Part shown: positions 1 to 64,000 of the stretch, piece after piece
Numbering within the stretch: position 1 is the first letter of the stretch
Layout: the number at the start of each line of letters is the position of its first letter
Assembly: GCF_002355595.1 (NCBI RefSeq)
Contig: NZ_AP017422.1
Span: 744,001-808,000, forward strand
From: Filimonas lacunae
GTDB lineage: Bacteria > Bacteroidota > Bacteroidia > Chitinophagales > Chitinophagaceae
DNA: 64,000 nucleotides
Direction: 5' to 3'
Program-made: the position numbers and the translations under genes
Notes under the pieces: model-generated
The model's input: the letters and a program-made list of their open reading frames with translations, nothing else
Told to the model about the DNA's origin: nothing
Databases searched by the model: none

Positions 1-1
1 G

Positions 2-622
2 CAGATACATACTTATATAGTGGCCGATACCAGTGAGCCGGAACAATTGAGCAAAAAAGTGGCCGATTTTATAACCAGTGACAATCCTATTCATATACTC
101 ATCAATAACACAGGCGGTCCGCCATCTGGTCCGTTACTGGATACCGATGTGGCAGAACTGGAAAAAGCATTCCGGTCGCAGGTGGTTACTGCACATTTGC
201 TGGCGCAAACCCTTATTCCCGGCATGATACAGGCACAGTTTGGCCGTATTGTGAATATTACCTCTACATCTGTAAAGCAGCCTATAAATGGTTTGGGCAT
301 TTCCAACACGGTGCGGGCGGCGGTAGCCAGCTGGGCTAAAACCCTGGCCAACGAGGTAGGCCAATATGGCATTACCGTAAACAATGTACTGCCAGGTTAT
401 ACCAACACCGACAGGCTGGGCTATCTTTTTGGTAAACAGGCCGAAGCCAGTGGCACCGGAGTAGAGGAAGTGGTAAAGAAAATGGAAGCCACTATTCCTG
501 CCGGCCGTTTAGGACAACCAGATGAGCTGGCAGCAGCCGTAGCTTTCTTATGTATGCCGGCCGCTGCTTATATCAATGGTATTAATTTACCGGTAGATGG
601 TGGTAGAACAGGAACATTATAA
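2..622 (+). CDS. SDR family oxidoreductase, 5' end outside window
   Basis: The reading frame is open to the left edge, so the N-terminal Rossmann GxxxGxG part lies outside the window; the GTG at 20 is probably not the real start. What remains is a classical short-chain dehydrogenase: NNTGG (the NNAG position), GRIVNITS with the active-site Ser, and a C-terminal PGYTNTDR plus INLPVDGG ending. Where the family normally has YxxxK, this protein reads SNTVRAAV, so the catalytic Tyr and Lys are replaced by Ser and Arg. A Tyr-less SDR subgroup often annotated as 3-oxoacyl-ACP reductase has the same look. Substrate unknown. It converges on the LytTR regulator gene that follows. Confidence 0.85.
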
Positions 623-642
623 TCTAAGCCAAAACCAGCAAA

Positions 643-1404
643 CTATTCGTTCAGCCACTGCTTAAAAAAAGGTGCTTTTTCCCGGCTAACAAAAATGTCG
701 TTGTCTTTACAACGCCGGAGCTGAATTTTTAGTTTGCCGTTAAAATGGGTGGTTATTTTTTCAATACTGTCAATAGAAACAATGTATTGCCGGTTTAGCC
801 GGTAAAAGCGGGCAGGGTTCAGGCTTTTTTCCAGTTCATCCAGCGAATCGTCCACCAGGTATTCCAGGTGGTTAATGGTTTGGGCAAAAATTTGTTTTCC
901 ATCAGCCCGTATAAAAGCAACATCATCCAGGTGCAGGCTTTCAAAGCCATCATGCACTTTCACCAGCAATCTTCTTTTCCAGGAGCTGGCTACCGGCAGC
1001 GTTTCCAGTAACTGGTGAATTTTTTGTTCCAGCACCTGGGTGGGGGCGGGGTGCCTGTTTCGGTGTTTCTGAAAAGCCTGTTTCAATTCTTCTTCATCAA
1101 TGGGCTTTAACAGGTAGTCTATACTGTTTACTTTAAAGGCCTGTAACGCATATTCGTCGTAGGCGGTAGTGAATATTACCGGTGCGGTAACGGCCACCTG
1201 TTTAAAAATGTCAAAACTAATACCATCTGACAGTTGGATATCCATCAGCACCAGGTCGGGTGGCGTATGCGTGTTCAACCAGCCTACTGTTTCCGCTACG
1301 CTTTCCAGCACGGCCAACAGGGTATAGTCTGGTGCAATCTTTTGCACCAGTTGCTGCATTTGCCTGGCAGCTGCGGTTTCATCTTCTACCAGTAACAGGT
1401 TCAT
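643..1404 (-). CDS. LytTR-family response regulator
   Basis: About 253 residues. The N-terminal receiver domain has the acidic pair in LLLVEDE and the phospho-acceptor Asp near residue 55 in LVLMDIQ. The C-terminal half is a LytTR DNA-binding domain (DDVAFIRADGKQ, RFYRLNRQYIVSID). I place the start at the ATG at 1404 (protein MNLLLVEDE), not the one at 1428, because receiver domains begin there and it reduces overlap with the upstream gene. The gene still overlaps the 3' end of the LytS-type kinase by about 26 bp, so the pair is probably co-translated. The DNA target is not visible. Confidence 0.9.
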   Translation of the reverse strand: MNLLLVEDETAAARQMQQLVQKIAPDYTLLAVLESVAETVGWLNTHTPPDLVLMDIQLSDGISFDIFKQVAVTAPVIFTTAYDEYALQAFKVNSIDYLLKPIDEEELKQAFQKHRNRHPAPTQVLEQKIHQLLETLPVASSWKRRLLVKVHDGFESLHLDDVAFIRADGKQIFAQTINHLEYLVDDSLDELEKSLNPARFYRLNRQYIVSIDSIEKITTHFNGKLKIQLRRCKDNDIFVSREKAPFFKQWLNE

Positions 1405-2428
1405 GGGGTAGTAGTGGTATTTTAACAATGAATTGATGGGGTGTTTCTTCTATGCACACAGGTGTATCTGTTAAATGCCGGTAGCGTTGCTGCATGTTGG
1501 TCAGGCCAATACCATTGCTGCTGTCGATGGCCCGTTTTATTTGCAGGGTGTTGGCTACACACAGGTAATGAGCTTCGGCATAAATGTGAATATGCAAGGG
1601 GCGTGCGGCGGATATTTCGTTATGCTTGATGGCATTTTCTACCAGCATCAGCAGGCTATGCGAAACAATTTGTAGTGCTTGTTTTTCTTCCGGTAAATGG
1701 GATGTATAAAAAAGTTTATCTACAAACCGTTGCTGACTTACTTGTAAAAATGATAAGGTTACCTGCAACTCCTGGCCGGCATTAATGGTGTTTTTGTCGG
1801 CGGTTTGCAACGAGTAACGGAACACTTTGGCCAGCTGGTGCACCAGCACTACCGCTTTATCGCTATCTTCCTTTATCAGCGAGGTCAGCGTGTTAAATGC
1901 ATTGAAAAGAAAATGGGGGTTCACCTGGTTTTTCAGCGTTTCAAACTTGCTTTCCAGTATGGCTGTTTTTAAAGCAGCTGCCTCGGTAATGCCATTTTTC
2001 CATTGACGTAAAAAATAATTCACCGTAGTTATTAAAGTAATGATCACAGTAATCAATACTGAGAACGACATATCCATAATATATTCCCCGGTGCTTACTG
2101 GTATTTGAAACAGCATGCTCACCACCCGGGTATATGCCAGCATTAACACTGCACCATACAAAGCCGATAATAAAATAAACAGCACAAAGCTTCGGGTGGC
2201 GTGGTTTTTCCAGTCAAACCATTTTTCCAGCAGGGCATCCAGCAACCAGGTAAAGCTTAACCAGCCCAGTGTAGTAATGCCTAAGGCAAACAACAGGCTG
2301 GTTTTCCAATTACCATGTCCGTGAATATAGTTCCAGCCATTGGTAAGCAAATTTACAGCTAGCACCACTGCATAGGCCACCAGCAAATGTTTGCTGTTTT
2401 TTACAAAGGTGTTTTGATGGTAACTCAT
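1379..2428 (-). CDS. LytS-type sensor histidine kinase
   Basis: 349 residues. Four hydrophobic segments lie in about the first 150 residues, followed by a His_kinase (PF06580-type) region with NPHFLFNAFNTL, phospho-accepting His near residue 172, and a C-terminal HATPase with LVENAIKHNE and NGIGLTNMQQR. There is no periplasmic sensor domain, so the membrane segments themselves are the probable sensor (inference). It is the first gene of a two-gene operon and overlaps its LytTR partner. In Bacteroidota such pairs often control envelope genes, but the signal cannot be read from the sequence. Confidence 0.92.
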   Translation of the reverse strand: MSYHQNTFVKNSKHLLVAYAVVLAVNLLTNGWNYIHGHGNWKTSLLFALGITTLGWLSFTWLLDALLEKWFDWKNHATRSFVLFILLSALYGAVLMLAYTRVVSMLFQIPVSTGEYIMDMSFSVLITVIITLITTVNYFLRQWKNGITEAAALKTAILESKFETLKNQVNPHFLFNAFNTLTSLIKEDSDKAVVLVHQLAKVFRYSLQTADKNTINAGQELQVTLSFLQVSQQRFVDKLFYTSHLPEEKQALQIVSHSLLMLVENAIKHNEISAARPLHIHIYAEAHYLCVANTLQIKRAIDSSNGIGLTNMQQRYRHLTDTPVCIEETPHQFIVKIPLLPHEPVTGRR

Positions 2429-2446
2429 TATTACTAAAATAATGTA

Positions 2447-3742
2447 TTATTTATCAAGAAATGGCTCTGCCCAATCGGAATGGCGAATAAGAATAAGATA
2501 TTGATAGTGCATGCCTGCCGGATTGTTCATAGTAAGGCCAAACCCTGCCGGCATAGGCATTTCTGTGTCCATAAAATTATTGTAGTGTTGCAGTATAGGA
2601 CTGGCCTGTTGCATATCAAACACGGTAATGCTGTTAGGCGAAGTAATGGTTTTAAACATGTTACAACCTTTGATTTTACTAAGCATGCCGTCTTGTGCTA
2701 CAATATCTGTTTTCAGGTATTTACGTGTGCCCGATTGGTTAGGGATATAGGTAAGTTGTACAAAGGGGGGGAAAGGTACCTGGTTAATGGTGGCATCTAT
2801 CATAATATTACTTTCCATGTTAATGATGTTCAGGGAAATAATATGATTTTTCAGGGGCAGGTCTGATGCCTGTAACCGGCCGGCAAAAGCATACATGTTA
2901 TTTACCTTATCCTGTATGGTGTGAAAAAAGCCAAGAAAGCCGTATATCTTATGGTGTTGCAGGTTCAGGTGATGATAATAAGCGGTAAAGTTGTTTACAA
3001 ATTGTTGCTCCCGGCTGCTTTTGTTATAGTGTGCCAGCAGGTTTTTTACCAGGTAGTTAAACATAAACAGTTGCTGGCCGGCTTTTGCGGCATATTGTGC
3101 CGGGTTTTGCTGCATGGCCGAATCCAGTTGCCGAAGTGTATACAGGCGGACGCTGTCTGTAGTGGTGGTTTGCATAGCAGTGAGCATGTTGTTTACAGGG
3201 GGCAACTGACGTAAGAGAGTTGGTTGTACAAGGTGTTGTAAGTATTGCAGGGTTAAGGGTAGCTGCTGTACTTTGTCAATGCCTGTTACCATAATTTTTT
3301 CGCGGGCAGGTAGCTGCTTGTTCCAGGCATATATTTTTTGCCATTTACGGTAGTGGTCTTTATTGCCCCACTGCGCGCCGGCTTCTACCCAATAGTTAAA
3401 TATAGTATCCAGCAATTTTTCGTTTCCGTTTTCAAGGTATTCGTTTAGCAGCCATGCCTGTGCGGCGTCTATCTCAGCTACATAGTGTTTTACTCCCGCA
3501 GTTTGGTGCAAGTGTTGAAAAAGGGCCAGGTCCAGTTCCTGTGCTTTTTGATAACCATGCACTTCGCCCAGCAAAAACAATTGTTGCTGGTAAAAAGCGG
3601 TGTCGAAATGAAAAGAAGCAGTATTGTTAGGGAATACCTGCCAGCTGTGTTGTTGCAGGTATTGTTGCATAGCCAGGGAGTCTTGCCCATGAAGGCGAAC
3701 GATGAAAAGGAAGGCAGGTAAAAGCAGTGTGGTGATTCGCAT
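2447..3742 (-). CDS. Exported erythromycin-esterase/ChaN-like protein of unknown function
   Basis: 431 residues with a signal peptide (MRITTLLLPAFLFIVRLHGQ). Near residue 60 is FLLGEVHG, followed by a helical region with YVAEIDAAQAWLLNEYL. The GE(V/A)HG motif with a later conserved Glu/His set resembles the EreA/ChaN-like superfamily. The protein is therefore probably periplasmic or surface exposed with a metal or haem/ester-related activity, but the substrate is unknown and antibiotic resistance should not be assumed. It starts 99 bp from the end of the hybrid kinase gene on the same strand, and its stop is 18 bp from the LytS start. Confidence 0.6.
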   Translation of the reverse strand: MRITTLLLPAFLFIVRLHGQDSLAMQQYLQQHSWQVFPNNTASFHFDTAFYQQQLFLLGEVHGYQKAQELDLALFQHLHQTAGVKHYVAEIDAAQAWLLNEYLENGNEKLLDTIFNYWVEAGAQWGNKDHYRKWQKIYAWNKQLPAREKIMVTGIDKVQQLPLTLQYLQHLVQPTLLRQLPPVNNMLTAMQTTTTDSVRLYTLRQLDSAMQQNPAQYAAKAGQQLFMFNYLVKNLLAHYNKSSREQQFVNNFTAYYHHLNLQHHKIYGFLGFFHTIQDKVNNMYAFAGRLQASDLPLKNHIISLNIINMESNIMIDATINQVPFPPFVQLTYIPNQSGTRKYLKTDIVAQDGMLSKIKGCNMFKTITSPNSITVFDMQQASPILQHYNNFMDTEMPMPAGFGLTMNNPAGMHYQYLILIRHSDWAEPFLDK

Positions 3743-3841
3743 ATTCTGTGTTTTATACCGCTAAGTTGCCTGTTTGCTTTTGCATGACAGGTCATGGGCC
3801 GACGAAGCGTATAAAACGGGGTATGAAGCGTATGATACACG

Positions 3842-6142
3842 CTATACCTGTGTAGCTATATGATGCGCCCATTTTTCCAGCATGCGCACCAGCTCTTCCA
3901 GCTTTAAAGGCTTGCTCAGGTAGTCGTTCATGCCTGCCTGTAAACATTCGTCCTTGTCGCCCTCCATAGTGTTGGCGGTGAGGGCAATAATAACAGGATG
4001 TTTATCCAGGCTGCGGATAACGCGGGTGGCTTCCAGGCCGCCCATTTCCGGCATCTGTATGTCCATCAATATCATATCAAAGTGGTTTTTGCTGATATGA
4101 TCAATTACTGCTAAACCAGTATCTGCTAAATAAGGTTCGTACCCCAGCTGGTTCAATACTTCTGTAATTACCTGCTGGTTCATCACATTGTCCTCGGCAA
4201 CCAGGATGTTCATGGGATAGCGTACGGCAAAGTCGGGTGGCAAAAGATCGTGGCGTTGCTCTTCTTCCGAAGTGAGGGAATCCTGTTGTTTAAATGCTTT
4301 TAAAATATGCTTGCCCAGCAAATGGCGTTTAATAGGTTTAGACAGCACGGAGCTGAACATTTCCAGTGCGTTTTTATCGTGTTTGTTTCCTACAGAGCTT
4401 AACAGTATTACAGGAATATCTTCATATAGGTGTTTCATGCGCCTGGTAAGCTGTATACCATCCATATGCGGCATTTGCATATCCGTTAAAATCAGTTCAA
4501 ACTCCTGGTCTTTTTCCAATAGCTGCAAGGCTTCTTCTCCGGAGTGCGCCAGCACGGGCAACAGTTTCCAGTTGTCCAGCAGACTTTGCAAAAAGGTGCG
4601 GTTGGCATAGTTGTCGTCTACCACCAATACGCGTTTGCCGGCAATGCTGGCCATATCGTCCTGTAGCTGGTTGCTGATGACTTTGTTGCTTGCCTGTGCC
4701 TGTATGGTAAAGGTGAAGGTAGAGCCTTTACCTGGTGTACTGCTTACTTCTATCTGGCCACCCATCAGCTTTACCAGCTTTTCTGAAATAGCCAGGCCCA
4801 GACCTGAGCCGCCGTATTTGCGTGTGGTGGAGGAATCTACCTGCGAAAATGCCTTGAACAGGCGGTCTTTTTTGTTATCGGCTATACCTATACCGGTGTC
4901 ACGCACCGAAAACGACAGCTGCAGGCTCCCATTTTCCATTTGCTGTAATAACTGCACACGAACAAATATTTCGCCGGTAGCTGTGAATTTTAGCGCATTG
5001 CTTACCAGGTTGGTTAACACCTGGCGTAGCCGTAAACCATCTCCTGCAATTTGCAAAGGCACATTTTTGTCAATTTTATACACCAGCTCCAGTTTCTTCT
5101 GTGCCGCACGGCTGCTAAAAATATCCAGCACATCTTCAATACAAATCTGAATGTCAAAATCTTCCAGCTCCAGTTCCATATTGCCGGACTCAATTTTCGA
5201 GAAGTCGAGAATATCGTTTAACAGGCTTAGCAGATTTTCGCCGCTGTTAATAATAGTATTGGTAAACTCCCGTTGTTGTGTAGTTAAGGAAGTTTCGGCA
5301 AGCAGGGCGCCCATGCCTAACACGCCATTCATGGGAGTGCGTATTTCGTGACTCATCATAGCCAGGAAAATAGTTTTGGCTTCATTGGCCTGGTTGGCTT
5401 GTTCGGCTTCCAGCCTTGCATTCTCGGCATTGCGGTAAGCTCTTTTCAGCTCCCAGTTGGTTTGCATCAGTTCGCGGTTGGTGCGGTTTAAGGCTTCTTC
5501 ATTGCGCTTCCTTTCTTCCGATAACCGGGCGTCTTCCTGCATCTGTTGTATTCTTATCACCTGGCGAATTTGTTGTTCGCGGTATTTTTTTAATTGGTAT
5601 GCCCACAAGCCACAGATTAAAAAGATAACGGCGGCTAATAGCATATGTATGATAAAAGTGCTTAGCTCGTAATAAGGCAATCTGCTAAAATATATTTCGG
5701 TGTAACCGCTGTTTTGCAGATAGCTGAATAAGGCATGGTGCAGCAGCACAATGATCATAATAGGGATCTGCAGTTTCCAGTTTTGATAGGTAATGAGTAT
5801 GGCACTCCCTATAAAAGCAAAAAAATGCATTTCAAACAGGCCATGCATCTGGTAAATGTATTGTGCCATAAAAATGGCAAGCACAGTACTTAATACATAT
5901 TGATAGAGATCTGATTGAGGTAGTAAGCGTTTGGTGGTGTAGTAGGCTACCAGTGACAGACCGCCTACTCCTATAGCAATTGCCCAGGTGTCAAAATAAA
6001 AAGCCAGCAGCAAGCCAATGAGAAAAAAGCTGATCAGGAAATAGTTAATAATCCTGTCACTTCTTTTTTTTACTTCCTGGCTAAAGGTGTCTTTATGTTT
6101 TTGTTCATCAGGCAAAGAATAATAGTAGATGTTTTTTGTCAT
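3842..6142 (-). CDS. Membrane hybrid sensor histidine kinase with two receiver domains
   Basis: 766 residues. About five or six membrane helices (residues ~30-180) are followed by a coiled coil (~185-255), a HisKA domain with [10 protein letters not shown] (His265), a HATPase with DTGIGI and [10 protein letters not shown], then two receiver domains: RVLVVDDN with LILTDMQMP, and NILVAEDN with [13 protein letters not shown]. No DNA-binding or output domain is fused, so signalling probably passes to an unlinked partner or through a phosphotransfer protein. Its ATG overlaps the stop of the thioredoxin-like gene by 4 bases, which points to translational coupling and suggests redox or copper-type stress as a possible cue (inference). 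Confidence 0.95.
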
Positions 6143-6741
6143 TTTTTGGTACAGTTAGGCAGTTGGCAACCATAAGCGCGTAAAGCATTGCTGTCATATA
6201 ACACGGTAGATGGGGTATGCAGCAGCAAGGCATTCAGGGCAATTTCGGCATAATTGGTTTCGGTGTTCTGGCAATAACGGCTTTTGTTGTAATTGCCCCG
6301 GTAATATAAATGTTGTTCTGCGTCTATAATTACTGCCTGCGGGGTGGAATACACGCCACAGGTTGCAGCTAGCGAAGCATCTGTAATAACCGGAATATTT
6401 ATGTGAAATTTATCCTGTATTTCTTTTTCGGTGTAGTGTTTGGGCGTCATTAGCACTATGGCAAAAGCAGCCTGGCTGTTATATTTATGTACCAACGACG
6501 TAAAATAGGGTATGTTAAACCGCGAGCAGGGGCAATCGGGATTAAAAAAGTGCAGCAGCACAGGTTTGTCCTGCACAAAAACAGGTAGCTGGGGCAGGCG
6601 AACTGCATCGCCCGTATGAACGGGTTTATAATGTGCCGGAACAGGAGTGGGTAAGGCATATACCCATTCATTGTGCCAGAATAGTGTAACTATTCCGCCC
6701 AGTAGTAGCAGCAACCATCCCATTACCATCTTCTTTCTCAT
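6139..6741 (-). CDS. Membrane-anchored thioredoxin-fold protein
   Basis: 200 residues. An N-terminal uncleaved hydrophobic segment (residues ~5-22) would place the domain in the periplasm. [20 protein letters not shown] carries Cys70 and Cys72 in a C-P-C arrangement rather than the CxxC of true thioredoxins, and a later cis-Pro-like region reads [10 protein letters not shown]. This resembles TlpA/AhpC-TSA proteins used as thiol-disulfide exchangers or metallochaperones; a disulfide reductase role is uncertain because of the C-P-C spacing. Its last codon overlaps the hybrid kinase start (ATGA). Confidence 0.75.
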
Positions 6742-6874
6742 AGGGTAATATTTAGAAGAATAGCGTTTTCAGGGCCTGAATTTATATTTTTTTTACCACA
6801 TTATCTCCGGATGTAACTTAAATTAAGGACTGTGAAGGAAACTGCTTATTTATTGTAAAAACAAATATTTAAAA

Positions 6875-9268
6875 TTAATTCTGTTTCAAACTTTTAATAG
6901 GAGAAGTGCGGGCTGCCTTGAGCGAGCGGTAGCTCACCGTTATGGCGGCTACTACCGCCGAAGCGGCTATTGCCAGCACAAAAACACCTGCTCCCATATG
7001 AATATGATAGGCAAAATCCTGCAGATATTTATGCATCATCCACCAGCCGGCCGGTGCTGCAATGACAAAAGCTATCAATAACAGCAATGATAATTCTTTG
7101 CCAAACAGCCATACAATGCTGGCTAATGTAGCTCCTAACACCTTTCTTACCCCTATTTCCCTGCTTTTTTGCACGGCCATAAAGGCTACCAGTCCATACA
7201 GGCCCAGGCAACCGATAAAAATAGCGATGCACGCAAATAATTTTACCAGTTGTAACATCATGTTGTCCCAGGCATAAAAGCGGGTGAGCCGTTCTTCTAA
7301 AAACTGGTATTTATAAATATGTTGCGGAAAGGTGCTGGTCCAGATATTTTCAACAGCTGCCAGCAGGCTTTGCACATGGGCACTGTTTACTTTAATAGCA
7401 CAGTTTCTATAATATTTGGGTGCCACCATCAGCGCTATAGGATCGATACGTGCGCGAAACGATTGATTATTAAAGTCCTTTACCACACCAGTAACAGGGG
7501 CTTTGTAATTATCTCCATTGGTGGTAAGCATTTTTCCAATGGCATCCTGCGGGTGAGCTATTCCCAGCTTTTTCACTGCTGTTTCATTCAATATAAAACC
7601 ACTGAGGGTATCATCCCTTATAAAATTACCTCCTGCCACAAACTGTAAACCAAAGGTGCTGGCATATTGTGCATCCACTTCTTTCTGGTTAATATCCCAG
7701 GGTTTTATCTTAGGCTCGTTTTCCAATTGTATGGTCGTGTAGCTGTTGGCTTCTGAAGCGGGGGCTTCGTAACACAGCGACACCTTTTGTACTCCGTTTA
7801 TCTGTAGCAACCTGGTTTGTAACGTATGTTGCTGTAATGCTGTGCTGCCGCCAGGTATAGGCAACATTACAATCGCATCTTTATCAAAACCGGCATTGGC
7901 TGTGCTGGAGTAATACAGCTGCGCGGTAATAACAATAGCGCCAATAATCAGCACCTGGGATATACTAAACTGCACAATCACCAGCACGCGACGAAGCGAA
8001 AAGCCGCCAATATGTTTTTGTTGCAGGTTGCCCTTTAATGCCAGTATGGGTTGAAAGCGTGTAAGCAGTAAGGCGGGATACGAACCGGCTCCAAAAGTAA
8101 TGCCCAGCCATACCAACACCAGGAATAATAATATTATAGGGGTGCGAAACAGGTTTACCGACAAATGCAATGTAAATAAATGGTTCAGCCAGGGAAGTAC
8201 CAGGCAGGCAATGCCATAGGCTACCAGTATAGCAAAAAAGCTGATAACAGCTGCTTCGCTTATAAATTGCCAGAACAGCTGTGCAGGTTTGCTGCCCATT
8301 ACTTTGCGCACCCCTACTTCTTTAGCACGGTTTAAAGCCTGTGCGGTAGCCAGGTTAATAAAGTTAACACAGGCGGTAATGAGTAAGAAAACACCGATAA
8401 TGCCTAAGGCCCATAAATATTTTTTGTTGGCACTGCCATCAAAGTCCGTATTGAAATGTATGTCAGATAAAGGTTGCAGCAAAAACTCAGTGGCTTTGGC
8501 GTCTTCTTTATCCAGGTATTTTTTTACCAGGCCGGGATAGGCGGCGTTTACGGTAGCCGCGGTTACACCGGGCTTTAAAAGCATAAAAAAATTCATACTG
8601 CTTCTTACACTGCCCCAACTGCTATCGCTGGCCAGCCAGGCGCTTTTGTCTTTCATATTGCTATACGAAAGATAAATTTCCTGCTTCCGGTCGGTGTTGG
8701 CCGGAATGTTCTTTAATATACCGGTGATAACAAAATCGCGCTTATTATCAAAGCGTATTAGTTTGCCTATGGCATTCTCTGTACCAAAATATTTCTGTGC
8801 CAGGTGCTGAGTAATCAGTGCGGTATTGGGTTGTGTTAAAGCGGTTTGTTTGTCGCCCTGCACCAAGGGAAAATGAAAGATGTCGAAAAAATCCGGCTCG
8901 GCATAGGCTACGCCATTGGTTTCTTCATACTTTTTATCGGGCGAACCTGGTAAGCTTATTAAGGCATTTTCATACACATTTACCATAGCCGTTTTTTCTG
9001 CAAAAGAGAACTCGTTGCGAAAGGCTTTACCTATTGGCTGAGGTACACCGGGCTGGTTTTCCGTTGTTTCGTAATGAAACAGGCTAACGGTGCGGTATAT
9101 TCTGTTGGCGTTAGGATGGAAATTATCAAAACTAAGCTGATAAGAAACTAAGGTGTAAATAAGTACGGCACAGGTTACACCCAGCGCAAGACCTGCTATA
9201 TTAATAAAGGCAGCGGCTCTGTTCTTTTGAATACTGCGCCATGCAATGGTAAAATAGCTGCTTATCAT
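6875..9268 (-). CDS. MacB/FtsX-type ABC transporter permease
   Basis: 797 residues in the two-module arrangement of Bacteroidota permeases: a first helix after FTIAWRSIQKNRAAAFINIAG, a large periplasmic MacB_PCD-like domain (~50-280), three helices with the FtsX core (FINLATAQALNRAKEVGVRKVMG), a second periplasmic domain (~430-680) and a final FtsX core (KSREIGVRKVLGAT) near the C terminus ending in SLKAARTSPIKSLKQN. No ATPase gene is adjacent, as is usual for these orphan permeases. It is paralogous to the gene at 33331-35706. Substrate unknown. Upstream lie a 15-bp direct repeat and the first 21-bp array. Confidence 0.93.
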   Translation of the reverse strand: MISSYFTIAWRSIQKNRAAAFINIAGLALGVTCAVLIYTLVSYQLSFDNFHPNANRIYRTVSLFHYETTENQPGVPQPIGKAFRNEFSFAEKTAMVNVYENALISLPGSPDKKYEETNGVAYAEPDFFDIFHFPLVQGDKQTALTQPNTALITQHLAQKYFGTENAIGKLIRFDNKRDFVITGILKNIPANTDRKQEIYLSYSNMKDKSAWLASDSSWGSVRSSMNFFMLLKPGVTAATVNAAYPGLVKKYLDKEDAKATEFLLQPLSDIHFNTDFDGSANKKYLWALGIIGVFLLITACVNFINLATAQALNRAKEVGVRKVMGSKPAQLFWQFISEAAVISFFAILVAYGIACLVLPWLNHLFTLHLSVNLFRTPIILLFLVLVWLGITFGAGSYPALLLTRFQPILALKGNLQQKHIGGFSLRRVLVIVQFSISQVLIIGAIVITAQLYYSSTANAGFDKDAIVMLPIPGGSTALQQHTLQTRLLQINGVQKVSLCYEAPASEANSYTTIQLENEPKIKPWDINQKEVDAQYASTFGLQFVAGGNFIRDDTLSGFILNETAVKKLGIAHPQDAIGKMLTTNGDNYKAPVTGVVKDFNNQSFRARIDPIALMVAPKYYRNCAIKVNSAHVQSLLAAVENIWTSTFPQHIYKYQFLEERLTRFYAWDNMMLQLVKLFACIAIFIGCLGLYGLVAFMAVQKSREIGVRKVLGATLASIVWLFGKELSLLLLIAFVIAAPAGWWMMHKYLQDFAYHIHMGAGVFVLAIAASAVVAAITVSYRSLKAARTSPIKSLKQN

Positions 9269-9350
9269 AATAATGTGTTTGTACTGGCGTTTATAGGTGC
9301 AAACACGCTACCAATTTGCATATGTATTGATAAACAATTACTTATTTACA

Positions 9351-9380
9351 TGTGCGCTTATGATATGTGCGCTTTTGATA
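9351..9380. repeat. Two tandem 15-bp direct repeats upstream of the permease gene
   Basis: The unit TGTGCGCTTNTGATA occurs at 9351-9365 and again immediately at 9366-9380, differing at one base. It lies about 85-110 bp upstream of the permease start codon, where a regulator could bind. No known operator is recognised. Confidence 0.6.
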
Positions 9381-9442
9381 CAAAGGTGTTCGCTTTTGCC
9401 GACTGATTGTATATGTGCAGTATCGCACATCGCATTTTTGTT

Positions 9443-9471
9443 ATGCGTGCAACGCTCCACGTTGCACGCAT
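9443..9471. repeat. Perfect 12-bp inverted repeat with 5-nt loop
   Basis: ATGCGTGCAACG at 9443-9454 and its exact reverse complement at 9460-9471 flank the loop CTCCA. No T tract follows on either strand, so it is not a typical intrinsic terminator. It may be a REP-like element or a protein-binding palindrome. Confidence 0.7.
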
Positions 9472-9567
9472 GAAGCTTGCTGTGATCATGTACAAAATTT
9501 GTGGAGTAATGGATAAAATCTATAGGGTTAAGAATATTGATGGGACTGTACTTTATTTCCCGGGAAA

Positions 9568-9861
9568 ATATATGCTTCCCACAATTATCAGGAAACTTCC
9601 TGGTTTAGTCAGGAAGTTTCCTGACTGATTTAGGAACTTTTTTGATATAGACAGGAAGCTTCCTGAATATTTAAGGAAATTTCCTGTCCGTATAAGGAAT
9701 ATTCCTGCCTTTTATAAAAAGCTTCCTGTTTTAATTAAAAATATTCCTGAATAAAGCAGGAAACTTCCTGAACAAAGTTGGATACTTCCTGTAGTTGCCA
9801 GGAACCTTTTTAGTTGAAACAGGAAATTTCCGTATAGGATCAGGAAGTTTTGGGAGTGATT
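9568..9861. repeat. Tandem array of 14 palindromic 21-bp units (array 1)
   Basis: Units start at 9568, 9589, 9610, 9631, 9652, 9673, 9694, 9715, 9736, 9757, 9778, 9799, 9820 and 9841, an exact 21-bp step with no slips. Each has a palindromic core CAGGAANNTTCCTG followed by seven variable bases. The core is intact in the units at 9589, 9610, 9652 and 9757. The right half TTCCTG is kept in nine units; the left half decays in 9715, 9736 and 9778, and the right half in the last three. The central dinucleotide varies (AC, GT, GC, AT, TA, CC). Read on the + strand it gives a heptapeptide pattern R-K/N-L/F/I-P-x-x-x interrupted by stops, so it is not an intact gene. Function unknown. Confidence 0.9.
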
Positions 9862-9880
9862 TGCACAGGCGTGGTACCAT

Positions 9881-9914
9881 AAAAAAAGGCGTCTCCATTA
9901 TTAGGAAACGCCTT
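9881..9914 (-). terminator. Intrinsic terminator of etfBA
   Basis: On the minus strand AAGGCGTTTCC and GGAGACGCCTT pair around a short loop, with one mismatch, and are followed by a run of T. It lies about 20 bp beyond the etfA stop codon and separates the etf operon from array 1. Confidence 0.8.
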
Positions 9915-9935
9915 CATTGTATAAGGTGAGTTATC

Positions 9936-10898
9936 TTATAAACCTTTCAGTTTTTTAATTTCTGCTGTTAATTGTGGCACTACTTCAAAAGCATCACCTA
10001 CAATACCGTAATCTGCGGCCTTAAAGAACGGTGCTTCCGGATCTTTGTTAATCACTACCATTACCTTGCTGCGGTTAACACCTGCCAGGTGTTGGATAGC
10101 ACCAGAAATGCCAATAGCAATGTATAGGTTGGGAGCTACCTGGAAGCCAGTTTGGCCAACGTGCTCGTGGTGTGGACGCCAGTGACTGTCGGCAACCGGG
10201 CGACTACAGGCCAGTGCAGCGTGTAACACATGCGCCAGGTCTTCTACAATACCCCAGTTTTCAGGGCCTTTCAGGCCACGACCACCACTTACCACTACTT
10301 CTGCTTCGGTTAAAGGCACTTCGCCGCTTACTTTGTTTACGGCAGTTACTTTTACACGTGCAGCAGCAGGGGTAATAGCCAGGGCGCTAACAGTAGCAGT
10401 GCCACCGATAGCTTCCACTTTAAAGCTGTTGGGGTTTAACGAAACTACTTTTATAGCAGAGGTAACATTTACATTAGCAAATGCCTTACCGCTGAAAACA
10501 GCTTTTTTCACTACAAAGCCATTGCTGATATCGGGCAGTGCTACCGCGCCGGCCACCAGACCTGCTTTTAAAGCAGCACTAATGCGTGGGGCTATTGCTT
10601 TACCGGTTTGGTTGTGGCTAACTACCACAACAGTAGCGCCGGTACTTTGTACGGCTTCTGCTACCGCTTTGGCATATACCTGGGCATCCAGGCTATTGAA
10701 AGCTTCGTTGGCAACCTGGTGTATGGTGCTTACACCATATTGGCCCAGTGCAGCAACATCGTCCTGCACGGTACCCAGTAATAAGCCAGCAGCAGATACG
10801 CCCAGTTGTTTGGCTACAGCTGCACCATAAGTTAATGCTTCCAGCGAAGCTTTTTTAACATGACCATCAGCGTGGTCTATCAATATTAAAACAGACAT
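9936..10898 (-). CDS. etfA: Electron transfer flavoprotein subunit alpha
   Basis: 320 residues. EtfA forms a heterodimer with EtfB, carries FAD, and passes electrons from acyl-CoA dehydrogenases to the quinone pool via ETF:quinone oxidoreductase. The N-terminal domain begins [22 protein letters not shown]. The C-terminal FAD-binding domain has [12 protein letters not shown] (~205-216), the [25 protein letters not shown] region and [20 protein letters not shown], all characteristic of the family. Length is normal. It follows etfB with a 42-bp gap and ends at a strong terminator, so the two form an operon. Confidence 0.97.
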
Positions 10899-10940
10899 TC
10901 TTTTTCTTTTTTAACTTTTAACGGTTCCCTTTCCTCCTCA

Positions 10941-11684
10941 TTACAGCACCTTGGCTTCTTCGTGCAGCAGGCGTACCAGCTCGGCTACATTGTCGGCAGG
11001 CACCAGCTTCACACCGGCTTTAGCGGGTGGTAATTCAAAGCTTACTACCTGGGTTAAATTATCAGCAGCTACGGGTTCCACCACTTTTAATGGTTTGGTA
11101 CGGGCAGCCATAATACCGCGCATGTTAGGTATACGTTGTTCGGCCACACCTTTCTGGCAGCTTACTACTACCGGTAAGGCTACTTCAGCCACTTCTTCAC
11201 CGCCTTCAATTTCGCGGGTAACTACAGCGGTAGTGCCGTTCAGGTCAAATTTGGTAGCCAGGGCTATATAAGGCGTGTCCAGCAGTTCTGCTACCATACC
11301 ACCTATAGAGGCTCCGTTAAAATCAATGGTTTCTTTACCGGTAAGCACCAGGTCGTAACCACCTTGTTTAGCTATTTCTGCAATTTGCGAAGCAATGTAA
11401 AAGCTATCACCGCTTTCCACGTTTATACGAAAAGCTTCATCACCACCCAATGCCAGCGCTTTGCGTATGATAGGTTCTGTGTCGGCACTGCCGGCAGTTA
11501 CCAGGTGAATTACAGTGGCGGCATCTTTTTCTTTCAGCTCAACGGCTCTTACCAGTGCGTACCATTCATCGTATGGATTAATAATCCATTGTACACCTGC
11601 CTCATCAAATTTTGTGTTGCCATCTTTAAAAGCAATCTTAGACGTAGTGTCAGGTGTTTTACTTACACAGACTAATATCTTCAT
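10941..11684 (-). CDS. etfB: Electron transfer flavoprotein subunit beta
   Basis: 247 residues, the usual length. MKILVCVSKTPDTTSKIAF opens the alpha/beta domain; ALGGDEAFRI, LVLTGKETIDFNGASIGGMVAELL and the AMP-binding region VSCQKGVAEQRIPNMRGIMAARTKPL are family hallmarks. EtfB holds an AMP molecule and docks with partner dehydrogenases. It is the first gene of the etfBA operon. Upstream on the minus strand is TATCTTTA, close to the Bacteroidota -7 element TAnnTTTG. Confidence 0.97.
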   Translation of the reverse strand: MKILVCVSKTPDTTSKIAFKDGNTKFDEAGVQWIINPYDEWYALVRAVELKEKDAATVIHLVTAGSADTEPIIRKALALGGDEAFRINVESGDSFYIASQIAEIAKQGGYDLVLTGKETIDFNGASIGGMVAELLDTPYIALATKFDLNGTTAVVTREIEGGEEVAEVALPVVVSCQKGVAEQRIPNMRGIMAARTKPLKVVEPVAADNLTQVVSFELPPAKAGVKLVPADNVAELVRLLHEEAKVL

Positions 11685-11783
11685 GTTGAAAGGAATTTTG
11701 AACTTTCTTTGCGTAAAGATAAGGGGTCAGGCGGGAAAAGGGTTTACGAACCCGGATTTAGTATTTACGATTTATGGTAATGT

Positions 11784-12095
11784 ATGGATAGAATTGCACG
11801 AATACACCAGTTACTACAGGTTACGCCTAAGGATAATTTTCTGCGGCATGCGCTGGCATTGGAATATAGTAAAGCAGGCGAGCTGGCTAAAGCCAGGCAA
11901 CTGTTTGAAGATATCTTAACAGAATTTCCCGACTACATAGGCAGCTATTACCATTTGGGCAAGCTGCTGGAAGCGATGGGCGAGCCTGCCCTGGCATTGG
12001 AATGGTACGCGAAAGGGATGATAGCAGCCCGCAAGGTGGGCGACCTGCATGCCTATAGTGAGCTGCAAAGCGTACATGACGAACTGGCTTATTAA
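11784..12095 (+). CDS. Small TPR-repeat protein
   Basis: 103 residues comprising about two and a half tetratricopeptide helix pairs: FLRHALALEYSKAGELAKARQLFEDILTEFP and YIGSYYHLGKLLEAMGEPALALEWYAKGM are clear repeat units. No signal peptide or membrane segment, so it should be a cytoplasmic protein-protein adaptor. It is divergent from etfB (99 bp between starts) and 35 bp upstream of the outer-membrane barrel gene on the same strand. Partner unknown. Confidence 0.75.
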   Translation: MDRIARIHQLLQVTPKDNFLRHALALEYSKAGELAKARQLFEDILTEFPDYIGSYYHLGKLLEAMGEPALALEWYAKGMIAARKVGDLHAYSELQSVHDELAY

Positions 12096-12130
12096 ACACA
12101 CCTTTGTTTCGCAAAAAGTGAATAAGTAAA

Positions 12131-13279
12131 ATGATCTATCGCATTGCCGTTGCTGCTTTATTGCTTGCCGGTGGTTACGGTGCACGGGCGCAGGATACAG
12201 TTACTGCGGTGGCACCTAAAAAACACTGGCTGGGAAAGTTTCATCCCGATTCTATTATCAATGGCAAACTCAGTATTATTCCTGTTCCGGTAATTACCAG
12301 CAGCCCTGAAACAGGGCTGCGGGGAGGAGTAGTGTTGCAATACTTTTTAAACACAGGCAGCGGCAAGGATTCCACGCGTAAAACACGTGATTCATACTCT
12401 TACCTGGAAGCCTTGTATTCTACACGCAGGCAAACGGTATTTGAAAGCTACACGCAGATGTTCACGCCCGGTGAAAAGTACTTTTTCCGCCACCGGATGG
12501 GATATGTCAATAACAACGAACGCATTTGGGGCTTTGGCAATAAAACGATGTCGGCGGCTGATTTTGAGAAGGTAACCTATACCCGTTTGTATTTGCAAAC
12601 CAGCTTTACCCGCCAGATCAAGAACAAACTGTTTGCAGGCCTGAACCTGAATGTAAGCAAAACGTACGATGTGGTGGGCACCATCAAAGATTCTAACCTG
12701 CTGGCCGGGCAGCCTGGCGAAAATGGTTATTTGGTAATAGGCCTGGGACCTACCATCATCTGGGACAAGCGCGACCATCCATTGAACACACGTAGTGGAT
12801 GGTATGGCGAGCTGGCTGCCACTCATTACATGCAGTCGGTGGGCAGCGATTTCAGTTACACAGAATATCTGGGCGATATCCGTAAATATTTCCCCCTGAG
12901 AGATAGTAGTGTGCTGGCTTTTCAGGGGTATGCCTTGTTAACAGGCGGCACTGTTCCCTGGCGCGAAAAAGCACGCATGGGCAACAGTATGATTATGCGG
13001 GGATATTTCAGCGGCAGGTTTCGTGATAATCAATATGCGGCCGCACAGGCCGAGTACCGAAAGCCGGTACATCGCTGGGTTACGCTGGCTGTTTTTGCCG
13101 CTGCCGGACAGGTGCAGCATACGGTGGGAAACTTTAATATCAGCGATACCAAATTCGCCGGTGGCATAGGTATGCGGGTATTGGCCAATAAATCAAAACG
13201 TATTTATCTGCGTTTCGATTACGCAGTAAGCTCCGATAAAACATCGGGCTTTTATTTTAAAGTAGGGGAAGCCTTTTAA
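12131..13279 (+). CDS. Outer membrane beta-barrel protein (BamA/surface-antigen type)
   Basis: 382 residues with signal peptide MIYRIAVAALLLAGGYGARAQ. The rest is a series of amphipathic beta strands with PVPVITSSPETGLRGG, GLGPTIIWDKRDHPLNTRSGWYGELAATHY and a GGIGMRVLANKSKRIYLRFDYAVS end, and the chain ends in Phe as outer membrane barrels do. These motifs match the barrel half of the Bac_surface_Ag/Omp85 group, but there are no POTRA domains, so it is not BamA itself. A transporter or lipid-related role is possible but cannot be assigned. Confidence 0.8.
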   Translation: MIYRIAVAALLLAGGYGARAQDTVTAVAPKKHWLGKFHPDSIINGKLSIIPVPVITSSPETGLRGGVVLQYFLNTGSGKDSTRKTRDSYSYLEALYSTRRQTVFESYTQMFTPGEKYFFRHRMGYVNNNERIWGFGNKTMSAADFEKVTYTRLYLQTSFTRQIKNKLFAGLNLNVSKTYDVVGTIKDSNLLAGQPGENGYLVIGLGPTIIWDKRDHPLNTRSGWYGELAATHYMQSVGSDFSYTEYLGDIRKYFPLRDSSVLAFQGYALLTGGTVPWREKARMGNSMIMRGYFSGRFRDNQYAAAQAEYRKPVHRWVTLAVFAAAGQVQHTVGNFNISDTKFAGGIGMRVLANKSKRIYLRFDYAVSSDKTSGFYFKVGEAF

Positions 13280-13286
13280 AAAACGA

Positions 13287-13466
13287 GACCCCTGTGAAAA
13301 CAGGGGTCGTACCAATGGGGGGTTCAAATACCCTCTGGTTCGCAAAAAGTATCTTTAATTACACACAATATTTCTATAAGAACGTTCTTACAGCGCATAC
13401 TGTTGTGTACAACGGCAAGTCATTAAAATGGTTGGGATTGGTTGAAATAAGAGTTGTGGTAGTGGA
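13287..13466 (-). ncRNA. Putative small RNA, promoter and terminator only
   Basis: On the minus strand a TATCTTTG element (13480 down to 13473) matches the Bacteroidota -7 consensus. About 180 bases further on is the hairpin GACCCCTG/CAGGGGTC (13308-13287), followed by TCG and six T, which is a proper intrinsic terminator in this direction. Nothing between them codes for a recognisable peptide. The -33 element is weak. It could also simply be a terminator for antisense noise; no RNA family is recognised. Confidence 0.25.
13374..13393. promoter_or_regulatory. 20-bp near-perfect palindrome, possible operator
   Basis: The 14-bp palindrome TAAGAACGTTCTTA (13377-13390) extends by three bases on each side with a single mismatched pair. 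Such symmetry with a short centre fits a dimeric regulator site better than a terminator, as no T tract follows. The regulator is unknown. Confidence 0.35.
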
Positions 13467-13648
13467 GTGATACAAAGATACGAAGTCCATTTCCTAAAAG
13501 CATGCAAAAACCGGTTATAGGATTATTAAAAATGTCCCGCGAAGCTTAAAAACTGCCATCGTATTCCCGCATTCTGTCTATTTCCCCTTTTCATCAGAGA
13601 TTTAATTCCCCACATTTAAGGCCGCAACTTTTTAAAGGCGGTTATTTT

Positions 13649-14485
13649 ATGAAACAAGCGTTGTGCTTTACTTTTTATAAGCCGTTGGCAGTAACGGCTT
13701 TAATGTGTTCTTTGGCTTTTTCAGCTACAACTACCCAGGCCCAAAGGGGCGGGGATGGTGGCCCACGTAATAACAATGCCCCCCGCAATGGCGGTCAAAA
13801 TCAACGTGTTGAAAACAGGCAGCCCGTTAAACGGCAGCCACAGGCTGCGCCTATGCGTGGCCAGCGTTACGCTGCTATCACCGGGCCTAACGTAAGCATT
13901 AATTTCAGGGGTGTTCCTTACCAGTATTCCAATGGTTATTATTATCGTCCCTACGGTAATTATTACCGCGTGGTGGCGCCACCGCCCGGCATCAGGATAA
14001 ATGTGCTACCTACAGGTTTTATCAGCCTGCATGTAGGCATCAATCCTTTCTTCTTTTTTGATGGCGTTTTTTACCGTCAAACAGTGATCACCAACACAGC
14101 AGGTGCACAGGAAAATAATTATGAAGTGATAGATGCCCCGGTAGGCGCACAGGTGCCCAGCCTGCCAGATGGCACTAAAGATGTGGTTATCAATGGCAAC
14201 CGGTATTACGAGCTGGATGGGACTTATTATGCTGAAATTATTAATAACAATGGCGAAACCTGGTATGAGGTGGCTGGCAAAAACGGAGAGCTGAATACGC
14301 CGGATGCTGCCCCGGAACCACAGGTGGGCGACAAGTATGAGCAGCTACCCGAAACCTGTAAAATAGTAGTGCTGAACGGGCGTAAATATTATGTGTCGTC
14401 TATCAACAACTACTACCAGGAAGTTATAGAAGGCAATAAGCTGTATTACCAACTGGTGGCCAAAGCAGGCGAAGGGCAATTATAA
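13649..14485 (+). CDS. Exported DUF6515-like protein of unknown function
   Basis: 278 residues. A signal peptide (PLAVTALMCSLAFSATTTQAQ) is followed by a low-complexity stretch rich in Arg, Asn, Gln and Pro (~35-70), then Tyr-rich modules: YQYSNGYYYRPYGNYYRVVAPPPG, FFFDGVFYRQ, INGNRYYELDGTYYAEII and LNGRKYYVSSINNYYQEVI. The repeated G-x-Y-Y pattern and PPPGIRINVLP resemble the DUF6515 family of Bacteroidota. It is probably periplasmic or outer-membrane associated. The N-terminal RGG-like segment is basic. Function unknown. Confidence 0.65.
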   Translation: MKQALCFTFYKPLAVTALMCSLAFSATTTQAQRGGDGGPRNNNAPRNGGQNQRVENRQPVKRQPQAAPMRGQRYAAITGPNVSINFRGVPYQYSNGYYYRPYGNYYRVVAPPPGIRINVLPTGFISLHVGINPFFFFDGVFYRQTVITNTAGAQENNYEVIDAPVGAQVPSLPDGTKDVVINGNRYYELDGTYYAEIINNNGETWYEVAGKNGELNTPDAAPEPQVGDKYEQLPETCKIVVLNGRKYYVSSINNYYQEVIEGNKLYYQLVAKAGEGQL

Positions 14486-14508
14486 AAATAGCTTACCAAT
14501 AGCCATCA

Positions 14509-14549
14509 AGCCTGGAATGGGGAATCGCTTCTCCTGTTCCGGGCTTTTT
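14509..14549. terminator. Intrinsic terminator between convergent genes
   Basis: AAGCCTGGAA and TTCCGGGCTT pair across a 19-nt loop, with one G-U-type mismatch, and TTTTTC follows on the + strand. It lies just after the DUF6515-like gene and before the stop of the opposing T9SS gene. Confidence 0.6.
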
Positions 14550-14551
14550 CA

Positions 14552-16927
14552 TTACCGGATCAGCACCGAAGTGCCTTTTAAAAAGAAGTGTTTGCCGCTT
14601 TTGGCTTCTGTGTAAGAAAACATCCATACATAAGCGCCGGGTGGCTGTGCTTCGCCATTAAACACACCATTCCATTTGCCATCGGGTCGGGTGGTATGAA
14701 ATACCATTTGCCCCAAACGGTTAAACACTTTAAAATCCATTTGCGAAGTGGTAAAGCCATTTAGGGGATACAGGTAATCGTTCAGTCCATCGTTATTGGG
14801 CGTAAAGCCGGTGGGTACGGCTATATAACAGCTGTTAAGCACGTGAATGGGGTGTATCACCGTGTCGTAGCAGTTCACCTCGCTTTGCACTACCAGCTTT
14901 ACATAATACAACTGTTCCCGCACAGTAGGCACGGCATAAGTTTGCCCGGGTGGGGTATGCTGTGCACTGATATTGCCGTTGCCAAATGTCCATTCGTAAC
15001 GGATGATGTTACCGTAACTTTCGTTAATATACAATGCCTGATCGTTAGGGCATAAGGTATCCGGCTGTATAGAAAAAGCGGCTTTTAACACATTGGTAAG
15101 CACCACCTGCCGGGTGCTGCTATCGCTGCAAACTCCATTGCTCACTACCAGTTTAATATTTTTGGTGCCAAACACTTTGTACACTTTCACCGGGTTTTGC
15201 AGTTTGCTGGAATCGTTGCCATCATAATACCAGTTCCATTGATTGACACCATTGGCGCCGTTATGCGAGAGTACTACACTGTCAATGGTGCAATGTAAAA
15301 AAAGCTGGTAGGTGAAATTGGCATTGACCGTATCGCTGGTAGCAAACCTGATGGTGTTGCCCACAGGTGTTTCCTGCCAGCATTCTGTTAACAGGGTGTT
15401 GCCATCGGTGCCGGTTTGCACGTTTACCTGGTAAGCGCCGGCTGTGAGTACCGGTGCATTAAAATACAGATCAATAGAGTCGGTTAAGTTATTGCTACAG
15501 ATGCTTTCGGCGCGGGTAATGGTAATAGTGGTGGGGCCCGTGATGGTAAAATCACTGCCATTGGTGGCCACAGAACCGCATTGTACTTTACGGGTAAGCG
15601 CCACCCTTATTTTTTGCACCCGGCAGGTAACCGGTGTTACCCTTTTCAGCAACGATACGGGCTGTGGCGGAATGATGAAAGAACGGGTGTTGTCGCCGGC
15701 CAGTATATACTGTCCACATTGGCTGGAAATGCCATTGCCGTCGGTACCGGTGCCAATAACAACGGTATAGGTACCTGCGGTGGTAAGGCGTTTGTCAAAA
15801 TACAGCGTAATGGTATTATCTGTGTTATTGCTGGTGCACGATCCTTTAGCGCCAATAATGCCCACGGGCATAGGCCCGGTGATGGTAAAATCGCTGCCAT
15901 CGGCTGCTATGGTGGCACAGTCAATAGGCTGGGTAAACACAATTTGCAGGCTGTCCGGGGCACAGGGCAGGGGCTTGATGCTATCTATATACACCAGCGC
16001 CGGCGCACTTACCGAAAAGTCAACGTGTTCTCCGGCAGGAATATCCCGGTCGCAATAGTCCAGCAGCGTGTTAGCATCACTACCATTTTGAATAACGAGT
16101 GAGTAATTGCCTGGTGGCAACCGCTGGTTCAGTGTCAGCACTATCGAATCCAGATCAAATCCATTATTACACCCGATTCCCGTGGCTGAGACAATGTTAA
16201 TGCCCGGGGTGTTGAGGGTAAAATCGCTACCATCTGTGGCCAGGCTACTGCATTTTACTTTTTTATTGAGTTTGAGCCGTACTGTTTGGGTATTACAATA
16301 ATATTCTCCGTTGGCAAGATGAGGTAACAGCGGGTCGGTGATTCCGGCGGTGCCACCGCCAAAACTGAGCGAGTAGCCGCTTTGATTGGTTACTGTAAAA
16401 TGGCTGATCATCAGCAGGTAAATATGCCCCTGTATCAGGGTAGGCATGCTGCTGAAGGTGGGCCTGTTGTCTGAGGGTATGGAGGCGCATTCAATATGTG
16501 TAACACCCGTTGCCGAAGCCCCTGTTTTATCATAGGTACCGGCCCAGTTTCCTGTTACAATCAGCGCGGGATTGGTATATACATCATCCGGATTGGCCCC
16601 GGTAATATCATACAATTGCCAGTCGTAATCGTCTGTAGCTTCCACCGGATCAATCAGAAAACCCAGGGTGCCGGCGGTGTAACAGGTAAATTTATACCAG
16701 AACGCATTTAAATCACCATAAGCGGCTCCGTCTCCCGCGCAGGTGGGTACAGGGAGGTTTCGTCCCGAACAGGCTGGCACAGTGGCCATATGAAAAGTGT
16801 CGTACCCACAAATAGGAAATGCTGTGGAGGGTGTTTGCCCTGTGGCACACTGCGCCTGCGCCGGCACACAGCGAAACAGCATTAACACTATTATAAGTAG
16901 CAAAAACTGCCTGCTGGGTAAAGGCAT
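14552..16927 (-). CDS. Large secreted protein with T9SS gliding-type C-terminal domain
   Basis: 791 residues. A signal peptide (LLLIIVLMLFRCVPAQAQ) is followed by a Cys-rich N-terminal domain (CATGQTPSTAFPICGYDTF...), three repeated ~105-residue SbsA/Big_5-like Ig domains (each with a GSDFTL/GSDFTI strand and a G(S/T)DxNxxxxxC turn), a PKD-like domain (YINESYGNIIRYEWTFGNG) and a final gliding-motility-associated domain (VPTGFTPNNDGLNDYLYPLNG ... RLGQMVFHT ... FFLKGTSVLIR). That last domain is the type B type IX secretion signal. The protein should be exported through the outer membrane and may act in adhesion. Confidence 0.9.
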   Translation of the reverse strand: MPLPSRQFLLLIIVLMLFRCVPAQAQCATGQTPSTAFPICGYDTFHMATVPACSGRNLPVPTCAGDGAAYGDLNAFWYKFTCYTAGTLGFLIDPVEATDDYDWQLYDITGANPDDVYTNPALIVTGNWAGTYDKTGASATGVTHIECASIPSDNRPTFSSMPTLIQGHIYLLMISHFTVTNQSGYSLSFGGGTAGITDPLLPHLANGEYYCNTQTVRLKLNKKVKCSSLATDGSDFTLNTPGINIVSATGIGCNNGFDLDSIVLTLNQRLPPGNYSLVIQNGSDANTLLDYCDRDIPAGEHVDFSVSAPALVYIDSIKPLPCAPDSLQIVFTQPIDCATIAADGSDFTITGPMPVGIIGAKGSCTSNNTDNTITLYFDKRLTTAGTYTVVIGTGTDGNGISSQCGQYILAGDNTRSFIIPPQPVSLLKRVTPVTCRVQKIRVALTRKVQCGSVATNGSDFTITGPTTITITRAESICSNNLTDSIDLYFNAPVLTAGAYQVNVQTGTDGNTLLTECWQETPVGNTIRFATSDTVNANFTYQLFLHCTIDSVVLSHNGANGVNQWNWYYDGNDSSKLQNPVKVYKVFGTKNIKLVVSNGVCSDSSTRQVVLTNVLKAAFSIQPDTLCPNDQALYINESYGNIIRYEWTFGNGNISAQHTPPGQTYAVPTVREQLYYVKLVVQSEVNCYDTVIHPIHVLNSCYIAVPTGFTPNNDGLNDYLYPLNGFTTSQMDFKVFNRLGQMVFHTTRPDGKWNGVFNGEAQPPGAYVWMFSYTEAKSGKHFFLKGTSVLIR

Positions 16928-17040
16928 AATCTGGCGTTATCTGGTATTAAGATTGCAAAACCGGGCTAAACGTTGCTAAAAATATAAATTAAATTGTAAT
17001 ATGGAGGAAATGCCGTGTTTTTTACATAAATGCGAAACCT

Positions 17041-17048
17041 TACATTTG
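17041..17048 (+). promoter_or_regulatory. -7 element upstream of glnS
   Basis: TACATTTG matches the Bacteroidota primary-sigma consensus TAnnTTTG, 22 bases before the glnS ATG. A T-rich -33 position lies 19 bases upstream. Confidence 0.5.
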
Positions 17049-17070
17049 CCAATACTGAAACCGTCATTGA

Positions 17071-18729
17071 ATGAGTGAAGAAAAAAGTCTTAATTTTTTA
17101 GAAGAGATTGTTGAAGAGGATCTGAAGTCCGGCAAGTATCCATCTATCCTTACGCGTTTTCCGCCTGAGCCTAACGGCTACCTGCACATAGGACATGCTA
17201 AAAGCATCTGTCTCAACTTTGGCCTGGCCAAAAAATATGGCGGAGCTACTAACCTGCGTTTTGATGATACTAACCCTGTTACAGAAGACACAGAGTATGT
17301 AGAAAGTATTAAGGCCGATATTCAATGGCTCGGTTTTACCTGGGCAAATGAACTATATGCCAGCGATTATTTTGAGCAGTTATACGCTTTTGCAGTGCAG
17401 CTGATTCAAAAAGGGCTTGCCTATGTGGATGACAGTACCAGCGAGCAAATTGCCGCTATGAAAGGCACGCCTACACAGCCTGGCACTGATAGTCCTTACC
17501 GCAGCCGCAGCGTGGAAGAAAACCTGCAGTTGTTTGCAGATATGCGCGCGGGTAAATATAAAGATGGTGAAAAGGTGTTAAGGGTACGTGTGGATATGAG
17601 CAGCCCTAACATGCACATGCGCGATCCTATTATCTACCGCATTAAGCATGCCCACCATCACCGCACGGGGGATGCCTGGTGCATTTATCCTATGTACGAC
17701 TTTGCCCATGGCCAAAGCGATAGCATAGAAAAGATTACGCACAGTATTTGTACGTTGGAATTTATTCCGCACCGCCCACTGTACGATTGGTTAATTCAAC
17801 AACTGGAAATTTTCCCCAGTCATCAATATGAGTTTGCACGCTTAAACCTTACCTATGCAGTCACCAGCAAAAGAAAGCTGCTGCAACTGGTTACGGAAAA
17901 GTTTGTAGACGGGTGGGACGACCCCCGTATGCCCACTATCAGTGGTATGCGCCGCAGGGGATACACGCCGGAAGGCATTCGCGAGTTTTGCGAAAGGATA
18001 GGGGTGGCCAAGCGCGATAACCTGATTGATGTGGGATTGCTGGAGTTTTGTGTGCGCGAGCATCTGAACAAAGAAGCACAACGCCGTATGGTGGTGTTTG
18101 ATCCACTGAAGGTGGTGATTACTAACTACGAAGGTGTGGAAATGATGCTGAGCGAAGACAATCCGGAAGATCCGAATACTACCCAAAGGGAAGTGCCATT
18201 CAGTAATGAGATTTATATAGAGCGGGAAGACTTTATGGAAAACCCGCCGAAAAAATATTTTCGCCTGGCTCCGGGACAAATGGTGCGTTTAAAAAGCGCT
18301 TACATTATCCAATGCGAAAAAGTAATCAAAGACGAAGCGGGCAATATTACCGAAGTACATTGTGTGTACCTCCCTAACAGTAAAAGTGGTGCAGATACAT
18401 CGGGCATTAATGTAAAAGGGACCCTGCATTGGGTAAGCATAGCACACGCTATTCATGCCGAAGTAAGGTTGTACGATCGTTTGTTTAAAGTGGAGAATGT
18501 TGCCAACGAAGAGGGCGATTTTAAAGATTATGTGAACCCCGAGTCGTTGCATGTGATACAGAATGCTTATGCCGAACCGGCTTTGGCTAATGCTAAATTC
18601 AGCGACCGCTACCAGTTTTTGCGTAAAGGCTATTTTTGTATGGATAAAGATACCAGCGAAGAAAAAATGGTATTTAACCGCGCTGTTACCTTAAAAGATG
18701 CCTGGGCTAAAGAAGTGAAAAAAGGATAA
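17071..18729 (+). CDS. glnS: Glutaminyl-tRNA synthetase
   Basis: 552 residues. A class I synthetase that charges tRNA-Gln with glutamine. The HIGH motif is in EPNGYLHIGHAKS (~30-42) and the KMSKS-type loop is VTSKRKLLQLV (~268-278); RFDDTNP and DFAHGQSDSIEKITHS are GlnRS/GluRS-I hallmarks. The C-terminal half has the anticodon-binding beta barrels typical of GlnRS (NPPKKYFRLAPGQMVRLKSAYII). Having glnS means the organism does not need transamidation for Gln-tRNA. Two tRNA-Gln genes lie further along in the same window (58.4-58.6 kb). Confidence 0.97.
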   Translation: MSEEKSLNFLEEIVEEDLKSGKYPSILTRFPPEPNGYLHIGHAKSICLNFGLAKKYGGATNLRFDDTNPVTEDTEYVESIKADIQWLGFTWANELYASDYFEQLYAFAVQLIQKGLAYVDDSTSEQIAAMKGTPTQPGTDSPYRSRSVEENLQLFADMRAGKYKDGEKVLRVRVDMSSPNMHMRDPIIYRIKHAHHHRTGDAWCIYPMYDFAHGQSDSIEKITHSICTLEFIPHRPLYDWLIQQLEIFPSHQYEFARLNLTYAVTSKRKLLQLVTEKFVDGWDDPRMPTISGMRRRGYTPEGIREFCERIGVAKRDNLIDVGLLEFCVREHLNKEAQRRMVVFDPLKVVITNYEGVEMMLSEDNPEDPNTTQREVPFSNEIYIEREDFMENPPKKYFRLAPGQMVRLKSAYIIQCEKVIKDEAGNITEVHCVYLPNSKSGADTSGINVKGTLHWVSIAHAIHAEVRLYDRLFKVENVANEEGDFKDYVNPESLHVIQNAYAEPALANAKFSDRYQFLRKGYFCMDKDTSEEKMVFNRAVTLKDAWAKEVKKG

Positions 18730-18738
18730 TCTTATTGC

Positions 18739-19368
18739 TTATAAATGACCGTTTTCAAAGGCCCATCTAATCAGGTGGGCCACATTTTTTAAGCCTGTTT
18801 TCAACAGCACATTCTTGCGATGGCTTTCTACTGTGTTGACACTGATAAATAAACTGGCGGCAATTTCTTTGGTGTTCATGCCTTCTGCAATCAGCTTCAG
18901 CACATCTTTTTCGCGTGGCGTTAATATTACATCCGGTTGGTGGTTGCGGCCCAGCATGTTTTGCAGAATGCTGTCGCTTACCTGCGACGAAAAATAGGTG
19001 CCCCCGTTTACAATAGAATAAATAGCTGTTTTTAACTCCTCATCGCTGGCGCTTTTTAATATATACCCTTCTACACCTGCTTCAATCAGTTTTTCCAGGT
19101 ATACTCTTTTGGCATGCATGGAAATGATCAGGATTTTAATTTCGGGGTAGCGCTTTTTTACTTCTGCCGATAATTCTACGCCATCCATCTCTTTCATTCC
19201 TATATCCATCAGCAACAAGTCGGGGTGCTGTGTTTCCAGTTGTTCCAGCAGTGCTTTGCCACTGTTGGCAAAGCCCATAACGTTATAGTCATTGGCGCGC
19301 AGTAAAGCCGTTAGTCCTTCTATAAAAAGCTGGTGGTCGTCTACTATTATAATTGAAAAATTGTTCAT
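18739..19368 (-). CDS. NarL/FixJ-family response regulator
   Basis: 209 residues. The receiver domain has IIIVDDHQLF and phospho-acceptor Asp55 in LLLMDIGMKEMDG. The C-terminal LuxR-type helix-turn-helix reads LTPREKDVLKLIAEGMNTKEIA and SVNTVESHRKNVLLKTG. It follows its cognate TPR kinase with a 15-bp gap on the minus strand. The 3' end of the gene includes a stem-loop that could also stop transcription from glnS, since the two stops are only 9 bp apart. Confidence 0.95.
   Translation of the reverse strand: MNNFSIIIVDDHQLFIEGLTALLRANDYNVMGFANSGKALLEQLETQHPDLLLMDIGMKEMDGVELSAEVKKRYPEIKILIISMHAKRVYLEKLIEAGVEGYILKSASDEELKTAIYSIVNGGTYFSSQVSDSILQNMLGRNHQPDVILTPREKDVLKLIAEGMNTKEIAASLFISVNTVESHRKNVLLKTGLKNVAHLIRWAFENGHL
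18762..18791 (+). terminator. glnS terminator-like hairpin inside the convergent regulator gene
   Basis: GGCCCATCT and AGGTGGGCC pair around AATC and are followed by ACA and a run of six T on the + strand. The hairpin lies inside the last codons of the opposing response-regulator gene, so the same bases serve as coding sequence and as a likely terminator. Confidence 0.5.
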
Positions 19369-19383
19369 GTAGTCATCTATAAG

Positions 19384-21231
19384 TTATGCAATAGGAATGC
19401 GGAAAAAAAAGGAAGTGCCATTGCCGGGCGACGATTCAATATCCAGTGTGGCATTGATTTTATGGGCGCGTGCTTCTATGTTGGTTAAGCCTATGCCTTT
19501 GGCCCGCTGCGACATATCAAAGCCCACTCCGTTATCTTCAACGGTAAGTACCAGCACTTCTTCTTCGGTAAGGCACTGTACATACAGCTCGCTTGCCTGA
19601 CTATGTTTTAAAGCATTGGTGGTTAGCTCCCGCACAATATAATATACTTCTTCCGCCTTTTGTTTAGGTAAACGGTTAACGCCCTGTAAATTCATCACTA
19701 CCTGCATAGTACCTGAACTTTCAATGGTTTCTCTTAAATCGGACAGGGCTTCTGCCAAACCGTATTTGTGCAAAATGCCTACAGACATGTTATGCGAAAT
19801 ACCTCTTACGTCTTTTAAAGCATCTTGCAATAACAGGTCTATTTTCTGTGAGTGATCGGACAGTTGTTCGTCTTTAACATACACGCTTTGTATTAAAAAC
19901 TTTAATGAAGCCAATGTGCCGCCCAGCCTGTCGTGCAGCTCCATGGAAATACGCTGCCGTTCAGCTTCCTGCCCTTCCAGCATGGCAATATTACTTTTTA
20001 GTTCCTGCTCACGAATCAATTGCTCGTTTTCTTTATGTTTTAAAGCTGATAACTGGTCGGCTATCATCCGTTTTTTGCGGCTGGCGCTCAGTAAAAAGAA
20101 ACCCAGGGTAGTGATGGAGATGGCTATAAATATAAGCAGGTAAATAACCAGGCGGTTGCGGTGGTTTAATTTGGAAAGGGTTAAAGTTCTTTCTTTCTCA
20201 TGTTTTAAAGCTTGCTCCTTTTTCTCTGTTTCATATTTTTCTTTCACATCATCGATTGCTTTCTGGGTGGCAATGTTGAAAATGCTGTCGTGTACTAAGT
20301 CGTGCTTTTTGTAGTTGATATTTGCTTTTTCGTATTGATGTAATTTCTCATAAGCGTAGGCCAGGTGTATATAAGTCCACTCCAGGTGTTCCAGGGACTG
20401 ACCATCTTCAACCGCTGCAAGGCTTTGGTTAAAGTATTTGATGGCCCCAGGTATGTCGTTTTGGTTATAAGCTATAGATCCCAGGTTAAATGTAGCTTCT
20501 GCAATACCATGGGGGTTCTCCAGCTCTTCAAATGATTCCAGCGCTTTTTTATACCAGCTGATGGCTTCTGTATAATTATCTTGTTGCCAGTAAATATTAC
20601 CCAGGTTATTGGTAACCTGGGCAATATTTAAGGTATTGTGCATGTTTTGGGCTACCAGTAGCGACTTTTTCAGGTAAAAGATAGCCGAATCTGGCTTGCC
20701 CAGTGCACGAAAAGTTGTGCCTAGCCCGTTATAAGTACTAACCAGGTACTGTTCATTTTTTAATGAAAGCCTTAACCAATAAGATTGCCTGTAATATCTC
20801 AGGGCATCTTCATTCCTGTCAGTATTTTTGTATGTCATAGCCAGCATCTCATAACACCTGGAAAGTTGCAGTGGATTGTTGTTACTTTTCTCCAGCATTT
20901 CGGCGGCACGGTAAAAGTAGTTAACGGCTTCAGAGTTGTTGTTATTCTTAAAACAAGCCACTCCTATTCCATACAAAGCGTAGGGAATAGCTGTAGTGAG
21001 ATGATGCTTTTCTGCATATTCGTAATACAACTTTTCATACCTGAACAGTGTATCCGGCGAACAGTCTGGCAGCTGGGTCAGCTTTATAAATAAATGCAAC
21101 CTGCTGGTGTCTGGTTTGGGTAAACGCAGTAATTGCTGTATGCTATCAATATACAAAGATGATTGCGCATGAGTAACAGATACTGTGCACACTAATACAA
21201 TAAACAGGAAAAGGGTATATGCTTTTTTCAT
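19384..21231 (-). CDS. TPR-domain sensor histidine kinase (NarX/LiaS class)
   Basis: 615 residues. Signal-like N terminus (YTLFLFIVLVCTVSVTHAQ), about six TPR units (~60-300; e.g. QVTNNLGNIYWQQDNYTEAISWYKKALESF), one membrane helix (VIYLLIFIAISITTLGFFLL, ~365-385), a coiled coil, a HisKA_3 domain with RQRISMELHDRLGG (His near 433) and a HATPase with ELTTNALKHS and VEDNGVGFD. The periplasmic TPR region is probably the sensor. It is operonic with the NarL-type regulator downstream, which is expected to be its phosphorylation partner. Confidence 0.95.
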   Translation of the reverse strand: MKKAYTLFLFIVLVCTVSVTHAQSSLYIDSIQQLLRLPKPDTSRLHLFIKLTQLPDCSPDTLFRYEKLYYEYAEKHHLTTAIPYALYGIGVACFKNNNNSEAVNYFYRAAEMLEKSNNNPLQLSRCYEMLAMTYKNTDRNEDALRYYRQSYWLRLSLKNEQYLVSTYNGLGTTFRALGKPDSAIFYLKKSLLVAQNMHNTLNIAQVTNNLGNIYWQQDNYTEAISWYKKALESFEELENPHGIAEATFNLGSIAYNQNDIPGAIKYFNQSLAAVEDGQSLEHLEWTYIHLAYAYEKLHQYEKANINYKKHDLVHDSIFNIATQKAIDDVKEKYETEKKEQALKHEKERTLTLSKLNHRNRLVIYLLIFIAISITTLGFFLLSASRKKRMIADQLSALKHKENEQLIREQELKSNIAMLEGQEAERQRISMELHDRLGGTLASLKFLIQSVYVKDEQLSDHSQKIDLLLQDALKDVRGISHNMSVGILHKYGLAEALSDLRETIESSGTMQVVMNLQGVNRLPKQKAEEVYYIVRELTTNALKHSQASELYVQCLTEEEVLVLTVEDNGVGFDMSQRAKGIGLTNIEARAHKINATLDIESSPGNGTSFFFRIPIA

Positions 21232-21285
21232 CAGTAGTTAGTCAGTAAAGGCTAAAGTACATATTCCATCCGGGTATGCATAATA

Positions 21286-21735
21286 CTAATTAGGTATAAT
21301 GTTCGAATCCATTACCACCTTACCTACCAGCCTTCCGCCGCCTACGCCGTCATCGTTGCCCGCCTGGCTTACTATCGGGTCTGCCTCGTACTGAGAAACT
21401 GAAATTTCAATAGGGTTAGATACAACCAGTAATTCAGAAGGGTCTACTGTAAAGCTGATCATGGCCAGGCGCATTTCCTGAGCGTTCAGATCCGGATAAA
21501 GGGTAAGCGTGCAGTAAAACTTTTTGTAAACCGGATCAAAAACGATCTCCTGTGGTAAGGATACCATAATGCCGCCCGGAATAGGTAATAAAATGGTGTA
21601 AGATGCTTTGTCTTCGTTGCCCTCGGTATAAGCAGCAGGCTGATAAACGTTACCACCTGAAAAGCCTAAAAGGGGATAAGATTCAGGAAGGGTAGTGTAG
21701 ACAATACGGGGGTTTAACACTGGATAAAGGCTCAT
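21286..21735 (-). CDS. Hypothetical protein, 149 residues
   Basis: No family is recognised. The protein is rich in beta-strand-type sequence (YTILLPIPGGIMVSLPQEIVFDP, LTLYPDLNAQEMRLAMISFTV) and ends with a Gly-rich segment (AGNDDGVGGGRLVGKVV). There is no signal peptide or membrane helix. It lies 54 bp upstream of the TPR kinase gene on the same strand and is divergent from the transglutaminase-like gene at 22078, so it may share a control region with it. Confidence 0.55.
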   Translation of the reverse strand: MSLYPVLNPRIVYTTLPESYPLLGFSGGNVYQPAAYTEGNEDKASYTILLPIPGGIMVSLPQEIVFDPVYKKFYCTLTLYPDLNAQEMRLAMISFTVDPSELLVVSNPIEISVSQYEADPIVSQAGNDDGVGGGRLVGKVVMDSNIIPN

Positions 21736-22077
21736 TTGTTTTTTAAATTTTAGATGTTAAAAAATAAAAATACTATTTTTTTATAGTCAGCGTGTTATCA
21801 TAAGGCCATCATTATAATATGTTTACGAATATCGCAAACAGTTTAATTGCATGAAGTACGGAAGAAGTGGAGTGCCTAACGGTTTTCCGGTAGATGAAAA
21901 ATGCCGGTTAACCGTGTTATTGTTTTGAGCAAATCGTTTCAACTTTATAGCAGTAACAGTAAATGGCAATAGCGTCTTTTAACTGCGAAATAACCAACTA
22001 ACTAAAGATAACATGCCGCATGGTTATAAACAAATATTTATAACACGGGTTGCATGCGATTGTAAATCCAATATGAT
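21736..22077. other. A/T-rich divergent control region without genes
   Basis: 342 bases between two divergent starts with no coding frame I can support. It contains an imperfect inverted repeat, ACGGTTTTCCGG (21879-21890) with CCGGTTAACCGT (21904-21915), and GTTATAAA (22023-22030) with TTTATAAC (22037-22044), the latter about 35 bp upstream of the gene at 22078. Either could be an operator. Confidence 0.45.
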
Positions 22078-23973
22078 ATGGTAGCCACTTTATTAAAACC
22101 CAAACCATCTGCTACCCTGGATGTGCAACTTATAGCCGTTCAGGCACACAATAATATTGTGTTGTCGCAAAACGGTCAACTTATTAATCCGCATTTGTCA
22201 CTATGGAACAATAAGAACATATGTACCGCGCCGGTACCTGTAGCATTTAATATCGGGTGCAACACACGCCCGCAATTAGCTATACAGCTGGCGGTTGGCG
22301 GCAATGCAACAAGGCAAGGGGTGCTTGAAGTACTTGCCGCCAACGGTACCTTATTGTTTTATGGCGAATATACCAGTGATACTATAGTAGCAACTGCTTG
22401 TTATATACCCGAAGCCCTTGCCCAGCTGCAGGATGATTTGTTGTATATGCAACTGGTATTGAACAACGGTCATGTAATACCGTTGGGAACTATACCTGTA
22501 GAAATGTATTGGATAAACCTATGCGAGCTACCAGATGCAGTACACAAAAATGGCACGCCAGTGGAGCTGTTAAACACTTTGTGCGAAGCAGTAACACTGG
22601 CCAGCTATTTTCCGGCAGAGGCTGCCTATATGTATCCCGTTCAATCTATTGTACAAAGTATTTTTAATACATCTTCGCCCGTTTTAGATATCCATACCGC
22701 AGCTGCACGTTTTGTAACAGTGAATAGCTTTAACCAGGTTACATTACACTATAACGCTTATTTTGCCGCAGGCAAAAGCAGCAAGGCCGTTGCTAACAGT
22801 TACGATAAAGCAGCCTTGCTGCAATACATGCTGCAATGTTATGGTTACCGTACTTATTATTGTTTATTGCAGCAGGCTGGCTTTGTTAGCCCTACCAGAA
22901 TAGCGGGGCATGAACTGCTAAACAGTACTTTTAGTGGCAATAAGCCCGCAATGGTTGCTACTAGGGCTACAGAAGAGCCCACTACATCTTGGGATAATCA
23001 TGCTTTCGTGTATCTGCCTGCTTATGGGGTAGTTGCTGATGCAGCACTGGGGCCACATATGGGTTATGAAATGATGCCCGATTATATTGAGCAAACCATA
23101 GACAACGCCGCTAACATTCGCCATAAAAGAAAAGCGGTGACTGAAGATGATGTAATGCAGTATACCGGGGTGGTAAGTGTAGATGAAATATATAGTTTAC
23201 ACCGCAAGCCCGATTTACCACATACAAACGCTTTTATCTCTCAAACGGGTTTTTCAGCTGCCCGTTTTTTATCACAGGCGCAACAGGTCATTGCAGGTAA
23301 ATGGCCTGAGCCTGCGGCTATTCCTTATATTAAAGGCGCGTGGGTTACCAGTTATACAGAAGTAGTGCCGGGTAAGGAAGAGGTGCTGAAAATATGGATG
23401 TTGCAACGTGGGGAGGATATGCTGATGGTGAAGCTGTATGTGAGCAGCGGAGGCAACGCTTTGGCTTATAACCGTTTTGTGGCACAGGGAAGTTTAACGC
23501 AGTGTGAAGAGCTGGCCTTACAGGTAGATAACAGCGTGGCCGCGCATTGTGCAGTGAGTAGTAACAGCACATCTGATAACCGTTACTTATGTATTTTTCA
23601 TAACGCCGTTTTGGACATCACTTGTTCCAATACTGCCATCAACCTGTCGGAGATAGCAGCCTGGTATATTCACTGGGCCAGTAATCACCTGGTAAATCAT
23701 GTACAGAATTGTTTGCCTGGCACCAGTTTTCAATGTAAAGGAAACGGAGCCATCGCAGGCGCTCAATTTATAATTTCATTGGATTCCTTTGAAAACACCC
23801 TGTTGCATTTTTCACAAACCGGTAATGGCTTGCGGTTACTGAACCGCGAGCCGCATTACCTGGTATTTGAAGTGCAGCATCCGTCCATCGCCATCTTAGA
23901 CGTAATAGTGATGGATAGCGCCACGTTATTGGTGAACGCCACCAGGGTATTGCCGGCATTTACAGCTCAATAG
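22078..23973 (+). CDS. Transglutaminase-like domain protein, probable catalytic Cys lost
   Basis: 631 residues, no signal peptide. The middle (~190-340) matches a transglutaminase-like fold: NSYDKAALLQYMLQCYGYRTYYC corresponds to the usual GDCKDKATLL segment, and DNHAFVYLPAYGVVADAAL supplies the His (308) and Asp (321). At the position of the nucleophilic Cys the sequence has Ser241/Tyr242, so peptidase or transglutaminase activity is doubtful. The N-terminal part is beta rich and DUF3857-like in outline (inference), and the C-terminal ~200 residues are unassigned. It is divergent from the 149-residue hypothetical protein and precedes tilS by 23 bp. Confidence 0.55.
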   Translation: MVATLLKPKPSATLDVQLIAVQAHNNIVLSQNGQLINPHLSLWNNKNICTAPVPVAFNIGCNTRPQLAIQLAVGGNATRQGVLEVLAANGTLLFYGEYTSDTIVATACYIPEALAQLQDDLLYMQLVLNNGHVIPLGTIPVEMYWINLCELPDAVHKNGTPVELLNTLCEAVTLASYFPAEAAYMYPVQSIVQSIFNTSSPVLDIHTAAARFVTVNSFNQVTLHYNAYFAAGKSSKAVANSYDKAALLQYMLQCYGYRTYYCLLQQAGFVSPTRIAGHELLNSTFSGNKPAMVATRATEEPTTSWDNHAFVYLPAYGVVADAALGPHMGYEMMPDYIEQTIDNAANIRHKRKAVTEDDVMQYTGVVSVDEIYSLHRKPDLPHTNAFISQTGFSAARFLSQAQQVIAGKWPEPAAIPYIKGAWVTSYTEVVPGKEEVLKIWMLQRGEDMLMVKLYVSSGGNALAYNRFVAQGSLTQCEELALQVDNSVAAHCAVSSNSTSDNRYLCIFHNAVLDITCSNTAINLSEIAAWYIHWASNHLVNHVQNCLPGTSFQCKGNGAIAGAQFIISLDSFENTLLHFSQTGNGLRLLNREPHYLVFEVQHPSIAILDVIVMDSATLLVNATRVLPAFTAQ

Positions 23974-23996
23974 CAGGTTTTTGTGCATATTGCACT

Positions 23997-25358
23997 ATGA
24001 ATGTGCCGGAACGTTTTATGCAAAGCTGGAAACAAAGGTTTCCACACCTCCCTTCAGGGCAGTGTCATGTGCTGCTGGCAGTAAGTGGAGGAATAGACAG
24101 TGTGGTGCTTGCCCACCTGTTACACATCGCTTCTATTAATTTTACCATACTTCATTGCAATTTTGGTTTACGGGGCCAGGAAAGCATACGGGACGAGGAA
24201 TTTGTGAGGTCGTTAGGCCAGCAGTTCCAGGTTCCTGTATGGGTGCAACCTTTTAACACGGTCCAGTGGGCGCAGCAACATAAAATGGCTATCCAGGAAG
24301 CGGCCCGGGTGTTGCGTTATAACTGGTTTGCACAAATGGCGCGCGAAAAAGAAGCGGCAGGGCCGGTGGCCATAGCTACTGCACATCATGCCAATGACAA
24401 TATCGAAACACTACTGATGAATTTTTTCAGGGGCACAGGTATTCAGGGGCTGCATGGTATACAACCGATGCAGGGCAACCTTATCCGGCCCTTGCTGTTT
24501 GCTACACGCGAAGAGATTGTACAATACGCTGCACAGCATGGCTTGCAATGGGTGGAAGATTCTTCCAATGCTTCTGAAAAATATACCCGTAACTATTTCC
24601 GGCTACAACTGATTCCGGCATTGAAAAACATTTTTCCCGCGGTGGAAGATAATTTACTGCATAATATAGAAAGGTTTAATGAAGTTGAAATGCTATACAC
24701 ACAGGCCGTAACGCAGCAGCTCGCAAAGCTGGTAGAACACAAAGGCAACGAAATACATATTCCCATATTTAAGCTGTTGAAAACAGAACCCATGCACACG
24801 CTGTTGTGGGAAATAATACGCCCCTGCCAGTTTACAGCCGCACAGGTAGAGGAAGTGAAAAAGCTGATGTATACCGGGCACAACGGCAGTTATATTGCAT
24901 CGCCCACACACCGCATTATTAAAAACCGCAACTGGCTGATTATTGCCCCGGCAGTAACAGAAACGGCCAAACATGTGGTAGTGGAACAGCAGGGCAGTGT
25001 GGTAGTGTTTAAAGAAGGCACTTTGCTTACGGCTTTACAGGTAGCGCAGCCGGCCGAAGCCGAAACACAAAACAGCCCACTGGTGGCTATGCTGGACGCT
25101 AAAGACATTGAGTTTCCTTTATTGCTCAGGCCCTGGAAGCAAGGTGATTATTTTTACCCGTTGGGCATGCAGAAAAAGAAAAAGATCAACCGGTTTTTAA
25201 TAGATCAGAAACTGTCTGCTACCGACAAAGAGAAAGTGTGGGTGCTGGAAATGAATCAGAAAATTATATGGATAGTAGGAAGAAGAATAGACAATAGGTT
25301 TAAAGTAAAACCTGCTACGCAAAACGTGCTGATATGCACTTATCAACCCATTGGCTAA
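23997..25358 (+). CDS. tilS: tRNA(Ile)-lysidine synthase
   Basis: 453 residues. TilS converts the wobble C of tRNA-Ile(CAU) to lysidine using ATP and lysine, so that AUA is read as Ile. The PP-loop motif SGGIDSVVLAH is at residues 30-40, followed by HCNFGLRGQES and HHANDNIETLLMNFFRGTGIQGLHG, which are typical. The C-terminal TilS domain (PLLLRPWKQGDYFYPLGM, KKKINRFLIDQKL) is present, so the protein is full length. It overlaps a 12-bp inverted repeat at its 3' end and converges on the rhomboid gene. Confidence 0.97.
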   Translation: MNVPERFMQSWKQRFPHLPSGQCHVLLAVSGGIDSVVLAHLLHIASINFTILHCNFGLRGQESIRDEEFVRSLGQQFQVPVWVQPFNTVQWAQQHKMAIQEAARVLRYNWFAQMAREKEAAGPVAIATAHHANDNIETLLMNFFRGTGIQGLHGIQPMQGNLIRPLLFATREEIVQYAAQHGLQWVEDSSNASEKYTRNYFRLQLIPALKNIFPAVEDNLLHNIERFNEVEMLYTQAVTQQLAKLVEHKGNEIHIPIFKLLKTEPMHTLLWEIIRPCQFTAAQVEEVKKLMYTGHNGSYIASPTHRIIKNRNWLIIAPAVTETAKHVVVEQQGSVVVFKEGTLLTALQVAQPAEAETQNSPLVAMLDAKDIEFPLLLRPWKQGDYFYPLGMQKKKKINRFLIDQKLSATDKEKVWVLEMNQKIIWIVGRRIDNRFKVKPATQNVLICTYQPIG

Positions 25359-25373
25359 TGAGTTGATAAGTGC
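25336..25373. terminator. 12-bp perfect inverted repeat between convergent genes
   Basis: GCACTTATCAAC (25336-25347) and its exact reverse complement (25362-25373) flank a 14-nt loop that contains the tilS stop. No T tract follows, so it may act as a bidirectional or Rho-assisted terminator. Confidence 0.45.
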
Positions 25374-25381
25374 AGAGGCGA

Positions 25382-26035
25382 TTAATGAAACTTAGCGCTG
25401 ATATATCCCGAAACCTGTTCTGCAAAATTGCTGAGCACCTTGTAGTCGCTCAATACATAACAGGTGAATATTAAAAAAGCTACTCCATAAATAGCACCCC
25501 ATATGTGCGCGGAGTGGTTAATATGACTATCGGCTCTTTTAGCCAGTACAGAAGATATTACCAGGTAAATAATAGCGAATAAGAAACCGGGAATATAAAA
25601 AGGCAGAAAGATAAAGCCGATGCCGGTGGTTGGCTCCAGGAACATAAAGCAGAACGATACTGCCGATATGGCGCCAGATGCACCTAAGCTTCTGTAACCG
25701 TTGTTGGTTTTATGCTGTGCATACGTGGGCATTAAACAGGCAGCCAGTGAAGTAAGATACATCAGCAGATATATCAACCTGCCCTGTGCGCCAAATATGT
25801 ATATAAACTTCTGTTCCACAATAGGGCCAAACAGGTACAACGAATACATGTTAAAGGCCAGGTGCGCAATATCGGCATGAATAAAGCCGCAGGTAATAAA
25901 GCGGTACCATTGTTTGCGGTAGTACACAGCCGGCGGATCGAATATTAAAGCGTCTTCCAGTTCGTAGCTGTTAAACTTCATAATAGATATAACTACTGTA
26001 ATGGCAATAATGATAATGGTAATGCTCAGGCTCAT
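25382..26035 (-). CDS. Rhomboid family intramembrane serine protease
   Basis: 217 residues with about six membrane helices. The catalytic Ser120 lies in RSLGASGAIS (GxSG motif) and His177 in SAHIWGAIYG; FIHADIAHLAFNMYSLYLFG is the conserved HxxxxHLxxNM helix. Rhomboids cut single-pass membrane proteins within the bilayer; the substrate is not known. It ends close to tilS (convergent) and begins 34 bp downstream of rlmH on the same strand. Confidence 0.93.
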   Translation of the reverse strand: MSLSITIIIIAITVVISIMKFNSYELEDALIFDPPAVYYRKQWYRFITCGFIHADIAHLAFNMYSLYLFGPIVEQKFIYIFGAQGRLIYLLMYLTSLAACLMPTYAQHKTNNGYRSLGASGAISAVSFCFMFLEPTTGIGFIFLPFYIPGFLFAIIYLVISSVLAKRADSHINHSAHIWGAIYGVAFLIFTCYVLSDYKVLSNFAEQVSGYISAKFH

Positions 26036-26069
26036 ATAAAAAGTGTAAACGGTCGGGTATGATAATATG

Positions 26070-26543
26070 TTAAACGTGATGATACTTTTCGTTACGCAAT
26101 ATAGTGCAGGCCCTGTATACCTGCTCGGCCAGTACCAGCCGCACCAGCATATGTGGCAGCACCAGCTTACTCAGGCTCCACACAAAATTGGCGCGTTTGG
26201 TAATACTATCGTCTACACCAAAAGCGCCGCCTATTAAAAATACCAGGCGCTTGCTGCTTTCATTGGCTTTTTGCTGTATCAGTTTTGCCAGCTCGGGCGA
26301 AGACAGTTGTTTACCTCTTTCGTCCAGTAAAATCAGCTGATCGTCGGGCTGTAATGCCTGTAATATCAGGGCCGCTTCCTGCTTTTTCAACTCGGCTTCC
26401 TGCATTACACCTGCATTTTTGGGCGGGGCAATAATTTGCCAGCTTACCGGAAAATACCGGGTAATACGGTCGGTAAAGTCCTCCACACCCTGCTTTACAT
26501 ACGCCTCATGGGCTTTGCCTACGGAATAGAAAAGTATTTTCAC
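26070..26543 (-). CDS. rlmH: 23S rRNA (pseudouridine1915-N3)-methyltransferase
   Basis: 157 residues, the standard length of this SPOUT methyltransferase, which methylates pseudouridine 1915 in helix 69 of 23S rRNA using SAM. LLDERGKQLSSPELAKLIQ, FLIGGAFGVDDSI and SLSKLVLPHMLVRLVLAEQVYRACTILRNEKYHH are the family's core and form the trefoil-knot cofactor pocket. It is divergent from the MG2-like gene and upstream of the rhomboid gene. Confidence 0.97.
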   Translation of the reverse strand: MKILFYSVGKAHEAYVKQGVEDFTDRITRYFPVSWQIIAPPKNAGVMQEAELKKQEAALILQALQPDDQLILLDERGKQLSSPELAKLIQQKANESSKRLVFLIGGAFGVDDSITKRANFVWSLSKLVLPHMLVRLVLAEQVYRACTILRNEKYHHV

Positions 26544-26643
26544 ACAGGCAAGATAGGTAATAGTTGTAATTGGCCAACCATCCTATACTGTCCTGAAATG
26601 GGTTTCTTCCATCGGTAAATGATTTATATTCGAAACCTGTCAT

Positions 26644-29070
26644 ATGAAACGCATGATCAAAATGTTGATAGCAGGCTTACTTGCCTGTGCCATCCCCGCT
26701 ATGTATGGTGCTGTTGCCTTACACGCACAGCAACCACCCCGCAAGGCCCTCCTGTTTTTTGAAAAGGCCTATCTGCACACGGATAGAGATTACTATACCG
26801 CGGGGGAAGATATCTGGTATAAGGTGTATGTAACGGATGCGCAAACCGGCCTGCCTGCCAAAAACAGTAATAATGTGTATGTAGAGTTGTTATCGCAGCA
26901 GGGCGATATCATAAACAGCGCTATTATACGGGTAGAGAATGGCGCAGGGCATGGCGATTGCAAGCTGGACGATGCCTTACCTGCCGGGCGCTATCAACTG
27001 AGAGCCTATACCAACTGGATGCGCAATTTTGGAAACATGTTTGTGTTTGAGAAAGACATTCATATCAGTGCAGGGGTACCTGCCGGCCAACCAGAAGCTG
27101 TTAAAACAAATGGTGGAAAAAATACAGTAACTGCTGCCGCGGTAAGTGCCGATAACCGGGTGTTGTTTTTTCCCGAAGGCGGTGCCATGATAGCGGGAGT
27201 GAATAACCGGGTGGCTTTTAAAGCAGAAGACATAGCGGGTAAACCTGTGGGCTTGTCCGGAACAGTAGAAACAGCTTCGGGCGAAAAGCTGGCCACTATA
27301 CAAACCACCTGCAATGGCATGGGCAGTTTTTTATTACAGCCTGCGCCTGGTGTTGCTTACCAGGTAAAAGGCAGGTATGCCAATGGAGCAACATTTACTA
27401 CAGATATTCCTGCGGCCCTGGAACAGGGTTTTACCTTACAGGTGAACGAAAAGGATACCGCTTTTGAAGTGCAGATATATACCAACAATGCCACACTACA
27501 GGCACTCGCCAATAAGCGTGTTACTATAGCCGGTAAACATGCAGGCAAATTTTACTTTGAGGATACTACCGTTTTGCAAGGCCAGCAAACTATGATGTTA
27601 CTGCCTAAGCGGGTTTTTCCGGAAGGGGTTGCAGCTATTACGCTGTACGATGCGCAGCTGCGCCCGCATAGTGAACGTTTGGTATATGTAGAAAAAACAA
27701 CTGCTGCCAGCCTGGCGCTGAAAACAGACAAGGACATTTATAAACCAGGTGAGCCTATTACTTTATCGGTAGAAGCCTGTGAAGCAGATGGCACGCCGGC
27801 CACGGCTGCGCTTTCGGTAGCGGTAGTAGATGGTGGTATAGTGCCTGCCGGTGAAGAGAATATTGTGAATTACCTGTTGCTGCAAAGTGAGCTGCGGGGT
27901 GGTATCACTAACCTGGCTGCTTACCTGGATAAGAAAAATAACAACCGGGCGGCGCAACGTGATTTGCTGTTACGTACCCAGGGATGGCGCGACTTTTTAT
28001 GGAGACGTGTAAAAGACACGGCTATTGTAATACGTTATTTACCCGAACCGGGTATTACCCTTTCGGGTCATGTAAAGCAGTCGCTGGGTGGTAAATCGTT
28101 ACCCAACATGAACATTACTTTAATGGCGGCAGAAGCAAGGGGCAATAAGATCTATTTTACTAAAACAGACAGTTTGGGTAACTGGTACATGGATGGCCTG
28201 CCTTTGTACGGATCGCAGCCGGTTTCTATTACCTCGCGCAATAAAGAAGGGAAAAAAGGCGGGATGTTATTACTAGATTCTGTAATGAACAATAAGCTGG
28301 TAGCAACAGCCTTACCTGCGTGGAATTCGCTTTTGTCTGATACTGCTGCGCCCGTGCAGCGTTTTGCAGCAGAGAGCGGTAAAAGGCAGGCTTTGATTGA
28401 GCAGCAACAGAAAGATGCAGCACGTATGCTGGAAGGGGTTACTGTAAAGAATACGCCTAAAAAAGCCGAGTTTAGAGATGGGTTTTATACCAGTTTTGGT
28501 GGTCCGGATTCCACTTTTAGCGTTACCGCGGCAGATGATAAGGATTATGGCACCCTCGAAAACTTTATACTGCATCGCATGCCCGGTGCCACTACCGACG
28601 CCGAAAGCCAGGGGGTATATTTTTACTCCAACGGCCAAAAACTAAGACCGCGATTTAAAGTAAATAAGGTGGAAGACGTGTTTGAACGTCTGGATTATTA
28701 CACATTACCCATGAGTGTAATAGAACAGGTAACCATTCGCCATATGATAGGCGCTACCATGAACGACGCCTGGTTTATTTACCTGACACTGAAGCCGGAA
28801 GCCTGGTCGCGCAAGCAGCTGGACCTGTTGAATACCACCGTAACCGGTTATTACGAAGCACGTGAATTTTATGTGCCGCGCGCCGGTCTGGATAATCCCG
28901 CACAGGACAAGCGCACTACGCTGTATTGGAAGCCGGATGTGAATATTAACGGCAAAATAACCCTGCCTTACGTCAACAGCGTTAACACCGCGCCGGTGAG
29001 GGTGATAGTGGAAGGAATTACCGGTAACGGCAGCCCGGTAACGGCGTTACTCAACTATAACATAAAATAG
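26644..29070 (+). CDS. Exported MG2/carboxypeptidase-regulatory-like protein
   Basis: 808 residues with a signal peptide (MLIAGLLACAIPAMYGAVALHAQ). Residues ~37-140 contain EKAYLHTDRDYYTAGEDIWYKVYVTDAQ and LPAGRYQLRAYTNWMRN, typical of the alpha-2-macroglobulin MG2-like domain in Bacteroidota surface proteins. A second such unit follows at ~360 (LKTDKDIYKPGEPITLSVEA). Near 475 a carboxypeptidase-regulatory-like fold reads ITLSGHVKQSLGGKSLPNMNITLMA. The C-terminal third resembles a plug-like segment (MLEGVTVKNTPKK) seen in TonB-linked relatives but has no barrel. Probably an outer-membrane-associated protein; function unknown. Confidence 0.75.
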   Translation: MKRMIKMLIAGLLACAIPAMYGAVALHAQQPPRKALLFFEKAYLHTDRDYYTAGEDIWYKVYVTDAQTGLPAKNSNNVYVELLSQQGDIINSAIIRVENGAGHGDCKLDDALPAGRYQLRAYTNWMRNFGNMFVFEKDIHISAGVPAGQPEAVKTNGGKNTVTAAAVSADNRVLFFPEGGAMIAGVNNRVAFKAEDIAGKPVGLSGTVETASGEKLATIQTTCNGMGSFLLQPAPGVAYQVKGRYANGATFTTDIPAALEQGFTLQVNEKDTAFEVQIYTNNATLQALANKRVTIAGKHAGKFYFEDTTVLQGQQTMMLLPKRVFPEGVAAITLYDAQLRPHSERLVYVEKTTAASLALKTDKDIYKPGEPITLSVEACEADGTPATAALSVAVVDGGIVPAGEENIVNYLLLQSELRGGITNLAAYLDKKNNNRAAQRDLLLRTQGWRDFLWRRVKDTAIVIRYLPEPGITLSGHVKQSLGGKSLPNMNITLMAAEARGNKIYFTKTDSLGNWYMDGLPLYGSQPVSITSRNKEGKKGGMLLLDSVMNNKLVATALPAWNSLLSDTAAPVQRFAAESGKRQALIEQQQKDAARMLEGVTVKNTPKKAEFRDGFYTSFGGPDSTFSVTAADDKDYGTLENFILHRMPGATTDAESQGVYFYSNGQKLRPRFKVNKVEDVFERLDYYTLPMSVIEQVTIRHMIGATMNDAWFIYLTLKPEAWSRKQLDLLNTTVTGYYEAREFYVPRAGLDNPAQDKRTTLYWKPDVNINGKITLPYVNSVNTAPVRVIVEGITGNGSPVTALLNYNIK

Positions 29071-29122
29071 GTGCGCGCAATACTTTTCTTTTTTGATATT
29101 TGCAGTCCTTTAAACGAAAAGT

Positions 29123-30088
29123 ATGCGTGTTGCTATTAACGGAATGGGTAGGATTGGTCGTTTGTTATACAGACGGCTGGCTACCTGTACAGAAGTGGAA
29201 CTGGTTGCGGTGAACGATATAATGGAAACGGACCACCTGATGTATCTGCTGAAATACGATTCGGTGTATGGTACCTACACAGGCCCCATACCTGCCGAAG
29301 GTGTTCGTTTTTTGCAGTGCGCCGATCCGCGTCAATTGCCCTGGAAAGAGTTGCAGGTAGATGTGGTGCTGGAATGTACAGGTGTTTTTGCCAATAGTGC
29401 CGGGGCGGCCCTGCACCGCGAAGCAGGCGCTTCCCGCGTAATGCTGTCCAGTACCGGCCCATCGGATGTGCCTTTGTTGATTTATGGTTTTAACCAGCAT
29501 CATTTAACGGCCGATACCACTTTGTTTTCGCCGGGTGGTTGTATGACCAACTGCTCTACACATATCCTTTACATACTCAATGCTATAGGTATAGAATCGG
29601 TGCAGGTAAACATGCTGCATAGTTATACTTCGCGCCAGGAACTGGTAGACGGGCCTAATAAAAACTTTCGCAGGGGCAGAGCGGCAGCGGAGTCAATTAT
29701 CCCGTTTGAGGTGGACCTGTTTCAGTCGCTGGAACGCCTTTTCCCCAATTTGCAGGGTAAAATAGCCACTATTTCAACGCGAATGCCGGTAGCTAATGGG
29801 GCTATGGCCGATTTTACCGTGCAAATGAAAGCCGATATTACCGCCGCACAAATCAACGAGTTGTTTAAAAAAGCGGCCGAAAACGAATTTGACGGGGTGG
29901 TGGAATACACTACCGACCCGCTGGTATCACTGGATATTAAGGGCAACACCCACTCATGTATTGTAGATGGCACACTTACTTCGGTGGTTGGCAGGCAGTT
30001 AAAGCTGATTGCCTGGTTTGATAACGAATATGGCTATACCAGCCGCATGATAGACTGGTTATTACACTGGACAGACATGCAGAAATAA
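29123..30088 (+). CDS. GAPDH-family dehydrogenase
   Basis: 321 residues. N-terminal NAD(P)-binding MRVAINGMGRIGRLLYRRL and VNDI (Asp that favours NAD) lead to the active site GGCMTNCSTH with Cys140, and LHSYTSRQ supplies His166. The C-terminal RGRAAAESIIP, VPVANGAMADFTV-like region and IAWFDNEYGYTSRM are family features. The active site GGCMTNC departs from the SxSCTTN of glycolytic GAPDH, and the chain is about 10-15 residues shorter, so it may be a specialised paralogue (for example erythrose-4-phosphate- or arsenate-type) rather than the main glycolytic enzyme. No neighbour decides this. Confidence 0.8.
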   Translation: MRVAINGMGRIGRLLYRRLATCTEVELVAVNDIMETDHLMYLLKYDSVYGTYTGPIPAEGVRFLQCADPRQLPWKELQVDVVLECTGVFANSAGAALHREAGASRVMLSSTGPSDVPLLIYGFNQHHLTADTTLFSPGGCMTNCSTHILYILNAIGIESVQVNMLHSYTSRQELVDGPNKNFRRGRAAAESIIPFEVDLFQSLERLFPNLQGKIATISTRMPVANGAMADFTVQMKADITAAQINELFKKAAENEFDGVVEYTTDPLVSLDIKGNTHSCIVDGTLTSVVGRQLKLIAWFDNEYGYTSRMIDWLLHWTDMQK

Positions 30089-30136
30089 CCATTTTATTTG
30101 TTTATTTTGCTAAACTAATTAACAATTAACCTCAAT

Positions 30137-30628
30137 ATGATCAAATTACAAGTGATAGGAAACCTGGGTAAAGATTGCGTGCTGAATAATGTGAACGGAA
30201 GAAGCGTAATCAATTTCAGTGTGGCTCATACTGAAAAATTCAGGGATGCTACCGGTAATACGAAAGATAGAACTATTTGGGTAGAGTGTGCTTACTGGAC
30301 TGATAAAACCGGTATTGCGCCTTACCTGAAAAGAGGTACTTCGGTATATGTGGAAGGAAACCCCGAAGTACGTACCTACCAAACCAACGACGGACGCCAG
30401 GGCGCCAGCTTAACTATGCGTGTAGTAAGCATTCAGTTGCTGGGTGGCGGTAACCGTGAAGGCGGTGGTGGCGAAGGTGGTGGTGGTAACTACGGCCAAC
30501 AGGGTGGTAACAGTTATGGTGGAGGCGGTAATGCAAATTACGGCGGTGGTAACAATTACAATTCTCCGGCATCCAATGCTCCAGCAGCCGGTGAAATAAC
30601 AGAACCATTGGATGATCTTCCGTTTTAA
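30137..30628 (+). CDS. ssb: Single-stranded DNA-binding protein
   Basis: 163 residues. The N-terminal OB fold begins MIKLQVIGNLGKDCVLNNVNGRSVINFSVAH with KDRTIWVECAYW and LKRGTSVYVEGNPEVRTY. It is followed by a Gly/Asn-rich linker (~113-150) and the acidic tip EPLDDLPF, which recruits replication and repair proteins. Length and layout are normal. The Ldh2-type dehydrogenase gene starts only 2 bp after its stop. Confidence 0.97.
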   Translation: MIKLQVIGNLGKDCVLNNVNGRSVINFSVAHTEKFRDATGNTKDRTIWVECAYWTDKTGIAPYLKRGTSVYVEGNPEVRTYQTNDGRQGASLTMRVVSIQLLGGGNREGGGGEGGGGNYGQQGGNSYGGGGNANYGGGNNYNSPASNAPAAGEITEPLDDLPF

Positions 30629-30630
30629 AC

Positions 30631-31707
30631 ATGGAAAAAATGTACGCATATAGCCGGCTGTATAATTTTACAGTCGGCATATTTACCAAAATAGGTTGTA
30701 ATGCCAAAGACGCAGCGCTTGCTGCCGAAGTTTTATTAAGTGCCGATATCCGTGGAGTAGACAGCCACGGCGTAGCCCGGTTAAGCGGCTATGTTCGTTT
30801 ATGGGAAGCCGGCCGTATCAATGCCAATCCTCAGATTAAAATAGTGCATGAAACCCCGTCTACTGCGGTGGTGGATGGCGATGCAGGCCTGGGCCTGGTA
30901 GTAGCTCCTTTTGCTATGCAGGTGGCTATTGAAAAGGCTAAAGTAGCCGGTACCGGCTGGGTGGCTGTGCGCAACAGTAACCATTACGGTATTGCCGGTT
31001 ATCATGCTATGATGGCTTTGCAGCACGATATGATTGGTATGTCTATGACCAATGCCAGTGCATTGGTAGCGCCTACCTTTAGTGTAGAAAAAATGCTGGG
31101 TACTAACCCCATTGCAGTGGCTATTCCCGCTCAGGAACAACCTCCGTTTGTAGCCGATTTTGCCACTACCACAGCTGCTAATGGCAAGCTGGAAATATTA
31201 CAGCGCAAGCAGGCCAGCGCGCCTATAGGGTGGGTGCAGGATAAAGCCGGCCATGCTTCCAGCAATGCCAATGAATTAAAGCAGGGTGGTTCGTTATTGC
31301 CTTTGGGTAGCGACCGTGAACATGGCAGCCATAAAGGCTATGCCCTGGGCAGTATTGTTGATATATTCTCTGCTGTACTCAGTGGCGCCAGCTATGGCCC
31401 CTGGGCGCCGCCTTTTCCTGCCTATGTGCCTATGCCCGAAAACATGCCGGGCCAGGGGCTGGGACACTTTTTCGGCGCTATGCGTGTAGACGCGTTTCGC
31501 CCGGCTGATGAGTTTAAAAGCCATATGGACAACTGGATTACCCGTTTCCGCAAGGCAAAACCATCAGAAGGTTACGAGAAGGTGTTGATTCCAGGCGATC
31601 CGGAAAGGGAAATGGAAGCAGCCCGCAGAAAAGACGGTATTCCCGTTGTGGCGGCGGTGACAGAAGATTTACAACAATTGGCGCAGAAGTTCGGAATTGA
31701 GCTTTAA
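30631..31707 (+). CDS. Malate/L-lactate dehydrogenase (Ldh2/MDH2) family oxidoreductase
   Basis: 358 residues. The family is unrelated to the usual Rossmann lactate dehydrogenases and reduces or oxidises 2-oxo/2-hydroxy acids with NAD(P). ADIRGVDSHGVARLSGYV, VDGDAGLGLVVAPFAM, VRNSNHYGIAGYHAMMAL (active-site His), LGTNPIAVAIP, HKGYALGSIVDIFSAVLSGA and DPEREMEAARRKDGIPV are all characteristic. No signal peptide, so cytoplasmic. It starts 2 bp after the ssb stop and is probably co-transcribed with it, although no functional link is evident. Substrate undecided (malate, ureidoglycolate or another hydroxy acid). Confidence 0.9.
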   Translation: MEKMYAYSRLYNFTVGIFTKIGCNAKDAALAAEVLLSADIRGVDSHGVARLSGYVRLWEAGRINANPQIKIVHETPSTAVVDGDAGLGLVVAPFAMQVAIEKAKVAGTGWVAVRNSNHYGIAGYHAMMALQHDMIGMSMTNASALVAPTFSVEKMLGTNPIAVAIPAQEQPPFVADFATTTAANGKLEILQRKQASAPIGWVQDKAGHASSNANELKQGGSLLPLGSDREHGSHKGYALGSIVDIFSAVLSGASYGPWAPPFPAYVPMPENMPGQGLGHFFGAMRVDAFRPADEFKSHMDNWITRFRKAKPSEGYEKVLIPGDPEREMEAARRKDGIPVVAAVTEDLQQLAQKFGIEL

Positions 31708-31810
31708 CTTCGGCAACCTTTTCAAAACAAGTTGAAAGAGTACATTTTGTCATCTAGTCAGTAAGACATCGAGTCAAGTGTTCTGAACTGGTATTAAATA
31801 TCCCTCAGCG

Positions 31811-33130
31811 ATGAAAATTATGAAGTTTGGCGGCACCAGCGTTGGTAAGCCGGAACGTATGCACCAGGTGGCACAGCTGATAACCAAAGACAGCGATGCT
31901 AAAATTGTGGTGTTAAGTGCATTAAGTGGAACTACCAATGCATTGGTAGGTATTAGTGATTCTATTGCAGGCGGCGACCGCGAAGCAGCCAAACGAAAGA
32001 TTGACGAGCTGGAAGCTCATTACAGGAAATTTGTACCCGAACTGGTGATAAAGGAAGAGGCACGTGCTAAGGCTAACGCTATTGTAACGGAGCATTTTGA
32101 ATTTTTAAACATCATACTGCGCATTAGCTTTAGCGAAGCGCTGAATAAAGATATTCTGGCACAGGGCGAGCTGATGAGCACCAAGCTGTTCAGCGTGTAC
32201 CTGGAAGAGCAGGGTATTGACCACCTGCTGTTGCCGGCACTGGAGTTTATGAGCATTGATAGCAACGAAGAGCCTAACCTGCCTGCTATCACTAATAAAC
32301 TGGACCAGCTGTTGAAACAACATAGCCATAAAAAAATGTTCATTACCCAGGGCTATATTTGCCGCAACTCCCGTGGTGAGGTAGATAACCTGAAAAGAGG
32401 GGGTAGTGATTATACTGCTTCCCTGATAGCGGCAGCAGCCCACGCTACTGTATGTGAAATATGGACGGATATTGATGGCATGCACAACAACGATCCACGT
32501 ATTGTTGACAAAACATTGCCTATTGAGCAGTTAAGCTTTGACGAAGCGGCTGAGCTGGCTTACTTCGGTGCTAAAATTCTGCATCCTACCTGTATCTGGC
32601 CTGCCCAGTTAGGTAATGTGCCTGTAAAGCTGCTGAACACGATGCAGCCCGAAGCCAAAGGCACTACCATCCAGGAAGAAGCGGGTACTGTAGGCGTGAA
32701 AGCAGTAGCAGCTAAAGACGGTATCATTGCTATCAAAATCAAGAGCAGCCGTATGTTGCTGGCTTATGGTTTTTTAAGAAAGGTGTTTGAAGTATTTGAA
32801 AAATACAAAACGCCGATAGATATGATCACCACTTCGGAAGTTGCAGTATCGGTTACTATTGATACCGATGCACATTTAGATCATATCATTAAAGAGCTGG
32901 AACCATTTGGTCATGTTGAAGTAGATACCAACCAGAGCATTGTTTCTATCGTGGGTAACGAAATAGCACAAACGCCCGACGTGTTAAAGCGTTTGTTTGA
33001 AACACTGAACAGTGTGCCTGTGCGTATGGTAAGTTACGGTGGCAGCCCGCATAATATTTCACTGCTGGTGCCAAGCGAGCATAGAACCAAAACATTACAG
33101 TTGTTAAACGCAGGCATTTTTGGCTTGTAG
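31811..33130 (+). CDS. lysC: Aspartate kinase, monofunctional
   Basis: 439 residues. It phosphorylates aspartate, the first step to lysine, threonine, methionine and diaminopimelate. The N-terminal kinase has MKIMKFGGTSVGKPERM, LVLSALSGTTNALV-like region and RGGSDYTASLIAAAAHA. The C-terminal tandem ACT domains (GIIAIKIKSSRMLLAYGFLRKVFEVF; IVSIVGNEIAQTPDVLKRLFETL) would bind an end product. There is no fused homoserine dehydrogenase. A strong terminator follows. I see no lysine riboswitch in the 103 bp upstream. Confidence 0.95.
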   Translation: MKIMKFGGTSVGKPERMHQVAQLITKDSDAKIVVLSALSGTTNALVGISDSIAGGDREAAKRKIDELEAHYRKFVPELVIKEEARAKANAIVTEHFEFLNIILRISFSEALNKDILAQGELMSTKLFSVYLEEQGIDHLLLPALEFMSIDSNEEPNLPAITNKLDQLLKQHSHKKMFITQGYICRNSRGEVDNLKRGGSDYTASLIAAAAHATVCEIWTDIDGMHNNDPRIVDKTLPIEQLSFDEAAELAYFGAKILHPTCIWPAQLGNVPVKLLNTMQPEAKGTTIQEEAGTVGVKAVAAKDGIIAIKIKSSRMLLAYGFLRKVFEVFEKYKTPIDMITTSEVAVSVTIDTDAHLDHIIKELEPFGHVEVDTNQSIVSIVGNEIAQTPDVLKRLFETLNSVPVRMVSYGGSPHNISLLVPSEHRTKTLQLLNAGIFGL

Positions 33131-33158
33131 TAAATAATTGTATCAATATACTTTGCCA

Positions 33159-33189
33159 GGGGCCGGGAGTAATCCCGGCCCCTTTTTTT
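33159..33189 (+). terminator. Intrinsic terminator of lysC
   Basis: GGGGCCGGGA (33159-33168), loop GTAA and TCCCGGCCCC (33173-33182) form a perfect 10-bp stem followed by seven T. It lies 28 bp after the lysC stop. Confidence 0.92.
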
Positions 33190-33330
33190 GGGTGTAAGCG
33201 TACACTACACTGTAATAAAACCGTACAGGTTTACACGTTTGTTTTTTACTTACCGCTTGTAAATCAATGCATAGAAAGGTTGGCATTATTCTGTGCATAT
33301 ACCTAACTTACCTAAGAAACCAGCACGCTT

Positions 33331-35706
33331 ATGATGTTGCAAAGCCACTGTAAAGTAGCCTTCAGAAATCTTTGGAAAAACAGGGGATTTTCTGCTATTA
33401 ATATAGCCGGCCTGGCATTGGGCATGGCTTGCAGCCTGCTGATATTTTTATGGATACAGGACGAAAAAGGAATAAACGGGTTTCATAAAAATATTAAGCA
33501 GATTTACCAGGTATATGAAGCACAGCATTACGATGGTAAAATAGAAGGGCAATATGCTACGCCGGGCTTGCTGGCACAGGAACTGGAAAAGCAGGTGCCG
33601 GCAGTGGAAATGGCTGTTAGCATGGCGGAAATATATGGGAATACCTTTTCAGTGGGCACCAAAGCGCTGAAACAAAAAGGCACAGCAGCCGGGAAACACT
33701 TCTTCCAGATATTCAGTTATCCTTTGTTACAGGGCAATGCAGCAGATGCGCTTGCCACACCGGAAAGTATTGCTATATCCCGCTCTATGGCGGTGAATTT
33801 TTTTGGTAGTCCCGAAAAGGCGATGCTGCAAACGATCCGTTACGAAAATGAACGCGACTATACGGTAAAAGCCGTGTTTGAAGATATTACCCCGCAATCG
33901 TCTATGGTGTTTGATTTTCTGTTAAACTGGGATGGTTATGTTGAACACCAGGATTGGTTAAAAGATTGGGGCAATCATATGCCTGCTACTTATGTACTGT
34001 TTCGCCCAGGCACTAATGTTGCTGCTGTTGGTGCAAAGGTTAAAAATTTTATTGAACGTTTTGAAGATGATTCCAAATATGGGTTTCATGTAGAGATAGG
34101 GTTTCAGCCGTATAAAGAGGTGTATTTAAAAAGCCAGTTTGAAAACGGCAAGCCTGCTTGGGGGCGTTTTGAATATGTAAACCTGTTTACGCTGGTGGCT
34201 ATTTTTATACTGGTAATAGCCTGTATCAATTTTATGAACCTTACTACCGCCCGCTCGGTAAAAAGGGCGCGTGAAATAGGCGTAAGAAAAGTAATTGGCG
34301 CTAACAGAATGTCGCTGGTGTGGCAGTTTATGGGCGAAGCGGTGTTAATAGCACTGATTGCGGCGTTGCTGGCTTTATTGCTGATAATACTTTCCTTGCC
34401 GTTTTTTAACCAGGTAACCGGTAAGCAAATAGCTATACCTATATTCTCCGGTCAATTTTTAGGTGTAATGCTGGCATTAATACTGATCACAGGTTTTTTA
34501 TCAGGTAGCTACCCGGCATTATTCCTGGCAGGTTTTAACCCGGTACGGGTGTTAAAAGGCGGCTCATTGCAGGCAGGCCCTGCAGCTTTGTGGTTTCGCA
34601 AATCACTGGTAGTATTTCAGTTTACTTTATCTATCATCCTGATTATTGCCACCATATTAATTTCGCAGCAGGTGGACTATGTGCAGCAGTCTAACCTGGG
34701 TTATAACCGGGAGAACCTGGTGGCTATTGATATCGATAATGAAATGTCTAAACATTTATCTTCTTTTACTACCGAAGCAGCGCGCATCAGTGGCATTAAC
34801 AGCATGAGTGAAGTAAGCCAGGTGCCTGTAAATGCCGAAAACAGTACATTGGGCGTAAGGTGGCCTGGTAAAGATCCTAAGAACAAAGTGGCGTTTACGC
34901 AGCTGGGAGTAGGATATGATTTTATTAAAACCATGAAGCTAACCGTAGTGGAAGGCCGTGATTTTTCAAAAAGCTTTTTATCTGATTCTGTAGCATATAT
35001 TATTAACGAAGCCGCTGCTAAGAAGATAAATAATAAAAACATTTTAGGTATGCCCTTTACTTTCTGGGGTAAAGAGGGCAAGGTGATAGGAGTGGTGAAA
35101 GATTTTCATTTTCAATCGTTACATCATAAAATAAACCCGCTGGTATTGCGAATTACTACGCCCACTTATATCAATTCTTTATTGGTAAGACTGGAGCCGG
35201 GCCACACGGAAGCCACATTGGGCAGCCTGGAAAAGCTATGGAAACAGGTAAACCCGAAGTTTCCTTTTTCGTATCAGTTCTCTTCCGAAGAATATGCAAA
35301 ACTGTATAAGAGCGAGCAGGTGATTAAGAGCCTGTCTAATGTATTTGCATTTCTGGCCATTGTAATTTCCTGCCTGGGGTTGTTAGGTTTATCCATATTC
35401 ACTGCCGAACAACGTACCAAAGAGTTTGGTGTGCGTAAGGTGTTGGGAGCTAATTTTATCACCTTATGCCGTTTGCTCACCACCAACTTTGTGCTACTGG
35501 TAGGGTTGGCTTTTATAATAGCTGCTCCTATAGCCTGGTGGGCCATGTATAAATGGTTACAGCATTATGCTTATCATACTGCTATCAGCTGGTGGATTTT
35601 TGTAACGGCAGGCCTATTGGCTATGCTTATTGCATTGTTAACGGTGTGCTTTCAAGCCATTAAAGTGGCCCGTACCAATCCGTTGAAAAGCCTGAAAACG
35701 GAGTAG
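33331..35706 (+). CDS. MacB/FtsX-type ABC transporter permease
   Basis: 791 residues, same two-module layout as the gene at 6875-9268: first helix after FRNLWKNRGFSAINIAGLALGMAC, a periplasmic domain, an FtsX core with INFMNLTTARSVKRAREIGVRKVIG, a second periplasmic domain and a last FtsX core with EQRTKEFGVRKVLGANF, ending AIKVARTNPLKSLKTE. It has no adjacent ATPase. These permeases are numerous in Bacteroidota and probably act with a shared MacB-type ATPase; substrate unknown. The second 21-bp array begins 13 bp after its stop codon. Confidence 0.93.
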   Translation: MMLQSHCKVAFRNLWKNRGFSAINIAGLALGMACSLLIFLWIQDEKGINGFHKNIKQIYQVYEAQHYDGKIEGQYATPGLLAQELEKQVPAVEMAVSMAEIYGNTFSVGTKALKQKGTAAGKHFFQIFSYPLLQGNAADALATPESIAISRSMAVNFFGSPEKAMLQTIRYENERDYTVKAVFEDITPQSSMVFDFLLNWDGYVEHQDWLKDWGNHMPATYVLFRPGTNVAAVGAKVKNFIERFEDDSKYGFHVEIGFQPYKEVYLKSQFENGKPAWGRFEYVNLFTLVAIFILVIACINFMNLTTARSVKRAREIGVRKVIGANRMSLVWQFMGEAVLIALIAALLALLLIILSLPFFNQVTGKQIAIPIFSGQFLGVMLALILITGFLSGSYPALFLAGFNPVRVLKGGSLQAGPAALWFRKSLVVFQFTLSIILIIATILISQQVDYVQQSNLGYNRENLVAIDIDNEMSKHLSSFTTEAARISGINSMSEVSQVPVNAENSTLGVRWPGKDPKNKVAFTQLGVGYDFIKTMKLTVVEGRDFSKSFLSDSVAYIINEAAAKKINNKNILGMPFTFWGKEGKVIGVVKDFHFQSLHHKINPLVLRITTPTYINSLLVRLEPGHTEATLGSLEKLWKQVNPKFPFSYQFSSEEYAKLYKSEQVIKSLSNVFAFLAIVISCLGLLGLSIFTAEQRTKEFGVRKVLGANFITLCRLLTTNFVLLVGLAFIIAAPIAWWAMYKWLQHYAYHTAISWWIFVTAGLLAMLIALLTVCFQAIKVARTNPLKSLKTE

Positions 35707-35718
35707 GTGAGGAGAATA

Positions 35719-36012
35719 TTCCCACTGGCGGAGCTTTCAGGAGTTGTGTTGGGAAACCGCCAAAGCCTGCTGGAAAACAAAGGAGAACTGTTGACGGAAA
35801 AATGCTCCTTGTTGACACTGTTAGGCTCATTGATGAAGCAATATGGCCAGCTGATGGAAGCTAGAGGTACACTGTTGTAGTAATAATACCAACTGGCGGA
35901 GTTTTCGCGCCAACTGTCGGAATAATACTGCCAGCTGGTAGGAAAAAAGTGTGGACTGGCGGAGAAATAATGCCAGCTGGCGGATTTTCCACGCCAGCTG
36001 GCGAAATATTAT
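35719..36012. repeat. Tandem array of 14 palindromic 21-bp units (array 2)
   Basis: Units start at 35719, 35740, 35761, 35782, 35803, 35824, 35845, 35866, 35887, 35908, 35929, 35950, 35971 and 35992, an exact 21-bp step. The core is the palindrome CGCCAGCTGGCG followed by GA and about seven variable bases. It is complete in the last unit and nearly so in the one at 35971. Units near the permease are more diverged, but CTG stays in phase in 11 of 14 and TG in all. In the CTG frame the array reads as degenerate heptads such as LLENKGE-LLTEKCS-LLTLLG, with stops. It fills the whole gap between two convergent genes and overlaps the last 4 bases of the esterase gene. Function unknown. Confidence 0.88.
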
Positions 36013-36923
36013 TTAATCACCTTCAAGCCTTTCAGCCAGTTCTGCAATCTGTCTGTCCACTGATCGGCGGTAGTTTTATTGTTCATTCCAAAGCCATGTC
36101 CACCACCAGGATATACATGCAACTCGGCAGGTATATGGTGATCGTTTAAAGCCCTGTAGTAAGATAAGCTGTTTTCTACGGGAACTGCTTTGTCATCACC
36201 GGCATGTACCAGGAAGGTAGGAGGGGTAGCATCTGTCACCTGCAATTCGTTAGAGAAATAAGTGACCATTTCCGGCTTGGGCGTTTTACCAATAAGGCCT
36301 TCGCGTGAACCTTTATGCGTGAACTTTTCAGAGAAAGTGATTACCGGGTAAATGAGCATAGAGAAATTAGGACGCAGGCTGATATTATCCGGGTTGCTGA
36401 TAAAAGCTTTGTTGAAATGCGTGCTGGCAGTAGATGCCAGGTGACCACCCGCAGAAAAGCCTATAATGCCTATTTTGCCGGTATCTACGCCCCAGGTGCT
36501 GGCTTTGGTTCTTACCAGTTGAATAGCGCGTTGCGCGTCCTGCACAGGGCCTTCTGACTTGTCCAGCATAACAGAATCAGATGGTAAACGGTATTTTAAT
36601 ACAAAAGCAGTAATACCCCAGCTGGCAAATAGTTTAGCCACATCATGCCCTTCGTGCGTCATAGCCAGGCGGCTATAACCACCACCGGGACAAATGATAA
36701 TGGCAGCGCCCGTGTTTTTATCGGCTGCCGGTGTATATACCGTAAGGGTGGGATTGATTACCTGGCTGGTACGTAGCTGTCCGTTGGTTTCTTCATTTTT
36801 TTCAGCATATGTAGCAGCTGGTTTGGAGTTGGGAACTACACCTTCGTATAATGTAATCACTTGTTGTGCCTGCATGGTATAATGGATAAGTAAAACACCT
36901 ATGGCCAAACATATCTTTTTCAT
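36009..36923 (-). CDS. Exported alpha/beta hydrolase (esterase/acetyl-xylan esterase-like)
   Basis: 304 residues with signal peptide MKKICLAIGVLLIHYTMQAQ. IIICPGGGYSRLAMTHEG forms the oxyanion-hole region, the nucleophile Ser is in GFSAGGHLAS (GxSxG), the acid is in VHAGDDKAVPVENS and the His in YPGGGHGFG. This layout matches the BD-FAE/DLH-type esterases that deacylate carbohydrates; sialate O-acetylesterase or hemicellulose esterase activity is possible. No sugar-utilisation genes lie beside it. Its 3' end touches array 2. Confidence 0.85.
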   Translation of the reverse strand: MKKICLAIGVLLIHYTMQAQQVITLYEGVVPNSKPAATYAEKNEETNGQLRTSQVINPTLTVYTPAADKNTGAAIIICPGGGYSRLAMTHEGHDVAKLFASWGITAFVLKYRLPSDSVMLDKSEGPVQDAQRAIQLVRTKASTWGVDTGKIGIIGFSAGGHLASTASTHFNKAFISNPDNISLRPNFSMLIYPVITFSEKFTHKGSREGLIGKTPKPEMVTYFSNELQVTDATPPTFLVHAGDDKAVPVENSLSYYRALNDHHIPAELHVYPGGGHGFGMNNKTTADQWTDRLQNWLKGLKVIK

Positions 36924-36991
36924 AAATCTGTTATTGATAGGGGCTAAGTTATGCTAAATGGGTTATATATGACCAGGGTTATCGGTAAACG

Positions 36992-37026
36992 AAAAAGCCG
37001 CTTTTGAACATTCAAAAGCGGCTTTT
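36992..37026 (-). terminator. Intrinsic terminator of queA
   Basis: A near-perfect stem pairs AAAAAGCCGCTTTTGAA with TTCAAAAGCGGCTTTTT around a 2-nt CA loop. It lies about 25 bp beyond the queA stop, and T runs exist on both strands. Confidence 0.85.
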
Positions 37027-37050
37027 TCAACTCTATTATACAAGAAAGAA

Positions 37051-38100
37051 CTACAGAATCAACATCGCATCTCCATAGCTGAAGAAACGGTATTTGTCTT
37101 TAATAGCTCTTTTGTAAGCTTCCATAATTAAATCGTAACCGGCAAAAGCACAAGCCATAATTAACAGGCTGGTTTTAGGCAGGTGGAAGTTGGTAACCAG
37201 GCTATCTGCCACGTTAAAGTCGTAAGGAGGGTGGATAAAGGTGTTGGTCCATCCTTCGCTGGGCTTTAACAGCTTTTGTGCAGTAAAGCTGCTTTCCATA
37301 GCACGCATGGTAGTGGTGCCGATAGAGCAGATGCGGTGGCCGGTTTCTTTAGCCTTATTTACAATCTTACAGGCGTTCTCGTCAATGCGATAGTACTCTG
37401 CATCCATTTTGTGCTTGCTCAGGTCTTCCACTTCAATAGGGCGGAAAGTGCCTAAACCAGTGTGCAGGGTAACCTCAGAAAAACGTACACCTTTAATTTC
37501 GCAACGCTTAATCAGTTCTTTTGAAAAGTGTAAACCGGCGGTAGGAGCTGCAACAGCGCCTTCGTACTTAGCGTACACAGTCTGGTAACGCTCTTTATCT
37601 TCTTCGTCTGGCTTACGTTTGATGTATTTAGGTAAAGGAGTTTCCCCTAAAAATTCCAGCATTTTTTTGAAGCTCTCTTCATCTTCGTCCCACAGGAAAC
37701 GGATGGTACGGCCACGGCTGGTGGTGTTGTCAATTACTTCTGCTACCAGTTCATCATTCTCGCCAAAGTACAGTTTATTGCCTACGCGAATTTTACGGGC
37801 AGGATCAACAATTACATCCCACAAGCGGTTAGGCTTGTTTAGTTCGCGCAGCAGAAACACTTCTATTTTCGCTCCGGTCTTTTCCTTACGGCCATACATA
37901 CGGGCAGGGAACACTTTAGTGTTGTTTACTACAAACACATCCTTGTCATCGAAGTAATCAAGAATGTCTTTGAAGTTCCTGTTTTCGATGTTGCCGGTTT
38001 TGCGATCAATAACCATCATTCGGCTGTCTTCACGACGCTTGGTAGGGTTTTGGGCAATAAGGTTAAGAGGAAGATCAAATTTGAATTGTGATAATTTCAT
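37051..38100 (-). CDS. queA: S-adenosylmethionine:tRNA ribosyltransferase-isomerase
   Basis: 349 residues from the start I choose at 38100 ([17 protein letters not shown]), the usual N terminus; an in-frame ATG at 38127 would add nine unconserved residues. QueA transfers ribose from SAM to 7-aminomethyl-7-deazaguanine in tRNA, making epoxyqueuosine. [58 protein letters not shown] and [19 protein letters not shown] are the family motifs. No other queuosine gene is close by. Confidence 0.97.
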
Positions 38101-38189
38101 GTGTCTATTGATTTTTTCAATGGTCACATGCAGTTCACCCTGCTTTGAAACAGGGTTCGTGTCATGTTACGGCATGATTTAAAAGTGTG

Positions 38190-38197
38190 CAAAGGTA
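38190..38197 (-). promoter_or_regulatory. -7 element of queA with structured leader
   Basis: On the minus strand TACCTTTG matches TAnnTTTG. The resulting leader of about 80 nt contains a hairpin pairing AACCCTG with CAGGGT (about 38137-38158). I see no preQ1 riboswitch. Confidence 0.4.
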
Positions 38198-38348
38198 TGG
38201 TATTTAGCGGCATATTTCGTATGGGCTAAGCTTATTTTAACGAATATTACGGATAAATAGGCAGATGATGAACTATTTGGGTATATAAAATTTTAGTAAA
38301 TCATATCTTTTCGCCAACTTCAGTACTTACTTAATATCCAACCCGGTT

Positions 38349-41300
38349 ATGTACAGAATTCCCGCATTTTGTTTGCTTTTTGTGCTGTGTTTTTCGGCCC
38401 AGGCTCAGAAAACTAAACCAGTTCGTTATCCCAGCCTGTTGTGGGAAATCACCGGCAATGGTCTTGAAAAGCCTTCTTACCTGTTTGGTACGATGCACGT
38501 AAGCAGTAAGATGGTATTTCACCTGAGCGATTCATTTTACCATGCTATTCAAGGCTGTGATGTGGTGGCTCTGGAGTTGAATCCTTATTTCTGGCAGCGG
38601 GATATGATGAAGATGGAAGGCGACCAACGCAATCTTACAGAGTATATCAGCAAAACACCTGGCAATTTTATGCTGGAATCTTCTTTCCGGCTGATGCGGT
38701 ATGAAGATAACCTGAAGGCGGCTTTAACAGAAGATCCTACCCTCATAAACGGGTTGTTGTATCGCAGCGTGCAGTCGCAGGCCGATTATGAAGAAAGTAC
38801 TTACCTGGATTTATACATTTACCAAACCGGCCGCAAGCTAGGCAAACAGCCTGGGGGAGTGGAAGATTACTACGAAGCAGAGCGTCTGCAGTTTGAAGCC
38901 TACCAGGATATGGCCAAAGAGAAGAATAAAAAGCGTCCGGACACAGATGGCGAATCGATGCAGAACATTAGCAAGAAGCTGCAGGAAGCATATCGCCGTG
39001 GCGATCTGGATATGCTGGATTCTCTGGAAAAGCTAACCAGCGTTTCAGCGGCCTTCAACGAAAAGTTCATTTACAAGCGCAACGAGATACAAGCCAACTC
39101 TATGGATACTATCATGCGCCACCGTGCCTTGTTTGTGGGGGTTGGTGCGGCGCACCTGCCTGGTGAAAGAGGGGTGATAGAATTGCTGCGTAAGAAAGGA
39201 TATCGTCTGCGACCTGTGATAATGCAGGACAGGGACGCTACCCGTAAAGAAGCCATTGATAAAATGCGGGTGCCGGTGGCGTTTAACCAAGTAACTACAG
39301 ATGATGGTATTATTGCCATGCAATTGCCTGGCCCTTTATACAAAAGATCTGACACCTATGTAAGCATGAACAATGGTAGCTGGCAATATGCAGATATGGA
39401 TAACGGCGCTTATTACATGCTTACCCGTGTAAAAACGCATGCTGCTGTAACAGGGGATAGCAAGAAGGAGGTGGTTAAAAAAATAGACAGCCTGCTGTAT
39501 GAAAATATACCTGGTAGAATTATCAAAAAAACGGCCATCGTTAAAAATGGTTATCCGGGCTTTGATATCACCAATCGCACACGCCGTGGCGATTTACAGC
39601 GCTACAACATTCTTGTTACTCCTTTTGAAGTGCTGGTGTTTAAAATGAGCGGCAATGATGATTATGTAGATGGTGCGGAAGCCCACACTTTCTTTAGCTC
39701 TATACAGGTAGGTAACAATGAAAAGAAATGGCAGCAGTTTACGCCTTCTTATGGCGACTTTAGTGTGTTGCTGCCACAGCAACCGGTAGTGCGTAAGAAC
39801 ACGGGAACTACTGACAGGCTTGCCCGCTGGGAATATGAAGCGGAAGACAGCACTACACAAACAGCCTGCTTTATCTGGAAAAAAACAATAGCCAACTACA
39901 GCTTCCTGGAAGAAGATACTTTTGATTTGTCGCTGCTGGAACAAAGTCTGAAAAAATCGGAATGTATCAGCCGGCAGTTAAAGCGCGAACAACATTTGCA
40001 GAATGGTTATCCGGCGCTGGACATGAGCTTTGAATTGAAGAGTGGCCAGTTGCTGAAAGCCCGTGCAGTGCTGCGTGGTGCGCATTACTACCTGGTGGCT
40101 GCAACTGCGCCTAAAAAGAATGAAGCGGTGGTGAACAAATATCTGGAATCGTTTCAGCTGACAGATTTTACATATGCAACCCCGGTGCTATATGCAGATA
40201 CTTCTTTGCATTTTACGGTGAAAACAGCGGTGCAGCCCACATTAGATACTACATTGGTGCGCATGATGAACCGCGCGCTGAATGAATCTTTTCTGGATGA
40301 TACCTATAATCAATATAGCTACTGGCCGGCAGAACGTTTTGCGGGCTTCAGGGCCGATTCAACAGGGGAGGTGATTACGGTGCGGGTGCAACAATATCCC
40401 AAATACTTTTACAGTAAAGACACAGTAAAGTTCTGGCGGGAAGAGTTGAATGAAAAACAGTATAAAGACAGGGTAGTAACAGCTAAAACCCGTTTACAGT
40501 TACCCAATGGTACCATCGGTTACCAGTTGGAAATACAAGACACCAACACGTCGAAGAAAATTATCAGAAGGCATTTGTTAAAGGATAATTATACCTTTTG
40601 TATCTCTGCTTTTATAAACACTATCCGCCCTTCTTCTTCTTTTGTGAAGGATTTTTTTAACAGCTTTACACCGGAAGATTCTGTGCTGGGGCCATCGGTG
40701 TTTGAGAACAAGGTAAATAAGTTCTTTGCCGATTACTATAGCAAAGACACGGCTGTGCGCAAGAAAGCATCTGCTGCCATATCTAATGTGTACTTTTCTA
40801 TAGCAGATACCGGCAGGTTGCAGGAAGCCATTGACAGGCTACAGTACGGTAACAAAAACTACTTTGATGTTAAGAATCGTTTTATTAACGAATTCGGCTT
40901 TTTAAAAGACAGCTGCTGTGTAGATAAGGTAGTGCAGCAGCTGGAAAGGTTGTATAACAAAACTGCCGATACCAGCTATTTTCAGGATGAGGTGTTGCGT
41001 GCGCTGGCAAGATTAAAGAATAAAATATCTTATGCAAAGTTGAAAGAGCTGTTGTTGCAGGATCCGCCTATATTAACCAATCGCTTTGATCAGAACGCAT
41101 TGTTCAACCACCTGGAAGATTCATTGGAGTTAACCCGTAGCCTGTTTCCGGAGCTATTGCAACTGGCATCGCTGGAAGATTATAAAACGCCGGTGATTCG
41201 CTTATTACGTAAAATGGCAGATAGCGGGCAGATAGCCGCGAAAGATTATGAAACTTATTACAGTAAAATTTATTTCGATGCTAAAATAGAATTGAAAAGG

Positions 41301-42023
41301 CAGCAGGGACGTGACGAGAAAACACTGGAAAAACAGAGTGAGCTGGATGAAAACGATGGTGATAGTTATGAGCGTGGTATAAATAACGATCTCTCTTCTT
41401 CCGACCTGGCAAACTATGCAGTGTTAATTGCGCCTTACTATAACAAAAACGCGGCAGTGCCCCGTTATTTTGAAAGGTTGTTGCAATCGAAAGACCCGGA
41501 AGTGCAGTGCCAGGCAGCATTAATCATGTTGAAGAATAATTATAAAGTATCAGATACTATCTGGCGATGGCTGGCGGCTAAAGAAGACTATCGTGCCCGC
41601 CTGCTGGAGTTGCTGGAAGATATAAAAAGAAAAGATCTGTTTCCGGCTACTTATAAAAAGCAGGACCTGGTGGCAAGGGCTGTGCTGATGCATGCAGAAG
41701 GATACGCCAGGTTGGATACCATAGCCGTGCTTTCGACACAGAAAGTGCGCTTAAAAGAAAAAGAAGGCATCGTTTACTTTTTTAAATACCGTGTAAAGAA
41801 AGGGGATGAGTGGAAACTGGGTATTAGCGGATTGCAACCGGTGAATACAAAGGAGGTGAGCAGTGGTGATGACCTGGTAAGCATGACCAACCGTAAACTG
41901 AAAACCGGCGATGAGCTGAAAGAGCAGCTGGATACAGAATTGCGTAAACTGGTATATGCCCTGCGACCCAGCGCTGCTGAGTTTTTTGAGAATGCAGACA
42001 TTGCTTCACGCTACGAATTCTAA
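38349..42023 (+). CDS. TraB/GumN-domain protein with a very long C-terminal extension
   Basis: 1224 residues with a signal peptide (MYRIPAFCLLFVLCFSAQAQ). Residues ~28-290 form a TraB/GumN domain: SYLFGTMHVSS (GTMH at 47-50), DVVALELNP and FVGVGAAHLPGERGVIELLRKKGY (~262-285). Single-domain homologues are about 290 residues, so some 900 residues are extra. These hold repeated ~150-residue beta-rich blocks (e.g. QFTPSYGDFSVLLPQQPV; SLHFTVKTAVQPT) and then helical repeats (~830-1110, e.g. DVKNRFINEFGFLKDSCCVDKVVQQLERLYN) that look HEAT-like. Probably periplasmic or outer-membrane facing; role unknown. Confidence 0.8.
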   Translation: MYRIPAFCLLFVLCFSAQAQKTKPVRYPSLLWEITGNGLEKPSYLFGTMHVSSKMVFHLSDSFYHAIQGCDVVALELNPYFWQRDMMKMEGDQRNLTEYISKTPGNFMLESSFRLMRYEDNLKAALTEDPTLINGLLYRSVQSQADYEESTYLDLYIYQTGRKLGKQPGGVEDYYEAERLQFEAYQDMAKEKNKKRPDTDGESMQNISKKLQEAYRRGDLDMLDSLEKLTSVSAAFNEKFIYKRNEIQANSMDTIMRHRALFVGVGAAHLPGERGVIELLRKKGYRLRPVIMQDRDATRKEAIDKMRVPVAFNQVTTDDGIIAMQLPGPLYKRSDTYVSMNNGSWQYADMDNGAYYMLTRVKTHAAVTGDSKKEVVKKIDSLLYENIPGRIIKKTAIVKNGYPGFDITNRTRRGDLQRYNILVTPFEVLVFKMSGNDDYVDGAEAHTFFSSIQVGNNEKKWQQFTPSYGDFSVLLPQQPVVRKNTGTTDRLARWEYEAEDSTTQTACFIWKKTIANYSFLEEDTFDLSLLEQSLKKSECISRQLKREQHLQNGYPALDMSFELKSGQLLKARAVLRGAHYYLVAATAPKKNEAVVNKYLESFQLTDFTYATPVLYADTSLHFTVKTAVQPTLDTTLVRMMNRALNESFLDDTYNQYSYWPAERFAGFRADSTGEVITVRVQQYPKYFYSKDTVKFWREELNEKQYKDRVVTAKTRLQLPNGTIGYQLEIQDTNTSKKIIRRHLLKDNYTFCISAFINTIRPSSSFVKDFFNSFTPEDSVLGPSVFENKVNKFFADYYSKDTAVRKKASAAISNVYFSIADTGRLQEAIDRLQYGNKNYFDVKNRFINEFGFLKDSCCVDKVVQQLERLYNKTADTSYFQDEVLRALARLKNKISYAKLKELLLQDPPILTNRFDQNALFNHLEDSLELTRSLFPELLQLASLEDYKTPVIRLLRKMADSGQIAAKDYETYYSKIYFDAKIELKRQQGRDEKTLEKQSELDENDGDSYERGINNDLSSSDLANYAVLIAPYYNKNAAVPRYFERLLQSKDPEVQCQAALIMLKNNYKVSDTIWRWLAAKEDYRARLLELLEDIKRKDLFPATYKKQDLVARAVLMHAEGYARLDTIAVLSTQKVRLKEKEGIVYFFKYRVKKGDEWKLGISGLQPVNTKEVSSGDDLVSMTNRKLKTGDELKEQLDTELRKLVYALRPSAAEFFENADIASRYEF

Positions 42024-42027
42024 ATAT

Positions 42028-43812
42028 TTATAGAGATAATTGGGGGGCGGCCGCTATCAACTGTTGTGTATAACTACTCTTTGGATGGTTATACACCTGT
42101 TCGGCAGGGCCGCATTCTTCTATCTGCCCTTTGTTCATGACCATAATACGGTCGCTGATATATTTTACCACCGACAGGTCGTGCGAGATAAACACCGATG
42201 TAAAACGAAACTCCTTTTTTAAGTCGTTCAGCAGGTTCAGCACCTGTGCCTGCACACTCACATCCAGCGCCGAAACACTTTCATCACACACTACAAAAGA
42301 GGGCTGTAAAGCCAGTGCCCGCGCTATTACAATACGTTGCCGCTGACCACCGCTAAACTCATGCGGGTAGCGGTTAAAATGCTCTGGCAGCAGGTTTACT
42401 TTTTGGAGTAGTTCTATTACCATTGTCTTGCGTTGTGCTTCTGTGTTGCCTATGCCATGCACCTTCAACACCTCTGCAATGGCGCTGCCTATGGGTTTAC
42501 GTGGATTTAAAGAGGAATACGGGTCCTGAAAAATAATCTGCATTTGCCGGCGCATTTCTTTGAGCCTGCTTTCACTCATATGGTTAAGCGATTCATTGCC
42601 AAAAGTGATTTCGCCTGAAGTGGGGGCCACCAAACGCAGTAAAGCGCGACCTAATGTGGACTTGCCGCAACCGGATTCACCTACTAAGCCTAATGTTTCA
42701 CCTTCATATATCTGAAAGCTTACATCGTTTACCGCTTTTGTGTATGCGGTGGCCTTACCAAAGAAATTACGGGAGCGGGGATACCATACTTCCAGGTTGG
42801 TAACGGTAATAAGCGGTGTGGCTTCAACGGTGTTAATGTTATCGGATATGCTGTTGCTGGCAGTTTCAGTAGTGGTAATGGATGCGGGTGACGAGGCTAT
42901 TGTCAGCGCCACGGACACTGTATTGTTTTCGTCAGGTAAAGACGATGATTCGCCAGGCGTTAAAAAATCACTCACCACAGGTAAGCGTTGCCCGCGGGGA
43001 TACAAAGCAGGGCGGCATGCCAGCAGCGCTTGGGTATAAGGATGTTGGGGTTGTGTAAAGATATCGTGCGTAGTGCCTTCTTCCACTACCTGCCCTTTAT
43101 ACATTACTACAATGCGGTCGGCTATTTCGGCTACTACACCTAAATCGTGCGTAATGAACAACACGCCCATTTGCTGCTGTTGCTGTAATTGCTTAATGAG
43201 TTGTAATATACTTTTTTGTACGGTAACATCCAGTGCAGTAGTAGGTTCGTCGCAAATCAATAGCTCCGGCTGGCAGCTCATGGCCATGGCTATCATTGCC
43301 CGTTGCTTTTGGCCGCCGCTTATCTGGTGCGGATAGCTTTTGAAAATGCGCTCCGGATCGGGCAGCTGCACCTGGGTAAACAAATGAATAGTTTGTGTAT
43401 AGGCCTGCTTTCGTGAAAGAGCAGTATGTTGCCGTAATGCTTCCATCACCTGGCTGCCGCAGGTGCGCACCGGGTTAAGTGAAGTCATGGGTTCCTGAAA
43501 AATCATCGCAATGCGTTTGCCACGTAGTTGCCTTATTTGTGCAGGAGTGGCCTGTAACAGATCCAGGCTATTATTGTTTTGGGTGTACCAGATATGACCA
43601 TGTGTGTAGAGGGCAGGAGGGCTGGGTAGTAAACGCAGCACGGATAAAGAAGTAACCGATTTGCCCGAACCAGATTCACCAACCACGGCTACCAGTTCGC
43701 CCTTGTTAACAGTAACGGAAACCCTTTGTAAAGCGTTGTGGGTGGCATTATGTTGCTGAAAGGCAACAGAAAGCGCCGCTACCTGTAACAAAGGGCTCCG
43801 GCTTTGGCTCAT
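42028..43812 (-). CDS. Fused dipeptide/oligopeptide-type ABC transporter ATPase
   Basis: 594 residues carrying two complete ABC domains. The first has Walker A GESGSGKS (~45-52), signature SGGQKQR (~165) and Walker [13 protein letters not shown]. The second has GESGCGKS (~378-385), SGGQRQR (~487) and [12 protein letters not shown]. Each is followed by the oligo/dipeptide-type C-terminal region ([26 protein letters not shown]). The layout resembles YejF/GsiA, with DppD and DppF fused. No permease or binding-protein gene is adjacent. Between the domains (~285-340) lies a Ser/Thr-rich linker. Confidence 0.95.
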
Positions 43813-43817
43813 AGTAA

Positions 43818-44588
43818 TTAGAAACGAAGATGGCGTACAGTGGCGCCGTTATTAATTAATTGTTTCAGCGAGTCAATGCCAATACGCAAATGTTTTTCTA
43901 CGTATTGCGCTGTTACCTTAGTATCGCTGGCTTCGGTTTTCACGCCTTCCGGAATCATAGGCTGATCGCTCACCAGCAACAAGGCGCCGGTAGGGATATG
44001 GTTATAAAAGCCAACGGTAAAAATGGTGGCTGTTTCCATATCAATGGCGTAGGCCCGTATCTTTTTCAGGTACTCTTTAAACTCGATATCGTGTTCCCAT
44101 ACACGCCTGTTGACGGTGTATACGGTGCCAGTCCAATAATCTATCTGGTAGTCGCGTATAGTGGTAGAAATGGCCTTTTGCAGGGCGAAAGCAGGCATGG
44201 CCGGTACTTCGGAAGGGAAGTAGTCGTCGGAAGTACCTTCGCCGCGTATAGCAGCAATAGGTAGTATCAGGTCGCCTATTTTATTGCGTTTTTTCAAGCC
44301 ACCACACTTGCCTAAGAATAACACCGCACTAGGGGCAATGGCGCTTAACAAATCCATTACAGTGGCGGCATTAGGGCTGCCCATGCTAAAGTTGATAATG
44401 GTAATACCTTCTGCTGTGGCGCATTGAAAAGGGCGGTCTTTACCAACTACTTCCACATTATGCCAGTCGGCAAACATCTGCACGTAATTGCTAAAGTTGG
44501 TGAGGAGGATGTATTTACTGAAATTTTCTAGTTTTTCGCCTGTATACCGGGGTAACCAGTTGTTAACGATCTCTTCTTTTGTCTTCAT
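43818..44588 (-). CDS. amn: AMP nucleosidase
   Basis: 256 residues. It splits AMP into adenine and ribose-5-phosphate; this short form equals the catalytic phosphorylase-type domain only, compared with about 480 residues in enterobacteria. TIINFSMGSPNAATVMDLLSAI, ALFLGKCGGLK-like segment, RGEGTSDDYFPSEVPA and YAIDMETATIFTVGFYNHIPTGALLLVSDQP are family motifs (the last contains the base-binding Glu). It lies 5 bp upstream of the ABC ATPase gene on the same strand. Confidence 0.9.
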   Translation of the reverse strand: MKTKEEIVNNWLPRYTGEKLENFSKYILLTNFSNYVQMFADWHNVEVVGKDRPFQCATAEGITIINFSMGSPNAATVMDLLSAIAPSAVLFLGKCGGLKKRNKIGDLILPIAAIRGEGTSDDYFPSEVPAMPAFALQKAISTTIRDYQIDYWTGTVYTVNRRVWEHDIEFKEYLKKIRAYAIDMETATIFTVGFYNHIPTGALLLVSDQPMIPEGVKTEASDTKVTAQYVEKHLRIGIDSLKQLINNGATVRHLRF

Positions 44589-44629
44589 GTGTTATAAGTA
44601 TTAGTATGCAGGTTAGCTTTGCGTGTAAT

Positions 44630-45055
44630 ATGGTGAAGATAACATTTCCTGAGCATAATTTCCGGTTCAAGGAGGAGGAGGGGAAAGAATGCATCTTTGA
44701 CGAGGTTCGTTGTAAATGGGTGCGGCTAACCCCGGAAGAGTGGGTGCGGCAGAACTTTATTCAATACCTGGTGCAGGTGAAAAAATATCCTACCGCTATT
44801 ATGGCGGTGGAAAAGACCATTAAGCTGGGCGAGCTGAAAAAGCGTTGCGACATTGTAGTATACCGCCACAGCAAACCCTGGATGATTATTGAATGTAAAG
44901 AAACAGAAGTGCCTTTAAACGATGCCGTAGCATCACAGATATTCCGCTATAACATTACCCTGGATGTAGACTACCTGGTGGTTACCAATGGGCATTATAC
45001 GTATGCACTGGATACTAAAGCCAGGCAGGGAATGGCAGAATTACCGATGTATTAA
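44630..45055 (+). CDS. HsdR_N-type PD-(D/E)xK nuclease-fold protein, stand-alone
   Basis: 141 residues from the ATG at 44630 (MVKITFPEHNFRFKEEEGKECIFDEVRCKW), the start I prefer over 44579 or 44606, because it clears the divergent amn start codon. The domain equals the N-terminal nuclease part of type I restriction R subunits: LTPEEWVRQNFIQYLV, KRCDIVVY with the metal-binding Asp and MIIECKE with the E-x-K pair. All catalytic residues look intact. No hsdM or hsdS is nearby, so it is not part of a restriction locus here. Role unknown; it is widespread as a single protein in Bacteroidota. Confidence 0.85.
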   Translation: MVKITFPEHNFRFKEEEGKECIFDEVRCKWVRLTPEEWVRQNFIQYLVQVKKYPTAIMAVEKTIKLGELKKRCDIVVYRHSKPWMIIECKETEVPLNDAVASQIFRYNITLDVDYLVVTNGHYTYALDTKARQGMAELPMY

Positions 45056-45073
45056 AGCCATATTGGTACCCAT

Positions 45074-45109
45074 AAAAAAAGCCAGCACCCGGTAAAGGTA
45101 CTGGCTTTT
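45074..45109. terminator. Bidirectional intrinsic terminator
   Basis: GCCAGCACC and GGTACTGGC pair (one mismatch) around CGGTAAA, with A/T tracts on both sides. It serves both the convergent HsdR_N-like gene and the glutamate dehydrogenase gene. Confidence 0.75.
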
Positions 45110-45133
45110 CTATATAAGAAAAGAAAGTAACTA

Positions 45134-46558
45134 CTATGGGAAAATACCTAACTCGGCATAAGAAGTACCTACTTTGTTAATAGCTACTACAAACGCTGCA
45201 GTACGCATATCAGGAATAGTAGGATTGCTTAACCAGGTGTTCATGATTTCGCGGGTGGCTTCAATCATGGTTTCTTCCAGGCCGCTGTGTACCAGGTCTA
45301 CTTCATCTGCACCATGTGCAATGAATTTTCTTTCCTGGTCAGCTACCTTTTTACCAGTCAGCTCTTCAATAGTGCTGAGGATGTGAATGTTCATATTCTC
45401 GTCAAAGCGTTTGCCTAAGCGGCCGTAACGTACGTGGCTCAGGTTTTTCAGCCATTCGAAATAAGAAACAGTTACACCACCTGCATTCAGGTACATATCT
45501 GGGATTACCAGGATACCTTTTTTAGCAAAGACTTCATCTGCTTCAGGAGTTAACGGACCGTTAGCTGCTTCACCAATGATTTTTGCTTTTACATTAGGAG
45601 CGTTATCGCCATTGATAACGTTTTCCAGTGCAGCCGGGATTAAGATATCACACTCCAGTTCCAGTGCATCTGTGCTTTTAGCCAGGTTAGTAGCACCAGG
45701 GAAGTTGAGGATAGAACCGGTTGCTTTTCTGTGCTGGAACACTTCTTCTTCGTTTAAGCCGGCTGCATTATAAATAGCGCCCTCAAACTCAGCAATAGCT
45801 ACCACTTTAGAACCGCCTTCGCGGAAGAATTTGGCAGAGTGATAACCCACGTTACCTAAACCTTGTACTACTACCGTTTTATCTTTAACGCCTACAGTAA
45901 GGCCCAGTTTCTTCATAACATCAGGCATAGAACATACCTCGCGAATACCAAAGAACACACCTAAACCGGTGGCTTCTTTACGGCCGCGTACACCACCTTG
46001 TGAAACAGGTTTGCCTGTAACACAACCCATGGCATCTACTTCGCCGGGGTTCATGGTCATGTAGGTATCCAGTATCCAAGCCATTTCTCTTTCGCCGGTA
46101 CCGTAGTCAGGAGCGGGTACGTCAATGCCGGGGCCAATGAACTTTTTCTTGATCAGCTCAGAGGTATAACGGCGGGTGATTTTTTGCAGTTCAAACTCGC
46201 TGAAGCTGCGCGGGTTAATTTTAATACCACCTTTACCGCCACCAAAAGGCACGTTTACAATAGCACACTTATAGGTCATCAGAGCCGCCAGCGCCTGTAC
46301 TTCATCCTGGTTCACCGCTTCGCTGAAACGGATACCACCTTTACAAGGCGATTTGTGGTGGCTGTGTTGTACGCGATAAGCTTCAATTACTTCTATTTCA
46401 CCATTATCACGGCGAACAGGGAATTTCATGCTGTATACTGCGTTACACGCTTTAATCTGTTCCAGTATACCAGCTTCCCACTTAGTGAACTTGGACGCTT
46501 TATCAAAACTTTTGTTTACACTGTCATAAAAGCTATAGTGCTGTTCTTGTTCTGACAT
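45134..46558 (-). CDS. Glu/Leu/Phe/Val dehydrogenase, probably glutamate dehydrogenase
   Basis: 474 residues. It catalyses reversible oxidative deamination of an amino acid, most likely glutamate to 2-oxoglutarate. MTYKCAIVNVPFGGGKGGIKINP carries the catalytic Lys, PAPDYGTGEREMAWILDTY and GKPVSQGGVRGRKEATGLGVFFGI are substrate-binding segments, and VVVQGLGNVGYHSAKF is the dinucleotide-binding GxGxxG. The N-terminal ~50 residues and length fit glutamate dehydrogenase of Bacteroidota better than leucine dehydrogenase (about 360). A terminator follows it. Confidence 0.93.
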   Translation of the reverse strand: MSEQEQHYSFYDSVNKSFDKASKFTKWEAGILEQIKACNAVYSMKFPVRRDNGEIEVIEAYRVQHSHHKSPCKGGIRFSEAVNQDEVQALAALMTYKCAIVNVPFGGGKGGIKINPRSFSEFELQKITRRYTSELIKKKFIGPGIDVPAPDYGTGEREMAWILDTYMTMNPGEVDAMGCVTGKPVSQGGVRGRKEATGLGVFFGIREVCSMPDVMKKLGLTVGVKDKTVVVQGLGNVGYHSAKFFREGGSKVVAIAEFEGAIYNAAGLNEEEVFQHRKATGSILNFPGATNLAKSTDALELECDILIPAALENVINGDNAPNVKAKIIGEAANGPLTPEADEVFAKKGILVIPDMYLNAGGVTVSYFEWLKNLSHVRYGRLGKRFDENMNIHILSTIEELTGKKVADQERKFIAHGADEVDLVHSGLEETMIEATREIMNTWLSNPTIPDMRTAAFVVAINKVGTSYAELGIFP

Positions 46559-46615
46559 ACATTTAATTTAAGGTTCGTATTCTGTTTTTTCAATGTGCGA
46601 TAATAAGGCTGGAAA

Positions 46616-46765
46616 TTAGTTGTGTTGCTCTTTTTCCAGTCGGCCAATTTTTCTATCCAGGTTTACCAGGTAAATAAACAGGCCTGTAACAATGGTAACC
46701 ACTACGGCCATCACCACGTAAATTTTTCCGTTGGTTAACATCAAATCTGTTGTAGTACTATTCAT
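46616..46765 (-). CDS. CcmD-like small membrane protein
   Basis: 49 residues. One membrane helix (KIYVVMAVVVTIVTGLFIYL) is followed by a charged tail VNLDRKIGRLEKEQHN, the layout of CcmD, the small partner of CcmC in haem export and cytochrome c maturation. Its ATG at 46763-46765 overlaps the ccmC stop by 8 bases on the minus strand, consistent with translational coupling. It is easily missed because it is short; the context makes the call. Confidence 0.8.
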   Translation of the reverse strand: MNSTTTDLMLTNGKIYVVMAVVVTIVTGLFIYLVNLDRKIGRLEKEQHN

Positions 46766-47438
46766 GAGCATGTTTCTTTTCTATCAGTATGCGTAAACGG
46801 ATGCGTAAAGTGGCTATCCATACACCCAGCAACGTCCAGCCAATAAAAGCAGGAATCATCACTGTTTTCATAGCCAAGGTGGTATCGCCGGGGTTTAATG
46901 CGGGATTACCCTCACTGCCTTGTCCGCCGGGATGCAGGCTTTCTTTTAACCTGGGCAAAATCCAGATAGTAGGAAACAGCATACAAAAGGCAAAGATGTT
47001 ATATACAGCGCTGATGCGTGAGCGTTTGTCCATATCGGTAAAAGCGCCCCTTAAAACAAAGTAGGCCAGGTATATTAATATAGCTAGCGCCGCCCCGTTT
47101 TGTTTAGGATCGCCACTCCAGGCAATGCCCCACTGGTAGCGGGCCCATATCATACCGGTAACCAAACCCAACAGTGCAAACACACATCCGGTGCGCACAA
47201 ATTCCACGGAATACAGGTCGTATTCAATATTGTTGGTACGTAAATATTGAACTGCATAGAACACCGACGCTCCAAACAGAGACATCATCACTATCCACAT
47301 AGGTACATGAAAAAACAGGTTGCGGATAGAATGTTGAAGCCTGCCATCTAAACTGGGAATATCAACCAAAAAGCCCATCGTACAAACGTACATGAGAAGA
47401 ATAAAGGTCAACAGCTTCCACCAGGATTGTCGAATCAT
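46758..47438 (-). CDS. ccmC: Cytochrome c biogenesis haem-export protein CcmC
   Basis: 226 residues with about six membrane helices. The WWD-type haem-handling segment is WGIAWSGDPKQNGAALAILIYLAYFVLRGAF; conserved periplasmic His residues flank it (LQHSIRNLFFHVPMWIVMM and ESLHPGGQG). CcmC presents haem to CcmE in the periplasm. It sits between ccmB upstream and the CcmD-like gene downstream on the minus strand. Confidence 0.93.
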   Translation of the reverse strand: MIRQSWWKLLTFILLMYVCTMGFLVDIPSLDGRLQHSIRNLFFHVPMWIVMMSLFGASVFYAVQYLRTNNIEYDLYSVEFVRTGCVFALLGLVTGMIWARYQWGIAWSGDPKQNGAALAILIYLAYFVLRGAFTDMDKRSRISAVYNIFAFCMLFPTIWILPRLKESLHPGGQGSEGNPALNPGDTTLAMKTVMIPAFIGWTLLGVWIATLRIRLRILIEKKHAHE

Positions 47439-47566
47439 GCTAAATCTAATTTACACGCAGAAACCAGTACGGGTTTGTTTAGCAAGCAATACGGGTTTTT
47501 ATTGTGTTCTGCTTCGCAAAATTAGGGGGAAAGGTGTTAACAAACGCGCGTTAGTTTTTTATTTTT

Positions 47567-48232
47567 TTAATCTTTCCAAAGGAAGGGGAAAAGAATAACG
47601 GCTAACGCAACTATCATACAATCAAAGCCTACCAGCAAGAAAATCATTTGTGCTAAACCCGATTGTACCACCGGGGCAAAAGCAATATTGGCAATACGGG
47701 CCAGTAACAGCAACTGTGGCACCACCAGCGGAAAGCCCATAACAGCTACCAGGGACGCCTGCTGCTGGGCTTTGGCAGCAATGGCCGACAAAAAGGTAAA
47801 CAGCAGGCTAAGCCCTGCGCCACCCAGGCACGAGATGCCCGCAAACAACACAAAATGTTCCAGTGGGTTACCTAACAGTACTACAAAAATAACCAGGCTA
47901 AGAAGGGTCATTACACCCATTAGCAAAGTGTTAAAAATGAGTTTGGATAAAATAAAGTCTTTAGCACCGGCTATGGTGTAATAATACAGCAGGCGGCCAC
48001 GCTGTTCCTGTAAAAAGCTTTTAGCCACCCCGTTGGTGCATACAAACACCTGCACCACCCAGAACAGGGCATTCCATACTTCATTCTCGGGCTGCCCCAT
48101 AATAAGATATACTACAAAAATGGTAGAAGCAATGTACAGGAACACCCCGTACAGGCTGTATTGCTGCCGCAGTTCTAATAATATATCTTTTTTAACAAGC
48201 GCTAAAACACGCGCTCCAGGCTTTTCCCGCAT
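47567..48232 (-). CDS. ccmB: Cytochrome c biogenesis ABC permease CcmB
   Basis: 221 residues with six membrane helices. ALVKKDILLELRQQYSLYGVFLYIASTIFVVYL and the SFLQEQRGRLLYYYTIAGAKDFILSKLIFN segment are typical of CcmB, the integral part of the haem-handling CcmAB transporter. The matching ccmA ATPase is not in this window. Gene order tdk, ccmB, ccmC, ccmD runs on the minus strand. Confidence 0.92.
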   Translation of the reverse strand: MREKPGARVLALVKKDILLELRQQYSLYGVFLYIASTIFVVYLIMGQPENEVWNALFWVVQVFVCTNGVAKSFLQEQRGRLLYYYTIAGAKDFILSKLIFNTLLMGVMTLLSLVIFVVLLGNPLEHFVLFAGISCLGGAGLSLLFTFLSAIAAKAQQQASLVAVMGFPLVVPQLLLLARIANIAFAPVVQSGLAQMIFLLVGFDCMIVALAVILFPFLWKD

Positions 48233-48247
48233 AGTATAAAGGTAGGG

Positions 48248-48811
48248 TTATAGGTGATAACAGTGCCGGCACAAAGGCTCGTACACATCTTTTTCGCCCA
48301 GCAACACCTGGCTGCCCTGCGTGGTTTTGCGGTGCGAGATATTGGCAATGTTGCCACATTTTACACAAATGGCATGTAGTTTGGTTATGTAGTCCGCAAT
48401 AGCAAGCAATTGCGGCATAGGCCCAAAAGGTTTACCTAAGAAATCCATATCCAGGCCTGCTACTATCACCCGAACGCCCCTCACAGCTAAAGTTTCACAA
48501 ACATGAATAATTTCTTCGTCAAAGAACTGGGCTTCGTCAATACCTACCACATCTACATCCTGGGCCAGCAGCAGAATGGTTTGGGAGTTTTCAATAGGAG
48601 TAGACAATATAGCATTGGAGTCGTGGCTTACCACCTGCATTTCGTGGTAGCGCACATCTATAGCAGGTTTAAAAATCTCTACTTTCAGGTTCGCAATTTT
48701 AACCCGTTTCAGGCGTCTGATCAGTTCTTCCGTTTTTCCACTAAACATAGATCCGCATATCACCTCTATCCACCCTCTGCGTTCACCTGTAATGTTAGGT
48801 TCAATAAACAT
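48248..48811 (-). CDS. tdk: Thymidine kinase
   Basis: 187 residues. It phosphorylates thymidine for dTMP salvage. The P-loop is in [21 protein letters not shown], the catalytic Glu/Asp region in [15 protein letters not shown], and the lasso zinc site is formed by CVKCG and [11 protein letters not shown]. Length is standard for the type II enzyme. It starts opposite the 324-residue Pro/Gln-rich gene and is 15 bp from ccmB. Confidence 0.96.
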
Positions 48812-48898
48812 TTGTAAATAATTGTATTTGAAGGAAAAACCTTAGTAACTTTAAATAACTATTCCATTTTTCTCACGCCCCCCAAAAGTACAGATACT

Positions 48899-49873
48899 AT
48901 GGAAAGAGTCGGTACATTGATTTATAAATTACTGGAGCAATACCAATTGCAAACACAGCCCGGGCAAATGATGATGACGGCCCAGATGCTGCTTACCGAG
49001 CTGCAGCAATGTGAGCTGGCAGCTGCGCAGCCTGCGTCAAAAACAGTGACCGTAGTGATTCCCGCTGTAGCACAACCCGCGCCGGAGCCTGTACTGCAGG
49101 CGCATCAACCGGTAGTGGCCGAAACCGTGGCAGTAAGTTCGCCACCATTTCAACCACAGCAGCCATACCAGCCTTATCAGCATTACCAGTCTTCATCAGG
49201 ATGGCAGCAGGCAAATCCTGCACCGGCAACACACACGCATACTACTACGGTGCAAATGCCCGCAGCTACAGCACCTGTGCAACAAACAGCGTTTGTACAG
49301 CAGGTGGTTCCCATGCAACAAGCTGTTCCCATGCAACAGGTAGCGCCTGTACAGCAACACGTAGTTACACCTATGCCTGTTACCCCGGTAATGGAAGAAG
49401 AAGCGCCTGCGCCACAGCCTGCTATTCCTTCTGTGCCACCGGCTCCTGTGCAGCAAAGCAAAGGCTGGCAGTTTGACCCTGTACATGATGTGCCTACTTT
49501 AATACATCAGCAGGATACTGCAACAGCAGTGATTTACGATATTAACGACAGGATAACGGCAGCTACCAAAAGCGAAAGCCTGAACGAAAGGTTGCGGGTA
49601 GAGAAAATAGAGCTGGGGAGCGTGTTACAGGAAAGCCCTATCAGGGACCTGAAAAAAGCTATAGGCATCAACGACCGCTACCTGTTTATCAACGAACTGT
49701 TCAGGGGTGACGAAACCATGTATGAACGCAGTCTGAAAACCATTAATGGCTTTAATATACTACCCGAAGCGCAGTACTGGATACAACGCGAGCTAAAAGT
49801 AAAACTAGGCTGGAACGAGCACAGCGAAGCTGTTGCGCATTTTGATCAATTGGTGAAAAGACGGTTTACCTGA
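48899..49873 (+). CDS. Conserved Bacteroidota protein with Pro/Gln-rich middle
   Basis: 324 residues. A short N-terminal helical segment (MERVGTLIYKLLEQYQLQTQPGQMM) is joined by a long Pro/Gln/Ala/Val-rich linker (~45-190, with MQQAVPMQQVAPVQQ) to a compact C-terminal domain (~205-324: SLNERLRVEKIELGSVLQESPIRDLKKAIGINDRYLFINELFRGDETMYERSLKTINGF). No known catalytic motif is visible; I recognise the C-terminal pattern as a recurrent hypothetical in the phylum. The last 28 bases overlap the convergent waaA gene. Confidence 0.7.
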   Translation: MERVGTLIYKLLEQYQLQTQPGQMMMTAQMLLTELQQCELAAAQPASKTVTVVIPAVAQPAPEPVLQAHQPVVAETVAVSSPPFQPQQPYQPYQHYQSSSGWQQANPAPATHTHTTTVQMPAATAPVQQTAFVQQVVPMQQAVPMQQVAPVQQHVVTPMPVTPVMEEEAPAPQPAIPSVPPAPVQQSKGWQFDPVHDVPTLIHQQDTATAVIYDINDRITAATKSESLNERLRVEKIELGSVLQESPIRDLKKAIGINDRYLFINELFRGDETMYERSLKTINGFNILPEAQYWIQRELKVKLGWNEHSEAVAHFDQLVKRRFT

Positions 49874-51096
49874 ATATAATTGACCAGGGTTGTAGTGGCG
49901 CCTGCCTTACTGCTTACATAGTTACCGGCATGGTCAGCAGCGGCGGTATACAACGCTGCGTTGCTCAACAATTGGTCAAATACTTTTTCCAGGTGCAAGG
50001 CATCCGGCACACTAAAAGCACCTTCCTGCTCCAGCATTTCCACTGCTTCAAAGTATTTATCGTAAACAGGACCAAAGACTACCGGTTTGTAATACACTGC
50101 CGCTTCCAGTATATTATGAATGCCATCGCCACCAAAGCCGCCACCCACATAACAAATAGTGGCATAGTGATATAACCGGCTTAGCATACCTATATTATCT
50201 ATAATCAGCACATTGGCATTGCTATTCTGCTGTTTTTCCCACTCACTGAACAATACAGCCTGCTTGTATAAGTGCTGACATTCTTTTATCCTTTCCACGC
50301 CTATATCGTGGGGGGCTATAATAAAACGTATGTCCGGGTGTGTATTGGCAAAATGGTCCAGTTCTTCATCATCCTCACTCCAGGTGCTGCCGGCAACAAT
50401 AACGGGTTTGCCATTACAAAACTGTTCAATAACCGGCAGTGGCGAAAAGTTACCGGCAATTTCCAGCACCCTGTCAAACCGCGTATCACCTGCTATGGTA
50501 ATATTGTTATAGCCTACACTTTGCAGTAAAGTTGCAGACGCCTGGTTTTGTACAAAAAAATGCGTGAAGCAATCCAGCATTCGCCTGTGAAACTGACCAT
50601 AGCTTTTGAAAAAAGCCTGGTTGCTGCGGAAAATGCCTGATACTAACAATAATGGAATGTTACGGTTACGGGCCTGTTGCAGGTAGTAGTGCCAGAACTC
50701 GTATTTTACAAACAGCACCAGCGAAGGCTGTACGATGTCGAAAAAATTACGGGCATTGCGTGCAGAATCCATTGGCAGGTAAAAGATCCAATCTGCACCT
50801 TTATATTGTTTCTGCACTTCATATCCCGAAGGCGAAAAAAAGGTGAGTAATATACGGGTGTGGGGGTGTTGTAGCCGTAAAGCTTCCAGCACTGGGCGGC
50901 CCTGTTCAAACTCGCCCAGTGAAGCACAATGCATCCATATAACCGGTTGTGTGTTTGGTTGCAGGGCCTGTTGTAAGGCAGTGAATATGTTTTTACGCCC
51001 GTTCACCCACAAGCGGGCTTTGGCGTTAAATGCACCCAGTATCCTTGCCATAAAAGGATATACACTGATAAAAAAGCGGTATAGCAGCTTACTCAT
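49846..51096 (-). CDS. waaA: 3-deoxy-D-manno-octulosonic acid (Kdo) transferase
   Basis: 416 residues. This GT30 glycosyltransferase adds Kdo to lipid A precursor at the inner membrane. An N-terminal anchor (LLYRFFISVYPFMARILGAF) is followed by WMHCASLGEFEQGRPVLEAL with the catalytic Glu, FVKYEFWHYYLQQA, VSGIFRSNQAFFKSYG, and the C-terminal VGGGFGGDGIHNILEAAVYYKPVVFGP that binds CMP-Kdo. Its stop overlaps the end of the opposite gene. Confidence 0.95.
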   Translation of the reverse strand: MSKLLYRFFISVYPFMARILGAFNAKARLWVNGRKNIFTALQQALQPNTQPVIWMHCASLGEFEQGRPVLEALRLQHPHTRILLTFFSPSGYEVQKQYKGADWIFYLPMDSARNARNFFDIVQPSLVLFVKYEFWHYYLQQARNRNIPLLLVSGIFRSNQAFFKSYGQFHRRMLDCFTHFFVQNQASATLLQSVGYNNITIAGDTRFDRVLEIAGNFSPLPVIEQFCNGKPVIVAGSTWSEDDEELDHFANTHPDIRFIIAPHDIGVERIKECQHLYKQAVLFSEWEKQQNSNANVLIIDNIGMLSRLYHYATICYVGGGFGGDGIHNILEAAVYYKPVVFGPVYDKYFEAVEMLEQEGAFSVPDALHLEKVFDQLLSNAALYTAAADHAGNYVSSKAGATTTLVNYIQVNRLFTN

Positions 51097-51178
51097 AATT
51101 GATTCTCTGTTACAAAGAAAGGGTAAAAATGCGCATGGGAAATGTAACCGGTAAAATGTGGGTGGGTATATTTATAAC

Positions 51179-51580
51179 ATGTTACCACAGGCCATTAGTT
51201 ATATTACAATAGGGGTGAAAAACCTGGAAGCGATGAAACACTTTTATATGTACCTTTTTGGGTGGACACCTATGAAAGATACACCGGAAATGGTGTTTTT
51301 TGCTATGAATGGATGCGTGTTGGCCCTTTATCCGGTGCAGCTATTGGCTGCGGAAATAGGCGAGGAGGGGATGGTAATGGGTAAAAGTAAAGTGACATTG
51401 GCGGTAAATATGGCAAACAGGCAACAGGTAGATACGCTGTTTGCTGCTTTTACAAAAAAAGGAGTTCGCATATTAAAAATGCCTGAAACTGTTTCATGGG
51501 GTGGATATCGGGGCTATATTGCGGACACGGAAGAAAATTACTGGGAAATTGTATGGAATCCCCATATTCCGGTAGACTAA
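51179..51580 (+). CDS. VOC (glyoxalase/dioxygenase fold) family protein
   Basis: 133 residues from the ATG at 51179 (MLPQAISYITIGVKNLEAMKHFYMYLFGW), the usual VOC start; an upstream ATG at 51158 adds seven residues. VKNLEAMKHFYMYLFGWTP and GYRGYIADTEENYWEIVWNPH give the repeated beta-alpha-beta-beta-beta modules. The His and Glu that bind metal in some members are only partly present, so enzymatic function is not certain. TATATTTA lies 4 bp before the ATG (see findings). Confidence 0.85.
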   Translation: MLPQAISYITIGVKNLEAMKHFYMYLFGWTPMKDTPEMVFFAMNGCVLALYPVQLLAAEIGEEGMVMGKSKVTLAVNMANRQQVDTLFAAFTKKGVRILKMPETVSWGGYRGYIADTEENYWEIVWNPHIPVD

Positions 51581-51674
51581 CGGGAAACACAATAGCACCC
51601 ACCGGGGGCCATTGTAACAGTATGGTTTTGATACGTTTTTACATTAGTTTTGTCCGCACTCAAAATAAAGGATT

Positions 51675-52808
51675 ATGAAGGCCATCCAGATGGTGGATTT
51701 AAAGACACAGTACCAGCATTTGAAGCAGGAAATAGATGCAGCAGTGATTGGCGTACTGGAAAGCAGCGCTTTTATTAATGGAAAGCCTGTGCAGGATTTA
51801 TCTGATGCTTTAAGCGCTTATCTGGGGGTGAAACATGTAATTCCCTGTGCCAATGGTACCGATGCTCTGCAAATAGCTTTAATGGCATTGGGTTTGCAGC
51901 CAGGTGATGAGGTAATTACGCCTTCTTTTACTTTTATAGCTACTACCGAAGTGGTGGCGTTGTTACAGTTGAAGCCCGTGTTTGTGGAAGTAGAGAAGGA
52001 TACATTTTGTATAGATCCGGAAGCATTGCGCAAGGCTATTACACCTAAAACAAAAGCAATTGTTCCTGTACATTTATACGGCCATGCCGCCAATATGGAA
52101 GCGATTATGCAAATTGCAGCAGAACATAATCTGCCGGTAATTGAAGATAATGCCCAGGCTATTGGTTGTGATTACCGCTTTAGTGATGGAACCGTAAAGA
52201 AAACCGGCTCAATAGGTCATGTGGGCACTACTTCTTTCTTTCCCTCTAAAAATTTAGGGGCGTATGGTGACGGAGGGGCTATATTTACGAACGACGACAA
52301 GCTGGCTGTGCAATTGAAGATGGTTGCTAACCATGGACAAAGTAAGCGCTACTATCACGATGTAGTAGGCTGCAATTCCCGCTTAGATACGATTCAGGCT
52401 GCCATATTGAATATTAAGTTGCGTGAGCTGGATAATTATATTCAGCGAAGGAATAATGCTGCTGCTTATTACAGCAAGGCTTTTGCTGGTAATCCTAAAA
52501 TTACCACACCTGCCATTGCCGGTTACAGCAACCACGTGTTTCACCAATATACCATGGTGTTAAACGGGGTAAGCAGGGATGGGTTAAACCAATACCTGGC
52601 TGAGAAGCAAATTCCTTCTATGATTTATTATCCTGTGCCGGGACATAAGCAAAAGATGTTTGATGCGTTGGGTTTGCCTGAGTATGATTTGCCGGTGACT
52701 GACTGGCTTACCGAACGTGTAATATCCCTGCCAATGCATACCGAACTGGACACGGAACAACTGGAATACATTGCTTTAACCGTGTTGGAATATATAAATA
52801 ACAATTAA
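51675..52808 (+). CDS. DegT/DnrJ/EryC1/StrS-type sugar aminotransferase
   Basis: 377 residues. A PLP enzyme of the WbpE/WlbC type: VDLKTQYQHLKQEIDAAV, CANGTDALQIALMALGLQPGDEVITPSFTFIAT, PVHLYGHAANMEAI, and the PLP Lys192 in SFFPSKNLGAYGDGG. Such enzymes transaminate keto-sugars attached to UDP or dTDP. It is the first of five genes with gaps of 5-20 bp, so it likely acts on a sugar made by the downstream dehydrogenases. Confidence 0.9.
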   Translation: MKAIQMVDLKTQYQHLKQEIDAAVIGVLESSAFINGKPVQDLSDALSAYLGVKHVIPCANGTDALQIALMALGLQPGDEVITPSFTFIATTEVVALLQLKPVFVEVEKDTFCIDPEALRKAITPKTKAIVPVHLYGHAANMEAIMQIAAEHNLPVIEDNAQAIGCDYRFSDGTVKKTGSIGHVGTTSFFPSKNLGAYGDGGAIFTNDDKLAVQLKMVANHGQSKRYYHDVVGCNSRLDTIQAAILNIKLRELDNYIQRRNNAAAYYSKAFAGNPKITTPAIAGYSNHVFHQYTMVLNGVSRDGLNQYLAEKQIPSMIYYPVPGHKQKMFDALGLPEYDLPVTDWLTERVISLPMHTELDTEQLEYIALTVLEYINNN

Positions 52809-52819
52809 AAAACGTATCA

Positions 52820-54121
52820 ATGAAATTAACCGTAGTTGGCACTGGCTATGTTGGTTTGGTAACTGGTACCTGTTTTGCAGAAACAGGGAATTTTGTAACC
52901 TGTGTGGATATTGACGCTAAGAAAGTAGAAAAACTTTCCAGCGGAGAAATCACCATTTTCGAACCAGGTTTGGAAAAACTGTTTGCCCGCAACCTGAAAG
53001 ATGGGCGTTTACAGTTTACTACCGATCTGGCGGCAGGCCTGGAAGATGCAGAAGTAGTATTCCTTGCATTGCCTACCCCTCCCGGCGAAGATGGTAGTGC
53101 AGATCTTAGCTACATTTTAGGGGTTTCCGACAGCATTGGTAAATTACTGAAAGACTACAAAGTAATCATTGATAAAAGTACCGTACCCGTAGGCACCGCT
53201 GCAAAAGTGCATGCAGCTATTGCCAAAAACTATTCAGGCGAATTTGACGTGGTAAGTAACCCCGAGTTCTTACGCGAAGGAGTAGCTGTTGACGACTTTA
53301 TGAAGCCCGACCGCGTTGTAATTGGGACTACCTCAGAAAGAGCGCAGAAACTGATGAACGATTTATATGCTCCTTTTGTTCGTCAGGGCAACCCTATCAT
53401 CTTTATGGATGAAAAAAGCGCCGAGTTAACCAAATATGCCGCTAACTCCTTCCTGGCTACTAAAATCTCTTTCATGAACGAGATTGCACAGTTGTGCGAA
53501 AAGCTGGGTGCAGATGTGGACATGGTAAGAAAAGGGATTGGTACAGATGATCGTATTGGCAAACGCTTCCTGTTTCCAGGTATTGGTTATGGTGGCAGCT
53601 GTTTTCCTAAAGACGTAAAAGCGCTGATCAAATCTTCTACAGAAGTAGCCTACGATTTTAAAATACTGAATGCAGTAGAAGAGGTAAACGAATTACAGAA
53701 GCTTCACCTGGTAAGCAAGATTAAAACTTATTATAAAGACGCGCTGAAAGGCAAACATTTTGCTTTATGGGGTTTGGCCTTTAAACCTAATACCGATGAT
53801 ATTCGCGAAGCTCCGGCTTTATATATTATCGACGCCTTATTAGCAGCGGGTGCAACCGTTACTGCATTCGATCCTGAGGCAATGAAAAATGTGCAGCGGG
53901 TACTGGGAGATAGCATTGCTTTTTCCAACGATCAGTATTCTGCACTCCATCATGCAGATGCGCTGATTATAGCTACAGAGTGGAACGAATTCAGAACTCC
54001 TGTATTTGATAAACTGGCAACTCTGCTGAAAAGTAAAACCATATTCGACGGGCGTAACCTGTTTGATGTTGATTATGTACGTGGTTTAGGATTTTATTAC
54101 GAAAGCATTGGTCGTCCTTAA
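52820..54121 (+). CDS. UDP-glucose 6-dehydrogenase
   Basis: 433 residues. It oxidises UDP-glucose twice to UDP-glucuronate with NAD. N-terminal [22 protein letters not shown] binds [22 protein letters not shown] and [16 protein letters not shown] with catalytic Cys261 are diagnostic of the UDP-glucose subgroup. [26 protein letters not shown] is the C-terminal UDP-binding part. It sits immediately before the UDP-glucuronate decarboxylase, which uses its product. Confidence 0.95.
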
Positions 54122-54141
54122 CTCTATTATTTATTACCTGT

Positions 54142-55119
54142 ATGGGCAAAAGAATTTTAATAACCGGCGCAGCCGGTTTTCTGGGATCGCACCTTTGCGA
54201 CCGCTTTATCAATGAAGGTTATCATGTCATAGGCATGGATAACCTTATAACCGGTGACATGCGTAATATCGAGCACCTGTTCCCATTGTCTAACTTCGAG
54301 TTTTATCATCACGATGTAAGCAAGTTTATACATGTGCCGGGCGAGTTGGATTATATCCTGCACTTCGCTTCACCTGCCAGCCCTATCGACTACCTGAAAA
54401 TTCCTATTCAAACATTGAAGGTAGGTGCATTAGGAACTCACAATTGCCTGGGGCTGGCGCGTGCTAAAAACGCAAGAATGCTGGTAGCTTCTACGAGTGA
54501 AATATATGGCGATCCGTTGGTGCATCCGCAAAACGAAGAGTACTGGGGTAATGTTAACCCGGTTGGTCCGCGTGGAGTATACGACGAAGCCAAGCGTTAC
54601 ATGGAAGCTATTACTATGGCTTACCATACTTTTCACGGTGTGCAAACGCGTATTATACGCATATTCAACACGTATGGCCCACGTATGCGATTGAATGATG
54701 GTCGTGCTTTACCTGCCTTTATTGGACAGGCGTTACGCGGCGAAGATTTAACTGTATTTGGCGATGGTAGCCAAACGCGTTCCTTCTGTTATGTGGATGA
54801 CCTGGTAGAAGGTATTTACCGCTTGTTAATGAGTGATTATGAAAAACCGGTAAATATTGGCAACCCGAACGAAATTTCGTTGAAAGACTTTGCAGAAGAG
54901 GTGTTGAAACTCACCGGTTCTTCTGTTAAAATTATCTACAAGCCCTTGCCTGTAGATGATCCTAAGCAGCGTCGCCCGGATATTACCAAGGCGCAGGAAT
55001 TGCTGGGTTGGGAGCCAAAAGTAGGCCGTGCAGAAGGTTTGAAAAAAACATACGAGTACTTCAAAAACCTGCCGCAGGAAGAGCTATACAAACAGCCCAA
55101 AACATTTGAATCTAAATAA
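54142..55119 (+). CDS. UDP-glucuronate decarboxylase (UDP-xylose synthase)
   Basis: 325 residues, extended SDR fold. [32 protein letters not shown] binds [28 protein letters not shown] and [10 protein letters not shown] are characteristic of the UXS subgroup, and the catalytic pair is Tyr147/Lys151 in [12 protein letters not shown]. It makes UDP-xylose from the UDP-glucuronate made by the upstream gene. The gap to the next gene is 5 bp. Confidence 0.93.
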
Positions 55120-55124
55120 TAAGC

Positions 55125-56414
55125 ATGCTTGCTTCCCTGGTTGCTAAAGAAAAGACACTGGCCGTAATTGGTCTGGGATATGTAGGGCTTCCCGTTGCTT
55201 TGGAAATGGCGAAGCACCTGAAAGTGATAGGATTTGATGTAAAAGAAAATCGCATCCGGCAGCTACAACAGGGAGTAGATCCCAGTGGCGAAATAGATAA
55301 ATCATCATTCGAAGGCCGCAACATCGTGTTCACCTCTTCTATAGAGGTGCTGCGAGAGGCGGCCTTTTTTATTATAGCCGTTCCTACACCGGTAGATGAA
55401 CATAATGTGCCCGATTTAACTGCTATCAAGGCCGCATCGGCCACCGTAGGCAGTGTGATTAAAAAAGGTGATTATGTAGTGTATGAATCTACTGTGTATC
55501 CCGGCTGTACCGAAGAAGATTGTCTGCCTGTAATAGAACAGGTGAGTGGTCTTACCCGTAACAGTGATTTTAAAACCGGTTATTCTCCCGAGCGTATTAA
55601 CCCTGGAGATAAGGTGCATACCATTGCCAGTGTGATAAAAGTAGTAGCCGGAGGCGATGCCGAAGCGCTGGAGCAAATAGCCGGCGTGTACGAACTGATA
55701 GTGAAAGCAGGTGTACACAAAGTGAGTGCTATTAAAGTAGCGGAAGCTGCCAAAGTGATAGAAAACACACAGCGCGATTTAAACATTGCGTTGATGAATG
55801 AGTTGTCTATCATTTTTGATAAAATGGGCATTAGTACCTTTGAGGTGCTGGAAGCTGCGGGCACTAAATGGAATTTTTTAAAGTTTTACCCGGGTTTGGT
55901 AGGAGGACACTGCATAGGTGTTGATCCTTATTACCTTACGTATAAAGCGGCTGAACTAGGGTATAGTTCTAAAGTAATTCTGGCCGGCCGTTACATCAAC
56001 GACGGAATGGGGGCTTATATCGCACAAAAGATAGTAAAGCATGTGCTGTTGCACAACGGTAACGTGAAAGAAGCCAGAGTATTAATTCTGGGCGCTACCT
56101 TTAAAGAGAATGTATCGGATGTGCGCAACTCTAAAGTGGCAGATGTGGTACGTGGTTTACAATCGTACTACCTGCAGGTAGAAGTGGCCGATCCTAACGC
56201 CAGTTCGGATGAGCTACAACACGAATATGGCTTTGGCCTGGTAGAAAAGCCTGCAGGACATTATGATGCCATTATTGTCGCCGTGGCGCACGATGAATAT
56301 AAAGCATATGACGATGCCTGGTTTGCTGCTATCACTAAGCCGCATGCTTTAATTGCAGATGTAAAAGGTATTTATAAAAACAGGATACCGTCCAGGATGT
56401 ACTGGAGCTTATAA
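55125..56414 (+). CDS. Nucleotide-sugar dehydrogenase of the WbpA/TviB type
   Basis: 429 residues. TLAVIGLGYVGLPVALEMAKHLKVIGFD binds NAD; YESTVYPGCTEEDCLPVIE and GLVGGHCIGVDPYYLTYKA, with catalytic Cys263, define the UDP-N-acetylhexosamine dehydrogenase group rather than the UDP-glucose group. Its product would be a UDP-HexNAc uronic acid (UDP-GlcNAcA or UDP-GalNAcA), a substrate for the kind of aminotransferase that opens this operon. Two distinct uronate branches are therefore present. Confidence 0.92.
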   Translation: MLASLVAKEKTLAVIGLGYVGLPVALEMAKHLKVIGFDVKENRIRQLQQGVDPSGEIDKSSFEGRNIVFTSSIEVLREAAFFIIAVPTPVDEHNVPDLTAIKAASATVGSVIKKGDYVVYESTVYPGCTEEDCLPVIEQVSGLTRNSDFKTGYSPERINPGDKVHTIASVIKVVAGGDAEALEQIAGVYELIVKAGVHKVSAIKVAEAAKVIENTQRDLNIALMNELSIIFDKMGISTFEVLEAAGTKWNFLKFYPGLVGGHCIGVDPYYLTYKAAELGYSSKVILAGRYINDGMGAYIAQKIVKHVLLHNGNVKEARVLILGATFKENVSDVRNSKVADVVRGLQSYYLQVEVADPNASSDELQHEYGFGLVEKPAGHYDAIIVAVAHDEYKAYDDAWFAAITKPHALIADVKGIYKNRIPSRMYWSL

Positions 56415-56424
56415 TATTATAATT

Positions 56425-57306
56425 ATGAAACCGACTATATTGGTTACTGGTGGAAACGGGCAGCTGGGCTTTGAACTGGCCCGCCTGGAAACTGCTTTTC
56501 CGCAGTTTACATTTGTGTTCACTGACAGAACTACTTTAAACATCGCCAGTAAAGACGATGTATTAAAAGCTTTTGAGCAATATCAACCCGCTTATTTTGT
56601 GAACTGTGCGGCATATACTGCTGTAGATAAAGCTGAAACAGAGCGGGAAGCAGCTGCAAGTATCAATGCAGACGCGGTAGGTATTATTGCCACTTACTGC
56701 CAGCAGCATCGTACGCAATTAATACATGTAAGCACAGATTATGTGTTTAATGGCAAAGGCACCAGTCCCTATCTGCCAGATGATCCTACAGCCCCGCTCA
56801 ACTATTATGGTCAAACCAAGTGGGAGGGCGAGCAGCTGGCATTAAAAGCTTGTTCTAATTCCATTATCATACGCACCTCGTGGGTGTATAGCGAGCATGG
56901 TAACAACTTTGTAAAAACAATGCTGCGCTTAATGGGGCAACGTCCCGAGTTAAATGTGGTAAGCGACCAGGTAGGGTGCCCTACCTATGCGCGCGATCTG
57001 GCAGCAGCTATCATGCACATCATAACCGTTACTCATTCAGGTGAAACCTTAACGCAAGGGGGGATTTATCACTATAGTAATAGTGGTGTTATTTCCTGGT
57101 ACGATTTTGCCGTAGGCATACGCAATATCGCCGGTTTATCCTGCCAGGTACATCCCATACCATCCTCGGCCTATCCCACACCGGCAGCACGTCCATCTTA
57201 CTCTGTAATGGATCTGAAAAAAATACAGGATGTATATGGTGTACCGGTAGTGCCCTGGGAAAATTCGTTAAAAGAATGTATCAACAGGCTGAATGCTTCT
57301 TTGTAG
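56425..57306 (+). CDS. rfbD: dTDP-4-dehydrorhamnose reductase
   Basis: 293 residues. TILVTGGNGQLGFELARLE binds NADPH, FTDRTTLNIASKDDVL and NCAAYTAVDKAETE are RmlD motifs, and YYGQTKWEGEQ carries the catalytic Tyr128/Lys132. It makes dTDP-L-rhamnose from the 4-keto sugar. The other rml genes are not in the window. It is the last gene of the operon and is followed by a terminator. Confidence 0.95.
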   Translation: MKPTILVTGGNGQLGFELARLETAFPQFTFVFTDRTTLNIASKDDVLKAFEQYQPAYFVNCAAYTAVDKAETEREAAASINADAVGIIATYCQQHRTQLIHVSTDYVFNGKGTSPYLPDDPTAPLNYYGQTKWEGEQLALKACSNSIIIRTSWVYSEHGNNFVKTMLRLMGQRPELNVVSDQVGCPTYARDLAAAIMHIITVTHSGETLTQGGIYHYSNSGVISWYDFAVGIRNIAGLSCQVHPIPSSAYPTPAARPSYSVMDLKKIQDVYGVPVVPWENSLKECINRLNASL

Positions 57307-57336
57307 TTACAGCCGTTGTATAGGATAAAAAGAATG

Positions 57337-57368
57337 TACCCGTTATATTGTGTAACGGGTATTTTTTT
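57337..57368 (+). terminator. Intrinsic terminator of the nucleotide-sugar operon
   Basis: TACCCGTTA (57337-57345) and TAACGGGTA (57353-57361) form a 9-bp perfect stem with a 7-nt loop and a run of seven T. Confidence 0.92.
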
Positions 57369-57402
57369 GGGGGGCATCATTCCTTTATTAAAAAAATGAA
57401 CT

Positions 57403-57924
57403 ATGGGGCTGGATAGCGCTGAGCTGTTAATGGATGTTGAGCGATATTTTAATATTCAGATCCCTGGCAGGGAATCTGAGAATATATTTACGATACAAAA
57501 CATGGTAGATGTGGTGGCTACACATTTACAGGTGACGTACGATAGGGCGCTGCTTAGGAATAAGGTGTTTGAAAGCATAATGCATGCGCTTGCCAAATCG
57601 GGACGCATGGGCCAATGGGTGATGTCGGATACATTGTCATCCTGTATTGATCTATATCACAAAGAGCAGTGGAATACGTTTCAGGAATATTTGATCCTAT
57701 CTGTTCCCTGCATAGGCGAAAGATATTGGGGTAAATTGACATGGGGAGCCTTTACAGATGCTGTTTGTATGGCTAACTACGAGGAGCTGATTGAGCGGGA
57801 ACGTATTAGCAGCCGTTATGAAATTTATATAGCTATAGGTGGCCTTACGGTAAATAAAACAGGAGTGGCATATTATGAAATAGCCCCTGAAAAATCATTT
57901 ACTGACGATTTAGGCATAGATTAG
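57403..57924 (+). CDS. Acyl-carrier-like protein with exchanged ends
   Basis: 173 residues. The N terminus, MGLDSAELLMDVERYFNIQIP, and IFTIQNMVDVVATHL match helices II-III of an acyl carrier protein starting right at the (D)S attachment motif; helix I is missing. The C terminus, IAPEKSFTDDLGID, matches the loop that precedes that motif in ordinary ACPs. The middle (WVMSDTLSSCIDLYHKEQWNTFQEYLILSVPCIGERYWGKLTW) is unassigned. An in-frame stop precedes the ATG, so the start is not further upstream. Its function, and whether Ser5 can be pantetheinylated, is unknown. Confidence 0.65.
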   Translation: MGLDSAELLMDVERYFNIQIPGRESENIFTIQNMVDVVATHLQVTYDRALLRNKVFESIMHALAKSGRMGQWVMSDTLSSCIDLYHKEQWNTFQEYLILSVPCIGERYWGKLTWGAFTDAVCMANYEELIERERISSRYEIYIAIGGLTVNKTGVAYYEIAPEKSFTDDLGID

Positions 57925-57948
57925 TAGTAACATAAAAACACCTGCATT

Positions 57949-58311
57949 ATGATTGCTAAAATATTGGTGGCATTGGTTGCCATAGAACACCTGTATATTT
58001 TATGGCTGGAAATGTTTGCCTGGACCACCAAAGGACGTAAGGTATTCAGAAGCCTGGCCCCTGACTTATTCGAGAAAACCCGATCGCTGGCTGCTAACCA
58101 GGGTTTATACAATGGCTTTCTGGCCGCTGGCCTTGTATGGTCATTATTAATTACTAACCAGGAATGGGCGCAACATATAGCTACTTTCTTTTTGTCTTGT
58201 GTATTAGTCGCCGGTTTATACGGTGGCCTTACTACTATGCGCGGTATTTTGGTAAAGCAGGCGTTGCCTGCGGCTGTGGCTTTGCTGGCGGTATTGGTGC
58301 TAGGTTATTAG
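57949..58311 (+). CDS. DUF1304 family membrane protein
   Basis: 120 residues with four hydrophobic helices: MIAKILVALVAIEHLYILWLEM, LYNGFLAAGLVWSLLI, IATFFLSCVLVAGLYGG and LPAAVALLAVLVLGY. The first, with the conserved AIEHLYI...LEMF pattern and KTRSLAANQGLYNGFLA, matches DUF1304. Inner membrane, function unknown. It lies 24 bp after the ACP-like gene on the same strand, and a terminator follows. Confidence 0.85.
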   Translation: MIAKILVALVAIEHLYILWLEMFAWTTKGRKVFRSLAPDLFEKTRSLAANQGLYNGFLAAGLVWSLLITNQEWAQHIATFFLSCVLVAGLYGGLTTMRGILVKQALPAAVALLAVLVLGY

Positions 58312-58330
58312 ATTCTTATTATAAGAGCAT

Positions 58331-58362
58331 AAAAAAAGCGAGTAATTATTACTCGCTTTTTT
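58331..58362. terminator. Intrinsic terminator downstream of the first tRNA-Gln
   Basis: AAAAAAGCGAGTAAT pairs perfectly with ATTACTCGCTTTTTT with almost no loop, and A/T tracts occur on both sides, so it can also end the DUF1304 transcript. Confidence 0.85.
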
Positions 58363-58363
58363 G

Positions 58364-58434
58364 TTGGATTACTAGGATTCGAACCTAGACAGACAGAACC
58401 AAAATCTGTAGTGCTACCGTTACACCATAATCCA
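58364..58434 (-). tRNA. tRNA-Gln (anticodon TTG), copy 1
   Basis: Read on the minus strand, the 7-bp acceptor stem TGGATTA pairs with TAATCCA with discriminator A. The anticodon stem ACAGA/TCTGT encloses the loop TTTTGGT, giving anticodon TTG, and the T arm is CTAGG-TTCGAAT-CCTAG. 71 nt; CCA is not encoded. Identical to the copy at 58562-58632. Confidence 0.97.
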
Positions 58435-58451
58435 ATCCGTTGTTCGGGGTG

Positions 58452-58459
58452 CAAATATA
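58452..58459 (-). promoter_or_regulatory. -7 element of tRNA-Gln copy 1
   Basis: TATATTTG on the minus strand, an exact TAnnTTTG match, 17 bp upstream of the tRNA 5' end. Confidence 0.6.
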
Positions 58460-58530
58460 GGAGTAAAAAAGAAACTACCTGCAAATGATATCGAGAAAAA
58501 TAAAAAAAATATATAGTGTGGTAGGGGCAC

Positions 58531-58560
58531 AAAAAAAGCGAGGAATGATCTCGCTTTTTT
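58531..58560. terminator. Intrinsic terminator downstream of the second tRNA-Gln
   Basis: AAAAAAAGCGAG and CTCGCTTTTTT pair around a short loop. Sequence and position match the terminator of copy 1, which points to duplication of the whole transcription unit. Confidence 0.85.
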
Positions 58561-58561
58561 G

Positions 58562-58632
58562 TTGGATTACTAGGATTCGAACCTAGACAGACAGAACCAA
58601 AATCTGTAGTGCTACCGTTACACCATAATCCA
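58562..58632 (-). tRNA. tRNA-Gln (anticodon TTG), copy 2
   Basis: Same sequence and structure as the copy at 58364-58434, on the same strand, with its own promoter and terminator. 71 nt, anticodon TTG, no encoded CCA. Confidence 0.97.
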
Positions 58633-58649
58633 TTCCGTTGTTGGGAGTG

Positions 58650-58680
58650 CAAATATAGTGTTTAACTCATTCACACCAAA
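58650..58680 (-). promoter_or_regulatory. Promoter of tRNA-Gln copy 2
   Basis: On the minus strand TTTG (58680-58677), a 19-bp spacer and TATATTTG (58657-58650) give a complete Bacteroidota primary-sigma promoter, 17 bp upstream of the tRNA. Confidence 0.75.
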
Positions 58681-58706
58681 TATTTTGCACTTTTTTCCCG
58701 TCTTTT

Positions 58707-59984
58707 TTAGCTGAAGGCAACCAGGTAGTAATTCTTCTTGCCTTTTTGTACCAACAGGTATTTGTTGTGCAGCAATAGAGAACTGTTCAACTGAAATTGT
58801 ACATCGCCTACTTTATTTCTGTTGATGCTTACGCCACCGCCTTGTATCATTTTACGTGCTTCGCCCTTGCTGGGGAAAATAGTGCTATCGGCTAGGAAAG
58901 TTACTATATCAATGCCCGCCTGTAGTGTGCCGGCAGCGAAGTTGATCTTTTCTACACCCTCCATGCCTTCCAGGTCTTCTACTGATAAAGATTCAGCAGG
59001 GGCGCTTTGGTTGGCAAACAGTTTTTCTGTGGTTTCAATGGCTTTGTTGTATTCTTCTTCGCCATGCACCAATACGGTTACTTCTTTCGCCAATGCTTTT
59101 TGTAATATACGGGCAGCCGCGTTTTGCTGATGTTGTTGTACCAGGTCGGCTACAGTGGGTTGATCCAGGAAAGTGAAGATCTTAATCCATTTTTCTGCAT
59201 CTGCATCGCTGGAGTTTAACCAGAATTGGTAAAACTGATAAGGGGTTGTGCGCACAGGGTCCAGCCATATGTTGCCGCCTTCGCTTTTACCAAACTTGCC
59301 GCCGTCGGCCTTGGTAAGCAGGGGACAGGTAAATACAAAAGCTTCACCACCTGCTTTGCGGCGTACCAGTTCTGTACCGGTGGTCATGTTACCCCACTGG
59401 TCGCTGCCACCCATTTGCAGCTTACAGTTATTCTGTTGATACAGCCAGTAAAAATCATATCCCTGCATCAGCTGGTAAGCAAACTCGGTATAGCTGATAC
59501 CGGTTTCGCCTTCAATACGTTTTTTAACGCTGTCCTTAGCCATCATATAGTTAACAGTGATGTGCTTGCCGGTGTCGCGTAAAAAGTCAATAAAAGAAAT
59601 GGTTTTAAACCAGTCGTAGTTATTGGCCATAATAGCCTTGTTCTTCAGGCTGGGGTCAAAATTCAGAAACTTCTCCAGCTGACCTTTAATACCTGCTACG
59701 TTTTTAGCCAGAGATTCCTCGTCCAGCAGGTTACGTTCGGCACTTTTGCCCGATGGATCGCCAATCATACCGGTAGCGCCACCTACCAGTGCAATAGGCT
59801 GGTGACCAGCTTTTTGCAAATGAACCAGTAACAGGATAGGAACCAGGCTGCCTATATGCAAACTATCGGCTGTAGGGTCAAAGCCCACATAGCCTGTAGT
59901 CATTTCTTTTAAAAGTTGTTCTTCTGTGCCGGGCATAATATCTGCAATCATACCCCTCCAGCGTAATTCTTCTATAAGGTTCAT
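58707..59984 (-). CDS. tyrS: Tyrosyl-tRNA synthetase
   Basis: 425 residues. Class I synthetase that charges tRNA-Tyr. [17 protein letters not shown] contains the HIGH-type motif (43-46), [14 protein letters not shown] is the substrate loop and [13 protein letters not shown] is the KMSKS-type loop. The C-terminal S4-like domain ([21 protein letters not shown]) is present. Length is standard. On the minus strand TATTTTTG (60009-60002) lies about 18 bp upstream of the start as a -7 element, overlapping the region used by the divergent RDD gene. Confidence 0.97.
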
Positions 59985-60042
59985 TCCAACTTAATTTGAA
60001 GCAAAAATAACAGGAAACAACGTAAAGTGTTTTCTTTGCGGT

Positions 60043-60423
60043 ATGATTAAGGTAGGCATAGGTACACGAATATTGAATTATCTGATAGACACGTTTATAT
60101 TCTTCTGGATAGCATTTGCCGGTCATAAGTGGTTTGAGTTCCGTTATCGCTTTTATCACGACTACTATTTAACCTTTGCCCAGTGTTTTTTTATCGCCTG
60201 GTTTTTGTTTTACATTGTTTGTGAAGGTATTACGGCCCGTACGCCTGGTAAAAAGTTTACCAGCTCGGTGGTGGTGAACAAAAACGGGGGTAAGCCGGCT
60301 TTCTGGCAAATACTGGTGCGTTCTATAGTGCGCCTTACTATTATTGATTTCCTGTTTATTCCTTTCTTTGAAAAACCCTTACATGATGTGCTCAGCAGCA
60401 CCGAAGTGGTAGAAACTAAATAA
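60043..60423 (+). CDS. RDD family membrane protein
   Basis: 126 residues. The N-terminal GTRILNYLIDTFIFFWIAF holds the Arg-Asp-type helix of RDD proteins (R..NYLID), TARTPGKKFTSSVVV is the conserved cytoplasmic loop, and LVRSIVRLTIIDFLFIPFF ends the domain. Two to three membrane helices. Function unknown; no partner is obvious. It is divergent from tyrS and 39 bp upstream of hscA. Confidence 0.88.
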   Translation: MIKVGIGTRILNYLIDTFIFFWIAFAGHKWFEFRYRFYHDYYLTFAQCFFIAWFLFYIVCEGITARTPGKKFTSSVVVNKNGGKPAFWQILVRSIVRLTIIDFLFIPFFEKPLHDVLSSTEVVETK

Positions 60424-60437
60424 CCGTATTGCGCGCC

Positions 60438-60445
60438 TATCTTTG
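60438..60445 (+). promoter_or_regulatory. -7 element of hscA
   Basis: TATCTTTG matches TAnnTTTG exactly, 17 bp before the hscA ATG. The -33 region is weak. Confidence 0.5.
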
Positions 60446-60462
60446 CTTTTCAAACAGCAGAA

Positions 60463-62319
60463 ATGGCTAAGATTGGAATTAATATAGCAACCGGTGGCTT
60501 GCAGCAGGCAGAGATGATTGTGGGAATTGACTTAGGAACTACTAATAGCCTGGTAGCTATTATACATCCTGACACTAAAAAGCCGGTAGCCTTACGCGAA
60601 CATGATAGCAGTAGCCTGGTGCCTAGCATAGTACACTTTGATGCTGTAGGCAATGTGGTAGTAGGAGAGCAGGCCAGGCAGTACCTGGAATCTGACCCGC
60701 AAAATACGATTTTCAGCGCTAAGCGTTTAATGGGTAAAAGCTATAACGACATTAAGAATAATGCAGACTTTTTCACCTATAAAGTAATTGACGACGATAC
60801 GGACCGCCTGGTTCGGGTGCAGGTGGGAGATAAATTTTACTCTCCTATTGAATTATCCTCCTTCATACTGAAAGAATTAAAGGCAAGGGCTGAGCATATT
60901 TTAAAAACGCCGGTAAGCAAAGCGGTAATTACTGTGCCGGCTTACTTTAACGATGCACAACGCCAGGCCACCCGCGATGCCGGTAAGCTGGCAGGACTGG
61001 ATGTGCTGCGCATTGTAAACGAACCTACCGCAGCTAGTTTGGCCTATGGACTGGGGCTGGATAAAGAAGCCGATAAGACCATTGCTGTATACGATTTGGG
61101 CGGCGGTACCTTTGATATTTCTATACTTAAAATAACCAATGGCATTTTTGAAGTGCTTAGCACCAATGGGGATACTTACTTAGGGGGTGATGATTTTGAT
61201 CAGGCTATACTTGAGTACTGGATCAACACATATAGTATAGAGGTGAGCACGCTGCAACAAAATAAGTCTCTGTCGCAATTGCTGCGTATGAAAGCAGAAG
61301 AAGCTAAAAAGCAGTTAAGTGTGAATGATAGTTATGAAACCAGCTGGAACGATATTCAGTTGTCAATTAACAAAACAGCCTTTGAAGCGGTAACACAACA
61401 ACTGATAGATAAAACCATTGCCTGTTGTGCAAATGCTTTAAGTGATGCAGGGTTGCAGACTACAGATATTGAATCGGTGGTAATGGTAGGGGGTAGCATC
61501 CGTGTGCCTGCAGTACAGCAAGCAGTAAGCTCCTTTTTTCAGCAGCAAGTAAATAATAGTGTTCATCCTGATGAGGTAGTGGCGCTGGGCGCAGCCATAC
61601 AGGCAGATATACTTGCCGGAAATAATAAAGAATTTTTATTACTGGATATTACACCCTTAAGCCTGGGCATAGAAACCATGGGAGGATTAATGGATGTGCT
61701 CATTCCCCGTAATTCTAAAATACCCACTAAGGTTGGTCGCCAGTATACTACACAAAAAGATGGACAGGGTAGCATGCGTATATCGGTGTTCCAGGGAGAA
61801 CGTGACCTGGTAAAAGACAATCGTAAGCTGGCGGAATTTAACTTAACCGGCATACCAGGCATGCCAGCCGGCTTGCCTAAAGTAGAAGTAAGCTTTTTAA
61901 TTAATGCAGATGGTATACTGGTGGTAAAAGCACAGGAACTACGCAGTGGGGTAGAGCAAACTATTGAAGTGAAACCTCAATACGGCCTTACAGACACAGA
62001 TGTGGAAAGTATGTTGCTGGATAGCATTACCAACGCCCAGTCGGATATAACAACAAGGGCCGTGGTAGAAGCCAGAACGGAAGGAGAGCAATTGCTGGAA
62101 GCCACAGGAAGTTTTTTGTCTAAAAACGCGGGCTTTTTAACTCCGGAAGAAACAATAGCTACAGCCACAGCTATAGAAGCGTTGCAACAGGCAATGGCTA
62201 CAGATGATAAAGATGCTATCCATTCTAAAATAGAAGCTTTAAATGAGGTGTCCCGCCCTTATGCGGAAAGGTTGATGGATGAAGCAATCAGTGTGGCTAT
62301 GAAGGGAAAACGTATTTAA
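60463..62319 (+). CDS. hscA: Hsp70-family chaperone HscA
   Basis: 618 residues. HscA assists iron-sulfur cluster transfer with HscB and IscU. The start [20 protein letters not shown] before GIDLGTTNS is typical of Bacteroidota Hsc[17 protein letters not shown] and [17 protein letters not shown] bind ATP, and [17 protein letters not shown] begins the substrate-binding domain. It is about 20 residues shorter than DnaK and lacks the DnaK C-terminal tail. No isc genes are in the window, so assignment rests on sequence. Confidence 0.88.
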
Positions 62320-62386
62320 TGGAAGGAGGTATTGAGCGGTAAGTGTGGAATTCCAGATATACCACTCAATACGAATATTCCTTTTC

Positions 62387-62412
62387 GCAGAGCTGGCTAT
62401 AAACCAGCTCTG
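62387..62412 (-). terminator. Hairpin at the convergent ends of hscA and ribE
   Basis: GCAGAGCTGG and CCAGCTCTGC form a 10-bp perfect stem around a short loop that contains the ribE stop. No clear T tract. It may end transcripts from both sides. Confidence 0.4.
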
Positions 62413-62981
62413 CGCTGTATGTATTTACCGATAATATCAAATTCGATATTCACCCGGGTACCTTGTTGTACCTCCGAAATACTGGTGTGGTTGTAAGTAT
62501 AGGGGATAATAGCTACGGTGAATTCGTTACGGGTAACGTTAAAGATGGTAAGGCTGGTACCGTTTACCGAAATAGATCCCTTTTCAATAACCAGAGCGGC
62601 AAATTTTTCGGGGAAAGAAAAACGGAATTCCCAGCTGCCATCCAGGTCCTGCCTGTCAATGCAAACAGCTGTAGTGTCTACATGGCCTTGTACAATATGA
62701 CCATCTAAGCGGCCATTCATCAACATACAACGCTCAATATTTACTTTTTGGCCGGTGATCCAGCCCGCCAGGTTGGTTTTTTTCAGCGTTTCTTCAATGG
62801 CGGTTACCCGGTGGGCTCCGTCTTTTATCTCTTCTACGGTTAAACACACGCCATCGTGGCTTACACTCTGATCTATTTTAAACTCCTCTGAAAGGGGAGA
62901 AGTGATCCAGAATGTTTTGTTGGTGCCTGTGCTAATTACTTCTTTTACCTGTCCTGTGGCTTCTATTATTCCTGTAAACAT
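62397..62981 (-). CDS. ribE: Riboflavin synthase
   Basis: 194 residues. It dismutates two molecules of 6,7-dimethyl-8-ribityllumazine to riboflavin. The two lumazine-binding repeats start MFTGIIEATGQV and RLDGHIVQGHVDTTAV; DQSVSHDGVCLTVEE and KGSISVNGTSLTIFN are the paired active-site strands. The canonical MFTGIIE start fixes the 5' end. TAACTTTG (62993-62986) ends only 4 bp before the ATG, suggesting a leaderless or nearly leaderless mRNA. Divergent from rpsU. Confidence 0.96.
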   Translation of the reverse strand: MFTGIIEATGQVKEVISTGTNKTFWITSPLSEEFKIDQSVSHDGVCLTVEEIKDGAHRVTAIEETLKKTNLAGWITGQKVNIERCMLMNGRLDGHIVQGHVDTTAVCIDRQDLDGSWEFRFSFPEKFAALVIEKGSISVNGTSLTIFNVTRNEFTVAIIPYTYNHTSISEVQQGTRVNIEFDIIGKYIQRRAGL

Positions 62982-63010
62982 TTTTCAAAGTTAGTAACTT
63001 CAGTTTTTAT

Positions 63011-63040
63011 TTGGAATTTTCCACAGTTGTTCTATATTTG
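63011..63040 (+). promoter_or_regulatory. Promoter of rpsU
   Basis: TTG (63011-63013), a 19-bp spacer and TATATTTG (63033-63040) give a full Bacteroidota primary-sigma promoter 37 bp before the start codon. Confidence 0.75.
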
Positions 63041-63061
63041 CATTCCAAAAATTTTTTCACA

Positions 63062-63070
63062 AAAGGAGGT
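63062..63070 (+). promoter_or_regulatory. Strong Shine-Dalgarno sequence of rpsU
   Basis: AAAGGAGGT is fully complementary to the 3' end of 16S rRNA and lies 7 bp before the ATG at 63078. Other genes in the window rarely show such a site. It fixes the rpsU start at 63078 rather than at the in-frame ATG at 63027. Confidence 0.9.
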
Positions 63071-63077
63071 ATCCACA

Positions 63078-63275
63078 ATGCTTATTATAGATTCAAAAGA
63101 TTGCGAAAACATCGACAAAGCCCTCAAGAAGTACAAAAAGAAATTTGAGAAAAGCAAAGTCCTGTTGCAATTAAGAGAGCGTCAAAGCTTTACTAAGCCG
63201 TCTGTTAGACGTCGCGGCGAAGTGCTGAAAGCAATCTACAAGCAGAATTTAGCTAGTGGCAAAATCGAAGCTTAA
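63078..63275 (+). CDS. rpsU: 30S ribosomal protein bS21
   Basis: 65 residues: MLIIDSKDCENIDKALKKY then basic KKKFEKSKVLLQLRERQSF and RRRGEVLKAIYKQN, typical of bS21. The protein sits at the 3' end of 16S rRNA near the anti-Shine-Dalgarno. In Flavobacteria bS21 helps hide the anti-SD, and rpsU itself keeps a strong SD, which allows autoregulation; the SD here fits that model (inference). An earlier ATG at 63027 is in frame but lies inside the promoter and is not used. A terminator follows. Confidence 0.95.
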   Translation: MLIIDSKDCENIDKALKKYKKKFEKSKVLLQLRERQSFTKPSVRRRGEVLKAIYKQNLASGKIEA

Positions 63276-63296
63276 TTGATTTAATCAAGCATATTT

Positions 63297-63336
63297 AAAG
63301 GTAGCTATAAGGTTGTAACTTTGTAGCTACCTTTTT
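63297..63336 (+). terminator. Intrinsic terminator of rpsU
   Basis: AAAGGTAGCTA (63297-63307) pairs with TAGCTACCTTT (63324-63334) and a T tract follows. The loop contains the -7 element of the next gene. Confidence 0.8.
63316..63323 (+). promoter_or_regulatory. -7 element of the Xer gene, inside the rpsU terminator loop
   Basis: TAACTTTG matches TAnnTTTG exactly and ends 13 bp before the ATG at 63337. The -33 region is T-rich but lacks TTG. Confidence 0.45.
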
Positions 63337-64000
63337 ATGTTAGCACTATACGAACCTTACGTCCAGGAATTTCTCAACTATCTCCGTTTTGAGAAGCGGT
63401 ATTCCCAACATACCATATTGTCGTACCAAAACGACCTGGAGCAATTTTTTACCTATCTCGCAGCCGAATTCGACGGCCCCGATGTTCCGCAGATTACTGC
63501 CGGCCTTATCCGTAGCTGGATGGCATCTCTGAAAGAAGAGAAGCGTACCGCTAAAACCATCAATCGCAAAGTATCGGCCCTGCGCTCCTTTTTTCGCCGG
63601 CAAATGATAAATGGCGTTATAGCTCAGTCTCCTCTCACTACTGTCATCACTCCCAAAATAAGCAAGCGGCTGCCTGTTTTTGTAGCAGAAAAAGATATGG
63701 CTGCTGTTTTTAAAAAGCCCGGAAGCCCAAAAGAAGACGCCACAGGGGTAGAAGAAGAGGAAGTGGATATTGAAAAAGGAATGACAGAATGGGAAAAAGA
63801 GGTAGGTAAGCTGATTATGGCTGTTTTATACAATACCGGGATGCGTGTAAGCGAGCTGGTGAATTTAAAAGAGCGCCAGGTAGATGCGCATTACAGTCAG
63901 CTGAAAGTAGTAGGGAAGGGCAATAAAGAGCGTCTTATCCCCGTGTCGGCAGGATTGATGAAGGAATTGCAGGATTACATGGCTAAAAAGCGCTTAAAAT
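63337..64000 (+). CDS. Tyrosine recombinase of the XerC/XerD type, 3' end outside window
   Basis: 221 residues are visible and the frame runs off the right edge. The N-terminal SAM-like domain begins MLALYEPYVQEFLNYLRFEKRYSQHTILSY with RKVSALRSFFRRQ. The catalytic domain begins near 165 with LYNTGMRVSELVNL (first catalytic Arg) and VVGKGNKERLIPV (catalytic Lys). The remaining HxxR and Tyr motifs lie outside. Relative to usual XerC/D there is an extra acidic stretch around residues 130-155 (KEDATGVEEEEVDIEKG). It probably resolves chromosome dimers, but XerC and XerD cannot be told apart here. Confidence 0.9.
   Translation, partial: MLALYEPYVQEFLNYLRFEKRYSQHTILSYQNDLEQFFTYLAAEFDGPDVPQITAGLIRSWMASLKEEKRTAKTINRKVSALRSFFRRQMINGVIAQSPLTTVITPKISKRLPVFVAEKDMAAVFKKPGSPKEDATGVEEEEVDIEKGMTEWEKEVGKLIMAVLYNTGMRVSELVNLKERQVDAHYSQLKVVGKGNKERLIPVSAGLMKELQDYMAKKRLK

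What the first reader, a model, noticed from the sequence alone, without database searches (positions are those of the whole stretch)
9568..36012. Two unrelated palindromes share one 21-bp architecture: a possible undescribed repeat class
Arrays 1 and 2 have no core sequence in common but share period (21), unit count (14), a palindromic core of 12-14 bp, a tail of about 7 bp, intergenic placement and adjacency to a MacB/FtsX-type permease gene (one 300 bp upstream of it, the other 13 bp downstream). A shared architecture with changing sequence suggests a mechanism that fixes length and symmetry, such as a protein family with evolving specificity, or a replication or repair process that copies 21-nt units.
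Basis: partly seen in the sequence, partly recalled or inferred. Interest (0 to 1): 0.82.

Follow-up and report, generated by a model that had tools for sequence, protein, structure and literature searches.

The report
Two-helix-turn palindromic repeat arrays across genome
A bacterium of the Chitinophagaceae carries many DNA patches in which a different short mirror-symmetric word is repeated every 21 letters, exactly two turns of the double helix; fixed-length, variable-sequence repeats of this kind were known, but the symmetry and locked spacing seen here suggest that something symmetric reads the DNA.

Summary
Both arrays are real period-21 arrays, too degenerate for Tandem Repeats Finder. 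In 79 stretches plus the window (1.64 of 7.81 Mb), 17 of 361 intergenic segments have period 21; periods 19, 20, 22 and 23 have 0-1. Nineteen intergenic arrays with different cores were listed. Reverse-complement symmetry beats a mirror control in 17 of 19 (1 of 11 in genes); 337 of 339 unit spacings are exactly 21. Whole arrays are copied: array 1 has one 76% paralog, another array four full and three partial copies. At the one fully syntenic site tested, the closer congener lacks the array. In the random sample arrays avoid divergent gaps (0 of 14), but in a sister species they do not. The permease link is coincidence (0 of 26 other flanking proteins). The class is not undescribed: Subirana and Messeguer reported 20-21-nt repeats of constant length and variable sequence in many bacteria. 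Best reading: dyad sites two helical turns apart, bound by a symmetric protein. Rivals: neutral satellite, or decayed heptad-repeat genes (one family has a coding signal).

The parts
9566..9859 (.). Array 1: 13-14 units of 21 bp, core CAGGAA-NN-TTCCTG plus a 7-bp free tail
   Evidence: lag-21 scan, repeat finder, symmetry and trim, spacing all 21
35709..36005 (.). Array 2: about 14 periods of 21 bp, partly decayed, some units with CCAGCTGG
   Evidence: lag-21 scan, spacing all 21; whole-unit symmetry not significant
9885..9915 (-). Terminator-like hairpin with T run behind the ETF alpha gene; array 1 lies beyond it
   Evidence: 12-pair stem, T-rich tail; a consensus match only
9936..10898 (-). 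Electron transfer flavoprotein alpha subunit gene, its stop faces array 1
   Evidence: Pfam ETF and ETF_alpha
6875..9268 (-). MacB/FtsX-type permease gene, start 298 bp from array 1
   Evidence: Pfam MacB_PCD, FtsX
33331..35706 (+). MacB/FtsX-type permease gene, ends just before array 2
   Evidence: Pfam MacB_PCD, FtsX
36009..36923 (-). Alpha/beta hydrolase gene, convergent with the permease; its stop abuts array 2
   Evidence: Pfam BD-FAE, Peptidase_S9

Best explanation
The arrays are dispersed, mostly noncoding satellite elements made of dyad-symmetric sites set exactly two turns of B-DNA apart, so that every site faces the same side of the helix. The most likely reason for the locked spacing is cooperative binding by a two-fold symmetric DNA-binding protein that coats the array between transcription units, where it could act on nucleoid structure, supercoiling or insulation. 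Arrays grow by duplication of blocks of 21n bases (42, 63, 105), are copied whole to new intergenic places by an unknown route, and drift apart in sequence while core and spacing are held. Shown: period, symmetry in most arrays, spacing, core-versus-tail difference for array 1, whole-array copies, absence at one syntenic site of a congener. Inferred: the protein, its cooperativity and its function.
For: Period: 17 of 361 intergenic segments at z>6 for period 21, 0-1 for 19, 20, 22, 23. Spacing: 337 of 339 unit steps are 21, two are 20, although lag-21 identity averages only 0.455. Symmetry: the reverse-complement score exceeds the mirror score in 17 of 19 intergenic arrays (one tie, one miss) but in 1 of 11 period-21 stretches inside genes. 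Core versus tail: array 1 against its paralog 144/164 core bases identical, 53/96 tail bases, no gap in 288. Dyad partners within a unit do not compensate each other overall (1370 observed, 1351 expected, z 1.0, 16 arrays), as expected of two half-sites read by a dimer and not of a hairpin or cruciform. Placement in the random sample of G000, with the rRNA-flanked gap of L240 left out: 7 of 14 array gaps convergent against 13 of 93 others (p 0.004), 0 of 14 divergent against 31 of 93 (p 0.009). Whole-array copies.
Against: No trans-acting protein is identified. The core is hardly used outside arrays (G002: 9 of 9 exact sites are in arrays; G000: 7 of 10), so it is not the site of an ordinary regulator. 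An array is absent from the same site in a congener, which does not look like a needed function. Eight of 19 arrays fail the column-permutation symmetry test at 0.01, and in three of eight arrays from other genomes mirror beats reverse complement. Covariation is uneven: L260 has z +3.5 and L082 -3.5. Placement behind genes does not hold elsewhere: of six placeable G002 arrays two are convergent, two tandem, two divergent, and the array-1 paralog lies between divergent gene calls. The L082 family shows a coding signal.
Confidence: 0.4

Rival explanations
1. Neutral or selfish satellite DNA: a copying or slippage process that works in 21-nt steps amplifies any suitable seed, and arrays survive where they do no harm. 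The symmetry would come from the process, not from a bound protein.
For: Presence and absence between congeners (rny-zapA gap 1112 bases in G000, 355 in G002), whole-array copies, higher-order blocks of 42 and 105 bp, no shared neighbour gene, no constant placement across species. A 7-nt period with changing sequence dominates in other Chitinophagaceae, and 7-nt slippage by DNA polymerase has been proposed (Mrazek, as reported in PMC4679880; passages seen).
Against: Core and tail of array 1 and its paralog diverged unequally (144/164 against 53/96). In copies C, D, E of the L082 family the flanks have 3 indels with 39 substitutions, the array none with 81 (p 0.04; p 0.01 if the 147 changes of five copies are set against the same flanks); all three indels lie in the left flank, none in the right. 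Lag 7 and 14 are below background inside the arrays, so they are not 7-mers in disguise.
Confidence: 0.32
2. The arrays are living or decayed genes of heptad-repeat proteins: 21 bp is seven codons, so period, 21n duplications and lack of frameshifts follow from coding.
For: The L082 family: one frame is open in all five full copies (0 stops, 7.3 expected on column shuffles, min-over-frames p 0.0025) with more synonymous changes than expected (53 against 37.9, p 0.004). Four other arrays show fewer stops in their best frame than shuffles at p 0.02 or less (L067, L079, L102, L104). Five of 19 arrays of G000 and six of eight from other genomes have one frame without stops.
Against: Fourteen of 19 arrays of G000 have stops in every frame, arrays 1 and 2 as many as shuffles (p 0.40, 0.48). 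No codon-position bias between array 1 and its paralog (28/23/19, p 0.42) or in the G002 pair (14/7/10). No conserved start or stop in the L082 copies: an in-frame TAG stands at the left end of B, D and E (read by eye; frame lengths). No Pfam or NCBIfam match. Coding does not predict dyad symmetry (1 of 11 coding controls). Frame +2 and the antisense frame share wobble columns, so part of the synonymous excess may be column structure.
Confidence: 0.17
3. RNA-level element: transcribed hairpin arrays acting as terminators, mRNA stabilisers or sponges, as proposed for 52-nt Bacillus repeats.
For: Position behind genes in the G000 sample; terminator-like hairpins are over-represented around array 1 (8 found, 0.5 expected); covariation is positive in one array (L260, z 3.5).
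Against: No compensatory changes overall (z 1.0 over 16 arrays); array 1 lies beyond a longer terminator-like hairpin of the ETF alpha gene; array 2 shows no excess of such hairpins (1 found, 0.4 expected); no Rfam match at the two window arrays.
Confidence: 0.08

Closest known systems
Constant-length, variable-sequence 20-21-nt tandem repeats of bacteria (Subirana and Messeguer)
   Same: Fixed 20-21-nt repeat, several families per genome, families shared by close relatives, some 40-41-nt forms, mostly noncoding; the authors note two helical turns and suggest a polymerising protein (PMC8161180; abstract, introduction, section 3.3, discussion, tables and passages seen). [quoted passage not shown] For satellites of another bacterium they speak of transposition (PMC6749651, passages only).
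   Different: Here the units are more degenerate, dyad-symmetric over the 21-bp unit, and spaced almost without exception. The words palindrome and Bacteroidetes do not occur in the main text of PMC8161180. The 2020 paper that founded the class could not be read, so what it says of symmetry or placement is unknown to me.
REP/BIME elements (gamma-proteobacteria)
   Same: Palindromic units of 20-40 bp (abstract start of PMC3733652), in clusters, often behind genes (recalled)
   Different: REPs share a sequence within a genome and go with a Y1 transposase (recalled); here many sequences and one Y1 transposase match in the genome
Heptanucleotide repeats (Mrazek; TAACTGA repeats of Beggiatoaceae, some Cyanobacteria and five Bacteroidetes, PMC4679880, passages)
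   Same: Fixed unit length; abundant with varied sequence in related Chitinophagaceae here
   Different: No 7-nt substructure in the 21-bp arrays
Iteron arrays at plasmid origins and parC-type partition sites (recalled)
   Same: Tandem protein sites spaced about two helical turns
   Different: Iterons occur at one or few places and belong to a known replication or partition protein; here many places and no protein known

Membership tests
Constant-length 20-21-nt bacterial tandem repeats | Repeat length fixed at 20-21 nt while sequence differs between arrays | tested here: met
   period 21; different cores
Constant-length 20-21-nt bacterial tandem repeats | Several families per genome, shared with close relatives | tested here: met
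Constant-length 20-21-nt bacterial tandem repeats | Not protein-coding | tested here: inconclusive
   14 of 19 have stops in every frame; one family shows a coding signal
Constant-length 20-21-nt bacterial tandem repeats | Found by a consensus tandem repeat search | tested here: not met
   window arrays only: TRF finds 2.3 copies of array 1 and none of array 2; the authors' own program was not run. A matter of degeneracy, not of kind
REP/BIME | RAYT-type Y1 transposases in number | tested here: not met
   one Y1_Tnp match in the genome; whether it is a RAYT was not tested
REP/BIME | One palindrome family dispersed in the genome | tested here: not met
   many cores
Heptanucleotide repeats | 7-nt period | tested here: not met
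   lag 7 and 14 below background
Heptad-repeat protein genes | One frame open over the array | tested here: not met
   arrays 1 and 2 have stops in all six frames; 5 of 19 arrays do have an open frame, and the L082 family keeps it in five copies
RNA hairpin arrays | Compensatory changes in the stem | tested here: not met
   z 1.0 over 16 arrays (range -3.5 to +3.5)
Iteron or partition arrays | Cognate binding protein encoded beside the array | tested here: inconclusive
   no shared flanking family among 30 proteins; a distant gene is not excluded

The most novel reading that the evidence does not exclude
A clade-restricted family of symmetric DNA-coating proteins with evolving specificity, each paired with its own satellite: the arrays would be a prokaryotic counterpart of centromere-like or boundary satellites, in which spacing (two helical turns) and two-fold symmetry are fixed by the protein while the sequence turns over.
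Probability: 0.14. Interest if true: 0.88.

Novelty: new variant of a known kind. Interest (0 to 1): 0.56.

Why it matters
Bacterial repeats of fixed length and free sequence are in print without an established explanation. This genome offers a handle: the units are dyad-symmetric, the spacing is held while tails drift, and half-sites do not covary overall. Together these point to recognition of double-stranded DNA, and they make the question testable by pull-down, footprinting and comparison of strains.

Tried and rejected
RAYT/REP: one Y1 transposase match. Permease association: 0 of 26 flanking proteins outside the window. Seven-mer origin: rejected by lag 7 and 14. Isolated regulator sites: 0 of 9 in G002, 3 of 10 in G000; six other genomes searched have 1-5 such sites. 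RNA hairpin: no covariation overall. Transposition with target duplications or terminal inverted repeats: none seen by eye at the ends of the L082 copies. AAA_14/DUF4143 gene beside copy C considered as a partner; not pursued. My first symmetry test (column permutation) is lenient, since 3 of 11 coding stretches pass it at 0.01; the mirror control was added for that reason. My first orientation count misplaced two gaps in the background and took the gap of L240 as convergent; Rfam shows an rRNA operon there, so that its two arrays lie between a gene end and an rRNA operon on the same strand; one search is the corrected count. No structure prediction or fold search was run.

Limits: arrays of this genome were counted in 1.64 of 7.81 Mb (79 stretches and the window). 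Stretches L252 and L260 were taken from regions known to hold arrays and are left out of the orientation count; L105 was chosen for an array and left out. Gene calls are from my own codon-score caller. Three of the 19 arrays overlap a call: L080 and L094 low-scoring ones (74 and 119 aa), array 2 only at its edge. Of the flanks of these arrays, 30 proteins were scanned with Pfam; the right flanks of L104 and L233, both of L240, and the nearest short call beside the array-1 paralog were not. Arrays cut by indels would be seen as shorter arrays, so the spacing count leans towards 21. BLAST opens a few gaps between some L082 copies that equal lengths do not need. At the ETF alpha locus the far neighbour differs in G002, so only rny-zapA is a clean absence. 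I lowered the best reading from 0.42 to 0.40 and raised the satellite rival from 0.30 to 0.32 after the placement recount.
Full report
What is there. The window is part of an unnamed 7.81-Mb single-contig genome (G000:C1:744001-808000). The best named match of its ETF alpha protein is a Filimonas MAG at 82% identity, among other Chitinophagaceae (near-identical records may be left out there). Arrays 1 and 2 are the two strongest lag-21 signals of the window. Array 1 reads CAGGAA-NN-TTCCTG plus a free 7-bp tail, 13-14 times; array 2 is more worn and only some of its units show CCAGCTGG.

It is a genome-wide class with one period. I took stretches of the genome, called genes with a codon-score caller and scored every intergenic segment of 150 bases or more for periods 6 to 45 (79 stretches plus the window, 1.64 Mb). 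Of 361 segments, 17 pass z>6 at period 21, and 16 of 246 at period 42; 19, 20 and 23 give none and 22 gives one; the next best, period 9, gives five, and multiples of three give one to five, probably missed coding. Over all sequence, 30 period-21 stretches were found, 11 in genes and 19 taken as intergenic. Without the two window arrays and the two in targeted stretches that is 15 arrays in 1.54 Mb, or roughly 75 in the genome if evenly spread. Two species of the same genus gave 1 in 360 kb and 3 in 320 kb. Eighty loci of other Chitinophagaceae and relatives (1.42 Mb) gave five period-21 segments of 395; by eye only L146 is a true 21-bp array, the other four are 7-mer arrays.

Anatomy. Unit spacing is 21 in 337 of 339 steps although lag-21 identity averages 0.455, range 0.37 to 0.57. 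Lag 42 and 63 are as strong as lag 21 (excess 0.235 and 0.189 against 0.194), so blocks of several units are duplicated; one relative of array 2 has a nearly exact 105-bp block (5 x 21). The consensus units are dyad-symmetric: the reverse-complement score beats a mirror-image control in 17 of 19 arrays, with one tie and one miss, against 1 of 11 coding stretches; in arrays from other genomes 5 of 8. Column permutation is passed at 0.01 by 11 of 19 but also by 3 of 11 coding stretches. Dyad partners do not covary within units over 16 arrays taken together (z 1.0), though two single arrays depart, L260 upwards and L082 downwards, each by 3.5.

Copies and turnover. Array 1 has a colinear paralog 2.4 Mb away, 76% identical over 288 bases without a gap; core bases agree in 144 of 164 cases, tail bases in 53 of 96. 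The L082 array has four more full-length copies at 84-88% and three partial ones. Copies A and B share little beyond the array, while C, D and E share about 90 to 155 bases more on each side. In the sister species G002 four arrays carry the array-1 core, and two of them are 89% identical over 279 bases. Between rny and zapA, G000 has 1112 bases with an array; G002, with 96% identical RNase Y and the same two neighbours, has 355 and no array. Of 15 other genomes at rny, none shows a period-21 array with z>6.5 in the flank (one, L310, has a 6.3 signal in called genes). Beside ETF alpha neither G001 nor G002 has an array, but the far neighbour differs there. In C, D and E the flanks show 3 indels with 39 substitutions, the array none with 81 (p 0.04).

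Placement. In the random G000 sample 15 gaps of 300 bases or more bear arrays: 7 convergent, 8 tandem (one of them before an rRNA operon, L240), none divergent. With L240 left out, 7 of 14 are convergent against 13 of 93 other gaps (p 0.004) and 0 of 14 divergent against 31 of 93 (p 0.009). In 6 of the 7 tandem gaps between protein genes the array is nearer the upstream gene's stop than the next start (read; exception L092). This does not carry over: of six placeable arrays of G002 two are convergent (L207, L208), two tandem (L210, L294) and two divergent (L209, L295), and the array-1 paralog lies between divergent calls; L065 and the G009 array are convergent. Flanking proteins share no family; MacB/FtsX occurs only at the two window arrays (2 of 30 proteins scanned).

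Coding or not. Fourteen of 19 arrays have stops in every frame; arrays 1 and 2 have as many as shuffles. The L082 family is the exception: one frame is open in all five full copies, fewer stops than shuffles (p 0.0025) and an excess of synonymous changes (p 0.004); two of its three partial copies have stops in that frame. Array 1 against its paralog shows no codon-position bias. So some arrays may be, or may come from, heptad-repeat reading frames, but this does not account for the symmetry or for array 1.

Mechanism. Strict two-turn spacing, conserved symmetric cores with drifting tails, and half-sites that change independently are what a two-fold symmetric protein bound on one face of double-stranded DNA would leave. 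I put 0.40 on the protein-array reading, 0.32 on a neutral or selfish satellite, 0.17 on heptad genes and 0.08 on RNA.

What is known. Subirana and Messeguer (PMC8161180; abstract, introduction, section 3.3, discussion, tables and passages seen) describe repeats of constant size, 20-21 or 52 nt, and variable sequence, with species-specific families, and suggest a polymerising protein; they note that 20-21 nt is two helical turns, and that in 52-nt repeats short sequences and their reverse often occur together. In PMC6749651 (passages) they speak of satellite transposition in another bacterium. Their 2020 paper is not held. A passage search of PMC8161180 found neither palindrome nor Bacteroidetes; searches with Chitinophaga or Chitinophagaceae gave nothing relevant. 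So the kind is known; the dyad-symmetric, phase-locked form is a variant that I did not find described in searches of the open-licence library.

Noticed in passing
Survey of L106-L185; L117, L127, L130, L131, L140: In other Chitinophagaceae the dominant intergenic period is 7 (25 of 582 segments; periods 5, 6, 8, 10, 11, 13 none, 9 and 12 one or two). Upstream of one orthologous kinase gene, 5 of 16 gaps long enough to score (49 orthologs) hold heptamer arrays, with four different heptamers: same place and period, changed sequence.
   Followed up: partly
L164, L117, L106: Several heptamer arrays form inverted arms of diverged 7-mers, for example GGTTACA repeats facing TGCAACC repeats (by eye).
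   Followed up: no
L323:1386-2146 and paralogs L324, L325: Three copies of the L082 array lie in a larger dispersed unit that in L323 runs into the start of an AAA_14/DUF4143 ATPase gene.
   Followed up: partly
L079 and L094 arrays: Two arrays lie directly behind genes with rve integrase-core domains, that is transposase-like genes.
   Followed up: no
L240:6655-7124: Two period-21 arrays lie about 660 bases before a 16S rRNA gene.
   Followed up: no
L297:3273-3373, L298, L299: Between rny and zapA a stretch of about 100 bases with a terminator-like hairpin is kept in all three species of the genus held, possibly a small RNA.
   Followed up: no
window 9350-9380: Two near-exact copies of ATGTGCGCTTATGAT just upstream of the permease start.
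   Followed up: no
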